Origin: Anagrus nilaparvatae
Lineage: Eukaryota; Arthropoda; Insecta; Hymenoptera; Mymaridae
Length of the DNA stretch: 64,000 nucleotides
Reading direction: 5' to 3'
Assembly: GCA_022575985.1 (NCBI GenBank)
Contig: JAKSXM010000246.1
Span: 12,232,001 to 12,296,000 of the forward strand
Shown: positions 1-64,000 of the stretch, piece after piece
Layout of the letters: each line of letters starts with the position of its first letter
Position numbering within the stretch: position 1 is the first letter of the stretch
Position numbers and translations under genes: made by a program
The notes under the pieces: generated by a model
The model's input: only the letters and a program-made list of their open reading frames with translations
Told to the model about the DNA's origin: nothing
Database searches by the model: none

Positions 1-1289
1 CTTATAATCGGAAATGTAAAAAATTAATAATTTAACGCAAGCTCCTGAATTTCGAAAGTATACCCGAGTGTATAGATTTTTAGTTTAAAGTTCTATTTAT
101 TGATTACCGGTAGAACATTCTCACAGAGAAAAATATTTATCCTGAGAATAATTAATCTTTTAATTTGAGCTTAAAACTGATTCTGCAAAGAAGAATCTGT
201 GGGGTGTAAATTGTTTTAACATCAAACATGTTCATTGGATGGGGTATTTAAAAAATTCCGGCTCGGCAGGGGGAGGGGAGTGAAAAATTGACGTTTTTAG
301 GGGGGGGGGGTGAAATGTACTTAGAATATTTTTAATTTAGGGACTTAGAAGTGGGAGTCAAAACTATAACTACTCCCAAAAGAACAAGAACTTAGAATAA
401 TTTAGGTTTATGGACTTAGAATAATTCATATTTCGGGATTTATTGTAATTTCGGTTTTAGGACTTATAATAATTAGGGAGTATACTTTAAAACTGTTATA
501 AGTGAACATGTTCCTTGATCGTTGGTTGTATGAAAACACAAACCAATTATAAGTTTTTATTACATAATTCCTGTATTTTTAGTTCTGAACAATTTTTTAT
601 TATTAACGAATTTCTAAAATGAAATTGAGTTTTTGATGAGAATTATATATTTAATAAACCCCTAAAATTTTACATTTTTCACGTCTCCCCCCCCCCCCCT
701 TCTTTCCAACAAAAAGGTAAATTTGAACTTCAGAGGATAGGTTTTTACCATATTCTATTCTAATTTTGTGATTCTTGGATAGTTTTCTACGATTTCATAA
801 ATAAAAAAAATTGTTAATAAAATTTTTGTCTTTTATTTACTTACGATTTCAAGCACTATGTAACTTGAAATTTCAGGCAGAGCAATCTTGCTGTCTATAG
901 ATAATGTCTCGTGCACTTAAATGTTATAAATTCACATGCTGGTTATATAATAAGCAATAATTTTTAATATAAAATTAATTTTGTTAAAAGCACAAAATGC
1001 ATTTTAATGCAAAACTTCTTTTTTTTTTTGTAATTAATTTTTTATTATTTTATGAATGGTTAATAAAAGAAGTATCAATTTTTTATATTAAGCCCAGCAA
1101 AGTAATATCAAAGAATATATGTTCTTTGGCAATATCTACTTACAGTGCCCGGTTTAGCCTGTATAAAACACAAGAAAACCAAAAATTAAAATATTTGTAA
1201 AAAAAAAATGTTTTTCTTTTGATTAGTATTAAATACCCAAAAATCAAACTTTTATAACACCAAATATTTAAATTGTATTTTAGTTTTAC
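1..1289. other. Non-coding flank; intron of the phosphorylase kinase beta gene
   Basis: The last visible exon of the minus-strand gene ends in a good splice donor (read at 1289-1288), so the transcript continues leftward. I found no convincing further exon in 1-1289; the next conserved segment of the protein was not seen. Apart from the foldback repeat, the stretch is AT-rich and featureless. Confidence 0.55.
231..699. repeat. Foldback-type repeat with G/C tracts at its ends
   Basis: The left arm (about 272-311) reads GTGAAAAATTGACGTTTTTA followed by a G-tract. The right arm (about 658-699) reads CCTAAAATTTTACATTTTTC and ends in a C-tract. The two are imperfect inverted copies about 350 bp apart, with no coding capacity between. 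The segment 231-310 is also clearly related to 59207-59290 (same GGCTCGGCAGG core and following GACGTTTTAGGGG). It is probably a non-autonomous element, lying in the intron or flank downstream of the last visible phosphorylase-kinase exon. The family was not recognised. Confidence 0.45.
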
Positions 1290-3206
1290 CTGAAATGCTG
1301 AATAACGACCAGCTCTTCTAGGTCTATTGTATGAAGGTAAATATCTACGAATAGGGTCTAATTCATTAATGTGGAGTAAACTAGCAGTTAGCAATTGAGC
1401 TATGATAAACATTGATTGATTCCATAAATAAATGGGTGCATCATCTTCTCCACCACTAATCCGTTGACCTCTACCACATTCACTTGGAAGTTTTATTGAA
1501 CTTCCAGGATCACTTTTTTCAGATTCAACACAATTTTCTGGTACATAATAATACATTGGCACAAGGGGATCTAAATTATAAATTTTTAACTATATTTTTC
1601 TTGTGATTATAGATAATTGTAAATGTATATACCTCCATGAGAATCTTTTGATAATCTGGTTTTTAACAAATTTTGATATTCAGTAACTTGATCTGGTAAT
1701 GACTTAAAGACTCCATCAATTATCATAAAAATATAAAATAAAGGCCACTCACATTCAATATTGTCGAATTCCTTAAAAAGCAAGTATTCGTAAAACAGCT
1801 TTGAATGTGTAAAAAACATTAACATTAATGAAAAAATTAATTACTTTAATTTCTCCTGGTTCATAATATCTTCTATTTACATCTTCTATTACGGTCTTAT
1901 AACCATCTCTATTAAATCTTTTGAAACCATAATTTCCCTTTAATCTTCTAACAATATTAGCTTTAGTTTGTTCATATAAAATTTCTTCATGTGTAGAAAA
2001 GGCTGGAAATGATACTGTTGGTAATAAAGCTGCATCTACACTCTAAAAAAATTTAACATTTGAAAAATTTTAACAGAAAAATAATTCTTAATAAACATAC
2101 TTTAGAACTTGACTCTCTGGGAAGCATTGTTTCAAAAATACTTCGATTACGATTGTGAGCATCGATATCAACATAAATTACTGTCCAAGAAGCTCCCTTT
2201 TCACCAAATAAATTGCAACCATTTATAGCTTCAAGAGCACTTTTTGCCATACCGATTGAACTAGCATGAATTTCAGGTGTTCCATCATTATAACGACTAC
2301 CTCTTTCCCACATTCCATAATCTGGAGTTCTATAAGCTCTTTCAACATAATAAACAAGATTTTGAATAAAAGCAACTTCATCCTGGGTGTATATTATTTG
2401 TAAGCCAGATGAAATCATTTGCACTAAGAAAATCAAATATAAGGAGACAACATCAATCTGAAAAATAATAAAATTATGTAATAGAAGAAAAGAAATTTTT
2501 TGTTGAAATAATTACTTGTAGGTGGTAATATTCATCATCTCTTAGTACTTCATTTCCAGTGTCTAAATGAAATTTACAATGTAAAGCAAAACGATTAGAT
2601 TGATTCTTTTTAAATAATTCAACTCTTGCTGACTGTCTCATCCAACATTCTAAGATCCCTCGCATACATTTTATTGCTGATTGACCTAATTCATATGACT
2701 TTCCTCTATCGTCATCAATTCGTCTAAAAATTAAAAAAAAATTTAAATTATATAATTCATTAAATTCATTTTTATTAAATCACCTGTATGCTTGATATAA
2801 ACTCCAAACTGCTGCAGCACAATAAATACTTTCTCTTATACTGCCAATTTTTTTATCAGTTGATATTTGAGGAAACAACCCAGTAATACAACTCTGATAT
2901 TGTAGTATTTGCCTTTTAACTAAAAATTAAAAGCTTATACAAACTTCATTTTTATTTTTTAGAAACAAAATTTACCTATTCCATAATAAATATCAAGTTG
3001 TCTAATGGTATCTTCGTAATCTGATATTTTGAGAAAGTTATCTGCATCAAAGTCAATTACACTGCCATGTCGAAGATTTTTAAATTGAGATGGTGCTCTT
3101 TAAAAACAAAATATTTTTTATTTAAAAAAAATTAGTAATTGAAATCCTAAATAAATTATACATACGTCGCAGCAGAATTAATAGGTAGACTTGAAGTCGT
3201 AGCCAT
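1290..3206 (-). CDS. PHKB: Phosphorylase b kinase regulatory subunit beta, N-terminal part (exons 1-8)
   Basis: Beta regulatory subunit of phosphorylase kinase, the cytosolic enzyme complex that activates glycogen phosphorylase. Coding exons on the minus strand: 3206-3166, 3097-2976, 2919-2784, 2723-2516, 2457-2101, 2042-1845, 1771-1633, 1570-1290. All have GT-AG borders and sum to an open 494 codons. The start MATTSSLP is the first ATG of exon 1. Family hallmarks in order: [120 protein letters not shown] and [10 protein letters not shown], all from the glucoamylase-like domain. The short N-terminus, RRIDDD and the AHNRNR segment favour beta over alpha. The family is usually about 1,100 aa, so the C-terminal half lies beyond the left edge. 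It is divergent from the GM130 gene. Confidence 0.93.
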
Positions 3207-3832
3207 TTTCTGGCAAATTTGTTAAAAAATTGTTTTTAACATAATAATTTGCAAAAAAAATATTATTAGAATTAGAAACTCTATCTAGTTTAGATGAAAT
3301 AATAGTTTCTTTCATTAACACTTATTTTTATGGTTCTTTCAAAGAAACAGCTTTAATATTTTGGATCTATAGATCAATACCTGCTGTGATATAATCAATA
3401 CATTCATATTATAAACATAATTAAAAGTATACATTGGATTAAAATTAAATTGAAATTATTAAATTATTTAAAACTTTTTAACTTAAATTACCATTTTTCA
3501 CTACAATCTTCTCTGATAAAAGAATAAATAAATTAAAAAAAAAATTTTTATTGATAATTTTTTTAAAGAAAAGCTTACCCTTTTTTTGTAATCTCTACAT
3601 TCTTTTATGTTAAAAATGAAAATATAATTTTTAGTTATAAAAAAATTTCCAAAAAATTTATTTGTTTATAAAATATAAATTTTGATTTTTTACAAAACCA
3701 GCTGATATTATTAGAGGTGACATTAATTAAATTCAATATATCACGTGATTAAATCTAGCTACAATTTTATATTGGAGTGTATTAGCAGCCGGATTTTTTA
3801 ATATTTTTTTGCCCATATATTATATGTATACA

Positions 3833-3873
<41 letters not shown>

Positions 3874-4240
3874 CGGTTATTGTTTCTGCAAGTTGATTAC
3901 GTGTATAAATATTATCTTAACTTAACAGTACTCCTAAACATTGGTGAACAATATGGTGTGTTAATAATTTTCTTTTGATTTAGTGTATTTTGATATTTTC
4001 AAAGTAGTGATTTCTTAAAGAACATGTGGTATTAATTTTTAAATATTATAATTAGAACATCAAATCATACTTAAAAAAATGTAAATACATTTTTAAGTGC
4101 AAAATAGTTAAACATAACCTTTAATTTTTACTCTGCTTTTATTTTATGTTGAGAACTCCAAATTATTTTTATGAGAAAAAATGAACAAAATTATTTTTAT
4201 ATAGATAAAATAATTAATTTATTGTATAAACATTATAAAA
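3207..4240. promoter_or_regulatory. Shared upstream region between divergent PHKB and GM130 genes
   Basis: The two start codons are about 1.03 kb apart and point away from each other, so this stretch must hold both promoters and any untranslated 5' exons. It is AT-rich, with an (ATT)n microsatellite at about 3833-3870. No TATA or initiator element could be assigned confidently. Confidence 0.5.
3833..3870. repeat. (ATT)n microsatellite
   Basis: About twelve uninterrupted ATT/TTA units in the intergenic region between the divergent PHKB and GM130 genes. A simple repeat, probably length-polymorphic. Confidence 0.95.
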
Positions 4241-7200
4241 ATGGATAAAGATAAACTTCAAGCTGCCAGAAAAAGGGTATTCAATATTTTATAATATTCT
4301 GTTAAAAGAATGATTGAAATTTTTATCAAACTAACAAATTTTTTATTTAAATTTTTGTTTAGTTGAAAGAGTTTAAACGTAGTAAAAGAGATCAGTTTTC
4401 AATAGCTACTAAGGATACAAAAATGTCACAAATTCAGTCGGATCAGGTAAGATATATTATCTAAAATATTACAATCATTTTCTAATTAAGTCTGATTTTT
4501 AGCCATTAAATAGAAATTCTCCCGATCTATTAAGTGATAATGTAAATGAATTAAGTGTTGTGGAAAACAATATAAGCAAACCAATTGAATCTGTTAATGA
4601 TACAGATTCCCATGACCCAAATAACTTTGTAAATTTAATGTCGGAAAATTTTCACCTTACTCAAAATTTTCAAGAAAATGCTACATACAATGGAAATAGT
4701 AAAGATTTATTATCTGAAAATGTACCAAATGTTTCTGGGATTGTTGAAGCTTTTCACAAGAATCAGTTAGATACCGGAGATCCTTTTATACAAGGTCAAA
4801 AATATTTTGGAGACATTCAAACACAAAATAATGGACCTCCAGTATTTGAAGAAAAAAAAGAACAGCTTAGTTCATTTAATTTTGAAAGAATTACAAGTGA
4901 GAATATAAATGATTCGAAACTTGATGAGCTAAAACGAGAAAATCATTTTTTAAGTTCTTCCTTGGAGTATCAAAAAAATTTAGCAGAAGATTTTCAGAGT
5001 CAAATCAGATTATATGTAAGTTTTTACAAATTATTTGAGAAAAATTAATTAAAATAAAATTTTATTTTCTTACACTTTGTTTAGAGTAATAAAATCAAAG
5101 AATTAGAAGAAACTGTCAAAATGAAGGATGAATTAATGAAAAATAAAATAGAAGAAATTGATCAATTAAAAAATCAAATTCAATTACATATTCAAACTAC
5201 AGAAATTCTTGTAACGGAAAAAACTGAATTAAATTCTAAAATTTTTGATTTAGAACGAATAATAAAACAAAAAACAGGTAAAATTTATTTATAATTAAAT
5301 AATTAGAAAAAAAATTTTACATACTAATTATTTTTCAAGATGAAGTAGCTGATTTGTTTGGAAAATTAAAAATATCAAATAATAGGATAACTGATATTGA
5401 AAAAGAGTTAGCTTCATTTTCTATAAACAAAGAAAATAACAAACAATCTTATGAACAGTTAGAGGAAAAATATAATAATTTGCATATCATGTTTGATAAA
5501 CTTAGGTGAAAATCTACTCTCTTAAATTAATTTCAAGTTTAAATTTATTCTGAATTATTTTTTAAGAAAATTTATTTTATAATTCTAGGAAAGATAAGGA
5601 AGATACAGATCTAGAAAAATCAGAAATTTTACAAAAATTAGAAGTAAAAAATACTGAATTATCTGACTTGCAACAGGAATTGCAAGAAAAAATGGCTCTT
5701 TTATCATTAAGTGAACTTCGAGCTCAACAGGTATGTTCAGTAAAGAAATAAATTTTGATTAAAATTATTTTAAAATTGATATTTAAACCTCAGTTGGCTA
5801 ACGTTTCTTCTGAAAACAATAACTTGGAAAACGAACATCAAAAAAATTTATTACTAGGTGAACAATTATCGCAAATGAAAGAAACTTTAAAACACGTTTC
5901 TTCTGAAAAAGAAGAAGCTAATAAACAGTACCAAAATTATATACAGCAGTTAGATGAAAAAATAGCAAAACTAAATCACGAGGTAAAATTATAAATTACT
6001 CTTAAATTATATAACTGTTATCAATAATTTATATTTATAATTTAAGCTTGAATCGTCAAAAAAAATAATTTCCGATTCAAAAATTAGAGAGAAAAGTTAC
6101 ATCGATAGGCTTTCCGAAATGGAATTATTATTTCAGCGTGAAAAAAATAAGGAAATTAAACCAGTAGAAGATCAATCTGAAAAAATTGACATGCTTACTA
6201 AAAGTATGGATAATTTAGTTTTAGAACAAGAAAATTTACAAATGTTATTAACTGAAAAAGTATGTATAAAGTTAATTTATAAAAACATAGCATTTCTTTA
6301 ATGCATTTATCTAATTTTAGGATAACGTAATAGAAAGTTTGAAAAGAAATTTAAGCGAATTAGAAGAATTAAAGCAGCAGAGTGTTGATGCATTAAAATT
6401 AGCTACTGCGCTACAAGGAGAAAAACTTGGTGCCTCCAGAGCTGTTTCTCAAAATAATGATCTGAAATGTCAATTGGATGAAATGCACGATGCATTTATT
6501 CAATTAGTAAGTTTCAAAATAATTATAAATATAAATATTTTATTTTTAATTTTAATTGATTTAATAATTTTAGAGTAATACTAAACTTGATTTAACTGAA
6601 CAATTACAAGCTGAAAGAGTTATTGGAAGAAAACTTAATGCGCGTCTTAATGAAATTGAAGATCAGGTTAGCGAATTAAAAGAAGAATTAAGAAATAAAG
6701 ATGCTTCTTTGGCTGAGTATGAAAAAGAAAAATTTTATAACGCTCAGATTCAAGATCAAATGCAGCATTATCAAGCTCAATCCCATAATGCAGTTACCTT
6801 GGAAGAAGAACTTAGGAAGTCTTTGGTATACAAAATTTTTATAAAAAATTAAAGTTTGAAAGAAAAAAAAATTGCATTTAATTTCATTCAATTTTTAGAT
6901 ACAAATTGAAATTTTAAAAAACGAAAATGAAAATTTACAGTCAAAAATCAATTCATCACAATTTGTTGAAAGGGAAATAAATGTTTCAAAAGTTTCTTCT
7001 AATGAAACTTCTGAGACATGTGAAGAAAATCTACAAAATAATGATAACAAGAGCTTCCAAATTGATAATAATCTTTCAGATGCATTTCAAAAATTAGAAA
7101 AAAGATTTAAAGAAACAATGGAAAGAGTTGCTGATTTAACGGATGAAAAACAAAGGCTTGAACATCTTGTATTACAATTGCAAGGAGAAACAGAAACAAT

Positions 7201-7733
7201 TGGTAAAAAAATATTACAAAGCGAATTTCCAACTTTTTTTAAATTCGAAAATTATCTAATTTAGGTGAATATATAACCCTTTATCAAAAACAACGTGCTA
7301 TTATACAAGAACGAGCAAAAGAAAGAGAAAGAACGTTTCGTCAAGTTGTAGATCAGCGCAACAATCAATTGGAACAGCTTCATAAATTAAAAAATTTAAT
7401 AATTGAATTTTTAAGGCCATCACAGAATGTTTCTATTCCATCAAAGCCAAGTGCAGCAGGAGATTCAGCTGGTATTTAATAAAATTGAATAATAATTCTC
7501 ATTTGAATTCTCGTTCAAATAAAATTATTTTTCTTTCAGAACTAACTAACAAAACTGCCATGACTTCAGAGAATCTAAATCAAGTAAACGCCGAAGAATA
7601 TAAAAATGTTGAAAACATAGCAAGTCGAATATTTGATATTTTAGCAGATATTAAAGACTGTAACGATACATGCAATTTAGATCCCAGTTTTCATCCATGT
7701 CCATGGTGTTCAGGAAAATTAATTACAGTTTAA
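4241..7733 (+). CDS. GOLGA2: Golgin subfamily A member 2 (GM130)
   Basis: cis-Golgi coiled-coil tether. Thirteen exons: 4241-4276, 4363-4446, 4503-5015, ~5086-5278, 5340-5505, 5589-5730, 5794-5982, 6047-6259, 6321-6506, 6574-6825, 6899-7202, 7265-7471, 7540-7733, about 892 aa. All phases join and all borders are GT-AG (exon 4 limits uncertain by 1 nt). The N-terminus MDKDKLQAARKRLKEFKRSK matches the basic p115-binding start of GM130 proteins. A low-complexity linker (residues ~40-190) is followed by long heptad-rich coiled coil. The C-terminal block containing EHLVLQLQGETETIGEYITL, YQKQRAIIQERAKER and FRQVVDQRN is the most diagnostic GM130 segment. The protein ends HPCPWCSGKLITV, whose hydrophobic C-terminal residues fit a PDZ ligand for GRASP65. 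A polyadenylation-type AATAAAA lies near 7799. It converges with the CEP295-like gene. Confidence 0.88.
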
Positions 7734-8509
7734 GTGTTATATGTACAATTATATTTATTTTAAAAAAATTTGTTATATTAATTAAGCGCCTCGACTACAA
7801 TAAAATGTATATAGAATATAGAGGCTTTAATTTTTTAATTCTAAAATAAATTTAAGCCATATATATTTATATAATTAGAAATCGCTAGAACGAATATTTT
7901 TACTAAAAAAGTGGTACAATTAATTTGTTTATGTAAAAAAAATTATATTTAGGTTTCATTTTTTAATCAAAAGAAAAGCTTTGTACAAATATATTTAATT
8001 ATACAATAAAATTATATATTTTTTTGTTATTGTTCAATTCTAGTTTTTTTTTGTACACAATTCCTTTGTTTTTTTTTTTTTTTTTTTAATTCTGTATAAG
8101 TATTACTAATCACAATAATCAGTAACAATGAGTTTTATCACAAATTATATTACAGATATTTTAAATTATTTAAGAGAATAAAGAAAATTAATATCTACAA
8201 GCAAGAAAAGTTTCAAGAAGATATACAAAATTATGATTATTGGAGATTTATAAAATCTATTAAAAAAATCAAATGAAATTCGATATTTGACTAAAAATTA
8301 GTGAATTTCTAAAACTTTAATCTTATTTACATGATTTGAAATGGATTTTGAGATTGGTAAAAACTTACTTAATAATGTGTTTAAATTTTTATGAAAATAA
8401 TAAATATTAATTTTTTACTTATAAATTAAAAAAAATACGACATTTAAAAGAATTAAATACCCCAATTCCTAATAAAAAATAAATAAAATATAAATATCGA
8501 TAAATTAAA
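7734..8509. other. Convergent intergenic gap (3' ends of GM130 and the CEP295-like gene)
   Basis: A short (0.78 kb) AT-rich stretch between two stop codons facing each other, expected to hold both 3' UTRs. An AATAAAA near 7799 can serve GM130. A T-run lies at about 8069-8087. No other coding signal was seen. Confidence 0.6.
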
Positions 8510-11500
8510 CTAAGTATTTTTAAAATTATTTTTTTTATTATCATCATAATTTAAAAGTGATAAATTAGGAACACTTAAATTTCCATTAACTTTGCTTATT
8601 GCATTAAAATCAGAAGACTTTGATAATGTCGATATCGAACCTTCAGAATTTGAATTAGATCGTCTCATTGGTGTTGAAGTCCTACCTCTAACTAATAATG
8701 ATTTTTCTGTACTTTTATTTGTGAATTTCATTGATATCGAAGAAACATCACTGATATCAGAAAATATAACACTTTCACTTTTCTTTGCAGTTGATAATAA
8801 TCTTCTTGTATTCATTGGAGTTACATCAGAGTTAGAAGATGAACTAAGAGCACTTGCTTCTCGTGTCTTTTTTAAAGTTTGGAGCGCCCAACGTAAACCG
8901 AAACTTTCTAAAGCCAAATCCATTTCATCAGGAGAAGTTGGACATTTGAATAAATTTATATCTGATGATGGAGTTGTTGTAATCTCAGAAACTCCAGAAA
9001 GACCTAAGAAACTTGCAGAGCTTGTTGATGTTAACGCATCATTATTTTTAAAAACATCGCTTTCATTTGAACAAGTGTTTTTTAAGTTATTAATTAAATT
9101 TGATTCATTAACATTTGATACATTAATATTTTCATCAGGAAGAGTTTGTAATCCAGAAGCTTCATAAGATTTAAAATTATAACTTTTTTCATTAATATTT
9201 TGACTTTCATCCAAATGATTTGCTGAAACATCTGGTAAAGTATGTAGCGAATCGGAAGAATTCGACTCCTCGTAAAAATTATTTACTTTTTCGCTTGATT
9301 GATTTGTTGATATTTTTGAAAACTTTAAATTTAAATTTTGAGAATGAGATTTATTTTTTGGAAATAAATTTTTTGAATTCGATTTAAATATTTGCTTTGT
9401 TGTATGCGGAGTTCTTATGCTACTTTGACTTTTGTTTACTGTATCAGGTGTATCAAATTCAACAATTGTAGATAATTCATGAGCAGGTGAAACAATATCT
9501 GGCCTATAAATAATTTTATGTTTTTATTTAAAAGATCAAAAATGTTTTATCAATTTTTCAATTTACCTATATGGACCACTAATTAGACTAACTGGTGGTC
9601 TTGTTCTATTATTCAATGAAACTTTTTGCAAAGGTCGCGGAGTTTTTGGAATACCAGCAAGAAGAGGGACAAAATCTGCATTTTCAACCTTAAAAAAAAT
9701 TTCATTTTTACTCAACATTTTGAATTTAAAAGTAATTAAAAAAATATTATCATACCTTGGAAGAATTTGGATCTTTAGAATTATCTATAAAATTAGCAGC
9801 TGTATTTGAATCTTCACTACCCCCTGAAGCTATCTTACTTGACTTTAAACAAGAAATGTTAGAATCATTAACATTTTCAGGTAAAGATTTATTTAAACTG
9901 TTACTTTGTTCTAATATTTCCTGCGACAATTTTTTAATAACATCATCATTACAATGTGACTGAGAATTTAATGCCTTAATATTTCTCTGTGGATTTTTAA
10001 AACGACTTAATGAAATATTAACTCTTTCGTCATTAATAATTTTAGGTTTTGGTAAATTTGATTTCATAGTTGGTATTTTCTTATTTTCATCATCATTTTT
10101 TGTACTGTCACTTGTAGTATTTTTTGATATATCGCTAAGAGATGGAGACTTTTCTAACTCATTGTACGGTAATGGTCTTTTAGGTGTCATCCCTTCCGCA
10201 GAAATAATTTTTTGAGATTCATATAAAGTTTTCTTTAAATTTGCATGAAGAGTTACAATATTTTTTACTAAATCGTTTACTTCTTCTTTTGAAGACTGAG
10301 GTTGACACATTGAAAAATTTACATCTGATAAATTTAAATAAGTTTAATTATTAATGCTAAGTTTTGCAGAAAGTAAAAAATTAAAAATATTACCTTTTTC
10401 ATTTCGAACTTTTTCAATCAAATTATCTAATGATGCTATTCTCTCGGTATAAAAGTTTTGCAAGACTTCATAATTTTTTAATAATTCTGGAGCAGTTTCT
10501 TGAAGATTTTTTTGAGAATCTTCTATTTTATGGATTAGTTTACAAGTTGGATTTTTACAACTACAAACATTAGTTTTCTGATTATCTTCAATAGAGGAAT
10601 GATTTTTATAATTTTCTTTATTTGGATGAATTTTACAATCGTTATTAGAAAATTTAAGACGTTTATTAATTTTATCAAGATTTTGTTTATTAGATGGCAA
10701 TCTCATTGTCCTTGGCGAAGGTGTTTCTGGTGAAGATACTGGACTAAGTTGATTTCTTTTAACCGAATAATTTTCATTAGTAGAAGAATCAAGCATTTCT
10801 AAAATTGGAGTACTATTATTCCTGGCTCTAATGAATGCACCTGCATTTGCTATTGGTGGACTGGCATAGGTTGTAGAAGCATCAGAGTTATCATTAATTT
10901 TTTTGAAAATTCTTTTTGAAGTTTCAAGTTTATAAATTTTAGAATATAGCTCAGTATCTATGTTTGAAGAACTAGATGAATTAGTTGTACTGGAATTAAT
11001 AGAAACTTGAGTACATTGAGTTTTAAAAGTTTTTTCAATGATATTTTCATTTAACTTTTCAAAAGATTTTGTGCGGCTATAACATTTTTTGGGACTTGAT
11101 TGTCTAGATGATGGCTCGGATTTAGATTTTTTTCCAAGCAAAGTGTTGCTATTATTTGCCTCTTCTATATTTTTTCTGCCAGGAACTAAAATAATTTCTT
11201 TTTTATCAATAACTAATTTTGTAAACATATTTGTCCCATCATTTGTATTGTTTCCAAAAGAAATTTTAACCGGCGTTCTGCTTCTAGTACAATTAGTAAT
11301 TAATGATTTAGATGATGTATTTGAAAGTTCAGATTTAGATTCTCTTTGAACTAACGTTATTTCATTTTTGCTAACATCGATTAAAAGATCAGTTTTATCT
11401 AATGATTCACTACTACTAGATTCATTTTCTGGATTTGATATTTTAACTATTGGCTCTAAAGGATATTTGTTTTTATTTTCTGAAGACTCTCCATTTGATA

Positions 11501-13688
11501 ACTCTACCTGTATTTCTTTATCTTGCATTTGAGAATTTTTCTTAGCACGTGCTCTAGATAATTTTGTATCAGGAATAGTTTTCTGAAATTTTTTATTAAC
11601 TTTATATTTTTTTGGTTTATTTTGTATATTTTCATCACAGCTTGACATATTAATAACTTGAATTTCTGGTGAAGTTTTTTCTTTGTCGTTTTTACATTCT
11701 TTGCTATTATTACTTTGAGTCGATTGTTCAAATAAAGGTTTCACAGAAGCATTAAAAATAGTATCAGGTAAAGAAGCTCCATATTCTGTTAATAAACTTT
11801 TTTTTAAATTTTCAAGTTTCAATAATAGCTTAACTATTTCTGTGTCAGGAATTTGATTGGAAGTACTTGGTTTATTTATAAGATTTGGTTGTGTCCACTG
11901 TGCAGAAGTTGATGCACCTTGATTGACATTATTATCTGATGGAGTTGTTATTACTCTTTCTATTGGACTATCATTACTAGATAAATTTTTTGAAGATCTT
12001 AATATATTTTCAACTTCCCTATCCATCCTTATTTGACGATTTTCAATATTTTCATTATTACGATTAGGCAAATGTAACTTTTCTTCCTGCAACAATTATT
12101 AATTATTTTACAAAGATTTACTTTTAAAAAAACATATTTTTTATATATTTGCATTACTCACAGCACAATTCCCAATTAAGTTGGCTTCTAATCTTTTTTC
12201 TTTTTGTGTAAGATTGTCGAGTTGTTTTATTAAAGCTTGATAGTCTCTTCTTTTTTTTTCTGTTTTGCATGCATTATCAGTTCTTTCTAACATTCGCTTT
12301 CTTTGAGTATTTAATAATTTTGTTTCTTCATTTTCTAAGTCAGTTATTCGATCGGCTACTTCGGCTGCATTTGGCTGCAAAAATAAAACCATAAATATCG
12401 TATTCACAGAAAATTATACATTTATATTTACCCTGTTTTTTAAATTTAACTTTTCAACCAAACCAGTTGGTCTTTCATATGTATTTCTATGACGATAATC
12501 ATGATCGTATAACTTTATCCTATTAGAAATTGGCGAAGCCTTTTGAGAGCAAGATTTACTTTCCACAGGGGTTTTAGAACAAGTGTCAGAAAAATAAGAA
12601 GAATCATCACTAATAGAGGATGAAGAATTACTTCTGCCTAAATCAGTGGATGTATCTTGCCTGTAGTCATCTGGGTTATATCTGAATAAATTTACATTAT
12701 TGTGAAACTATTTTAAAAAAGAAATTGACTAATAAAAAACTTTACTAACTTTAATATTTTCTCCATGTCTTTTGATAAACTAGAAGTAGGAATTTCTGTA
12801 CGAGGCTCATTAGTGCAGTATTGGTGTTCTGATTTCTTACATAATTCTGTTTCTGAAACTGAATCCGAGCAAATATCATTTTTATCTATCATTACTGAAA
12901 CATGTTTTGGTAACCTCGATTTTTTTTTTGTTTTTTTACTAAGAGATTTTTTTCTTAATAATGACTTGGGAGTTGAATTAATAGAATAATTTTCATCGGT
13001 TGATAAATTTAATGTTTCAATTTTATCAGGAATTGATTTATTTCGAGCTAATTGTGCAACCATTGAAGATCGTGCATTTTCAGTTTCTCGAACTTTATTT
13101 AAACGGTCAAAATGTTTATTACGTTCATCAATAATCTATAGACAATGAATAAAATAGAATTTAATTATCCAATGATTAAATTCATAAGATTAAAAACTTA
13201 CATTAGCAGATTCTCTTAGTTTTTTGGCAGCATCAAAGGCTCTCTCTCTAGCAGCAACTTCGTTTATTCTATCTTCTAATTTTTTTATTGCTTCTGGATC
13301 AGGTTGATTAGCAGCATTTACATGAGCGTATCCAATATTGTCAATATCTTGATATCTTTTATTAATTTCCATTAATTTTCTTTCATGAGCTTTTCTCATT
13401 TCAGTATCTCCATTTTTTTCAAGATTATTTAATTGCTCCAGTTGAGCTTTTCTAACTCTTTCCAAAACTCTTTTTGATATTGCTTTTGATTGTTCTTGCA
13501 CCTTAATTTAAAAATATATAAATATTTAACACATAAAAATAAAAAAACTAATTAAATTTTACCTGTTCCCGGCGTAACCTCTTTAATCGTTCACGTTCAC
13601 ATTTTTTAATACGATCTAAATCAGATAATTCCATATTTCCACGTCTAACATTAATTGGATTTCCACTAATTGTAACATTTATAGACAT
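8510..13688 (-). CDS. CEP295/Ana1-like centriolar protein
   Basis: Probably the insect counterpart of CEP295 (Drosophila Ana1), a centriole-to-centrosome conversion protein. Minus-strand exons: 13688-13563, 13501-13202, 13135-12750, 12681-12432, 12374-12162, 12086-10394, 10324-9756, 9688-9567, 9503-8510. Phases join across all eight GT-AG introns, giving 1,550 aa and a TAG stop at 8512-8510. The N-terminal ~150 residues are the recognisable part: RRLRREQVQEQSKAISKRV, a Lys/Glu-rich helix, then GYAHVNAANQPDPEAIKKL with RAFDAAKKLRE and the ETENARSSMVAQL stretch. These follow the CEP295 N-terminal pattern (VREQ, then aspartate-proline-x-A before an AAxR helix). Further regions: coiled coil near NAAEVADRITDLENEE, then a long Ser/Asn/Lys-rich, largely disordered middle from one 1.7-kb exon, and a Ser/Thr-rich tail. 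The length is in the Ana1 range. Assignment rests on the N-terminus only; another coiled-coil centrosomal protein is possible. Confidence 0.62.
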
Positions 13689-14173
13689 TTTTTTAAAATA
13701 AATATAAATTAAATAATTAAATAAATATCATTTTTTCTTTAAATAAATAAAAAATTATAAAAATCGTGTGAAAATTTAATATAAACAAACACATCTCAAC
13801 TCAAAAAGCAACAACGACAGTTGATCTGTTGATGACTAATGAAAATTAAAAGATGGTAGCGCCATTGTATTGGTTTAAAATATTTAGCGGGATAATATAC
13901 TAAAATTTGAATAAAAAATTGCAAAAAAGTTTAATTTGAATAAATTAATTTAATTTTTAATTCGAATAATTAATTTAAAAAAAAATGATTTATGATTAAG
14001 AATTAAATTCGTAAAATATTGTTGTTTTTTATGTACAGTTTTTATTTTTTATGATATTTTTTATGTTTTACAAAATTTGTAGGTAAAATTTAAACATATA
14101 AATACAAAGTTTTGTTTTCTAAAAATTAATATTTGACAAGTAAAAATATAAAATAGATATTGTACATAATACA
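13689..14173. other. Upstream flank of the CEP295-like gene
   Basis: AT-rich, with no reading frame of note. It should contain the minus-strand promoter and 5' UTR of the CEP295-like gene, most likely around 13690-13870, where base composition is mixed. No specific element was recognised. Confidence 0.4.
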
Positions 14174-14894
14174 CCAGTGAAAATACGGGTTTAGGTGGAC
14201 TTACAGTTGCGAATACGAGATTTGCTCTAGTATAGGTTTTTTGGGTCGCTGGACACGAAAATCGGGGTCATTTGGCTAAGAAAATGGGGCTTCACGTTCT
14301 GAGGCTTCACGCTTCGCGTTCTGAGTCGATAGATTTGTACAAGAATTGGTTTCTAAGGGTTTTCTGGGTCGTTAATTAAGAATCTCAATGATTTTTTAAG
14401 GTAAAATTAATATTACATATCTAGGGCTAAAAAGCCTATTTTCTGCCCTAGGGAGACGGCTTTTTTGCCCATTATATGTATAACTATGTTTTAGAACACG
14501 GGAAAAAATATGGGGTTCGACTTTTGCATGCTGTCTGCACTCGCTCGTGCATACAACTGCATGCAAAGCCAAAACCAATATTTCGGGTTAAAAGGGGTAT
14601 TTTCGGTATTTTCGCACTTTTTGCGGCCAGATTTGTTTCACAAGGGTTTTTTGGATCGCTGAAAATGAATTTCATGGATTTTTTAATGTAATATTAATAT
14701 TTCACCCTTATATTAGCTAAAACTATCCCCAAAAGGCGAATACATAAAAAATACCCCCTTTTGGGGGTAGTTTTTGCAAATTTAAGGGTGAAGCTCCATT
14801 TTCTTAGCCAAATGTATTGTATTCAGCGACCCAAATATCTATACTATAGAGAAAATCTCGTATTCACAACCGTAAGTCCACCCCCCCCCCCCCC
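14174..14894. mobile_element. Foldback/MITE element with ~100-bp inverted ends
   Basis: The left end (from 14174) begins CCAGTGAAAATACGGG and continues with CGAATACGAGATTTGCTCTA, a ring of GGGTCGCTGGACACGAAAAT, then GTCATTTGGCTAAGAAAATG. The right end carries the reverse complements in mirrored order: CTTAGCCAAATGTATTG, CAGCGACCCAAATA, GAGAAAATCTCGTATTC, GTAAGTCCACC, ending in a C-tract (14881-14894). The interior is non-coding. A second partial member lies at about 59290-59538. The short frames inside are chance. It is a non-autonomous DNA transposon of unidentified superfamily. Confidence 0.7.
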
Positions 14895-15780
14895 TTCAAT
14901 CCCAAAATATATGTTTGTCTCCACATTTTAATTTTAAGTCATTGATTTTTTTTACAAATTTATTATTTAAATTATGATAACATTCAATATTTAAGCGTTT
15001 TCAAAGGCTACTCTCGGATAAGAATAGTGGTTTGGCCCCCGGAACCAAATCCAACCTAAGCAGTAGCATCTAAAAAGTTATCAGAAAACTCACTGATTAG
15101 ACCTCTAGGTGACGACAGGCCCCTGAAAACCTAAAAAAACACCGTTTTTTTTGGGATTTTTTAGGTTTTATTTAATTTCTCCAACCCGTAAATAGATAAT
15201 ACTCTGCTCATAGGCTGGAAAACTTAAAATTTCACCACTTTTCAAGAAAAATTTTTTTTGGGCCGTTTGGGCATCCTTAGGACCCCGAAATATAATTTTG
15301 AATTTTTTGAAAATCGGTTTTTCGAGCATAAAAAAAATTGTTTTTAATAATCCTGGTAGTTAGGAAAACCATATTTTTTAATTTTTTAGCAAATCTACTG
15401 CAATAGAGGGGGGACCACTTTAATACCCGAAATTTCAAAATCTTCTACCGCCGTTTACCCACGCTTTTTTACTGCTGTGAAATTTTTATTTTAAACAGTT
15501 TATTGTTGTGCCAAAAATGCAAATGCATAATTCTTAAACTTATTTTTATTAGTAGTCACCAATCTGCAGTCCCAATCGTGCTATTATCTCACTGCCGTTT
15601 ATCCGCGCTTTACGCACATTTTTCCTTTTTAAATGCATAAAGCGTGGGTTAAAATTTATTGAATCTTGTATTGAATTTGAAAAATAAATTTTACCAGCTT
15701 TGGTTAAGTAAGAGTGTTTATAAATAATATAAGCTTTTTTAAATTAAAACACTTCGATAAATTCTTGATACCTTCATCAG
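14895..15780. other. Intergenic DNA, no gene seen
   Basis: Mixed-composition intergenic sequence. Short inverted words (TTTACCCACGCTTTTTT near 15455 and AAAGCGTGGGTTAAAA near 15640) hint at a decayed repeat, but no boundaries could be set. Confidence 0.35.
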
Positions 15781-16104
15781 TCATATACAGAGCTTCGCAA
15801 TAAAAATACTTGTTAAATAGTTGGTTAAAACTTTTATTTCTAAGTTTTGAAATGTTTCTAGCAAAATTTCTAAAAATTCATCGACATTAATATATGAATC
15901 TTTAACAGAAAATTTTGTTAAAATTATTTGTTTATAAATGAAAGATGATAATTTATTATAGCACAAGTTTTCATTAATTGAAAGCACAGTAAATTCAGTT
16001 ACATTTTTACATTCATTACAGTTAAGAGTCTCAGTTACTTCATTTGGATTATTTACAATAATAACTTCAAATTTTTTTTGGCATAGAGTCCGTTTTTTGG
16101 GTTT
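15781..16104 (-). pseudogene. Unidentified reading frame without ATG, possible transposon remnant
   Basis: About 107 open codons on the minus strand, ending in TAA/TAG near 15781, with no methionine start (first in-frame start-like codon is GTG at 15987). The product has a CNECKN (CxxC) pair followed by about 80 residues that look like a folded helical segment (LTKFSVKDSYINVDEFLEIL). Lysine/asparagine-rich composition fits this genome. It could be the C-terminal end of a degenerate transposase or an isolated exon. I do not recognise the family, and no neighbouring exon was found. Confidence 0.25.
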
Positions 16105-18400
16105 TTAAACAGAACTTAAATATGTTTGGTAAATAAATTAATTAACTTAAATAGGTTTGTTTATATCAAAAGTTGTCCATCTGCCCACAATTGGAAAATT
16201 TTGGTAATTCTTTAGGGGTTTTCCGTTGTTCTTATCTGACATGCATCACTTTAAGACCACTGAGCACGATGTCCTGTATTTTTGATTTTTTTACCAGTTG
16301 ATTCAAATGTAATAAAATATAATCTAATGTTGTAAAGAAAATAGCTTGTAAAAAACAACCTGCATTTTAATAATCCAATAAAAAGATGTCTCATTAATTA
16401 ATTTTCTAGTATATTATTAGACACTGCTGTAAGAAAATAAATATCAATGTTGTAAATATGCATAACATCAGGGGCTGAAAAATGTTAAATTTTGAGAAAA
16501 AAATTTATGAAGACTGAATAAAAATAACATTTATTATAGCATATGAATATTTTTTATTTCAGATATTTTAATGATTCAAACGAAATATTGTAAATAATAC
16601 ATTGAACACAACTATTAAATCCCAAACTTAGTAATTAAGTTTCCCAAACCAATTTTATTTCGATAAAATCAAATAATGCTTTTTAAAATAAAAATAACAA
16701 AAAGTTAGTGTAAAAATACTATTATCACAGTATATGGGTACTTTTCACACAGGAATAATATGCAAACTTGAAGTTAATAAATAATATTTTTTGAAATAAT
16801 AATAAAAAATTCCTAAACACAAGTAGAATTGATTGCAAATTTTAGGTATTTAGATCTTGATAAACATAAAAATACTAAAAAATTGATTAAAAGTTAAGTT
16901 TTGGGCCATAAGCAATAAAAAAATATACAGTTTCCGTGAAAAGCACCCATATAACATTTACATGTGTGTGATTATATAATATCGAAAGGTTAACATTTAT
17001 TTTTCTATTGTGGAAGAACAATGGCATAATTTCTAATATCCCATTGGTTAAAAAGTTAAAAACAAATATTTTTTTTTTTGTTAAAAACGAAACTTATTTG
17101 TCAAATGTATTTAACCTTATTTTCCTAGGTACGATTTCTTGAGTCCTTTCTATACATTAGATTAATTTTGTCAAGAATTTTGTTTAGGTAATCCCGTGTC
17201 AAAGCACACGGGAATAAAATAAATTAATCTTGTCTAGAAAGGGCTTTAATTTACTTCAATTTTTTTCTTTGTTTTAGCAAATATTTCTTTACCTACTGTA
17301 TATATGAATGATATTAATTTATAGTTTTCTATTAATTGACCAGTCTGGGTACTGGTGCTTTTACCTAGTATTATGATCAATTTATAGAGAACTACAAATT
17401 AGTAATATTAATTGCAAGGATGAATCGTCAAACCCATTCCAAAATATTTTTCAACGAAACTATATACCTATAAAAATAGTAAATTTTTAACTAAAGATAG
17501 TAACAAAGAAAGAATGGCTTAAGTAAATCGCATGTTAATTGGTAAGCTGGGATTTGGAGCAATGTTTTTTATCCCACGGTGAAGAGAAAACGTGTTTTTT
17601 TGGAAGAAAATTAATTTTTCACACTTTTCTCTCTTTATTACAAAGGTTTTAATTTTTTCAATTTTTTAAAGCTTACAGACATGATTTTTCTCTTTTTTTT
17701 TTATATCTAAAACGTATATCTTTGGATACATTTTTTTTTCTCTTAGCTTAAGAGCTCATAGGAAAATTCACACAGAATCTGATTCTGGGGTCATGAATTT
17801 TTTTTGGCGAGAAAATCGACTTTTACGCTAATACTCTACATATTTTAATATATCAGCAGCAGATAGCTCAAATTTCTAAAAAAAAACATTTGCTAAAAAT
17901 TAAAATTGTTTTCGAAATCATTGAATTCCACTGTATGCTGAATAAAAAATTCTGCAAGATATATAAGCGGAATCCTGCTTTCCATTGAGAAATATTCTCA
18001 TTTACAGAAAGTCGATTTTTTCTGTTAAGAGTATATCAATATTTCATTTGGGTTATCAGAAATGCACTCTTTAAGCTCTAATTTATAAAACCACCTAGCG
18101 AAAATGACAAATTAACAAATTACAATCTGTAAAAGCTGCGTATTTTACAATTAATTTATTTGTCATCTTAATTAATTTATTCATTTCGATTTCATTTAAA
18201 AAATTATTTATCCCAATACTGCTTTTGTATTATTCCATACTAACCAAAGGTTACATTTCCAAATGATTATTTAATAAAAAATCTTTGATACAAATTGTGA
18301 AGTCGACTATACTACTAAAAACTGAATCCACAGCGACAAAACGACACAGCTGATTCGTCCAATAAATTTCCCGCCATAAAATTCAAATTCAAAATAAAAA
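16105..18400. other. Intergenic DNA, no gene seen apart from hairpins
   Basis: AT-rich sequence with many stop codons in all frames. The only organised structure is the nested hairpin group at about 17130-17415, listed separately. Confidence 0.45.
17130..17415. repeat. Two adjacent imperfect hairpins
   Basis: First hairpin: GTCCTTTCTA and AGATTAATTTT (about 17153-17170) pair with AAATTAATCT and TAGAAAGGGCT (about 17220-17252), enclosing a perfect inner stem CCCGTGT/ACACGGG (about 17193-17212). Second hairpin: GATATTAATTTATAGTTTTC with AATTGACC (about 17308-17342) pairs with GATCAATTTATAGAGAACTA and TAATATTA (about 17378-17410). No coding potential. It may be a small foldback element. Confidence 0.5.
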
Positions 18401-21400
18401 AAAAATCTTCTTTGATTAAAAAAAAAATAGGTATAGTAAAAATAATGAATAAAACACAAATATTTATAATTTTTCTATTTAACATTATACTTATATTTTT
18501 TTATTTATATCGTATATGTTTTTTTCTTTTATATAATAATAATATAATAATAATAATAATAATGTAATTTTTATATGAATAAAATGTTTTTTTTTTTAAT
18601 AATGTTAATGCCTACAATTTTATATATATATATATATATATATATTATACTAATTGTTATTTTATTATAATAACAATAGTCGTTACAAATATATATATAT
18701 ATATATATATATGTTATATATATGGTGTTGTTTTTTAATTTATTTAATTTTTCATCACTTTTGCACAGCATTTTTTAGAAATTTATTATAATTTCTCTTT
18801 ATTTTTTTTTTTTTTTGTAAATTATATATATATATATATATTTTAGATATTTATTAATTTATTAATCTCACTCAGTCGTAATTTATTTAATCATTCATAC
18901 ATATTTTTACTATATATTTTATTAAGATTTTTATTTATTTATTAAAAAAAAAGCACGTAAATTATGCAATTTTGGCTTAGATGTTTAACAATTTTTTTTT
19001 TTATTTTTAAATAATATAGTTTTATAAGAAAAAAAACAGAAAATTTTTCAGGTGATATTTATTTTTTTAATTTTTTATTATGCACTGTATAACCTCATGT
19101 ACATTTTACTTTTTTTTATCAAATATATTTTTTTTGTATTGTACTGTTTAGGATTGTATTTTTTTTAATACTTTTTATTCGATTCTTTGATACGTTATTT
19201 ATATATAAAGGATATTTATTTACTTTGATGAAAATATATATATATATTTTTTTTGGCTATTTTTATATTTACAAAAAAAATCGAGCCTGTGAAATTTCAA
19301 TGATTTTGGTAATTTTACAAAATAATGAATGCTTCAAGTAAAAAAAATGATAATTAATTATATATATATATTTTTTATGGTCATTTTTTTTATATTTGTA
19401 TAAGAAAATAATTTATAAATATATTTTTTTTGTAACTTTCTTTGAAATAAAAAAAAATTTAATTATTGCAATCAGTTATACAGTTATATATATAGAATTT
19501 ATATTTTACAGCACAAATATATATATTTTTTGATTTTTACAATAAATGGACGCTAAAAGAGAGAGAAATAGTTTTTTTTTTTGTATATTTTTTTATCTAA
19601 TTTTCTTATAAAGCTATATTATATATATATTATGCATTTTTTGAGACGACAATTTTTTAAATATTTAAGAGATTGTACTATTACATTAAAAAAAAAAAAA
19701 AAAAAAAAAATTTGTGAAACTTGGGTTGATTTAATTTTATGCGATTTGATGATTTTAATTAAAAAATATATACTGAAAAAATTCTTTTTATATATATTTT
19801 TTTTTCTTTTATTATACAATATATAACCTTTTTATATATAAAAAAATAATTTTTTTTTTTTTTTTAACTTTACATTTATATATATAAATATATTTTCTTT
19901 TTTTTTTTATACCTGAGGAAAATTTGTGTGTTATTTTTGTATGTAAAATCAAAGAAATGAAACAAAATAATTATAAAAAAAATCTATTTTTTTACTTCGT
20001 TCAATCCAAGTTTCATATATAATACAAAAAATGTTTTTTTTTTTTTAAATAATAATTAATTAATCACATATTATTTAATTCGAGCTAATAATTTCTTTAT
20101 ATATATACATATGCATATATATATTTAATCTATAATAATATATATAATTTTTCTACTACAATTTATTTAATATTTTTACCATACGAATAAGTATGGATTT
20201 ACAGATATATATGTATATATATATATATATATATTGTTTAAAAGTTGTGAAAGAATAGAAAAATAAATCTGAATGATTAAAAATCTTATATCGATATAAC
20301 ATAATTTAATAGAGTTTTATCTTAAAATCTAATGAAAATTATAGCATTAATAACAATAATGGATTACGATGTAACAATATTAACTAACTATGCAATTATT
20401 ACATATATATATATACAGAATCACCTAGGATTGTTATATATATATATATACTTTTTATGTTTAATTAATAATATATTTATTTTGCTCGACCACGATAACT
20501 AAATCACAGTCAGTTATATATTCAATATCAAGAATGTTGGAAGCAGAAGATTGTAATACAATTAATTTTATATATATATATATATATACATATATATACT
20601 ATAATTTTTTTATAAATAAATATATATATATATAAATACATTGCTTCACATCATAATATAATGAGAAAAAATTTTACTAATTTTTATTTTATTGAAAAGC
20701 CGGCAGTAAGTTTTACTTATATGCAGTTTTGTTTAATATCACTGATGGATGTGAACAAATTTTTTTTTTTATCGATATGAGATCGGTTTGGTATTTTTTT
20801 GTCATTTATGTATAATTACACATATATTCAACTCATAGCCTGTGCTTTTCACAATAATATATATATATTTTATATAATTTGTCTAGATTTTTATTTATTT
20901 TTAATAATATATTTTTATATATACTCTCTTTTTTCTTAATTTTTTCTTTTTTTTTTTTAAATAAGTAAAAAAAAAAAAAAAATATTTTATCACAAAACTT
21001 TTTTTGTCAATTTTTTTCCTTTGGAAAATAGAAAGCTTCAAATATAAAATTTAGATCCTAATAAAAAATACATAAAATAACAATAATAAATAAATATTGC
21101 ACAAAATTTTTAAAAAATCAATTTTCAAAATTTTTCACTAATTAAAAAGAGAGACAATTCGATCAATTCATCTATAAAAAAAAGGAGAATATAATAATAA
21201 AATACATGAGATATCGCTATACATGATAATTAATTAATTAATAAAAAAAAAACATAGCAATATTTAACACACATAATTAACAAACAAAAAGATTTATCAA
21301 CATTAGTATTTGTCAACTACAATATAAAACATTCAAGTCTATCGAAATTACTTAAAAATATTAGTCTATATAAATTATCTTTAAAATTGAATAACATCGA

Positions 21401-22645
21401 TAGACTTAAATTACAAATTTTTTTAATAAAAATTTTACATATCGGAAGGTTCTTTTCAAATATATGTATAAATTAGCTAACTAAACTAATGTATGCGATA
21501 ATAAAAATTCATGCTAATATAAATATTTCTTTATGCAAAAAGGTAATATATATATAAATATATGCATGTTGTATATATATATATATATGTATAATACAAA
21601 TTATACAATGAAAATTCATCGATAAAATTGTTGTAAAATCACACGCAAATCATCCATGTGAGTCCATTTCTATCTTAATTATACAATAAAAATATAATAA
21701 CAGGTGTTACTTTACATATGTTCTGAAATGTAAATATTAATCAAAATTCATTGTACATAATATATATAAACATGCATACACTTTATACACCTTTTATTTA
21801 TTTTTGTTTAAATAATAAAAAAAAATGAACATAATTTTATTTTTCTCATAAATTATAATAAAAATATATCACAATTTGCTTTATATATATATATGTATAT
21901 ATATTACTTCTCTGCATTACAATTATTATATATATATATATAATCTGTTTTGTCCCATAATTATACATATTTTTTAAAAAATCATTATTACGTATATAAT
22001 TTAATTAATAACTACTGTTATACATACATATATATATCATCGAGTAAAGAAATAATTACTAATACAATATTATAATTAAAAATAAAGAAAACTCCTAAAT
22101 AAAAATTTTAAATAATGGAGAGTATATTTTACGTATAGGAGTTTTTCATTTATTTTCTTCGTTAAAACTCTCACTTCGATATACACATATATATTATGTA
22201 TATATTGTTTCATCGACTAAACATATAGATATTTTATTTTATCTAACAATTTAATATTACAATATATTTCTGTTTATATATATTTATCTAAATTTGTCTA
22301 TATAACGCTGCTTATTAAATTAAGCACCTCTCTTTTTTATACTAATAAATATGATTGCTAATTTTATGATTATTTATTATGATTATTTTATTATAACTAT
22401 ATAATATTATGATTATTGTTTTATATATTAATATATAATTATTGCTATATAGCAAATTAATAGCTATTTTTTATATATATTAGTATTATAATATTTGAAA
22501 ATGGCTTTTATTTTTAACCTTTTGTTTTTTGAGAAAAATACGCATTATAGAGTTATATAGAGAGGTGTGTGTGTGTATGTGTTTGTGTATCATTGTATTA
22601 TTGTAAAATTATTTAATTGGCAGCGAATAATAATAATTATTTGTC
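18401..22645. other. Extreme AT-rich, (TA)n-laden stretch; probable 3' UTR of the GLUT4EF-like gene
   Basis: This begins directly after the stop codon of the minus-strand GLUT4EF-like gene and runs about 4.2 kb. It has almost no G+C, numerous TATATA runs (for example 18622-18644, 18694-18712, 20213-20234, 20572-20588, 21571-21587) and long A or T tracts. No reading frame looks coding. A long 3' UTR is inferred from position; the polyadenylation site could not be picked out among the many candidates. Part of it may be intergenic. Confidence 0.4.
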
Positions 22646-22981
22646 CTATGCATGATCACCAAAACGACTACATGCTTTTTTCCATTTACATTGTGTACAC
22701 CATAATTCTCTATGATCCATACCATAAACTTTACGACATTTTTTAGTTTCACCACGTACTCTACGTGGTGAACCATTCATTTTAGTTAATGTTACTGTTA
22801 CTAAATTAATACCAGGGTTATTATTCGCTTGTTGCTGTTGTTGTTGTTGTTGATTTGATTGTTGATGATTTTGTTGTTGTTGTTGTTGATGATTATTATG
22901 TTGATGATTAACTGTTGTCGTTGTACGTCCAATACCAGTATTATTATGCAGTCTACCTGATGGCTTTTTATTGCTTGAGTT
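22646..22981 (-). CDS. Glut4EF: GLUT4EF-like coding exon 6 (polyQ and C-clamp)
   Basis: 112 codons to a TAG stop (22648-22646). An N-terminal Gln/His/Asn tract is coded by CAA/CAG/CAT repeats (about 22825-22915). The end is the C-clamp: [19 protein letters not shown] followed by [20 protein letters not shown]. The four cysteines (KC, WC-x2-C-x4-C) and the aromatic and basic residues match the C-terminal domain of SLC2A4RG/ZNF395 and resemble the C-clamp of TCF proteins, which reads GC-rich DNA. Confidence 0.92.
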
Positions 22982-25900
22982 CTGTAATAATAAAAATAAA
23001 TTATTTAAATTTTTTTTATTATTTACTGTTATTAATTACATAGAAAATATAAAAAGGAAGTCTATAAGGTTATGTTTTAAAAATATTTTACCCTGGAATA
23101 CATTATATTAAATATTGTAACTGTTAAAGTCGAGAGGGCACGCGGATTTATAATATTACAAAACGATCTTATGGAAATGGTACCGTTATAATAATGCTTA
23201 CAGAATAACTTTAATGTGTGTTTATACTTATAGCAAAAAATATTTTATTAAAAAACAAAAAAAAATTTTTTTTAATTACCTGGACCGGAGCAAAAGAAAA
23301 TGTATTTTGTAGTAGATACTCTTGTTGATTTTGTTGTATATTTGCTTCGGATTGATTACTATTATGATAATTATGGTAATTATGATGATAATTATGATGA
23401 TTATGATGATTATGATGATAATTTTGATTGTTATGTGAATTCGTAGTTGTTGTCATTGTTGACAATGTCGTTGTTGTATTTATTGAATTATTAATTTCAA
23501 GTCTTAATGATTTTTGATATTCTGGATCTTCAGTCATAGGCCTAACCATATCCCAATGTGATTTTGTTGGTGGTGAACTTAATGCTTCGATTGGTAATTC
23601 TTGTATATAAAAATCTTCTTCGCCAATAACTCTATTATCACCTAAATGTGATTCTCTAACGTGTTCTTCTATTAATTGATGTGTTGCTCGTAATTGACCA
23701 CAGGTTACTTTATCCGATGCATTACGCCAACTGCATTGATATATCACCTTAGGTTTTTCCTCTTTCTGTGCATGAAAAAACAAAAAATCATTAATTTCAT
23801 ATTTAAATTTTTAAGTTATAATTACGTATATGGAAGAAAGAGAGAGAAAAAATATGAAAAAAAGCTCAAGTTATTTCCGGATATTATCATATGCACGCGC
23901 GCTTTCGTCAAAGAAAAATCGATTTCATCATAAATATACAATATTTCTTGGATTTTAACATAAACATTATTAGGGAGGTCGCGCGCAATATTCTTTGTTT
24001 ACATCAACATATAACCATTACCACGTGGCTATTGATCCACTCTTTGTATGTATATTTTTTCTTCCATATGTAATAAAAGAGAAAAATTTTACCGGCCGGT
24101 GTCGACGTCCCCTTTTATTTGCAAAGAAATTTTTTTATAAGAATATGACGCAACTAGTGCTAAAAGAAACTACGTCATTCAATTTGTAAAAAATATAATA
24201 AAGAATCTTAACAATTCTATATTGGGTTGTAAGTTAAGTTAATACATTTTTTCTTGTACAAATTTCTAAAAAAAGAAATCCTCTCATAGAAAAAATCGTT
24301 TTTTTTAACCTAGGTATTTTTATAAAAAAAAAAGAAGAAAGGACAAAAACTCAGCAGCAACAAGCTTATGGTTTCTTTCCCCTCAACCGGCTTCAGAGCC
24401 ATCGGAGGTCACAGACCCTTGTTGCGCTAGCTGCGCTGTTTTATAATGTATGTATTATAATTCGTGTATAGAAATACTCTTCTCCTCCCTCGCACATATA
24501 ATACACATTTACAAGAATTATACATACAAAAGACGACGTTATTAAATATACAAAAGCGCAGTTTGTTTGCAGGAGCGGCTAAGGCCCATTATCGAACCCC
24601 ATCGTCTTCGAGAGCTTTTATACTGTACTTGTTTAGAGAGAGAAAGAGACCGGCACTCAGCTGGTTGGTTCAAAGAGAGAATGGAGGAGAAAATAATAAA
24701 AGTATTATAAAGAGAGGGGACAAGGGGTAACGCCCGGGGAACCAAAACAAACCGGCCGGCCATGTGCTATAATTTTGCTGGTGGAAAGGGTCGGACGTTG
24801 AACTCAATTCAAAGGCCCGAAATGGGAGAAACAAGGATGGGTAATATGAGTTGATAGTATGTAAAGATATTAAAAAAAAAAAGTCCCAAGCAACACAAAG
24901 GATTGTGTATGTAGAAAATTGCCGGTAACAAACGCATGCGCATTATGGTTGTTTACGTCGCCATATTTAAATTGCAATCTTTAACTATATATATGTTGAG
25001 AAAGTACTTAACTTTTGCCGGTTTGTTGTTGTTATAATGTTTATGGGAATGTACAATAATAATAATATATGCGATATCTATGTATATACTTTTTTTTTGA
25101 ACCGTTAAGCCTCATTAATTTTCTATCTAATATACATTTTATAGAGAGAAAAGATTTTTTAATCGGATTTATAATAAACATTTATTTATAAAATTTACAT
25201 TTTTGCCAATAATTTAGCCTTTTTAGTAATATAAATAAGAGAAAACGACAATTTTTTAACCAGATTTCACTGCGTTATTGTTTATTATATTTATTTAATA
25301 AATAAAACAAAGAAAATGTGTAATATACTCGCGAGAAAAGATAATGAAATAAAGCCTTTTGTTTAATCATAATATGATATATAAAGAACTTTTTCGAATT
25401 TTTTCAAAATTACGGTCTTATTTCTCCGGATATTCATTTTGCAAAATTTTTTATTGTTTTTTTTTTTTTTAAGGTTTCTCTAAAAGAAAAAGATATATAA
25501 TACATATTAACAAAGAAGATCGATTTGCGAAAAAAAAGAAAGAGAAAAAGAATAAGGAGGGGCGGGAGAGAGAAACGAAGGAGAATAATAATACGAGAGA
25601 GACCGGTATTTCGCCGGCCGGCATTTATACAAGCCGGTAATTTTTGCTTCGGAAGAGAAACAGTATCTATGGATAAATTTTTATTTAAAAAAAAAAATTA
25701 CATTTTAACGTTGATGCTGAAGAAAAATTAAGTTCCCATATAACTTCTCTATTGCACGCAATTTAAATTATTGTACGAACATAAATATAACCGGCTTTCT
25801 TCACCTGCGGGATCAATCCGCCTCTTGTACTTACGTACATTTTTTTTTTATGTGTATTAGTACCTTTTTTTTATTTATTTTTCTCCTTTTTCCACACATA

Positions 25901-28900
25901 CACATACACATACATTTGTTTTTTACTTCGATCCATGACCTCTCTCAAGGTCCATATTTTATTTCTGTGTATTATTGGCAAAATTATTGGTAACGATTTT
26001 TTTTAAAATCGAATTTACAAAAAATTATTAATTTTTTTAATCTTTAGATAAAATGGCTGTTCAAGATAAGGAAAATTAAAATTTATTCACTTTTATCCAG
26101 GTCAATTAATTTTTTGATTTATCTGCAGTTGCAGCTGGTTTATGCTTGTTATTATTATTATGTTTACACAAGTGAAAGACAATTTTTTTTTATTTATTTA
26201 AAGTTTAAGAAAGTTGTTTTACTTCTTATCAAAATTATTAACCATGTAAATATTAATTTTATTATTATTATTAATAAATTTGTAGGGGTTTTCTCTGGTG
26301 TGCTTGGTTGGGTTTTTGGAGATTTGGCACCAGTTTTGAAAATTAATTTTGTTTAAAAAATTGCAAAATAAAAAATTTTCGCTAATAATTTCTAAATTTT
26401 ACAAAAAAGTTATGCAACTTGGTAGCTAAAAAGTCAGTCAATTTTTTTCAACAAAAAAAATCATCATTCAATGAATTCATCTTATTGTGTAATCTAATGC
26501 AATTTTTCTCTCGGATACCAAAATTAAAAGTCGCTGAGTAACGCAGACAAAATTCGTTAAAAATTTCTCCTAAAAGTGTGTATGAATCAGTAAACTTGTG
26601 ATAACCTGCTCAAAAAATCGTATATATATACTGAATCATCGCTGTTAGGGTCAATGACCTACTATATATGAAACCTTTACTTGAACTATCTAATTCAATA
26701 CGAATCGTTAATAAAAGACTAGTTACAAAATTCGAATTTATAGGCTCCTGAATTTCATTTTATGTTCGTGATTTTATTAATTTTTGGTGGGAAATTATTA
26801 GTTTGGTCAATGTCTTTTTTTCGGAAAACGCAGTAAGGATTTCAATAATCACGAAAAAATGAAAAAATTGGCAGTAATTTCTTAATTTTATAAATTTCGT
26901 GCACGTATAAAAATCTTATATGATACCAACAAAAAAAAGCCATTTAGATTTTGCGATATCTTAATAAAAAATCGTTTACTTTAGCAAGAAAATTATCGCG
27001 AATTCGTTTATTTCAACACAATAAAATCGTGTCTTATCGAAAATTTTAAGCCTGGACAAAATATACAACAATAACCTTCTCTCTCCTCACACACACATAC
27101 ATTCAAAAAAAAAAAAAAAAAAATTTTTTTTCTTTTGAGAGTGAACGCGCACGCGAGTGAGTTCAATATCCACGCCAAGGTCGAAAAATGCCCGCGCATT
27201 GTTTGCGCGGCCGGTTCGAAAAACCACATACACATACATAAATTAAAAAAAAAACTTAGTTGATAAGCCACATATATAAAAAAGTAAAGGAATATAATAA
27301 AAAAAAAGCTGATAATAAACGACGTATTATTTCAAAAAAGTGGGGAACCCAGTCGTTGACATTGAAATTCTCTTTTAATTGCTCATTTACGTCAAATGCC
27401 AAACAATCAAGAAAAATGCCGGGTTTAGCATTTATTTTTTTTTCAATTTATAAATTAAAACTTTTACAATTATTTTCAAAAAAAAAAAAAAAAAAACTTG
27501 GCTAATTTCCAATTTTTTAATAATGCAAATTTGAATATTATTTTGCGCATGTTAATAAAGGTGAAAAACCGAGAGTTCAATATTTATAAACTAATAAATT
27601 AAATGAGCTTAAAAAAAAATATTTTTTCTTGGAAAAAAAAAAATTTATACATATTTGAATTCATTGCACCCTATAAACAGCAGTTTTCTTATCATAATCA
27701 ATTTATCATTATACATCGATAGACATATTTTTTATTTAAAAAAATAAAAATAAATTTTTATTAAAATAAACAAAATAATAAAACCGCACCGTTTGCGGAA
27801 ACTTAAGTTTATATACTTGAACATAATAATATATAGATAAATATCGAGAAGAGCATCACGCAGTACAGTGTCATCGAGTTCATTCACACCGTGTGTGGAC
27901 GAGGAGCTTCTTCTGCTCACGTTTATTTTTTCTTCGTCAGGAAAAAAAAAGTTTAAATAAAATAAAAAAAAGAAATGAAACTATACTTCTTTACCATATC
28001 ATTTCTTTATTTTTACCCTGATGCGCAATAAACTTGCTTACTTATAAATGTACACCGCATTTTATAAATAAAGAAAAAAAACAACACAAGCTCCTCATAA
28101 TGTACTTGAGATAAGATCACATTGGGCCTTTTCAAAGTCCTTGGAGTTTTTTTTTATTTTAAGTCCCTTAAGGGCTCGCGCACGAGTTGCGTACTTGGTT
28201 ATTGCGCAGTTAAATTGTTCTTGGTACCCCAACTTGCGAGTTCGCTAACCTCAAAGTCGTTGTCCCGCGAGAGAGCACTCACAGAGAGCTCATATACAAC
28301 AACTTTTTTTTATTATTTTATCCTTTTTTTTAAATATATTTAATACCTAATAAAAAGAATGATTTGCTACGATTTGCTACTTAGATAGAAAAAAAAACCG
28401 TTACAATGAATTCAAATAATTTTAAATTTACCGCGCATGGTATATAAACTATCAAAATATACCGATTTATTTTTCTTTTAAAATGATACCGGTTATTTAT
28501 AGGGTACACGCATTTCGCGGTACCGGCCCTGATGAAACAAAGATGTAAAGAGAGAAAGAGAGAGAAGGTAAAAAGGATGAGAGGTTAACCTAGGGCAGGG
28601 CTTTTCTTTTTAAAAAACACAAAAGTCCCTTCTTTTTCCCCTCTCTCCAAACAAAACTGCACATGCATGCAGCCGAGTAACATTACAATTTACAAGAAAA
28701 TTTTTTCTTTGGGACCTTCTCTGTACTGTATATTTATATAAATCAGCTGGCATATATAAAAGTGTAAATAATAAATATATGCAGAAAGCATGTACCGGCA
28801 TCATCATCATCTTGTTGCTTTTGACGTCACAACAAATTTGTTTATATCTAAAAATATTCTAGTATATTTGAAAAATTACTAAATTTTACATTAAATTTTA

Positions 28901-31900
28901 GCATTTTCTCTTTCGCGTGTTCATGGATAATATAATGCTAGAAACGTTTATAATTTTGTTTTTTCTTTACAAAAAAAAAGTATTAAAGAGAAAGGAGCGG
29001 GAGTTGGTGGGTTCTCTTCGTGAAAGCGAATAGAGAAAGTGACTATATTATAAAATACTTCTCAAGATATTGCAATTTCGAGAGGATTCCTTATAATAAT
29101 TGCATATACATTATACATATATATAAGCGCAACAATATTTATATGTGTGTGTGTGTTTTAATATATTTTTTCACTCGAGTAGCGCGTGATGGCGCGCCGA
29201 GGTTTTGCCTTGTGTTCCTATAATTTTAAAATCGAGAGCGCATTATATTCTCCGCGCATATAATAAAAGTCCTGATTTCAACACCAATTATTACACAAAA
29301 CGACCTTAAACTCAGTTTTTAAAAAGTCTTTTATTATATTATTATTAAAAATAATAATTCTATACGAATTTCTTAACAATTTACCATATGTTTTTTTCTA
29401 TACTAAAAATTATAAATATACTGTCATATTTTTTTTAAAAAATAACGGTTTTTTTTGTTGTTCTATGCGAAAATAAAAAAAACACTTTTTAACATAAGTA
29501 AAAGTTCGCGTGGTATTTAGGCATATTTTTTATCTTTACATGATAAACGATAATGAACATTTTTTTAAAAAATTGAATTTTTTTATTTTAGAATAATAAA
29601 TTAACTGTTTTTATGCGTTATAATTAATAATAATGACCCACGTAGTGTTTGTTTAGACGCACTTTATAAATATTCTATTGTTCTCTCTTTATTGATCAGC
29701 GGGGTACTTTTGACTTTTTGTTTTTACTTTAAAAGGCACACCGCTGTGAATCTCTTGAAAATGTGTCAATAAAAACAAAACATTATAATTATGCTGGTAT
29801 TTAAAAGGTGATAAATAAATAATAATTTTAAAAACAAGTGTTTAACTTTATAGGTATAACACTAAAAAAAAGTTAATTATCTATTTTTATTATTCTGTTA
29901 TTTATTTATTATTTTTTTTTTTTGATTTGTAATCATTTTAAATAAAAAAAAAACTGCATAAAATACAAAAGATAATTTAAATAAAAAAAAATTATATCTA
30001 TTAATAAAATCAATTTTTATAAAACACATGTGTATGAGATTTCAATTGAATTAAAATTAATTATTTAAAATAATTGTTATCAATATGTTAATTATTTTTG
30101 ATAAGAAATTATTTTAAATAGGTTATTTCCATTTAAAATAACAATGTTGCATTTTATTTAAATCGAGTTATTTAAGGGGAAGCAGGCACGTATCGCTAGG
30201 ATTTTTGTTTGGGGAGGGGGGGGGGTGTAATGTAAATTTTATCCCTCTAAACTGCATTTCGCATCCACTATGAAAAAAATGCATTTTGAGGGGGGCGAGG
30301 GGAGGGTTGCGTGCCTGGGGAAGTACAAGGAAAATTGGACTAAAATTGGTTTTTGGATTTGAGATTGTAAATGTTATTTCTGAATCATCGTGTATACTTC
30401 TTTTTTAAAGGCCGGTTTCACAGTAGCGAAGGCTAAATGAAATCCATATAGGCACACTTACTATATATAAATTTGCGCCTTGTCCTTGTGCATTTTACTT
30501 CGATCTACGGTTTTGCAGAATCATCATTATGTTTTGTTTTATTTCAAATTTACACACGCTGCAAATAGTTTTCCTAATAAACAAGAAAGCTGCTTCAAAA
30601 ACCGCTAAGTAAAGGTTATCCAGAAAGCCCATTAGTAGGGGGGAGGGGTGATTTCCCTTTTGTCCCTTCCATTGAATCCGAATCTGGCTTAAACTCATAT
30701 TTAATTTAACTTGTTCGAAATTTTACAAAAAATTAAAATTCTATCCGGACATTAGCGTTTCCAATAATAATTCAGACTCAACTGGTTCTGAAACACTCCC
30801 TAAGTCCCAATCATTAGAAAATACGTTTACATGATACCTAATTCCTTATTAGAAACAGATTAAATTCACGGTTAATAATTTTAAAGTCGTATAATTTCAT
30901 CGAGCTAACAATCGCTTAAATTCAAATTTTAATTTCGGTTGACTAGTATCCATTATTATGATTAACTCGCGCGGAGATACTCGACCCAATATAATTTTAT
31001 GATTAGCCAGCCAGATTTTTGCATATTTTTAATCCCCTTTCATCAAAATTTTTCTTCGACAATGAATTTCGCTTAAAAATTTAGAATTTTTATAAAAAAA
31101 TGTATCTAGAATTGATAAATAATTTTTAATCACTAAAAAATATAAAATAGTTGTTTTTGTAACAAGGGAGTAAAGCGTGCATTTTCAATACTGAAAAAAT
31201 TAATTAATTAGAGGTAAATTAAAAAAATATTTAATTTGCATTATTGTTGAAAAACCGTTAGTCATAAATTTCTCGCGCATGCATAGATAAATCTAATTTT
31301 TGGAATTTTTTTGCAAAAAACACAAGACATTTCAATGAATTCATCTGAAACTGCTCTATTTTTATTAAAAATAAAATTACTATTTAAAAAAATCAATGAA
31401 AAAAATGTGTACTCAAATATTATTTCTTCATTTTTTAAAAAAGAAAATTATAGCTAGCAGGTATAGGTATATATACAGGTATACCTTTTCTTAGTAGAAA
31501 ATAATAATAATCGTAATAATATCTCGTTACAACATGATGCTTTATTTTTTTTTTTCAAAACCGCAACAACATTTCATAAAGAGCTTAAAAAAATTCTATT
31601 TCTCCTTGGTTTCCTCGTTTCTTTTATAAACTACTACACTATACCTATTTTTAACATTTTTTTTTTTAACGCGATAAATAACAATAATAGGCCGCTTTCT
31701 GAAACGGGCTTGCTTAACTTTTTTTTTTACCTAAAAGTTGGTAGCGTCTTTTTGGAGGGGGAAACTTAAGCAAAAGTTGTCCCATCAGATTTTATTTATA
31801 TTTTAACCTAAAAAACCTTAAGTGTGCTTGAATAAATTAAGTAGTATTTTAAATTAATTTGTAGACGTTTGTTACAGCAAACAAATGTATATGAAAACAA

Positions 31901-34900
31901 AAAATGAATTTAGTTGAGTTGGATGTCATTTTTTCATCCAGTTATGGCACCAACTCCAATGTTACAAAGACTAGGGGAACAAAAAAGAATTCGCATAACG
32001 CAGCAGCTGTACAACGATCTCTAATGTTTGTGAAAAATTATCACTGTTTATGTATATAATTTATGAAAATTAAAATTCTGTATGTTAAATTTGTACAATG
32101 TACTTTGCAAATAAAATTGTAAATAATGACCAAAAGATTTTTAAGTATTTCACTTATTTTACTATTAAATTTTTTAAATAGATGCCCAACTAATTTAGAA
32201 ACCCAAAATGTGAATATGCATAGAATTGGTTTCGGATGATTGCTTATCTGAAATTTTAAAGGTCGTAGGATTTCAGGTTCATGGTTGCTATAACTCTTCA
32301 AGTGATTATAAATTATTAACAAAATAAAATTTATTTAAATCCTAGTATAGGTTATAATAGTCAATAACAAACAAATCTTGCTTATAATTTAAAAATATTC
32401 ATTACAGATCCGATATTTGCTAGATCCTTATTGATAACAAAGAAGACTGACATATTTTTTAATATATTGTTAATTATTAACAAAATAAAATTTATTTAAA
32501 TAATAAACGATGTTATTACGCAGTTTACGTATTATAGAAATTCTGATGGGACAACTTTTGCTTAAGTTTCACCCTCCAAAAAGCGCTACCAACTTATTGG
32601 TAAAAAAAAAAGTTAAGCAAGCCCGTTTCAGAAAGCGGCCATAATAATAATTTTACGCATGAAAATACTAAAAACCCATATATGCATTCGACATTGCAAA
32701 CAATCGATTGTATATATGTATGTATTACCTATTTTTACCTCTGCGTCATCAATTTACAATTCTTCGTTTGTATGTCAAAAAACGGCATGTGTCGTTTATA
32801 TACACGGGCGCGGGAAAACCTTCGAATTTTTTTATGTATAGTATGTGTTTTAAATAAAAAGCGCGCTTGCAAGGAAAAATTTACAAGTTTTAGAAGGATA
32901 TATTCATACTATATGTATAACCTAACACGCGCGGCCATAAAAATTTATAATTTACTATAATAATGTTTATAGGTTATGATTATTATTATTAACCTACGCA
33001 TCGAATGCAAGCAATGTTGATGACGACGATGATTTAGAAATTGAAGAAGAAAAATAAAACAACATATTTCGCATAAATTGACATATGACGTCATCAATTT
33101 TTTTTTAAATGACATATTTTTCTTTATCCCGAATGATTTTTCATAATTTTTAAGTACTATACAAAAAAAAATATTAATTTTTAAACACTTGTGCGTATAT
33201 ACATTATTGAAAAGAAAGGCGCATTAAAAAAAGTGTGTGTGCCACTTGCTTTCGAGAGAAATAATATAACGTGTTTTTCAAGTCAAAACTCGCAATTCCG
33301 TAATCAAAGCTTGTGTATTATTATTATTATAAAAATAAAAGCAATTCAAGTGTATTACAAGAGAAAGAGAGAGAGGTATCCTTTTTTTTATGTTATATAT
33401 AACTTGAAAAATATATAAAATTAAAAAATTATTATGAGAGAAAAATATTTCATCATAAGAATATAATAAAAGAGTGTAAGTACTGAGATTGCTAAATTTA
33501 TAATTTTTTAAAAAATACGTTGCAAAATTATAATTATATTGACAAGAATGAAAATAATATTTAAATAGTTCACCCAAAGAATTATTAATAATAAATAATA
33601 GTTTCATCAGATTATAATAATATAAAAATATAAAAGTTTATAGGTTAGGATTTTTTTTTCATTATATACAACAGCGCGTTGCTGTCACGGTCATGGACGA
33701 CTTTCGCGTGGTTACTTTATTTTGTTATTATTAAAATTATTATAAATGTATATTGTTTATTAATAATAATAATAATACAAAAAAAACGTCATGATATTTA
33801 TTAACTGAAACAATGTTTTGAAAAATGAAATTGTTTTATATTATATTGTGATATACATAAAGTCTTTTAGTAATTTAATTTTTCTCTCGTTTTTTATTTT
33901 TTTGTTCGATTGCACGTACTGCCGATTACATGATTGCACTTTCGCTTGCCTATTTATACTTTTTATTTCGTATATTATGAACAACACAACCGAGCCAATT
34001 TTCTTATAACGTATTAAATTTCTTTTTCTTTCAAACACATACACACATAAATAGATAAGTTTATTAAATATAAATTTTATAATTATATGCTACCGTATAT
34101 TATAAACACGAGCCGTGAAAATATGATTAATAAATTATCTTTTTTTAAATAATTAAGTATAAAGTATATTGAACGGTATGGGTGTGTAAATATTATACTT
34201 TCTATAACATAACCTAAAAAAAGTTACTCATCCTGCTAGATGGGAATGCAAAATCAATTCAATAGTAATTCTTTAAAAAATTGAATATGCATATATATGC
34301 AGTTATAAATATTCTTAATAAATTAAAGTATTACGTATTTTAAAAAGATAGATAAAGCAGTGTCATAACTTGTATAGAACGTTGTTACATAGTTTCGAGT
34401 GAATTAATTTTTTAAATTATTGTACATTATATAGTAAAAAAAATTGTTTATGTAATTGTACAACACACATATACATATTATTTAATAAAATTTTTAAATA
34501 TGTATATGTGTATTTATCAAAGTATTCTTAACATGCATGAATGCAGCAGAACGAATATTAATAATAACGTGACAATTATGTAATAAGTTAAAAAAAAATT
34601 AATTTTTTATTTTAATTATTAATTTAAAAAACTTTTTTTTTTTATGATTGAAAGCTTTTTTTTTTGATATATCAAGTAACTTTTCTTGAGTGTACCTACT
34701 TATGATATCCGGAGTATCGTATGACAAAGTTTTCTATAGGTATAATAATGTAAACAGGCAATACGCATGAATACCTTTCATTAATTTTTTAATCCAATTT
34801 TATTATGACACCCTACATATATTTATATTTTAATTAAATTAATACTTAACCGTGTAGAAGAAAGTATTTGTAATTTTATTTATTACATTTTAATTGCTAT

Positions 34901-37900
34901 AGAAATAAAATGCAATCTATGTACTGAGCTTTTTTTTACCATAAAAGGGCGATTTCTTCGAGCAGATTTTTAATAGATATCTAGGGATACTAGTGTTAAA
35001 ACAAATGAACTTTAGTAACTATTAAGGGTCGATTTCATGGAGCGTATTCTTACTAGATTCTAGGGGCACTAGAGTAGAAATAATTTATTACGACTCAAAA
35101 TTTATTAAAATTCTGCTCGAGCAGGATCCAGACAACTAACTTCAAGCAAAATTTTAATTTATTATTAATTTTTTAATTAATAAACTCTAGTAATTATCAC
35201 TAATTACTAATTATTAATTAAAATTTTGCTCAGAGGCAATTTTTTGGATCGCGTTCGAGGAGAATTTTAATAATTTTTGAGATAATTAATTATTTCTATT
35301 CTAGGCACACTGTAGTAGTAATAGGTACTGAGTAGAAATAATTAATTATGACTCAAAATTTATTAAAATTCTTCTTGAACAGGGTCCATAAAATTGCCTT
35401 CGTACAAAATTTAAATTAATATTTAGTGATAATTACAAGATTTCAATCTATTCAACTCTAGAGTTCCCAGAATCTAGTAAATATATGAACCAAGAAATCG
35501 CCCCTTTACCATAAAATCTAGCAAAATCCTTAAAGAAGCGTTTTCTGAGTTAAAAAAATTGAACGCTAGTAACTATCAGTAAAAATTTATTAAAATTTGG
35601 CTTGGAGCCAGGTTCCTGAATCCTGTTCGAACAGGATTTTAAAAGATTTTAGGGACGATTTCATGGAGCATAATTTTACTAGATTCACTAGGGGCACTAA
35701 AGTTCAAGCAATTGAACCCTAGTAATTATCACTAAAAATTATCAAAATTCTGCTCTGAGGCGATTTTATGGATCCTGCTCTACTAGAACTTTAATAGATT
35801 TTAGGGTCGTTTTCATGGAGCGTACTGTTACTACATTCTAGGGGCACTAGATTAAAAATAATTAATTATGATTCAAAATTTATTAAATTTCTGATCGAGC
35901 AAGATCCATAAAATCGCTTCTGAGCAAAAAATTTAATTAATTTTTAGTGATCATTACTAGAATTCTATCTTTTCAACTCGAGTCCCCAGAATCTAGTAAG
36001 AATACGCTCCATGAAATCGCCCCTAAAATCTTTCAGTTTTTTCATAAAAAATCACTAAAAAATTAGTCGAAATTTGCTTCAATTAAATAAAAATCTCATA
36101 AAATTGACCCAATTAAGTTAAAATCAGCTTATACAGTGCTGCCACCACCATAAACAATAAAATAACAAAAAACCCTATTTACTTATTACAAAAATAACAG
36201 TTTACAAAATAGGTATACTTGTAGTAGAGTAAAATAAACCAAAGTACAAAAAAAGCGTTAATTATTTTTTGTTAAAAAACAAGTAAAGTGTGAATTTTCA
36301 CTTTCATTTTCTAAAATTTCATGAATTAAAAAATAGAAGTTACAAATTATAATTTATGCAACATTGTAATAATAATAACGAATACGTCTTTATTTAAAAA
36401 AAATAAAATGTTGTATTTATTGTAATATACTATAGATAATATACATTTTGTTGTTTTTGCCGGTATATAAATCATTTATGCAATAGCAAAAAATATATAA
36501 AAAACGACGATTCGTTGCATTTATTACGTAATTTTTTAACTATATATATGTATATATGTTGAAGTAGTGTAAGTTGAAAAAGCCGCGCGTGTCGTATAAC
36601 ATAATAAAATAATGCATGTAAGACCGGCCGGTGTCGCCTTGTATATAATTCTTTGTCTTTGTTTTAACCTTGCATTTATATATATATTTTTGCATTCGGA
36701 GAACAGAGAGTAGGTATATATAATGCAACTCAAACTATTCTAATTTATTTAAAAAATAAATAAAACAAAATGACAATTTCTCCATACAAATTAGATTAAA
36801 CAAAAGCATGATGGATTTCCGGGTAGTGGATAGGGATGTATAATGATAATAATATTAAGATCGATCATAATAAAGTTTTTTTTTGCATAAAACGTAGATA
36901 ATAATGCAGAAGAAATAAAAAAAGACAGAATAAATAAAAAAAAACCCATTTCAGCTAGAGCTAAAGGTACAACATGCGCGCGCATATGCATAGAATATCG
37001 AGGCGGAACTAGAAATAAATCTTCCGCGTGGGCCGATCGTGGAGAGAGATAATGCACCGCGCGTGCAGTCAGGGCCGCAGTGACCTTAGCCGGTTCTCCC
37101 TCCCACTCTCCCACTTTTCTAAAACTGCACGGTAATATTGCAACTACTACTACTACTACTAACTAAATAGAAAGAGTAGTGGCATAAAAGCGTCCTTCGT
37201 ATAATGCCGGCCGGGAACGTTACAAGAAATAAAAAAAAAACCTCCTACTACCCCTCCTTTCAACTCGCACGTGCCGAACTCGAACAAACTATGACGTAGT
37301 AAAGTAACTCTTTTATGCATCTTAGATATTTATTCCAAACGATTTTTCCAATGCGTTTTTCACTCGATGGTTTTTCCACATCTATACACTACTACTAACA
37401 CTACTATTCCTAGAGAGAGAGACCGGTACAAGGCTACTTTATCTATATGGGACTTTTGTATTTTTTTTTTCTTGCGCAATATCATATTAGGGATCGGCAG
37501 TTTTTTTTTATTTAAAATGACACAATTTAATGATTTTTTCGAAAAATTAATTGCGCAATTTTTGACTAATTTTAAGCAAAAATTTTTTTTATTCATTTGG
37601 TAATTAATTTTTTTATTATTTATTAATTTATTTATTTAAAAAAAGTGCAAGTACACGTTCGCGGCCGGCTTCTCGGCCTTGAACGCCATATAAAGTTGTT
37701 GTAATTAACATTGTCATTTTTTTAATTCATTTGTTTGTCTTTATGATTTTTTTACAAAAAAACTATAAAAAATTACGAAACAAAAGATTTTTTTAATATT
37801 ACACACATTAGACTGCTTGGCGTTGATTTTAACAATGAGAGCACGATTTTTTTTTTCAATTCGATTCTTTGTTTATTATGTTAAAAAAATTACGTAATTT

Positions 37901-40900
37901 TTTAATAAATTAAAATTCTTTGTTTTTTTACTACGGGCTTTATTACGCGAAATGTTCAATATATACTAAAATTTACGGTTCATATTTTTTCTATTCGTTT
38001 CGCTCTAAATCATTTTTCTCTCACTTTACGCAATTATATTGTGCAAAAAAAATGGTAATTTTTTTTAAAAACTTACGATTGTTATTGGTATTTCATTTTC
38101 TGAATTTGAGCTTCCGCTCGGACTACTCATTGGATAATCTTCAGTCTCGATTTTGCATCTTATCTAAAAATAAATCAGAAAAAAAAATGCATTTTAAAAA
38201 AAATACAATTTAAAAGTAAAAAAAGTGATGGTGTTTTTTGAATAATTGCAAATAGTGTAAATACGCAATTTTTTAAGCGTGTAGCGCAACTAAATAGTAA
38301 AAAAGGGGGCATTGGACTGCGTGAAAGGAATAAAAAAAAATTTTATAATAAAAAAAAAAAAACGTTATACGCGAAAAAATAGAACAGAGTTTACTTGATG
38401 CATAGTTAAATAATAATAATTTTTATAAGTGAGTACGCGAGCGTGGATACCTAACGGATAAAATAATTAGCCGCGAGGGAGAAAGCTATTTGATTTTTTT
38501 TTTATGCCGTTATTATTTTATTACTATTAAATAAATAAAAAAAAAGTTATCATTTTTTTTTTATATAAAAAAAATAATTTAATATCGGTTACGCAATTTA
38601 AATCACGGAAGTAAATTTTTTAAACCGTTTTTAAATGATAAATTTTCTTTTCATGTAATTATGATTACTTGTGCGAAAAAATTAATTATTGGGGAAAGTT
38701 TTTTTTGTTGATTTAATTGGATTTAATTAAATTGAATAGTTTTTGAAATTTTGTAGCCGGTACCGGCCGGCGTGTACTCTCATTTTTTGGTTTGCGTGTT
38801 TTGTGCTAATAATTTTTAATCGAAAAGAATTTTAAAATATCACGGATGTTTTTAAGTAAGAATTAAAATTTTTTGTTTAAAAAAACTGAAATTGTATGGT
38901 TTGTAATTAGGTCGCGGGCTTTTTGTTAAATGAAATTTTAGGTAAAATCGAATTTTCGAAAATTCATATCTTGAAAGCTCGATTTAAGATCTTAAAACTT
39001 ACTGAAAAATTATTTAAACAAGAATTTTCAAAATAAAATTCAACGATTTTTGCAGATTTTTTTAATAAAAAAGCGAAAATTTACAAGGCGAAAGTCTCAG
39101 CTAACTCAGGCACGAAAATTGATTAATTTTAGAATTCGAAATATTCCAACATACGATTTAATTTAAAAACAAACATAAAATAAATTTTTTTAATCCACAT
39201 TACTAATTCTGTTGATTTGCGGTTTTTTTTAAATTACTTGTTGTTGAAATTTTGTTTTATCTATTCCAGTAAAACCGACAGTACAAAACTTAATATTCAA
39301 AAATAATTAATTAAATGCCACAAAAATTATTTTTTTATATCAATTTTTTACGCCAAATCTAGAAAAACACTTAATTATTCGATTTTACCCAACTTTTTCC
39401 AACATCTATTTTTCTCCGGAAGAATGTGGTTCATAAAATATTTGAAGGTTATAAAATAAAAAATGGATTTTCCCATTAAGATATAACTAAAAAAAATCGT
39501 TATTAAAAAATATTTGAGATATAAAAAAAGATTTTTATTTTTAAAACCGCAATTTAACTAAAAAATTTTGTGTGTGAGATAGGTACTTAAAAAGCGTGTG
39601 AAATTTCCAAAAAAAAAAACAAAAAATATTTACCCTCTTTTTTTTTGGTCTTTCATTATCGCTAATATAAGACGTGACATAACCATCATCGTAAGTTCTG
39701 AGATTAGGGCTGCTTGATGCTGAGCTGCCACCTCGATTATTATAATTATTATACCGATTAATTGAACTTAAATTACTATAATTATGATGATCGTGATAAG
39801 ATGTATTTATAATATTATTATTATTATTATTTGTCCATCCTTCATCACTCAATGGTGGACTTGGTGTATTTGATCTCCATGATGCACTACTACTATTACT
39901 ACCGCCACCAAAATTTAAACCAATTGAACTATCGTATGAACCATAACTTTGTGATTGACTGTTTTTTGGCGGGGTTGATAATGACATTAATACCATCGCT
40001 GCTGAACATTCATCCATAAAATCACTACGCGATATTATTATTCTATCTGTCCAATCGTTACCTGAACTTGGTCGCCTTTTTCGTGACCTAAAAAATAAAT
40101 ATTATACCGGCGTTAGTTTTATTTTACCGGCTGGAGATTCCCGGGGAATATGTAGGTCATTTATGTAGGTCATGTTAAACTACATAGTAACTACGAACCC
40201 TAGATTTTTGTTCCATATTTAAAAAAAAAATTGCATAATTTTTTAAAGGTACGAATTTTGGGCGTGGCTGTATCGCTTATTGGCTATTATTTAATTTTTA
40301 CTCTTTGGTATTAAATAAATATTTTACGGATTACTTTTGATTTATTATTACATCGTGGATACCGGCTTGAAGAAACACCGGCTTTACTTTTTTATTACAA
40401 AACAAGTTTTCAATTTTTTTCTCGTTCAATTTTTCATTTATATATTTAAAAATAATTTTTTTTTTCAATTGCAAAAAAATAAAAATAAATCATATTTACT
40501 TAATCTAAATTAACGCAACGAGAGACAAAGGAAAAAAAATCTTGTTAATTAAATATTAACTTAATATATTATAATAATCAATGATTAATTACATAGATAA
40601 CAAAAAAAAAAAAAATTTTCTTTTGTCTAGAAAATATTTCGTTATGGCGAAATATAGAGCAAAAAAAAAAAAAAAAAGAATCCAGGGCAAAAACTTGAAT
40701 AGGTTGCGCGTGGCAACCCAAGGGTTGTAAAAAAAGGTATAGATATAAAATAAAAAGCTAAACGAGCATTGACCTAGTTTAACAATATCCTAGGTTACCT
40801 AGTCACCCCGGAAGTAGAGTATAAATACAAGGGGGTGGAGATAGAAAATGTGACCTAATTTTATATTTCTCCTACTTTTTAGTTGAAAAGGGGGAATGAG

Positions 40901-43900
40901 AATTTTCTCTCTTCCAGATCCAAATAATTTTCCATCTCACTCTGAAGCAAGCTCTGAAGTTTAAGAGGGTATAGGTTAAAAACTTTCATTTTCCGCAGCC
41001 TAGTTTACTGCTCTGATCTCAAAATACATATTCTCTCTCACTCCCACCCACGTATTTTTAGACAATGACAGATTTTCTATGTGTTTTATCGATCGGTTTT
41101 TATGTGCCGGTGTCGGTGTTTTTTAGCATTTTTTACCATTAAAAATATTATTTCGCCATTTTGAATTATTAACGATTTCATATGGGAGTATTTAATAATA
41201 GCACAAGGTCTATATATATTTAATAGTATTATTTATATAAAATATCATCATTTATTAGATATTTTAAAGCCACACCCATAAAAATATTTTTTTTAATGTC
41301 TTATTGTGTGTGTATTTTATTTATTTATTTATCGAAGCCTTACGCAATGAAAAAAAAATAATATTTTTTAACTAAAGACAAAATTGTAAGTTTACTTTGA
41401 AATAGAAAAAAAAACCTTGGTCCTTTACACGTGTATGCACTCGACCTAATGTCCTAGTTAGATACTCATGACTTTTAAAAAAAAAGTTTACTATAAGCAC
41501 CACCGCCCGGACGCGGAAGAAAATTTGCAGTGTAAAAAAGGACGGAAAATAAATGACAATTTATTAAATAAAAAAAAAAAAATTCAGTCTATCTTTGTTT
41601 ATTCAGTCTTATAAAATAATATAAAATACACACACCCCCGGCACTTTGGCCGTGTGCCCGTGTACCTGACCCACATTTCCCCTATGCATGCGAATATTAT
41701 AATATAGAAGAGGAGAAGAAGCCCGGCAAAAGCTGCATCGATCGACCCCGATTATTTCAGTCCTACTATTACTACTTTATGCACACTCTAACACATAAGG
41801 GATTTTCAAATAATTATTCCCGAGCCGGCCGGCTTTTTTTTAAAAAAGACTTTTTAAATAAATTTTTTTACATTATTTTTTTCCGCACGTGCCAAGGTCT
41901 TTTAATGAGTATGCAAAAAATATAGTTTTATTCAGAAAATTTAATAAAGTAAGGGCTGTGGCTTGGATTTTTTCTGTTAGCTGACCTATATACATTTTTT
42001 TTAATATGGAACGTCGGACAGTATCGATTTTTTAAAAATTTTTATATAGGAAAAAGAAACTTACCCTCCGATAACTTGTGGTACTTCTATTGTGTTTGAT
42101 GATGTTCGTTTACGATCGCTACCCATGTCAGCTAATCGAGCGAAATCTGTATCTGTGTCGGCTAATCTTGCACTTTTACGAGATTCTAGTAATCTTATTT
42201 CGTCTATTCTTTTTGTTAATCTCATGATTCCCTGTAAAAAAAATACAAGAAAATTTTTTTTAGTGATTGATATTTTTTAGGAGGGAATTTCCAATTATAT
42301 TTATAAGCGAAAAAAAATATGATTAATAATTTTCATGGGGAAGAAGAATATTCTTTTTTGTTTTTACGCTTTTTTGAACTCTTGTAAGTTCCTAGTTGGT
42401 TACATAATTTTTAAATTTAAGAAAAATTAAGTTTTTTGAATTATTATTTTAAAATTTGGCTAAATTTTAAGTGTGGGTGTGAGTAAAATGCACGCGAAAA
42501 AAATAAAAATTGTTTTCAGAGAGAACTTGAACTTTGTTTCATATATAGTATATGTTCCAAATAATTAAAGTAGGTTAGAGGATGTGCTTCTGGCCACTCC
42601 TTAGTTGGTTTTCGCAAACTAAAATTATTTGCTAAATATGAACAAAATTTTTATCGGTGTTTGATTTTTTTAAAATTTTACAAAAATTATTCTGTTATCA
42701 GTTAACGAAAATTGCCAATTTTTTTGTATTTTGAATCCTAAAGTAATTTGTAAATCATCATTTTTGTGAGTATTTTAGGATTATTGCTAAAATTGGTTAC
42801 AATAAGTATTTCATTAACCGGAAGACTGTTAATTTTTATGGGTTACTGTAACGAGTAACTTGGAATCGAAAATTAACTAGAGCTAATAAATTTACAACAA
42901 TTTCGATTTTTTCGTTAATTTTCAAAAATCAGCAAAATTTATCAATTTTTCGCTAATAACCTACAGTTTTTTAAATATTTACAAGAATTACTTTTAAAAG
43001 TGTAGTTTGAACTGAAACTCATTCGGTCCCAAACTCAAGTATCCTCATTCTCTCCAAAATAAAATTCAACTTGCACCATTAAAATTTTTCGAATTATTTA
43101 CTTAAACAAAATTAAAAAATGCAAGTAAATAAAAAAAAACAAAAACTTCTTGTTTACTAAAAAAAAAAAAAATCAAAACAATATTTTTGCGGTAAATAAT
43201 TTCAAAATAAAAAAAAAAAATAACGGAAATTTAATTTAATATTATCATGTTTACAAAATGAAAAAAAAATGGCACGTGTTTAAATAAATAAAACTTTAAT
43301 TATGGTTTTCCTGTTTATTAAAAAAAAGTAAGTATTTTATGAACAACGAGCGCGTATTTTTCTTCGCTCTCAAACATCATAATCAGAAATTTTTTCTCAC
43401 TTTTTTTTTTGTTAAAGTCGAACAAAACTAAAAAAAGTAATTTTCTACTATAACAATTTTTAACGTATTTTGTATATTTTATAGCGGTAAATTTTAAATA
43501 TACGTTAGAGTTCAGCTTGTAAAGCAAGTTTTTTTTTTGTAAAAATATATGTAATTATACGAATTTTCTCTTACAAGAAGCTTTGGTAGCTCGAGTGATT
43601 AACGCGCTAAGATTAATGTATGATAGAGTGTATCATTACATAGTGAAAGGTGTGGGTTCGACTCTCAGCGCGAAGATTTTCTGGTTTTTTTTGCAATAAG
43701 TTCGCAATCGACGTTCTAGCTTATAGAAATTTTAACGCAGCTTGAAATTATTTGTAGTCTCACTGTGCGGTAATGCAATATTGAAAAGGTCAATCTGAAT
43801 CTTTATTTACTTTCATTTTGAATGAAATTTTAACATTACGGTTTTTAGCTTAGATTATCTGCGGGTTTTATTTATGGTTATTAGTTTCTGCACTCTGCGC

Positions 43901-46900
43901 ATGTTAGCTTTTTTATATGGAAACTTTAAATGTCATCAAAAGTCTTGAGTTGTGCAGAATTTTAATTTACTTTCGAGTTTTAATTATTTTTATTGCCGAC
44001 ATTTTTTAAAAACTGGGAAAAGTAAAGTTTTAAAAAATTCGAATGAGTTGATCGGCTCAAATAGATCGGGATTATATTTCATGTTATCAGAGCCGGGTTT
44101 TTTATCATTTGGGTTTTTTCAGACGCTAGGTATTCCTGATTTTTCGAACGCGAGGTCCTAAATCCAGACGCAGCATCCAAACATTTTTTTCAGAATTTAA
44201 AAAAATTTGTTTTCTCAATTCAAAAAGCCCAAAAAAAAAAATCCCAAAAACTCAACCTGAAATTTCCGATCTCAAAACAAAAATTACATAAACAAAAATT
44301 TAGCCGGCCGGTTTTTTTCATAAAATAAAAGTGTATACAACAAATTCAATACATCCATCTCTTTCTACTTAAAAAAATTGGTGTCACTGTGTCGACTTGA
44401 TATGTAATTCGCATATTTATAATAAAAAAAAGAGTAAGTATACAAGGTGACGTCACAAATACATAAAAAAAAGAGTCATAGATAAAAAAAAAACGCGCTG
44501 TTGCCAAGGCGTCATAATCACATGCATAAAACTTCTCAATTTTCTTCTTCTTCTTCTTCTTCTTCGTAAAAATAAATTTTTTCTTATAAAATAAATAAAA
44601 AAATATCTTGAAAAATTATTATGGATATAAAATAGAAAAATTATTATTCTGCCCGATCAGCGCGCAGATACAGCATCATATAACATAATAAAAAGAGATA
44701 GACATACATAAAAGCGTGCCCTAATGACACACTGACCTCCTTCAATACATTATAGAGTATGTATACAGAAAAACGACTAATGCAACTTAAAAAAACCTAT
44801 AAACATTTTTTTATACATACATTTTATTTAATTAAAATAAGACGCCAAGCAGTCTCTATTTAAAAAATTTCTAATTATATCTTAAGAAATAATAAAAGTT
44901 CTAAAAAAAAAATATATATATAAACGTCCTTGCATTCACTTACTAATTTTACTTAACAATTTTTATATATACTCTAAAAATTCTTAAGTTCCGGGTATGA
45001 TTTTGCTTTAAAAAAATGATTTTTCGCCTTAAATTTTGCAAAATAAAAATTTAAAAAATTGAGGTACCGGCCGGCCTCGAATGATGACGTTCTAATTCGA
45101 TTATAATAATATTACACACACACACACACACATACAATAACTCTCACTTTTACATCCTCTTCTGTAAAAATAAAGTGTATATGTATTAGTCTGTCGTATC
45201 ATTTATACACACACATAGACACAGCATACATTCGAGAGTTACGATGTTGACCTACTTCTTATTTCTCTTTATAATACATTTTATAAATATACACTGTTTC
45301 TTTTTATTTTTGCAAAAAAAAAACCTCGAATTAATAAAATATAGTAATATAACATTGACTTTATTTATTTATAAAAAATACACAGAGATTTTTAAATCCT
45401 TTAGTAACTATCGATAATTAGATTTCATATATACCACACGTGTAAAGGCCGGCCGGTTTTTTAATATAAAATATATATATATATATATACTTTTTTTGCG
45501 TAATATAATAATAATAATAAGGCCGAAGTATATTATACAGTGGGCGACAAGATTTCTAACCAAGCGTGACATAACAAGTATGTGTGATTGTTTTATAACC
45601 TATAAATAATTTTATATAAAAAAAATCATCGTTTTCAGTGTATAAAGTAAGACACAACCTACGATTTTTTTAAATTGATTATTAATGTTTCACTTTCCCT
45701 CTCTGTATTAAGTGGCCAAGAATTATATGTATAGTCAAAGTCACGAGCGTTCTACCAAGGATTCGAAATCTTTTAAATTTCACTCTCTCTCTGATTTTGA
45801 CGATATTTCATGGAATAATCCATATATAATTAATATTATGTAAAAGAGAAGTTTTTTATATTATTTTTTTTTGCAAAACTAACGATTATCAATTTTTCAA
45901 GTACAGGGTCGTTTAATGTATGTTTATAGTGTATTTAACTTTTTTTTTCCTGTATATATGCTTTTGACGACACGATTTTATGATTATTTATAAAAAATTA
46001 AAAAACTGTATAATTTAAAAAAATTTATTTACTATGTATGTAATAATATACTTGTTAAAGTCTCAGGGTTAGAGTATAATGAGAAAAAAAAAAATTACAA
46101 ATCAGTTTTTTTTTAATTTTTCTATATAGAGAGAAAAAATAAAATTTTCTTCTTCCGCATTTAAAATAGGGGATTTAAATAAAAATATATTTTCTATGTA
46201 TACTATCGGTTTAAAAACGATAGAGACCTCCCGTAAATTGCTAATATCTCGGTCAATAATAGTCATAATTGATTCGGATAAAAAAAAAATTGATTGAAAT
46301 TTATTCATGTACTCCCATACAGAAGAATATGATTGTAAGTTTTTTTAAAAAAGAGTTACGGCAAGAAATAGGTGAAAAAACTGTGATTCCTATGATTTTT
46401 TTTTAATGGTCATTTTCAACGGTCGATTTTTTATACTAAAAATTAATATTTTTTGATGAAAATTTAACTGTGGTTTTTTTGACTCTTTCGCTTCCTGGGG
46501 CCGTTGGAATTTTTAAAAAATATTGATAAAATATAGATATATAGCCCTTCAAACTTTTTTTATCAAAATTAGTTCAAATTATCGTATCGATGAGTTTTTT
46601 TTTTTAATCGATAGGTATTGATCACTAGATTGTAAATTCTGAATTTTTTTGCACGTGGATTTGTTAGTTTGATAACAGTATAAAAAAAATAAACGAATTT
46701 TGATGAAAAGAATTTTAATTATTAGTCTCAGCATTGTTTTCATAAATTATGGTTTCAATAATTTTAAAAAAATTTTTCTATTCTTTTAGACAAAAGTTTT
46801 CTAAAGGTCAGGTAGAATTTCGTGCAGCGCATCACAGCGGGTGGCTCATATTTACATTTTTTTTTCTTTCTTTCAATTAAAACAATGCTGAGACTAATAA

Positions 46901-48032
46901 TTAAAATTCTTTTCATCAAAATTCGTTTATTTTTTTGATGCTGTTATCAAACTAGCAAACCTACGTGCAAGAAATTCAGAATTTACAATCTAGTGATCAA
47001 TACCTATCGATTAAAAAAAAAAACTCATCGATATGATAATTTGAACTAATTTTGATAAAAAAAGTTTGAAGGGCTATAAATCTATATTTTATCAATATTT
47101 TCTAAAAATTCCAACGTCCCCAGGAAGTAAAAGAGTCAAAGAAACCACAGTTAAATTTTCATCAAAAAATATTAATTTTTAGTATAAAAAATCGACCGTT
47201 GAAAATGACCATTAAAAAAAAATCATAGGAATCACAGTTTTTTCACCTATTTCTTGCCGTAACTCTTTTTTAAAAAAACTTACAATCATATTCTTCTGTA
47301 TGGGAGTATATGGATAAATTTCACTCAATTTGTTTTTTACCCGAATTAATTACGACTATTTTTGACCGAGATATTAGCAATTTACGGGAGGTCTCTATCG
47401 TTTTTAAACCGATAGTATTTTAGTATATATAAAATGCGCATGCGTTTAATAAAAATGGGCCAACGTTACTAGGTATATATAACACATTTATAATACTACT
47501 ACTACTATGAAAATGCATTTGGGAAACGAGGTCAAAAAAAATTTAATTTTCTTGTTAATGTATACCGCACGTGCAGCATCCATTATTATTATTATTATAA
47601 TAAATATACTGTAATATTTACCTCTTGTCCTGACGGTGCAAAAGCAACATCAACTTCATCAAGATGTTCTCTGTGTTGTGTTACTTCTGCTTGTATTTCA
47701 CGACCGTTATACGTTAAAAAAACTTTTTGTCCAGTTACTAATTTTGCACCAGTCACTGAATTAAAACCAGGTCCAATTAAATCTCTATCGGAATATTCAT
47801 TATTTGAACTTGGTGCTTTACCAGTACCGGCCGGTACCGGATCGAATCTTACTGAATAACGTGTTTTTGAATTAATACTTAAACCATTATCACTTTTTGA
47901 ACTTAATGTACCTGTACCTGCTGGTGTTTTAACTGCGTGTATAACACCGCTGTAATATTTACCATCGGAGCTAGGCGCGCATACCCTTGTACCGATTATG
48001 CTACGCTTTGCTAAACGCTTACCAGTAGACAT
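22646..48032 (-). CDS. Glut4EF: GLUT4EF-like zinc-finger/C-clamp transcription factor (SLC2A4RG/ZNF395/ZNF704 family)
   Basis: DNA-binding transcription regulator. Six coding exons on the minus strand: 48032-47622, 42231-42065, 40087-39634, 38163-38077, 23765-23280, 22981-22646. Phases join through five GT-AG introns, giving 646 aa. The start is [17 protein letters not shown]: the RLxKRSxxGxRV motif is the conserved family N-terminus, and the frame upstream has no ATG before a stop. Domains in order: N-terminal motif; a region with [16 protein letters not shown] matching the family's conserved QKVY block; [19 protein letters not shown]; Ser/Asn-rich linker with a TPSPPLSDE patch; acidic segment ending [11 protein letters not shown]2H2 finger (YQCSW...HVRESHLGD) followed by EEDFYIQEL; polyT/H/N and polyQ tracts; C-terminal C-clamp ([22 protein letters not shown]). 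Vertebrate relatives bind GCCGGCG. Introns are large (14.3 kb for the fourth) and hold transposable elements and a cluster of CCGGCCGG sites. Confidence 0.9.
23280..23765 (-). CDS. Glut4EF: GLUT4EF-like coding exon 5 (C2H2 finger)
   Basis: 162 codons between CAG|AAAGAG and CAG|GTAATT. Encodes [20 protein letters not shown], then [20 protein letters not shown] and [20 protein letters not shown]. The two histidines and second cysteine keep normal C2H2 spacing (C-x12-H-x4-H), but the two cysteines are ten residues apart, instead of the four of the vertebrate finger as I recall it. The 3' part is Thr-, His- and Asn-rich, from ATG/ATT-type repeats. Confidence 0.88.
30183..30318. repeat. Small inverted-end repeat with G tracts
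   Basis: The left side reads CAGGCACGTATC and a G-rich run. The right side is the reverse complement of CAGGCACGCAACCCTCC. About 135 bp overall, non-coding, lying in intron 4. Possibly a miniature element; target duplication not obvious. Confidence 0.35.
31690..32640. mobile_element. MITE-like element with ~100-bp terminal inverted repeats
   Basis: The left terminus GGCCGCTTTCTGAAACGGGC (from 31690) and the right terminus (to 32640) are reverse complements, continuing for about 100 bp through GCTTGCTTAACTTTTTTTTT, AGTTGGTAGCG and AACTTAAGCAAAAGTTGTCC. The 951-bp element lies in an ATA/AAT-rich target that makes the target duplication ambiguous (ATA or AATA). The interior is AT-rich and non-coding but has a ~30-bp direct repeat, ATTAACAAAATAAAATTTAT and following bases, at about 32316 and 32476. 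Non-autonomous DNA transposon; the GGCC terminus is compatible with several superfamilies. Confidence 0.8.
34943..36030. repeat. Complex block of direct and inverted ~45-bp modules
   Basis: A module of the type GGGTCGATTTCATGGAGCGT, then TTACTAGATTCTAGGGGCACTAG, occurs in plus orientation near 34945, 35026, 35652 and 35804, and inverted near 35463-35508 and 35976-36020. A second word, GCTCAGAGGCAATTTTTTGGATC or its inverse, recurs between them (35222, 35380, 35755, 35905). Together they form nested palindromes over ~1.1 kb, apparently built by repeated insertion or duplication of a foldback element. Non-coding, in intron 4. Confidence 0.65.
38077..38163 (-). CDS. Glut4EF: GLUT4EF-like coding exon 4 (29-codon acidic exon)
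   Basis: An 87-nt exon too short for a simple frame scan. It was found because the flanking exons are phase 0 and this stretch has an acceptor (TTTTTAG|ATAAGA), a donor (ATC|GTAAGT) and an uninterrupted frame reading [20 protein letters not shown] then SENEIPITI. It links the basic PKKKR end of exon 3 to the zinc-finger exon. Being in phase, it could also be skipped as a cassette exon. Confidence 0.75.
38164..39633 (-). other. Intron 3 of the GLUT4EF-like gene
   Basis: 1.47 kb, AT-rich. One CCGGCCGG octamer at 38763-38770, preceded by GCCGGTA and followed by CG to make GCCGGCG, is the only marked feature. Confidence 0.55.
39634..40087 (-). CDS. Glut4EF: GLUT4EF-like coding exon 3 (Ser/Asn-rich linker)
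   Basis: Encodes [18 protein letters not shown], then [18 protein letters not shown], the equivalent of the vertebrate MDEMMAAMVLTSLS motif, followed by a Ser/Asn/Gly-rich linker with [12 protein letters not shown] and ending ERPKKKR. The donor is AGG|GTAAAT. A polyasparagine run comes from an (AAT)n-like tract near 39811-39831. Confidence 0.88.
40088..42064 (-). other. Intron 2 of the GLUT4EF-like gene
   Basis: About 2 kb. Contains single CCGGC words at 40108, 40128, 40358 and 40378, an octamer at 41825-41832 and an ACACGTGTA near 41428. Otherwise A/T tracts. No alternative exon recognised. Confidence 0.5.
42065..42231 (-). CDS. Glut4EF: GLUT4EF-like coding exon 2
   Basis: Acceptor ...TTTTTTACAG|GGAATC and donor GGAGG|GTAAGT. 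Encodes [20 protein letters not shown], then a tandem-like pair [20 protein letters not shown]. Phase 2 at its 3' end fits exon 3. Confidence 0.82.
43571..43695 (+). ncRNA. tRNA-like Pol III unit (tRNA pseudogene or SINE head)
   Basis: A box-like TGGTAGCTCGAGTGATTAAC with a perfect D-stem pair TAGC/GCTA, a B box GGGTTCGACTC (about 43654), a weak acceptor-stem match CTTTG/CGAAG, and a T-run terminator after it (about 43685). The spacing between D arm and T arm is much longer than in a standard tRNA, and the T-stem is imperfect. An intron-containing functional tRNA therefore looks unlikely; a tRNA-derived remnant is more probable. Confidence 0.35.
44541..44566. repeat. (TTC)n microsatellite
   Basis: Eight or so TTC units in intron 1 of the GLUT4EF-like gene. 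Confidence 0.9.
45113..45132. repeat. (CA)n microsatellite
   Basis: About ten CA units in intron 1, 40 bp from a CCGGCCGG octamer. Confidence 0.9.
46201..47417. mobile_element. Large foldback element, near-perfect 540-bp inverted arms
   Basis: Arms 46201-46740 and 46879-47417 are inverted copies with only scattered mismatches and short indels, separated by a 138-bp spacer that contains GTGCAGCGCATCACAGCGGG. Termini read TACTATCGGTTTAAAAACGA. The TA at each end would be a TA target duplication, as for Tc1/mariner-type insertions. No protein is encoded; the minus frame near 46102-46308 is incidental. It sits about 200 bp inside intron 1 from the donor of exon 1, so the pre-mRNA could form a ~540-bp duplex. 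Diverged arms of the same family lie at 63140-64000. Confidence 0.85.
47622..48032 (-). CDS. Glut4EF: GLUT4EF-like coding exon 1 (N-terminal conserved motifs)
   Basis: 137 codons from the ATG at 48032 to a GAG|GTAAAT donor. It encodes [18 protein letters not shown], the family's N-terminal signature, and the block [19 protein letters not shown]. One CCGGCCGG octamer (47827-47834) falls inside the coding sequence, at codons for PVPAGTG. Upstream in frame is an Asn-rich, Arg-rich stretch (to about 48170) that begins after a TAA and lacks an ATG, so I treat it as 5' UTR. Confidence 0.85.
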
Positions 48033-48325
48033 GACAACTGGATTTACGTTATTATTATTATTGTTATTGTTATTGTATTGTTGTTGGCGAAAACGCCTTT
48101 TGCGCCTTATGGCCCACTGCCGACGCGGCAATTGCTCTGGGCCCTCCGTTATGACGGCTTTATTATTCAACTTCTCAAATTAAAAAAATCTCTCTCTATT
48201 GAGAGATTTTTTTTTATTTATTTAAACACAAACTGCACAAAACACTTTGTAAACAATTTACTAATATTGCACGATTTTTTAAAAAGTCCCGGCTTCTTTG
48301 ACTTTTCGATATAAATTTTTTTTAT

Positions 48326-48481
48326 TTATTCGAGAGGATGATCTTCCTCTGGTAGAAAAAAACGACCATATTTACTCTTGTTAATTAAACTATTGTTACT
48401 GTTAGAACCAAAACAATAATATAAATAATAATAATTATTATTCAAAGTATTAAAACAACTCTTAATAGATGTATTCGCCAT
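48326..48481 (-). CDS. Candidate upstream ORF (51 aa) before the GLUT4EF-like start
   Basis: An ATG at 48481-48479 opens 51 codons (MANTSIKSCFNTL..., ...GRFFLPEEDHPLE) ending in TAA, about 290 bp upstream of the main ATG on the same strand. If this stretch is in the 5' UTR, it would be a long upstream ORF that could damp translation of the transcription factor. It could equally be a chance frame in spacer. No homology recognised. Confidence 0.25.
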   Translation of the reverse strand: MANTSIKSCFNTLNNNYYYLYYCFGSNSNNSLINKSKYGRFFLPEEDHPLE

Positions 48482-48695
48482 TATAATGACGAGAGAGCAT
48501 ATGTTACTCAACTCTTGAAAGACCGGGAGGTACTAAAAACACAGAGTACAACAACGAAAGACGTTGCGATTGCCGGACTGTATTATGTACAGTCTATAGA
48601 TATGTTACAAGTGCATTAGTGTATGTGTATGTTTATAAAACCAAGCGGTGTGTGCGGCTGCAACAATGCCAAAGGAGTGGTGGTATCGGTAGTAG

Positions 48696-48741
48696 AGGTG
48701 GAGGCGGTGGTGGTGGCGGTGGCGGCGGCGGCGGTTGCGGG
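48696..48741. repeat. GGC/GGT imperfect trinucleotide repeat
   Basis: GGTGGAGGCGGTGGTGGTGG-type run, all G/C/T, in an otherwise AT-rich region. On the transcribed (minus) strand it is CCG/CCA. It lies between the putative promoter elements and the ATG, so is likely in the 5' UTR. Confidence 0.85.
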
Positions 48742-48960
48742 AAGAGAGAGAGAGGAGAAGAAACGCTCTTGTATTATTATTATATTAGCTGTTGCCGTGT
48801 GCATTCTTGACGTATTCTTCAGCCGGCCGGCAACCCGGAATAACAGCTGACAGATAACAACAATAGCACGTGACCAAGCTTTATTGGTTAATAAGACTGA
48901 CCTACTTATTCTTATTGGTTGATATTTATTCCCCACTATAAAATTTCAACTATGCACTAC

Positions 48961-51623
48961 CCCACTCTATGTTTCTGCAAGTGATTTTTCCTTTGTGTTC
49001 ATAATCCCACTACTTTTAATATTAGAAATGCACACGCGCATCCCTCACACTTGTATATTTTCTTCGTTTTTAAAGAGCTAGGAGAGAGCTTCCATGTGTG
49101 TGCATGTTATGTTTACATATTCCAAAATATATAATATTTTATCTCTCTTTTCGTAGGTATTTAAAGAGCGTCGTATAATTTATATCATTTAAAGCAAAAT
49201 ATTTTTATACCTACCTGATGGCAAAAAAATTTTTTAAATGCCTTTTTTTTGACGCAATAAAAATGCCTTTTAAATGTAACTTAAAAATTAACATAAAATA
49301 ATATTTTGATTTTTTTTAAATCCCCATAAAATGGGATCAACATTAATATTTATGGCTTGATATGTATTTTGTATCATAGCGGCATAGCCAGTGACGCGCG
49401 CATACAAACATTTTTTATGTACAAAAAAATACTTCAATGCAATTTTATTTACAAAAAAATAAATATAAAAAGAAACCTTGATCAATTGAGAATTTCACCT
49501 GTATAAAAGAATAACTTTTTTTGTAAGTATATAAAATTTATGATTATTATTTGATGACGTATTTACAGAGTGCCGGCCATTTCAGCTGCTGGCATTGCAT
49601 TTGATGTGACAACACAAAGAAAGAATACGCAAGAAAAGAGCCAAGTAAATAAATGGATGAGATATATAATTATATGTTTAATAAATTGTTAAACAAAGAG
49701 TTTTATTATTATTATTATTATTGAAAATAAAATAAGGAGAACAAAATATATAACAAAAAAGTTAAATAAAAATTTGCAACTTTCCCTCATTACGTACAAA
49801 AAATATACCGTGTGTAATTTTTCGCATAAAACTTCCCATATTATATCTAATATTATCATTATATGTATGTGTTTGTATCTTCGCTCGAGCTAATTTTCTC
49901 ACTTTCCTAATAAATGTATTTATTTTATTATACATGTGTGTATTCGTGTGAGTACACATAATAACAGTAAAATTATAATAATTTAAAACATGAAAAAATA
50001 AATAAATTACACATAGAAAATTGAAATATAGTGTTTTTTTTATAAAAGCGTAAATAAGGAACAAAGGAGCTCTCTCAAAGAGTCTATAATAATAATAATA
50101 ATAATGTGTGTTATAGAATCTGATTCGCGCGCATCGAGGATTTAAAAGGCCATATATATACATATACTATTTTTTTTAATTTAAAATTTATACATTTGTA
50201 TTTGTAAATTGTACATGAGAATTACTGACGCGTGGAAGATTTTTTTTAAGTATTTTATCAGCTGTATAGATGTGTTAAAACTGCACGTGCATTAAACTTG
50301 TATTTGTGCACATATAAATATAAATAAATAATAAAATGTTATAAAATGAAAGCGAGTGTGTGTATATATCAGAAAAGTGTCTTATAAAATATCCTCCCAC
50401 CACCTAAATAAAAAAAAAACTATTTTTGCTTTCCCGGCCGGTGCGCACTTGCGCTTATATTATTTAAAAAAACCTTTCTTTCTCTTTTTACCCCTACTTA
50501 AGTATAGTATGTGTTATACTACTACTTTTGAAAATTTGCTAATTTTTTAGGTTGTGTTGTCGTAGTCCCGGTATATATATTTTTGTCCCTTCTCTTACTT
50601 TTGTGTACTAAATAAAGTCCAGCATGTAAATAATTGACTATTGAGTAATTATTTTATTAGATTTTTGTGTAAATAAATAACATAAAACAAAATAAAATCC
50701 TCATTAAATAAATAAAACGGTTAAAAAGATGTATTAGAAAATCTTTTTCGAGGTCTTTTTAAATAACCGACCTATCCTAGTTTTTATTTCAGTGCGCGCG
50801 TGTTGCGCAATTCCTCGTCTGGGCGGCATTTAAATTCTCCTACTCTCCATAAACCTTTCTTTATTTTCTACTATCTCACTCTTTTTTCTATTCGCCTTCT
50901 CCATTAAATATTTTGGGGACGCGTTCGGCTCGTGCTGAATTTTATAACACATAATATAGAGTTTTTTTAAACTCCATATATCATCATTGAACCGGCAGTT
51001 GCCAAGGGCCACAGATTTTCTATGTTTGTGTTGCAGAAAAAAATCTATAAGATATATAAAAATTATTTGTATTTGATTTTTATTTATTTATTTCGTAATA
51101 AATAAAATTTCTTGTTAAGGCTATTATAATTGTTTTATTATAGTAAAACCTTGAATATTACAAGAATAATTTACTTAAATAAAAACAGAACAATAATATA
51201 TTAAATTCAAGTACTTTTGTTTTTTTTTTTTATAGAATTGTATGTTCCCAAACGATTATATTTAAATATATTATTACTAAATCTGGACAATAATAGTAAA
51301 GTAAATTTACAGGTCGCAGAATATTTTTGAAAGGCTAAATAATAATTGTAAATTAATATATATAAATAAAGAAAATTTTTCACTTGGATTATTAATTCTA
51401 ACCTATAAAATAGACTGTATTTTTGCTCAAGGATTTACATCATGCGCGCCGTTCTATCTTTTTCTAATTTTAAGATAGATAGATACAATTTTTATTTCAC
51501 TTTCACAAAATTGCATATTAAAAGAGATAAGACTTTCCCCCTCTTCTATTATACCACCCCCTATTTTTTCATACATATATTTACAATCTAAATATTATTA
51601 TTATTTGTGTTTTATGTTACTTA
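48961..51623. other. Upstream intergenic region, no gene seen
   Basis: AT-rich, with scattered GC words, one octamer (50434-50441), one GCCGGCC (49572) and an (ATT/AAT)n run near 50086-50105. Short frames here (for example around 49762-50163) are low-complexity Tyr/Asn-rich and have no support. Confidence 0.45.
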
Positions 51624-52083
51624 CAAGGGGAGTGTCAACTGTTTGGGATGCCAATTTGCTTGTGGGTTTCAGGACAGGTTGTGATAGTTAAGAAAACATC
51701 CCTCATATCCTCAGTTTAACTGGATGGGCCTTCAGGGCCTAAAAATTAGACCCCCAGTAGAGATCTATGCTATAAGATGGTTTTTAAGGCTAAATTCTAA
51801 ATGACTCTGCTCCCTTGGAAGTCAACCAAATACCTTTCGGTTGGTCTAATTTTCTTTCTGTAACGTCAGCTTTTAATCTCCTTAAATCGCATTTTTTCAT
51901 CAGTAATTCTCATATTTACCCAAAAATGACCAATTTTTGAATGGTTGCAAAAGTTGTAATTTTTTACTAAAATGGGTTTCATAGGTCTCAAAAATTTTTC
52001 ACAAGCTCTTAGTTTTCAAAAGTTTTTTGCTGCCCTGAAAGTCAAAATCAAATCAGCTCCCCAAACAGTGGGCACTCCCCTTG
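51624..52083. mobile_element. MITE with TTA target duplication
   Basis: The left end reads CAAGGGGAGTGTCAACTGTT and continues TGGGATGCCAATTTG. The right end is the reverse complement of CAAGGGGAGTGCCCACTGTT, continuing TGGGGAGCTGATTTG. The element is flanked by TTA on both sides (51621-51623 and 52084-52086), the 3-bp duplication typical of PIF/Harbinger-type elements. It is 460 bp and non-coding. Its 3' half resembles 56200-56420. Confidence 0.8.
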
Positions 52084-53149
52084 TTATTTAATATTAAACA
52101 AATTATTTTTTACAATTTTAATTATCAGTTTTTTTTTTTAAATGTACAAAATTATACTTTTGTTTTCTTCCATTTATTTATCGGTCAGGGCTAAACTACA
52201 CTAGATTATTTTTGAAAGTAAAAAAAATTTTTATTGTTATCACTATTTTTAACGTAGAATTCGCAATAATACGACAGAAATTTCGAAATTTTTTTAAAGC
52301 AAATTTTTGTTTTTACATGATTATTTAATTAGATAAGCAAAAAAAGATCTTGAAAGTATGTTTTTACTTTCTTAACAGCATATAAGCCGGCCGGAATATC
52401 CAATTTTTTTTACTATTAAAATGCTAAATAAAAACATGATATAATATTATTTAAAAAACTTTCTCTCTATGATTTTATTAATTGCTAAAATTTCATAATT
52501 TATTATCATTTATGCCATATATGTGGATATGACATTTAAATAGAAATGTCATTTAAATTAGACAGTTTTCAAATCTTTCTAACACAGCTGGTTTCTTTGT
52601 TTTGTGTATGCAAAAGGATAGAAAGGTTTTATTAGAAAGGAGATTAGGATATTTTATACTTTGTGAAAAACAGAATTGTCAGGAGAGATAAAAAATTTTA
52701 AACAATTTTTTATACTAATTCGAGGTGAAAATTGAAGCATTTAACGAATTTTTAAAATTCATTTTTAAAATCACAAAAACTTGAAAAATTTCGAGTTTGT
52801 TTTTCAAAATTGAAAAGAGTATCAAATTTTACAGGGTTAAAACTTTTGGAGTATTCAGTTCTTAAGTTTTATACTAAGCTCAAAAACTTTGATAGATATG
52901 AATTTTTAGTATAAAAAGTTCTTTCGAATACTAAGTATGTATAAAAGTGGCACGCTTTGTCCGCGAACAAGGTCTTATAAAACCTGGCATTATTAAAGTC
53001 GCTTGTCTTCGAGGTTCATTTTTTAATTGGAATAGATTCCTTATTTTGCCCAGAAATTAAGTATTATATAAAATTTGTATAAACTAAAATGGTTTTTTTT
53101 TTCACTAATGCCCAAATGGACAAAAAGTAACTAAAATTATTTGTTTAAC
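52084..53149. other. Intergenic DNA, no gene seen
   Basis: AT-rich. Contains the outermost CCGGCCGG octamer (52387-52394). Near 52951 GGCACGCTTTGTCCGCGAAC resembles the end of the 53150-53495 foldback, suggesting a broken second copy. Confidence 0.4.
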
Positions 53150-53495
53150 ACATTAACGCCGAGGCGAACAAAACGTGCCATTTGATATCAAAAGCAACTT
53201 TAATTTCTATTTCGAATTTTAAAACGTTTTAGGATTAAAAACTTACCAGTGTTTTACTTTTATAGTCAATTTAAACCTAAAATTGTTCAAAATATTATTA
53301 TTAAGAGTCAAGCATCTAAACACATGCGATTTTGACATTAATATGAATATTTTTTCTGAAAGGTTGTTTGAAATTGATTATAAAAGTAAAACACTGATAA
53401 GTTTTTAATCCTAAAACGATTGTTAGATTTTAAATTTTATGAAAATTAAAGTTATTAGATGTCGAACACTTTGCTCGTCGTTGTAACGGGCTAAA
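53150..53495. mobile_element. Small foldback element
   Basis: The left arm (53150-53290) includes ACGCCGAGGCGAACAAAACG and ACGTTTTAGGATTAAAAACT then CAGTGTTTTACTTTTATA. The right arm (about 53370-53495) has the complements in reverse order: TATAAAAGTAAAACACTG, AGTTTTTAATCCTAAAACG, and TTTGCTCGTCGTTGTAACGG at its end. The loop is about 85 bp. Non-coding, MITE-like. Confidence 0.65.
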
Positions 53496-56020
53496 ATCGG
53501 CCCTAAAAACAAAATTATTTTTAGCGGAATTCTGCTTGTGGCTAGCAGATTTTTTTTTTCTTTCTCAAGCGATTGCAAATTTAACTTGAAGAGTTAAAAA
53601 AATTTTTTTAAATTTTTTATGTCGAATCGTATTACTGCGCGCATGTTCTAAATAATCAAAAAAAATTTCTTTCCGTTTCAGGGTCATTTGTAATCACTTG
53701 AGCAAGAAAAAATAGCCACAATAAGAGGATTGTTTTTGAGAAATCTACTGTGATGGATTACAAAAGCAAAGAATTTTTTTACAGTGTACATATTTCACCT
53801 TTAAACTGTTTGTTTTAAAAAAAAAAAAAAAAAATAATAAATGCCCCTCGAAGCCAATTGTCCAAGTGCACGAAGTGATTTTTTCATTACCTCTGATTGA
53901 ATAACTTTCTAAAAAATTTCATAATGAACGGTTTTTATATAATACAATCACCCGCTATAAATACAGTTCCGCTATCCTGCGCAATAATATTTCATTTTAT
54001 GCAAATTATTTTATATACCTTAGGGATTCTAAATGCCGCATCTGATTAATTCAATAACAAGATAACCCAAAGATCAATTTTTACTAAAAAAAAATTAGGA
54101 TTTTTAATGTTTATAAAACATAAAAGTAATTACTTTTTACATTTACTGATAAGATCGTATTGTATCCTTACACAATCCTGATTAAAATACAATTAATAAT
54201 TTTCTGTACTCTGAAGCGTCAAATTTGACATTGGCTACTTATAATACAAAATTTATCAATTTTATTAATTAGAAAATTAAGCAAGACCGTTTTTTTTTTT
54301 TTTTAAATGATTTTATCAAAGTACATAAAAATAAACAAATAAAGTAAACTTAAGTTTATAAGACTTTTTTGGATTTATAAATTTAGTGACGTCAATTTAA
54401 AATAAATAATCCTTGAAAATTATAAAACGCCATTGATTAACGCATTGACGCGTTTAATGCCCAAAATTATATAATTGAAAATATAATATACTTTTGTTTT
54501 ATAAAATAAATTAATTTTTTTATGTAAGATTATTAATTTTTATGCAAATTTTTAAATAATTAACTGAGAATATTTATAGTCTATGAGCATTTATGTATTT
54601 TATCAATTAATTTTGTGTTTCAAGTGTGTTATGTAATTGAAGATAAAATTAATAGAGCATTATTTAAAATTGATTAGGTAAGGTGAATTTGGACGATAAA
54701 AATTGGAGTTTTTATTTGATTTGGGAAGTATTTTTAAGAAATTGATGACTTTCGAATTTTTTACGCTTTGGTTGACATTACGGGGATTCAAAAATATGAA
54801 CTGAAAAATAAAAATAATTTGAACTACGTTTTAGAAAATTTGATTTTTATAGGCCTGGATTTGTACTTTTTTTCCAAAATTCATAAAAAAAAAATATTTT
54901 GTAAATAACCCCTGTAAAAAGTAGTAAATATTTACATTTTTTAGTGAATATTCTAAAATTTTAAATTATCAAAAGATTTAAAAAAACCGATTAGATAATT
55001 AATTTGGTTTTTATTTTACGCGTTGGATTATAAACTAATTTGAGGTAAATAAAAATCCATACCAACAAATTGAGCAGTCTAAATATTCCCCTTGCAGAAA
55101 TAGTACAAAGTACAAAAGTCTGACGAAATCATGATGAAATATCCTCAAAAAATACAGTAACAGATAAGAAAATCAGGACTAATAAAAAAGGGGAAAAAAT
55201 TAAACGCAAAATCATGACGTAAAAGATTTTTTCTCATAAAATTTTTTGAAAATGAAAAAAAATAATATGTCGTTTAACCAAGTGTGGTCTATTGTACTTC
55301 CTATTTACATTGAAATTCGACGCTTTTAATTATCAACTTTTTAGGATAATACTTTGGAAATGCCAGTCAAACAATTAAAATTTAAGATAAATTTTAGGTA
55401 CTAATAATGAGAAATTTTTGTATTGAAAAACAAGATTAGATTAGCGTGAGAGTTTTTATTTATTTTGTTTTCAGTACTCTCCCATCTTTAAAAAAGAGTA
55501 AAAAACACCATGCAACCTTTTTTTGTTTGTTTCTCATTCTGTTCTTTTTTTATTTTTATCTTATCAATAATTCCTCAGTAAATTCTCGATTTACGCAGGT
55601 AGAATTTAAAATTTTTACACTTTCTGGGTCAAATTATACAATTTTAAGAAATAAGTGAAATTATTAATTAAAATATTTTCATATCTATGATATTTTAATT
55701 TAAAAGTAGGTACTAAAAATATTTCTTGTTATTTATTTATTAATTATCAATTCTTGTTAATTATTTTTATCTAAAAATCGTTCAAAGAAATAATTTATTC
55801 AAATAAAATGATAGCTTTTTTTTTTTAGTTATTAAAAGTAGTTATTAAAAATTATCTAGTTTATTTTTATTATAGGATTCTTATCAATATTTTCAAGTTT
55901 ATTTAATTATTAAATATATTATTTTTGCGATCAAAATTTTTAAGGTGGAGATACGATGTATTTATTTCAATCTAAAAACGGTAAATTCGTTAAATAGTGT
56001 GAAATTAACAACCAGTTACC
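53496..56020. other. Intergenic DNA, no gene seen
   Basis: AT-rich, stop-dense in all frames. Nothing I can support. Confidence 0.4.
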
Positions 56021-56430
56021 AGGCTGAGAAGTGGAGTTTGGAACACGAAATTACATAATATGCTTATGGATGAGTTTATCATGTTGAAAAAACCTGCAAA
56101 ATTCTCTTCGTTCATACCAGTGGATCTCTGGGTTTAGAAAGGGCTCAATGTTATGAAATAGGGCTTTTTGGTATTGTAAAGCTAAAACGTCACAAGTTAT
56201 CTTTTTGGTGCAATTTTTTATCACTAATTAGCTTTTCACTATAGCTAATTAGCAAATAGCCATTTTTGGCTAAACTGACGAATTTTTAAGTTTCTGCTAA
56301 ATTTGTAATTTCTGATGAAAATGGGTTTTATAGGCTTCAAAAAATTTCTACAAGATTTAAGTTTCCAGAAATCTTTTATTCTACCCTTTTCAATTATTTG
56401 TTAACCAGATATGATAATTTGAAGTACAGT
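56021..56430. repeat. Diverged relative of the 51624-52083 MITE
   Basis: The stretch AAATGGGTTTTATAGGCTTC, AAAAAATTTCTACAAG and TTCCAGAAATCTTTTATTCTACCC parallels AAATGGGTTTCATAGGTCTC, AAAAATTTTTCACAAG and TTTCAAAAGTTTTTTGCTGCCC of the first element. Ends are not identifiable, so the copy is decayed. Confidence 0.45.
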
Positions 56431-57039
56431 CCTGCAATTTAATGATTTTTTAAAAAAGCTCATTTTAACCTTGAAGAGCTATTTCCCATTTCCAATTAAA
56501 TCCAATTTAATTTTTTTGCTGAAGTTTAGCACCCACGCTTTAAATTTTTGGTAATCAGGTTCCTTAAAAAATAATATTTGTGGTATATGGGTTTAAGAAA
56601 ATATATTTGATTTTCAAAGATTAAAAATTATTTTACACATTATACAGTGCACAAATATTAATTATTTTTTGACCTTCTAAAGAGCTGATAGTAATATATA
56701 TAATTATTAACAATAATAAAAGGAAAATATTTTAGTTTTTAGTGCGTTTACAAAAAAATAAAAGTGTAATTAAAAAAAATTTACTTAGATACTTAAAAAG
56801 TGAGAAATATAGAAAGGGATTTTGTCGAAAAGTTTCGGATTCAGACAGAAATTTTCGGGTATCAATGCTCATGAATAAATGCAAATAACTTATTAATTTT
56901 TGTGTCATCAGTGCTAATTTTTCTAGACCTGAGCAACTTTGATCAAAATTCTGCTAGGCTCATGTTTTCGGACATTCAATTTTAGGAAGAGGTAGACTAA
57001 GAAATTTTTTTATTAATCCTTCCAATAACAAGTTATAAC

Positions 57040-57240
57040 TATTTCAGAAAATATTTTCGTAAATATCTGGAGAAAAAGTTTGCTTCTATCTAAAGAGTAA
57101 AAAATTAGCTGATCAACTTGTTGATGATATAAAATTCATTGTAATTAAAAAATAATCAGCAGAAATAATAAATTTGAGTTTATTAATGTTTAGGTTGCTA
57201 GGATGGAACAATTTAGACCAAAAAAAAATTTCTTTTAAGT
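57040..57240 (+). pseudogene. Decayed partial duplicate of the gag-like gene
   Basis: CTGGAGAAAAAGTTTGCTTC and the bases after it, up to GATCAACTTGTTGATGA, closely match 57779-57839 inside the intact frame, but the copy runs into a stop (AAAAAATAATC). The stretch after about 57165 (AATTTGAGTTTATTAATGTT, then TAGGTTG..GGATG) matches 58450-58505 beyond the intact gene. The copy therefore retains a middle piece and a 3' flank and lacks most of the coding region between. Confidence 0.6.
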
Positions 57241-57617
57241 ACACACTTTGCTTAAGTTTATGCATCATGAAATATAATTTTTTTAAAAAACATGGATAGC
57301 ATCTGCAAAAATTAATAACATTTTATAGTTTTATTGTAAAAATTTTAATTGCGTACCTTTTAGCTTTACATTCCTAATTTATCCTATACGAAAAATTAAA
57401 AAAGTTTATTATTAAATATAAAATTAATGAATTTCTGATGAATTTTATGTTCCCTTTGCAAGCTTCGTAAATATTCTCGGAACTTGTATAACAATATATG
57501 ATTTTGAATGTATTTTTTAAGTTTTCACCTATCCTTGTAACAAGCATTCAGTTTGGATCACACCAAGACAGAAAGCAGTTGTAAAATTTTACAAGATATA
57601 AAATTTATTTTTAAAAA

Positions 57618-58253
57618 ATGGGTAATAAAAATTCAGCTAGATCAACTAATTTCGAAAGACCAAAATCAGAAAATGGAATAGTGATGAATGTGATTGGTGG
57701 AATAAATAAAAAAAAATACGCGTTAGCTATTGGACAGATTATTAAATCAGAAAATATTATATCAATTTTTGAAATACCTGGAGACCAAGTTTGCTTGTAT
57801 CTAAAGAACAAAAGATTTGCTGATCAGCTTGTTGATGACACCAAAGTCATAATAATTAAAAAGGAGTCGATAGAAATAAAGCACTTGTTGACTTTAGTTA
57901 CACGTCTTATTATTTCAACTTCTGATCCAATAATACCAGATGAAGTTTTAGTTGGGGAATTTGAGAAATTGGGAATCAAACTACTCTCTAAAATATCCAA
58001 TATTAAGATATCGATAAAGCAAAAAAAATACAAGCACATAATTAACGACAATAGAGAAGTTAGTGTCTACACTAACGATCTTCATAAAGTACCGGAATTT
58101 ATTAAAATCGATTTCGATGAGATGACATATTTTATTACTTTCCCTGGAAATATACAACGTTTCGTTAAACCTGAGAAAGAAAAATCTAATGAAATTGATA
58201 GCAGTAAACTGGAATTAAAAGGTGAAATTTCATCTATTTCATCCAAAAATTAG
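57618..58253 (+). CDS. Gag/ORF1-like protein of a retroelement, intact 211-aa frame
   Basis: A single uninterrupted frame with ATG (MGNKNSARST). Residues ~30-125 (KKYALAIGQI, SIFEIPGDQVCLYLKNKRFA, HLLTLVTRLIISTSDPIIPD, VLVGEFEKLGIKLLSKIS) and ~150-180 (IKIDFDEMTYFITFPGNIQ) follow the pattern of the nucleic-acid-binding ORF1/gag-like proteins that recur in insect retroelements. The usual C-terminal zinc knuckle (CxxC...) is absent: at that point the frame reads RFVKPEKEKSNEID and ends. It may be a truncated retroelement, an isolated processed copy, or a domesticated gene. No reverse transcriptase was found beside it. Confidence 0.55.
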   Translation: MGNKNSARSTNFERPKSENGIVMNVIGGINKKKYALAIGQIIKSENIISIFEIPGDQVCLYLKNKRFADQLVDDTKVIIIKKESIEIKHLLTLVTRLIISTSDPIIPDEVLVGEFEKLGIKLLSKISNIKISIKQKKYKHIINDNREVSVYTNDLHKVPEFIKIDFDEMTYFITFPGNIQRFVKPEKEKSNEIDSSKLELKGEISSISSKN

Positions 58254-59206
58254 AAGATGCAGCACTGGCTGTAAGTAGTCAAGAAAACTGGAAATCCTCG
58301 GTAACCAGATATTCTTTAGTTCAATGTCAAAAATTAGCTTTTGTAGAATATAGAAAAATTATTTAGTTATTGGTGTAACCAAATTGGCTATTTCTTTAAG
58401 AATGGCTGATTCAGTTACAATAATTACTGTATTGCTTCAAAAAATATAATAAATTTGATGAATAAAAACTAATTTTGATTATTATTGACGTTTAGGCTGA
58501 CGGGATGAGATGATTTTGATTGGTCAAAAAAATTTCGAAAAAATGATTTTCATTTATTTACCAAAAAATTCTGACAGTCTAAATGTTAATATATTTTTTA
58601 ATATTCTTATAGCCTGATTAGCAAAAAAAATACTTATTTAGATATTTTAATTAAAAAAATTATTTGCTTTATTTTTCAAACTCTTAACATGTTAATGTTG
58701 TTGAAGTTTCGACTAAAGATTTATTTTTTTTGCTATTAGAAATTAAAATTATCATAGCAGATTTTTTACTCTAAAATCTAATCTGTCGACTTAAAAAATT
58801 TTTTTTTGTTGCAAAGTTGCATGTGGTGAGGGGTTGAAATCGATATTAACAGATAACTTATAAATTTTCATTGAATTTGTAGACATTTTATTTGGATATA
58901 TATTATTTTTACAATTTGATTTTTGTTTTCTAATCATTAGAAAAATTTATAGAGGAATCCGAAGTACCTAAAACATTTACGATACTTATGAGGAACATAT
59001 ACATAATATATTTACATAATATTGATTTATTTTGATTGGCAGCTAAGTTGGAGTAATTTCAACCCCCACGATTTTGTTATCATTAAAAAATTTTTACTTT
59101 AGTTTTGAAACAGTTTACTTTACTTGGTATTTTAAGAAATGATTGAATTTTTAAATTTTAAACAGAGCAGCCTAATATTATGTCAAATAAACATGGAAAT
59201 ATAAAC
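58254..59206. other. Flank of the gag-like gene, no further gene seen
   Basis: AT-rich. The first ~250 bp belong to the unit shared with the decayed duplicate. No terminal repeats were recognised. Confidence 0.4.
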
Positions 59207-59290
59207 ATGTTATTGGATGGAGTATTTGAAAAAGTCTGGCTCGGCAGGGGTGGGTGAAAAACTGACGTTTTAGGGGGAGGGAATGTTGAC
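59207..59290. repeat. Copy of the repeat at the left edge of the window
   Basis: ATGTTATTGGATGGAGTATT, then GGCTCGGCAGGG and ACTGACGTTTTAGGGG, match 229-310 with a few changes. Non-coding. Confidence 0.65.
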
Positions 59291-59538
59291 ATTTTTAGTT
59301 TAAGTCGAAATTCTTGATCAGCGACCTAAAACACCCTATTGGTGCAAATCTGAGCGCTCAAATTGCGAACAGGTAAAAAAACCCCTAGGGTAGTTTTTGC
59401 AAATTTAAGGGTGAAGTCCCCATTTCTTTATGAAATGACCCCGATTTTCGTGTTCAACGACCCAAAAAACCAATAGTAGAGCAAATCTCGTGTTCGCCAG
59501 TGAAAATACAACCCCCCCCCCCCCCGTATTTTGACTGG
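59291..59538. mobile_element. Partial second copy of the 14174-14894 foldback element, inserted in BEL/Pao
   Basis: Reading the reverse strand from 59538: CCAGTCAAAATACGGG, a G-tract, then TGTATTTTCACTGGCGAACA, CGAGATTTGCTCTACTATTG, GGTCGTTGAACACGAAAATC, GGGGTCATTT. This is the same order as the left end at 14174. The shared GTAGTTTTTGCAAATTTAAG and GGGTGAAG words also occur at 14769. Its end abuts the coding frame of the BEL/Pao integrase, which stops matching the family there. Confidence 0.65.
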
Positions 59539-61155
59539 AGTAATAGTGGCAACAATGGGCGGGAGTTCAAGCAAGCTTCTACTTGTTTGAGTAGAGTGTA
59601 GAATTTCTCAAACGTTAGAGTATGATCCTCTAAAATTCTACGAAGATGGTGTTTGACCGACTTCACAGCAGCCTCCCAAAGACCCCCAAGATGTGGCGCA
59701 CCTGGAGGATTAAACGACCAATTTGTACCCTCGTAAGCTAATTTAGCCTGAAGTTCCTGCATATAGCTTGACGAGGCTGTATACAGTTCCTTCAAGGCTT
59801 TATCAGCCCCAATGAAGGTAGTTCCTTGATCGCTTAATAGACCAGAGCATGGACCATGAGTGGAAGTGAATCTCCGAAATGCCGCTATAAAATCGTCCCT
59901 AGCATACCCTGTTATTAATTCCAAATGTACAGCTTTAGTAGCCATACAAATGAAAATCCCGATGTAGCCTTTATGTAGCTGATCCACGACCTCTATATTT
60001 TAAAATTTTGTATGGACCAGCGTAATCTACGCCTGTATTAAGAAATGGTTTATCAGGACGCTGTACTCTACTTGGGGGTAGAATACCCATTTTTTGTTTG
60101 ACAAGATTAGCTTTGTATCTTTGTATACATTCATGACACTTAAAAATATAACTTCGAACTAAGTTTCTGCCATTGATAAGCCAAAATTCTTGTCTAAGAG
60201 TAAGGATAATTAAAGGATGTTCTTGCTCATTAGTCAACAATGAATTCTTAATCCGAGCTCCTACTCTTAAAAAATTATCTTCTAGAAGAGGATCTAATTT
60301 TAAGATATCTTAGGATTTCATTAAAATTGAGCCATTTTTTAACGTAATTATTTCATTTTTAAAGTGAGCAAGCTGAGTAGTATAAACCCAAAAAAGTTTA
60401 GCTCTTTTAATTTCAAAAGCATTAACTAATTTTTTATTATTTAATTCAGAAAAATTGAACCATGAAAATTGACAAATTGGTAATATTGATATAATTTTTT
60501 CAAATTTATTAATGTTTTTTGCTTTCACTTTAATCAGTAATTTTGACACGAAACGGAAAACTAATGCAGTAATTCTCAATAATCGAAGAAGATTTGAATA
60601 TTTAGATACTAGATCCCAAATTTTATCAATTTTCAATTTTTCTGTTTGTACCACGTGAGTAGTAACTAAATTTATATATTTGCTTTGAAAGGCATTTTTG
60701 TCTGAAGCAAAATTAAAATTCTTTTTCATATGGTCATTTCCCTCCCACCACAAAGAAAAATTTTGCAGCTGTTCTGGGGATATGAAGCGCAGTCTGCAGG
60801 ATTTTCATGAGTCCTGACGTCACTCTAGTGCGCTTCAGGAAGCTTATTATCTATTTTTGAACAACGGTTTCTCACAAAAACCGACGACCATTTAGAGGGA
60901 TGTTCTCGTAACCAGAAAAGAACTTCTTGCGAATCTGTGAATAAAAAGACTTCAAAAGAAGGTAACTTCAAAGCTTTTAGTAATTTTACAGTCAATCTCG
61001 ATAACAGTAAAGCTGAGCAAAGTTCTAATTTAGGGATTGAATGCATAGGCTTTATAGTAGATACTTTGGATTTAGCCTGTAGAAGACGAATTTCAGTTTT
61101 ATTTTTTAAAGTTGTTTTTAAGTAAACACATGTAACACTATTTACAAATGTACAT
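59539..61155 (-). pseudogene. BEL/Pao LTR retrotransposon fragment (RNase H-like and integrase part of pol)
   Basis: Broken pol fragment on the minus strand. From 61155 downward: RLLQAKSKVST and MHSIPKLELCSALLLSRL with FTDSQEVLFWLREHPSKWSS (the Pao-type RNase H-like region), THENPADCAS, then a frameshift to ISPEQL and LWWEGN; the linker 60753-60310; the integrase N-terminal zinc-binding region (LLTNEQEHPLIILTLRQEFW, CHECIQRYKA); and the integrase core with GVDYAGP, LLSDQGTTF and PGAPHLGGLWEAAVK, the three segments carrying the catalytic D, D and E. It then has CLNSRPLLPLL and stops at the inserted foldback element. At least three frame breaks, no gag, protease or LTRs. Inactive. Confidence 0.88.
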
Positions 61156-61457
61156 GAACCCGTATGGAAGAATTACACGGATTTCGAGTAAAAGCAGTCG
61201 GATCTGACTCGGTTTACGTGTAGAATACGATTCTCGTATTTTACCCGGATGAGATACGAGGTATCGAGCGCTATACGAGTCTATCCTATATAAAAAATAC
61301 TATAGTCTGTGTATTTGAAAAAAAATATACTGCTTGTTTTTTTGCATAAAATTGCATTATTAAAACGTTATTAATATCTTATTTAACTTGAATGAAAATT
61401 ATTATTTTAAAAACTATTAAAAATATATTATTCTAAAATCTAAAATAATCAAATAAG

Positions 61458-63191
61458 ATGGAAATTAATAGCAATAAAAGATCTGCCAGTTATTATACAG
61501 TTAAAAATTTTCTTGCTAAAAGAAGGAAAAAGATACAGGTAATAATAAAAAAATATTCTTATATGAAAAAAAACTTTTAACATGTAATTTAATTATTTTT
61601 TTTTTAATTCAGGAAGCAGAAAGTGGTAAAGCTCCTGTTGTGGCTTATGAGGAGCAGGAAAAGAATGTAAAAAAAATACAATCATGGGCAATACAGTCTA
61701 ACTTAAAAAGAAATAAATTACATGGATTATTAGAATTTTTTAATGATACTAATTTAAAAAATGTCCCAGCATCAGTATCATTAAATGTCCCAGCATCAGT
61801 ATCAACATTTTTAGGAAGCAATAATTTGAAATATTCCATTACACAAATGCTTAGCGCAGAGGAAAATTGTATAATTTATGGTGATTATGTTTATTTTGGA
61901 ATAGAAGCTAGCTTAAGACGATTAGAAAGACCTGGACAAAAGTATTTATTAGAAGCTGATGGTTTTTTGAAATTGCAAGTTAAGATTGCAATTTTTTGGC
62001 TATCACTATAAGATTAAGTTAAAATATTTCATCTGTGATTCCCCGGCGAGGTTTGAGTGCAAAGGTGTTAAGAACCATGGTGGTTTCTTTGCTTGTGAAC
62101 GGTGTTTTATAAGAGGATTAACCTAAAGAAATAGAACTGTGTACCCGTACAAGAATTGTCCTTTAAGAACAGATGAATCATTCCGACTGCAATCAAATAA
62201 AGACCATCATAATGAACAATCTGCTCTTTTACCTTTAGAGCCTGATGTAGATATGATATATCATTTTGTTTTAGATTTTATGAACCTTAGCTGTCAAGGC
62301 CTTATGAAAAAGTTGTTAACTTACTGGGTTTCAGGAGCAGGTGCAAATTCTGATAAATGTGGAAAAAAATAAAGCTATTAACAGCAGCGAAAAAAGAAGC
62401 AGACAGAAGATTAGCCTATATACACAACTTAATAAGTAGCGATTTTCAGAGAAGAACAAAAAATCTTACTTTCATTGGACAAATAAAAGCAACCGAGCTT
62501 AGATTAATATTATTATATGTTGGGATTTTAATATTTAAAGGTTTATTAGATGATGATGTATTTGAACATTTTTTGCTTTTACACGTGTCTATGAGAATTC
62601 TATGCTGTCCAAGTTTATCTCAAAAATATTGCAATGCAGCAAAATTGTATCTACAAAAGGTATTCGATGGTTTTATATCAATCTGCGATTTTAAATGTTC
62701 ACAACATACTGCATATAGTAGATAATGTTCAAAATATGAAATCTAATTTAATGGAAATTTCAGCTTTTCCTTTTGAAAGCTTATTAGGAAGGTTGAAAGA
62801 TTACGTCTCCTTTCCTGTCAAACCACTCCAGCAAATCTGCAGGAGACTTGGAGAGAAAGAAGGTTTTCAGCAAATTGATTTACAAAACTCTAAAGAAATA
62901 GAAGTTTTAATGGAAACCAATAAAGAAATTATAATGCTCAAGTATAATAGTTTAAAATTAAAAATAACAGCTCCAGATAATGCAACTTTATTGAAAGATA
63001 ATAAAATTTTAAAGATTTTTAAAGATACCAGTATCTTTAGTATCAAAAAATGTATTAATTATAAGTTTAAATTTTGCAGAATCATCTCCTATCAAAAATT
63101 TTTGTGTACCTTTACTACTGTCGAGCTGGAAAAGATTGAGACCTCCCGAATTTTAAGCGTATCTTCTACTAAAATAGTCCAAAAACATTGA
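61458..63191 (+). pseudogene. Frameshifted two-exon transposase gene (TNP2/CACTA-like family)
   Basis: Exon 1 is 61458-61538 (MEINSNKRSASYYTVKNFLA...KKIQ), with a GT-AG intron to 61613. The frame then runs EAESGKAPVVAYEE... through KIQSWAIQSNLKRNKLHGLL, YVYFGIEASLRRLERPG to a stop at 62009-62011. After frame changes come SPARFECKGVKNHGGFFACE, DVDMIYHFVLDFMNLSCQGL (the D-x-M-x-L-x-C-x-G-x-x-K motif of this family), LTFIGQIKATELRLILLYVG and HFLLLHVSMRILCCPSLSQK, and VQNMKSNLMEISAFPFESLL, KPLQQICRRLGEKEG. It resembles the transposase-domain proteins widespread in insects, which I relate to CACTA/EnSpm from memory. At least three disruptions make it non-functional. It lies beside the truncated BEL/Pao fragment; junction near 61155. 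Confidence 0.7.
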
Positions 63192-64000
63192 TACAAAAAG
63201 CATCTTGTTAAGAACTCCTTCATCTAATCCTATACGGAAGCTCATGATTCTAGATTAAAAGGATTGAGATTTATGGGCAAAAATAGGTGAAAAAACGTGG
63301 AAAAAAAACCTTTTTTTTTCATGGTCAACTTTATGAGGTTAATTTTGGCAAAAAATTTTTATTTTTTGACCAAATTTTAACCACATATTCTTTGGCTCTT
63401 AAACTTTACAATAGCGTTGATTTTTTTTTTTTTAATTATTTTAAATATTATTTATAATAATTTGAAGTTAAAATGCCCAATTCTGTTGTAATTGTCCTAT
63501 CGTAATAATTTTTTTTTTATTCGATAGATAATTACATATAAATTATAATTCTAAAATATCATGGTTGTGGGGGCCCTCGTTTGATAGTGACATCAAAAAA
63601 TAATAGGATTTTTTATGAATAGAAAAATAATAATTACTCCAACCATATTAAAGAAAATAAGTGTATAAGGTGAGACCACTCGGGGTGATTATATTTAACG
63701 CATATTAAAAATAATATCTAAAATATACCTGTTTTAAAATATATAGGCCTATACGCAATAAGATAGAAAAGGAGCGACTGCTTTTTTGTATAATATTTAT
63801 TCAAATGAACCATTGTGCATTAAATATAATCACCCCAAGTGGTCTTACCTTAAAGATTATTTTCTTAAAAAAAAAAAAAAACATTGGGCAGAGTAATAAT
63901 TACATTCCCATTCATAAAAATTTCTTCTTTTTTTTGATATCACAATCAAACGAGGGCCCCCACAATTATGATATTTTAAAATTATAATCTATATGTAATT
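63135..64000. mobile_element. Foldback element cut by the right edge; relative of 46201-47417
   Basis: 63138-63420 parallels the 46.2-kb element: GAGACCTCCCG, AAATAGGTGAAAAAAC, a T-run with ATGGTCA, GACCAAATTTTAACCAC, GGCTCTTAAAC. Farther on, 63535-63710 pairs with 63825-64000 as inverted arms: GTGGGGGCCCTCGTTTGAT against ATCAAACGAGGGCCCCCAC, and GTGAGACCACTCGGGGTGAT against ATCACCCCAAGTGGTCTTAC. The centre is near 63765, so if symmetrical it would extend to about 64.39 kb. No coding capacity. Confidence 0.7.

Follow-up and report, generated by a model that had tools for sequence, protein, structure and literature searches.

A distributed array of perfect palindromic octamers at an insect Glut4EF/ZNF395 ortholog suggests control of the gene by its own C-clamp factor

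The window (the whole 64-kb stretch of DNA that was analyzed) harbors a minus-strand gene that, as judged by its sequence, is an ortholog of ZNF395, SLC2A4RG and Glut4EF and that hosts an array of palindromic octamers (Table 1). A protein search retrieved insect ZNF395 or 'glucose transporter 4 enhancer factor' proteins among the 120 matches listed out of 223, the best-scoring named relatives among these matches being Hymenoptera, and some segments of the protein resemble Copidosoma most when compared by eye, pointing to a parasitoid hymenopteran as the likely source. The N-terminal DUF4772 domain scores 99 bits with PF15997, against a cut-off of 27. The C-clamp at the opposite end of the protein is intact, as the original prediction held: its four cysteines are present and invariant among the 14 sequences aligned, its frame is open to the stop codon, and its sequence matches the SLC2A4RG chain of PDB 7dta and 9z44 (E = 1e-13). 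The AAxxL segment is also kept in the gene, as seen upon alignment with orthologs. We dropped a structural argument and relied on the 7dta/9z44 sequence match: AlphaFold2 modeled the C-clamp piece poorly, with a mean pLDDT of 59 that rose to about 70-75 within the C-clamp itself, and a Foldseek search of this model against the PDB returned zero matches. A protein search using the intronless paralog as query likewise yielded zero matches.

Table 1. Coding exons of the Glut4EF/ZNF395 ortholog and the 14 octamer copies (window coordinates)
Feature	Position	Strand	Basis or placement
Coding exon 1, DUF4772	47622..48032	-	Pfam PF15997, E=3.4e-28; ATG and donor by eye
Coding exon 2 (ends approximate), conserved 12-residue segment	42066..42232	-	Sequence read
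Coding exon 3, 14-residue AAxxL segment	39635..40087	-	Aligned with orthologs; motif of PMC9890238
Coding exon 4, C2H2-like region	23280..23765	-	Alignment; ends by eye
Coding exon 5, C-clamp and stop	22646..22981	-	Structure-database sequence match; alignment
Octamer 1	24092..24099	.	Intron before C2H2-like exon (23280-23765); single-copy stretch 24000-25800
Octamer 2	24752..24759	.	Intron before C2H2-like exon; single-copy stretch 24000-25800
Octamer 3	25614..25621	.	Intron before C2H2-like exon; single-copy stretch 24000-25800
Octamer 4	36624..36631	.	Long intron before C2H2-like exon
Octamer 5	37207..37214	.	Long intron before C2H2-like exon
Octamer 6	38763..38770	.	Long intron before C2H2-like exon; extra GCCGG immediately ahead
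Octamer 7	41825..41832	.	Within GCCGGCCGGC; intron between SRKSARLA exon and AAxxL exon
Octamer 8	44304..44311	.	First coding intron; tested stretch 44200-45600
Octamer 9	45067..45074	.	First coding intron; tested stretch 44200-45600
Octamer 10	45449..45456	.	First coding intron; tested stretch 44200-45600
Octamer 11	47827..47834	.	Inside coding exon 1; codons CCG GCC GG = Pro-Ala-Gly
Octamer 12	48823..48830	.	791 bases upstream of ATG
Octamer 13	50434..50441	.	2.4 kb upstream of ATG
Octamer 14	52387..52394	.	4.4 kb upstream of ATG

Exact copies of CCGGCCGG number 14 in the window, all located at 24092-52394 as originally predicted, with none in the rest of the 64 kb. The 50 kb flanking the window to the left and to the right (ten stretches of 10 kb) are free of the octamer too. 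Placement was judged relative to the coding exons, with exon ends set by eye on the genomic sequence, and agrees with the predicted confinement of the array to the introns, the first coding exon and the upstream region: ten copies fall in introns, three lie upstream of the ATG and coding exon 1 holds the remaining one. The intervals between octamers are mostly 0.4-3 kb through these three compartments, and the stretch at 25.6-36.6 kb contains zero octamers, although its CpG observed/expected ratio is mostly high. Between 36.6 and 52.4 kb, the 11 octamers are spaced somewhat more evenly than at random (4% tail), whereas all 14 together are not, and we make no claim of regular spacing since the evenness vanishes once all copies are included. 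The coding octamer carries a rare codon, as GCC accounts for 1 of the 22 Ala codons counted; CCG accounts for 5 of 25 Pro codons and GC3 is 16% (coding sequence counted without coding exon 2).

The number of copies far exceeds what base composition would yield. The G+C content of the window is 26.6% from base counts, close to the roughly 25% estimated beforehand, and shuffling the whole window produced a mean of 0.06 copies of CCGGCCGG and a maximum of 1, with 0 of 100 shuffles reaching 14. Composition was also controlled locally because region 22646-53000 is CpG-rich in general, with a CpG observed/expected ratio of 1.37 versus 0.86 in the rest of the window and more CCGG (75 versus 12), CGCG (67 versus 8) and GCGC (65 versus 16) words. 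Markov models trained on the octamer-masked region predict 0.02 (order-2), 0.25 (order-3) and 0.43 (order-4) copies of CCGGCCGG in 22646-53000, and dinucleotide shuffles in 500-bp blocks (n=200) averaged 0.04 copies and never exceeded 1, so that composition-matched controls fail to yield the octamer despite the CpG richness of the region. Among the 16 types of all-GC palindromic octamers, CCGGCCGG occurs 14 times in the region, GGCCGGCC three times and each of the remaining 14 types zero times or once; the strong excess is limited to CCGGCCGG only.

The copies are uniform in form. They mostly read RCCGGCCGGY, as had been claimed, the base outside the left end being a purine in 13 of 14 cases and that outside the right end a pyrimidine in 12 of 14, which makes 25 of 28 arms of this type (p = 1.4e-5). 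Single-mismatch neighbors of the octamer amount to only four beside the 14 perfect copies, with 0.69 neighbors expected, and the scarcity of degenerate copies seems to make this array sharper than ordinary site clusters. Pairs of CCGG words are found 14 times at a gap of 0, whereas every gap from 1 to 12 has only 0-2 of them, about 0.19 being expected for each. Lone CCGG words are weakly associated with the octamers (27 of 47 within 500 bp, rotation P = 0.04), and 62 of 132 CGCG/GCGC words lie within the same distance (rotation P = 0.17).

In the 488.7-Mb home assembly, CCGGCCGG occurs 899 times and the reversed word GGCCGGCC 214 times. The 885 octamers outside the locus correspond to an expectation of 0.05 per 28.3 kb, and the density at the locus is 273-fold the outside density. 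The copies here are thus far above both local and genomic expectation, as in a homotypic array. To get past repeats, we searched flank-typed patterns alongside reversed-word controls, obtaining 109 matches versus 56 for the RG-octamer, 150 versus 96 for the [CGT]A-octamer and 105 versus 43 for the YG-octamer; without the array's own copies, these become 101 versus 56, 141 versus 96 and 100 versus 43 (about 1.5- to 2.3-fold). One hundred matches of each of the three flank types, 300 of the 364 in total, resolved into 231 distinct sites including the 14 of the window, while sites with AA or a pyrimidine on both sides of the octamer were covered in the first 17.5 Mb of contig C1. When copies less than 60 bp apart were counted as one and clusters were sought in spans of 30 kb, 14 of the 231 sites fell at the locus, three at the runner-up (C156:13004702-13025265) and one or two everywhere else. 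Equal density at many unrelated loci, which the original prediction named as refuting it, was thus not seen among the 231 sites, but repeat arrays are locally denser, as illustrated by an array on contig C1 with 9 octamers in 1.6 kb. Over the opening 17.5 Mb of this contig, 50 sites were listed, of which 27, mostly chosen for closeness, were inspected; 25 of the 27 lie in repeats or duplicated segments. At least two repeat types were recognized, one composed of AAAACCGGCCGGTTTT units and reaching 9 octamers within 1.6 kb, the other carrying GGAACCGGCCGGTT every 30 bases.

We fetched 19 octamer loci elsewhere in the genome, at four of which the octamer lies 0.13-0.83 kb upstream of a recognizable start codon. 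These four are an HSP20 gene (L028), a BTB-domain gene (L031), an hnRNP-Q-like gene (L035) and what we take to be a Ubx-like gene (L037), on account of its MNSYFEQ and YPWM motifs, Pfam being silent. At L032, the octamer immediately precedes an exon that encodes an L27 domain, and the remaining 14 of the 19 loci have nothing recognizable beside the octamer or comprise virus-like element frames (L041). An association of octamers with promoters elsewhere in the genome is at most suggested by these loci, and such octamers may mark targets of the factor.

The octamer is present in at least two repeat types of the genome, one of them reaching 9 copies in 1.6 kb, which could indicate that repeats carrying AACCGGCCGGTT units seeded the locus and that the octamers have no regulatory role. 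The 150-bp flanks on both sides of the 14 copies are, however, unrelated to each other and without match to the fetched repeat copies, the sole non-self flank matches in the window and the fetched loci spanning 42 and 35 bases and leading to unrelated places. Stretch 24000-25800 is single-copy in a genome search and stretch 44200-45600 has two short, AT-rich matches elsewhere and is otherwise single-copy; these two stretches contain six of the 14 octamers, and one octamer is coding. A transposon or repeat origin is contradicted by the unrelated flanks and the single-copy stretches, and we consider it highly improbable. The original prediction raised the alternative that the octamer is a genome-wide motif of developmental genes; in the form considered here, it would be a general motif of CpG-rich ones, the cluster at this locus being one of many. 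The four octamers upstream of start codons, that of the Ubx-like gene included, would agree with such a role, but comparable clusters are absent among the 231 sites (300 of 364 matches), where the other loci reach at most three copies, and the small excess of flank-typed octamers over the reversed controls is also at odds with a motif of wide use. We accordingly give this alternative very little credence.

Two other readings assign the array to a different protein. TCF C-clamps read RCCG and GCCGCCR-type Helper sites, including palindromes such as YGCCGGCR, as reported in PMC4999783 and PMC4154663, and the octamers might in principle form a Helper-site array for TCF/Pangolin, in which the TCF C-clamp and neighboring HMG sites would convey Wnt input. 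HMG-type sites are nevertheless found within 12 bp of only one of the 14 octamers (0.7 expected) and within 30 bp of one of 14 (1.4 expected), and reporters with Helper sites only are reported to give no Wnt response (PMC4154663), making such an array very unlikely. Alternatively, a protein other than the product of the gene could bind the octamers, which would then serve this gene alone as a local tethering or chromatin element. The region is CpG-rich, the sites extend over 28 kb instead of being packed in one enhancer, and the gene's own factor is assigned as reader indirectly, all of which would suit a different binder. A general tether would, however, be expected at more genes, whereas no other listed locus has more than three sites, and the documented CCGG-reading domain that we found is of the kind encoded by the gene itself (PMC5339479). 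We regard a different binder as unlikely.

The reading that we favor, and consider probable on the basis of sequence, is that the octamers form an array for the factor encoded by the same gene, irrespective of the sign of regulation. The presence of 14 copies, far above any other single-copy place counted, strongly suggests that the gene controls itself. Further support comes from the pairing of CCGG words at gap 0, the weak gathering of lone CCGG words, the unrelated flanks, the six sites in single-copy stretches and the rare codon of the coding copy. Against it speak the general CpG richness of the region, the octamer-free stretch at 25.6-36.6 kb, the scarcity of single-mismatch copies and the absence of the HDBP consensus from the octamer core. 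This consensus, GCCGGCG, which the original prediction named, occurs twice in the window, each time overlapping an octamer. The proposed match between factor and site draws support from the CCGG word that the ZNF395 C-clamp is reported to require in vitro (PMC5339479) and from the intact C-clamp of this gene. In ZNF395 and SLC2A4RG, the C-clamp alone confers DNA binding, according to the same report (PMC5339479). We propose that the 14 octamers are candidate sites for the factor, each consisting of the half-sites RCCGG and CCGGY at zero spacing, to be read by the Glut4EF/ZNF395-type C-clamp. Two C-clamps or a dimer could engage each octamer, which would fit because the octamer comprises two abutting CCGG words, and the factor would in this way occupy its own locus.

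The AAxxL motif sits in a repression domain of fly Glut4EF, and tested AAxxL domains are described as dependent on Sin3A (PMC9890238). By analogy, the conserved AAxxL segment may recruit a Sin3A/HDAC1-type corepressor, which would exert negative feedback on the gene's own transcription, and the many sites could additionally buffer free factor. The CCGG requirement of the C-clamp, the two CCGG words of the octamer and the retained AAxxL segment together make negative feedback through a distributed array the most likely mode of action. The sign could instead be positive, because ZNF395 reportedly activates certain genes (PMC5339479, PMC3781154), in which case the same factor and sites would sustain an activating maintenance loop. 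We see this form of self-regulation as possible but rather unlikely, as the segment kept here comes from a repression domain in the fly protein, and within the own-factor reading, repression is probably the likelier outcome. More tentatively, the gene might be its factor's strongest single-copy address, a 28-kb 'self-operator' of perfect palindromes, one of them coding, kept sharp by selection and acting both as feedback target and as sink. Since octamers elsewhere are mostly isolated, the self-locus would then detect how much factor is present ahead of any response by other targets.

Little is understood of insect Glut4EF and its vertebrate relatives ZNF395, SLC2A4RG and ZNF704, regulators whose DNA-binding domain is small and unusual. 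For these proteins, the array puts forward RCCGGCCGGY with zero gap as the in vivo site, the gene itself as a first target, and a sign of feedback. It became evident by plain counting owing to the AT-rich genome, and our data suggest that a motif-density outlier in a single genome can hint at a factor's recognition site ahead of experiment.

SLC2A4RG/HDBP1, ZNF395/HDBP2, ZNF704 and insect Glut4EF combine DUF4772, C2H2-like, AAxxL and C-clamp segments in one gene, as does the gene described here, and the CCGG recognition reported for ZNF395 matches the octamer halves. The literature passages on these factors do not give the octamer as a C-clamp motif or describe reading of a zero-gap, eight-base palindrome; among the matches listed, no binding-site paper for the octamer string was apparent from titles and abstract openings and no description of a C-clamp self-array was found, in contrast to the array present here, and the factors are absent from the main text of a motif survey (PMC12594988). 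TCF HMG-Helper sites are GC-rich, semi-palindromic C-clamp targets like the octamer, whereas no excess of HMG partners accompanies the copies at this locus. In homotypic binding-site clusters, many copies of one motif reside at one locus; the array shares this property but its copies are nearly all perfect and widely spaced, and one is coding. Negative autoregulation by own sites reportedly operates at C. elegans tbx-2. The Drosophila snail repressor acts on its own gene through negative feedback mapped to one enhancer (PMC12135202), whereas perfect sites spread across 28 kb here and none of the other sites counted form a similar cluster. That a gene can be regulated by its own product through such sites is therefore already known, and it is the perfection, the spread and the near-exclusive location of the sites that are unusual.

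Many of the octamers examined outside the Glut4EF/ZNF395 locus sit in two types of repeat, one with AAAACCGGCCGGTTTT in its units, occurring in opposite orientations in copies some kb from each other, and another with GGAACCGGCCGGTT at 30-base intervals. At a further site (L041), the octamer adjoins frames that, judged by eye, are like a Polinton- or virus-like element. Frames at window 59454-61172 resemble a BEL/Pao-type retroelement, and a Pfam scan of two of them returned zero matches over the cut-off.

Features of the window and of stretches fetched from elsewhere in the home genome assembly (G000; C, contigs; L, fetched stretches)
Feature	Position	Strand	Remark
BEL/Pao-type retroelement-like frames	window 59454-61172	-	
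Tandem repeat	window 35557-35849		about two 152-base copies
Repeat type with AAAACCGGCCGGTTTT in its units	G000:C1:11407223-11408864 (L015) and other places		
Intronless Glut4EF/ZNF395 paralogue	L027:3258-5366; G000:C195, about 11.771-11.773 Mb		703-codon open frame
Octamer and ATG of Ubx-like Hox gene	L037:865-1003		octamer 131 bases 5' of ATG
Runner-up octamer locus among sites listed	G000:C156:13004702-13025265 (L033, L034)		3 sites (overlapping copies merged), 20.6 kb

The gene in L037, which we take to be a Ubx-like Hox gene from the motifs MNSYFEQ and YPWM (its Pfam scan was silent), is a possible target through its upstream octamer. Within the locus, an 11-kb piece of the long intron upstream of the C2H2-like exon (window 25622-36623) contains no octamer; its CpG o/e is high for the most part and CCGG is sparser there than in the remainder of the locus.

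The octamer is also absent from the 6 kb examined around the intronless paralogue, and a protein search with this paralogue found no relatives. Its product has a DUF4772 domain (E=1.1e-16) as well as a C2H2-like region, and its C-clamp is intact (identity 55% across 31 residues). The gene looks like an old retrocopy.
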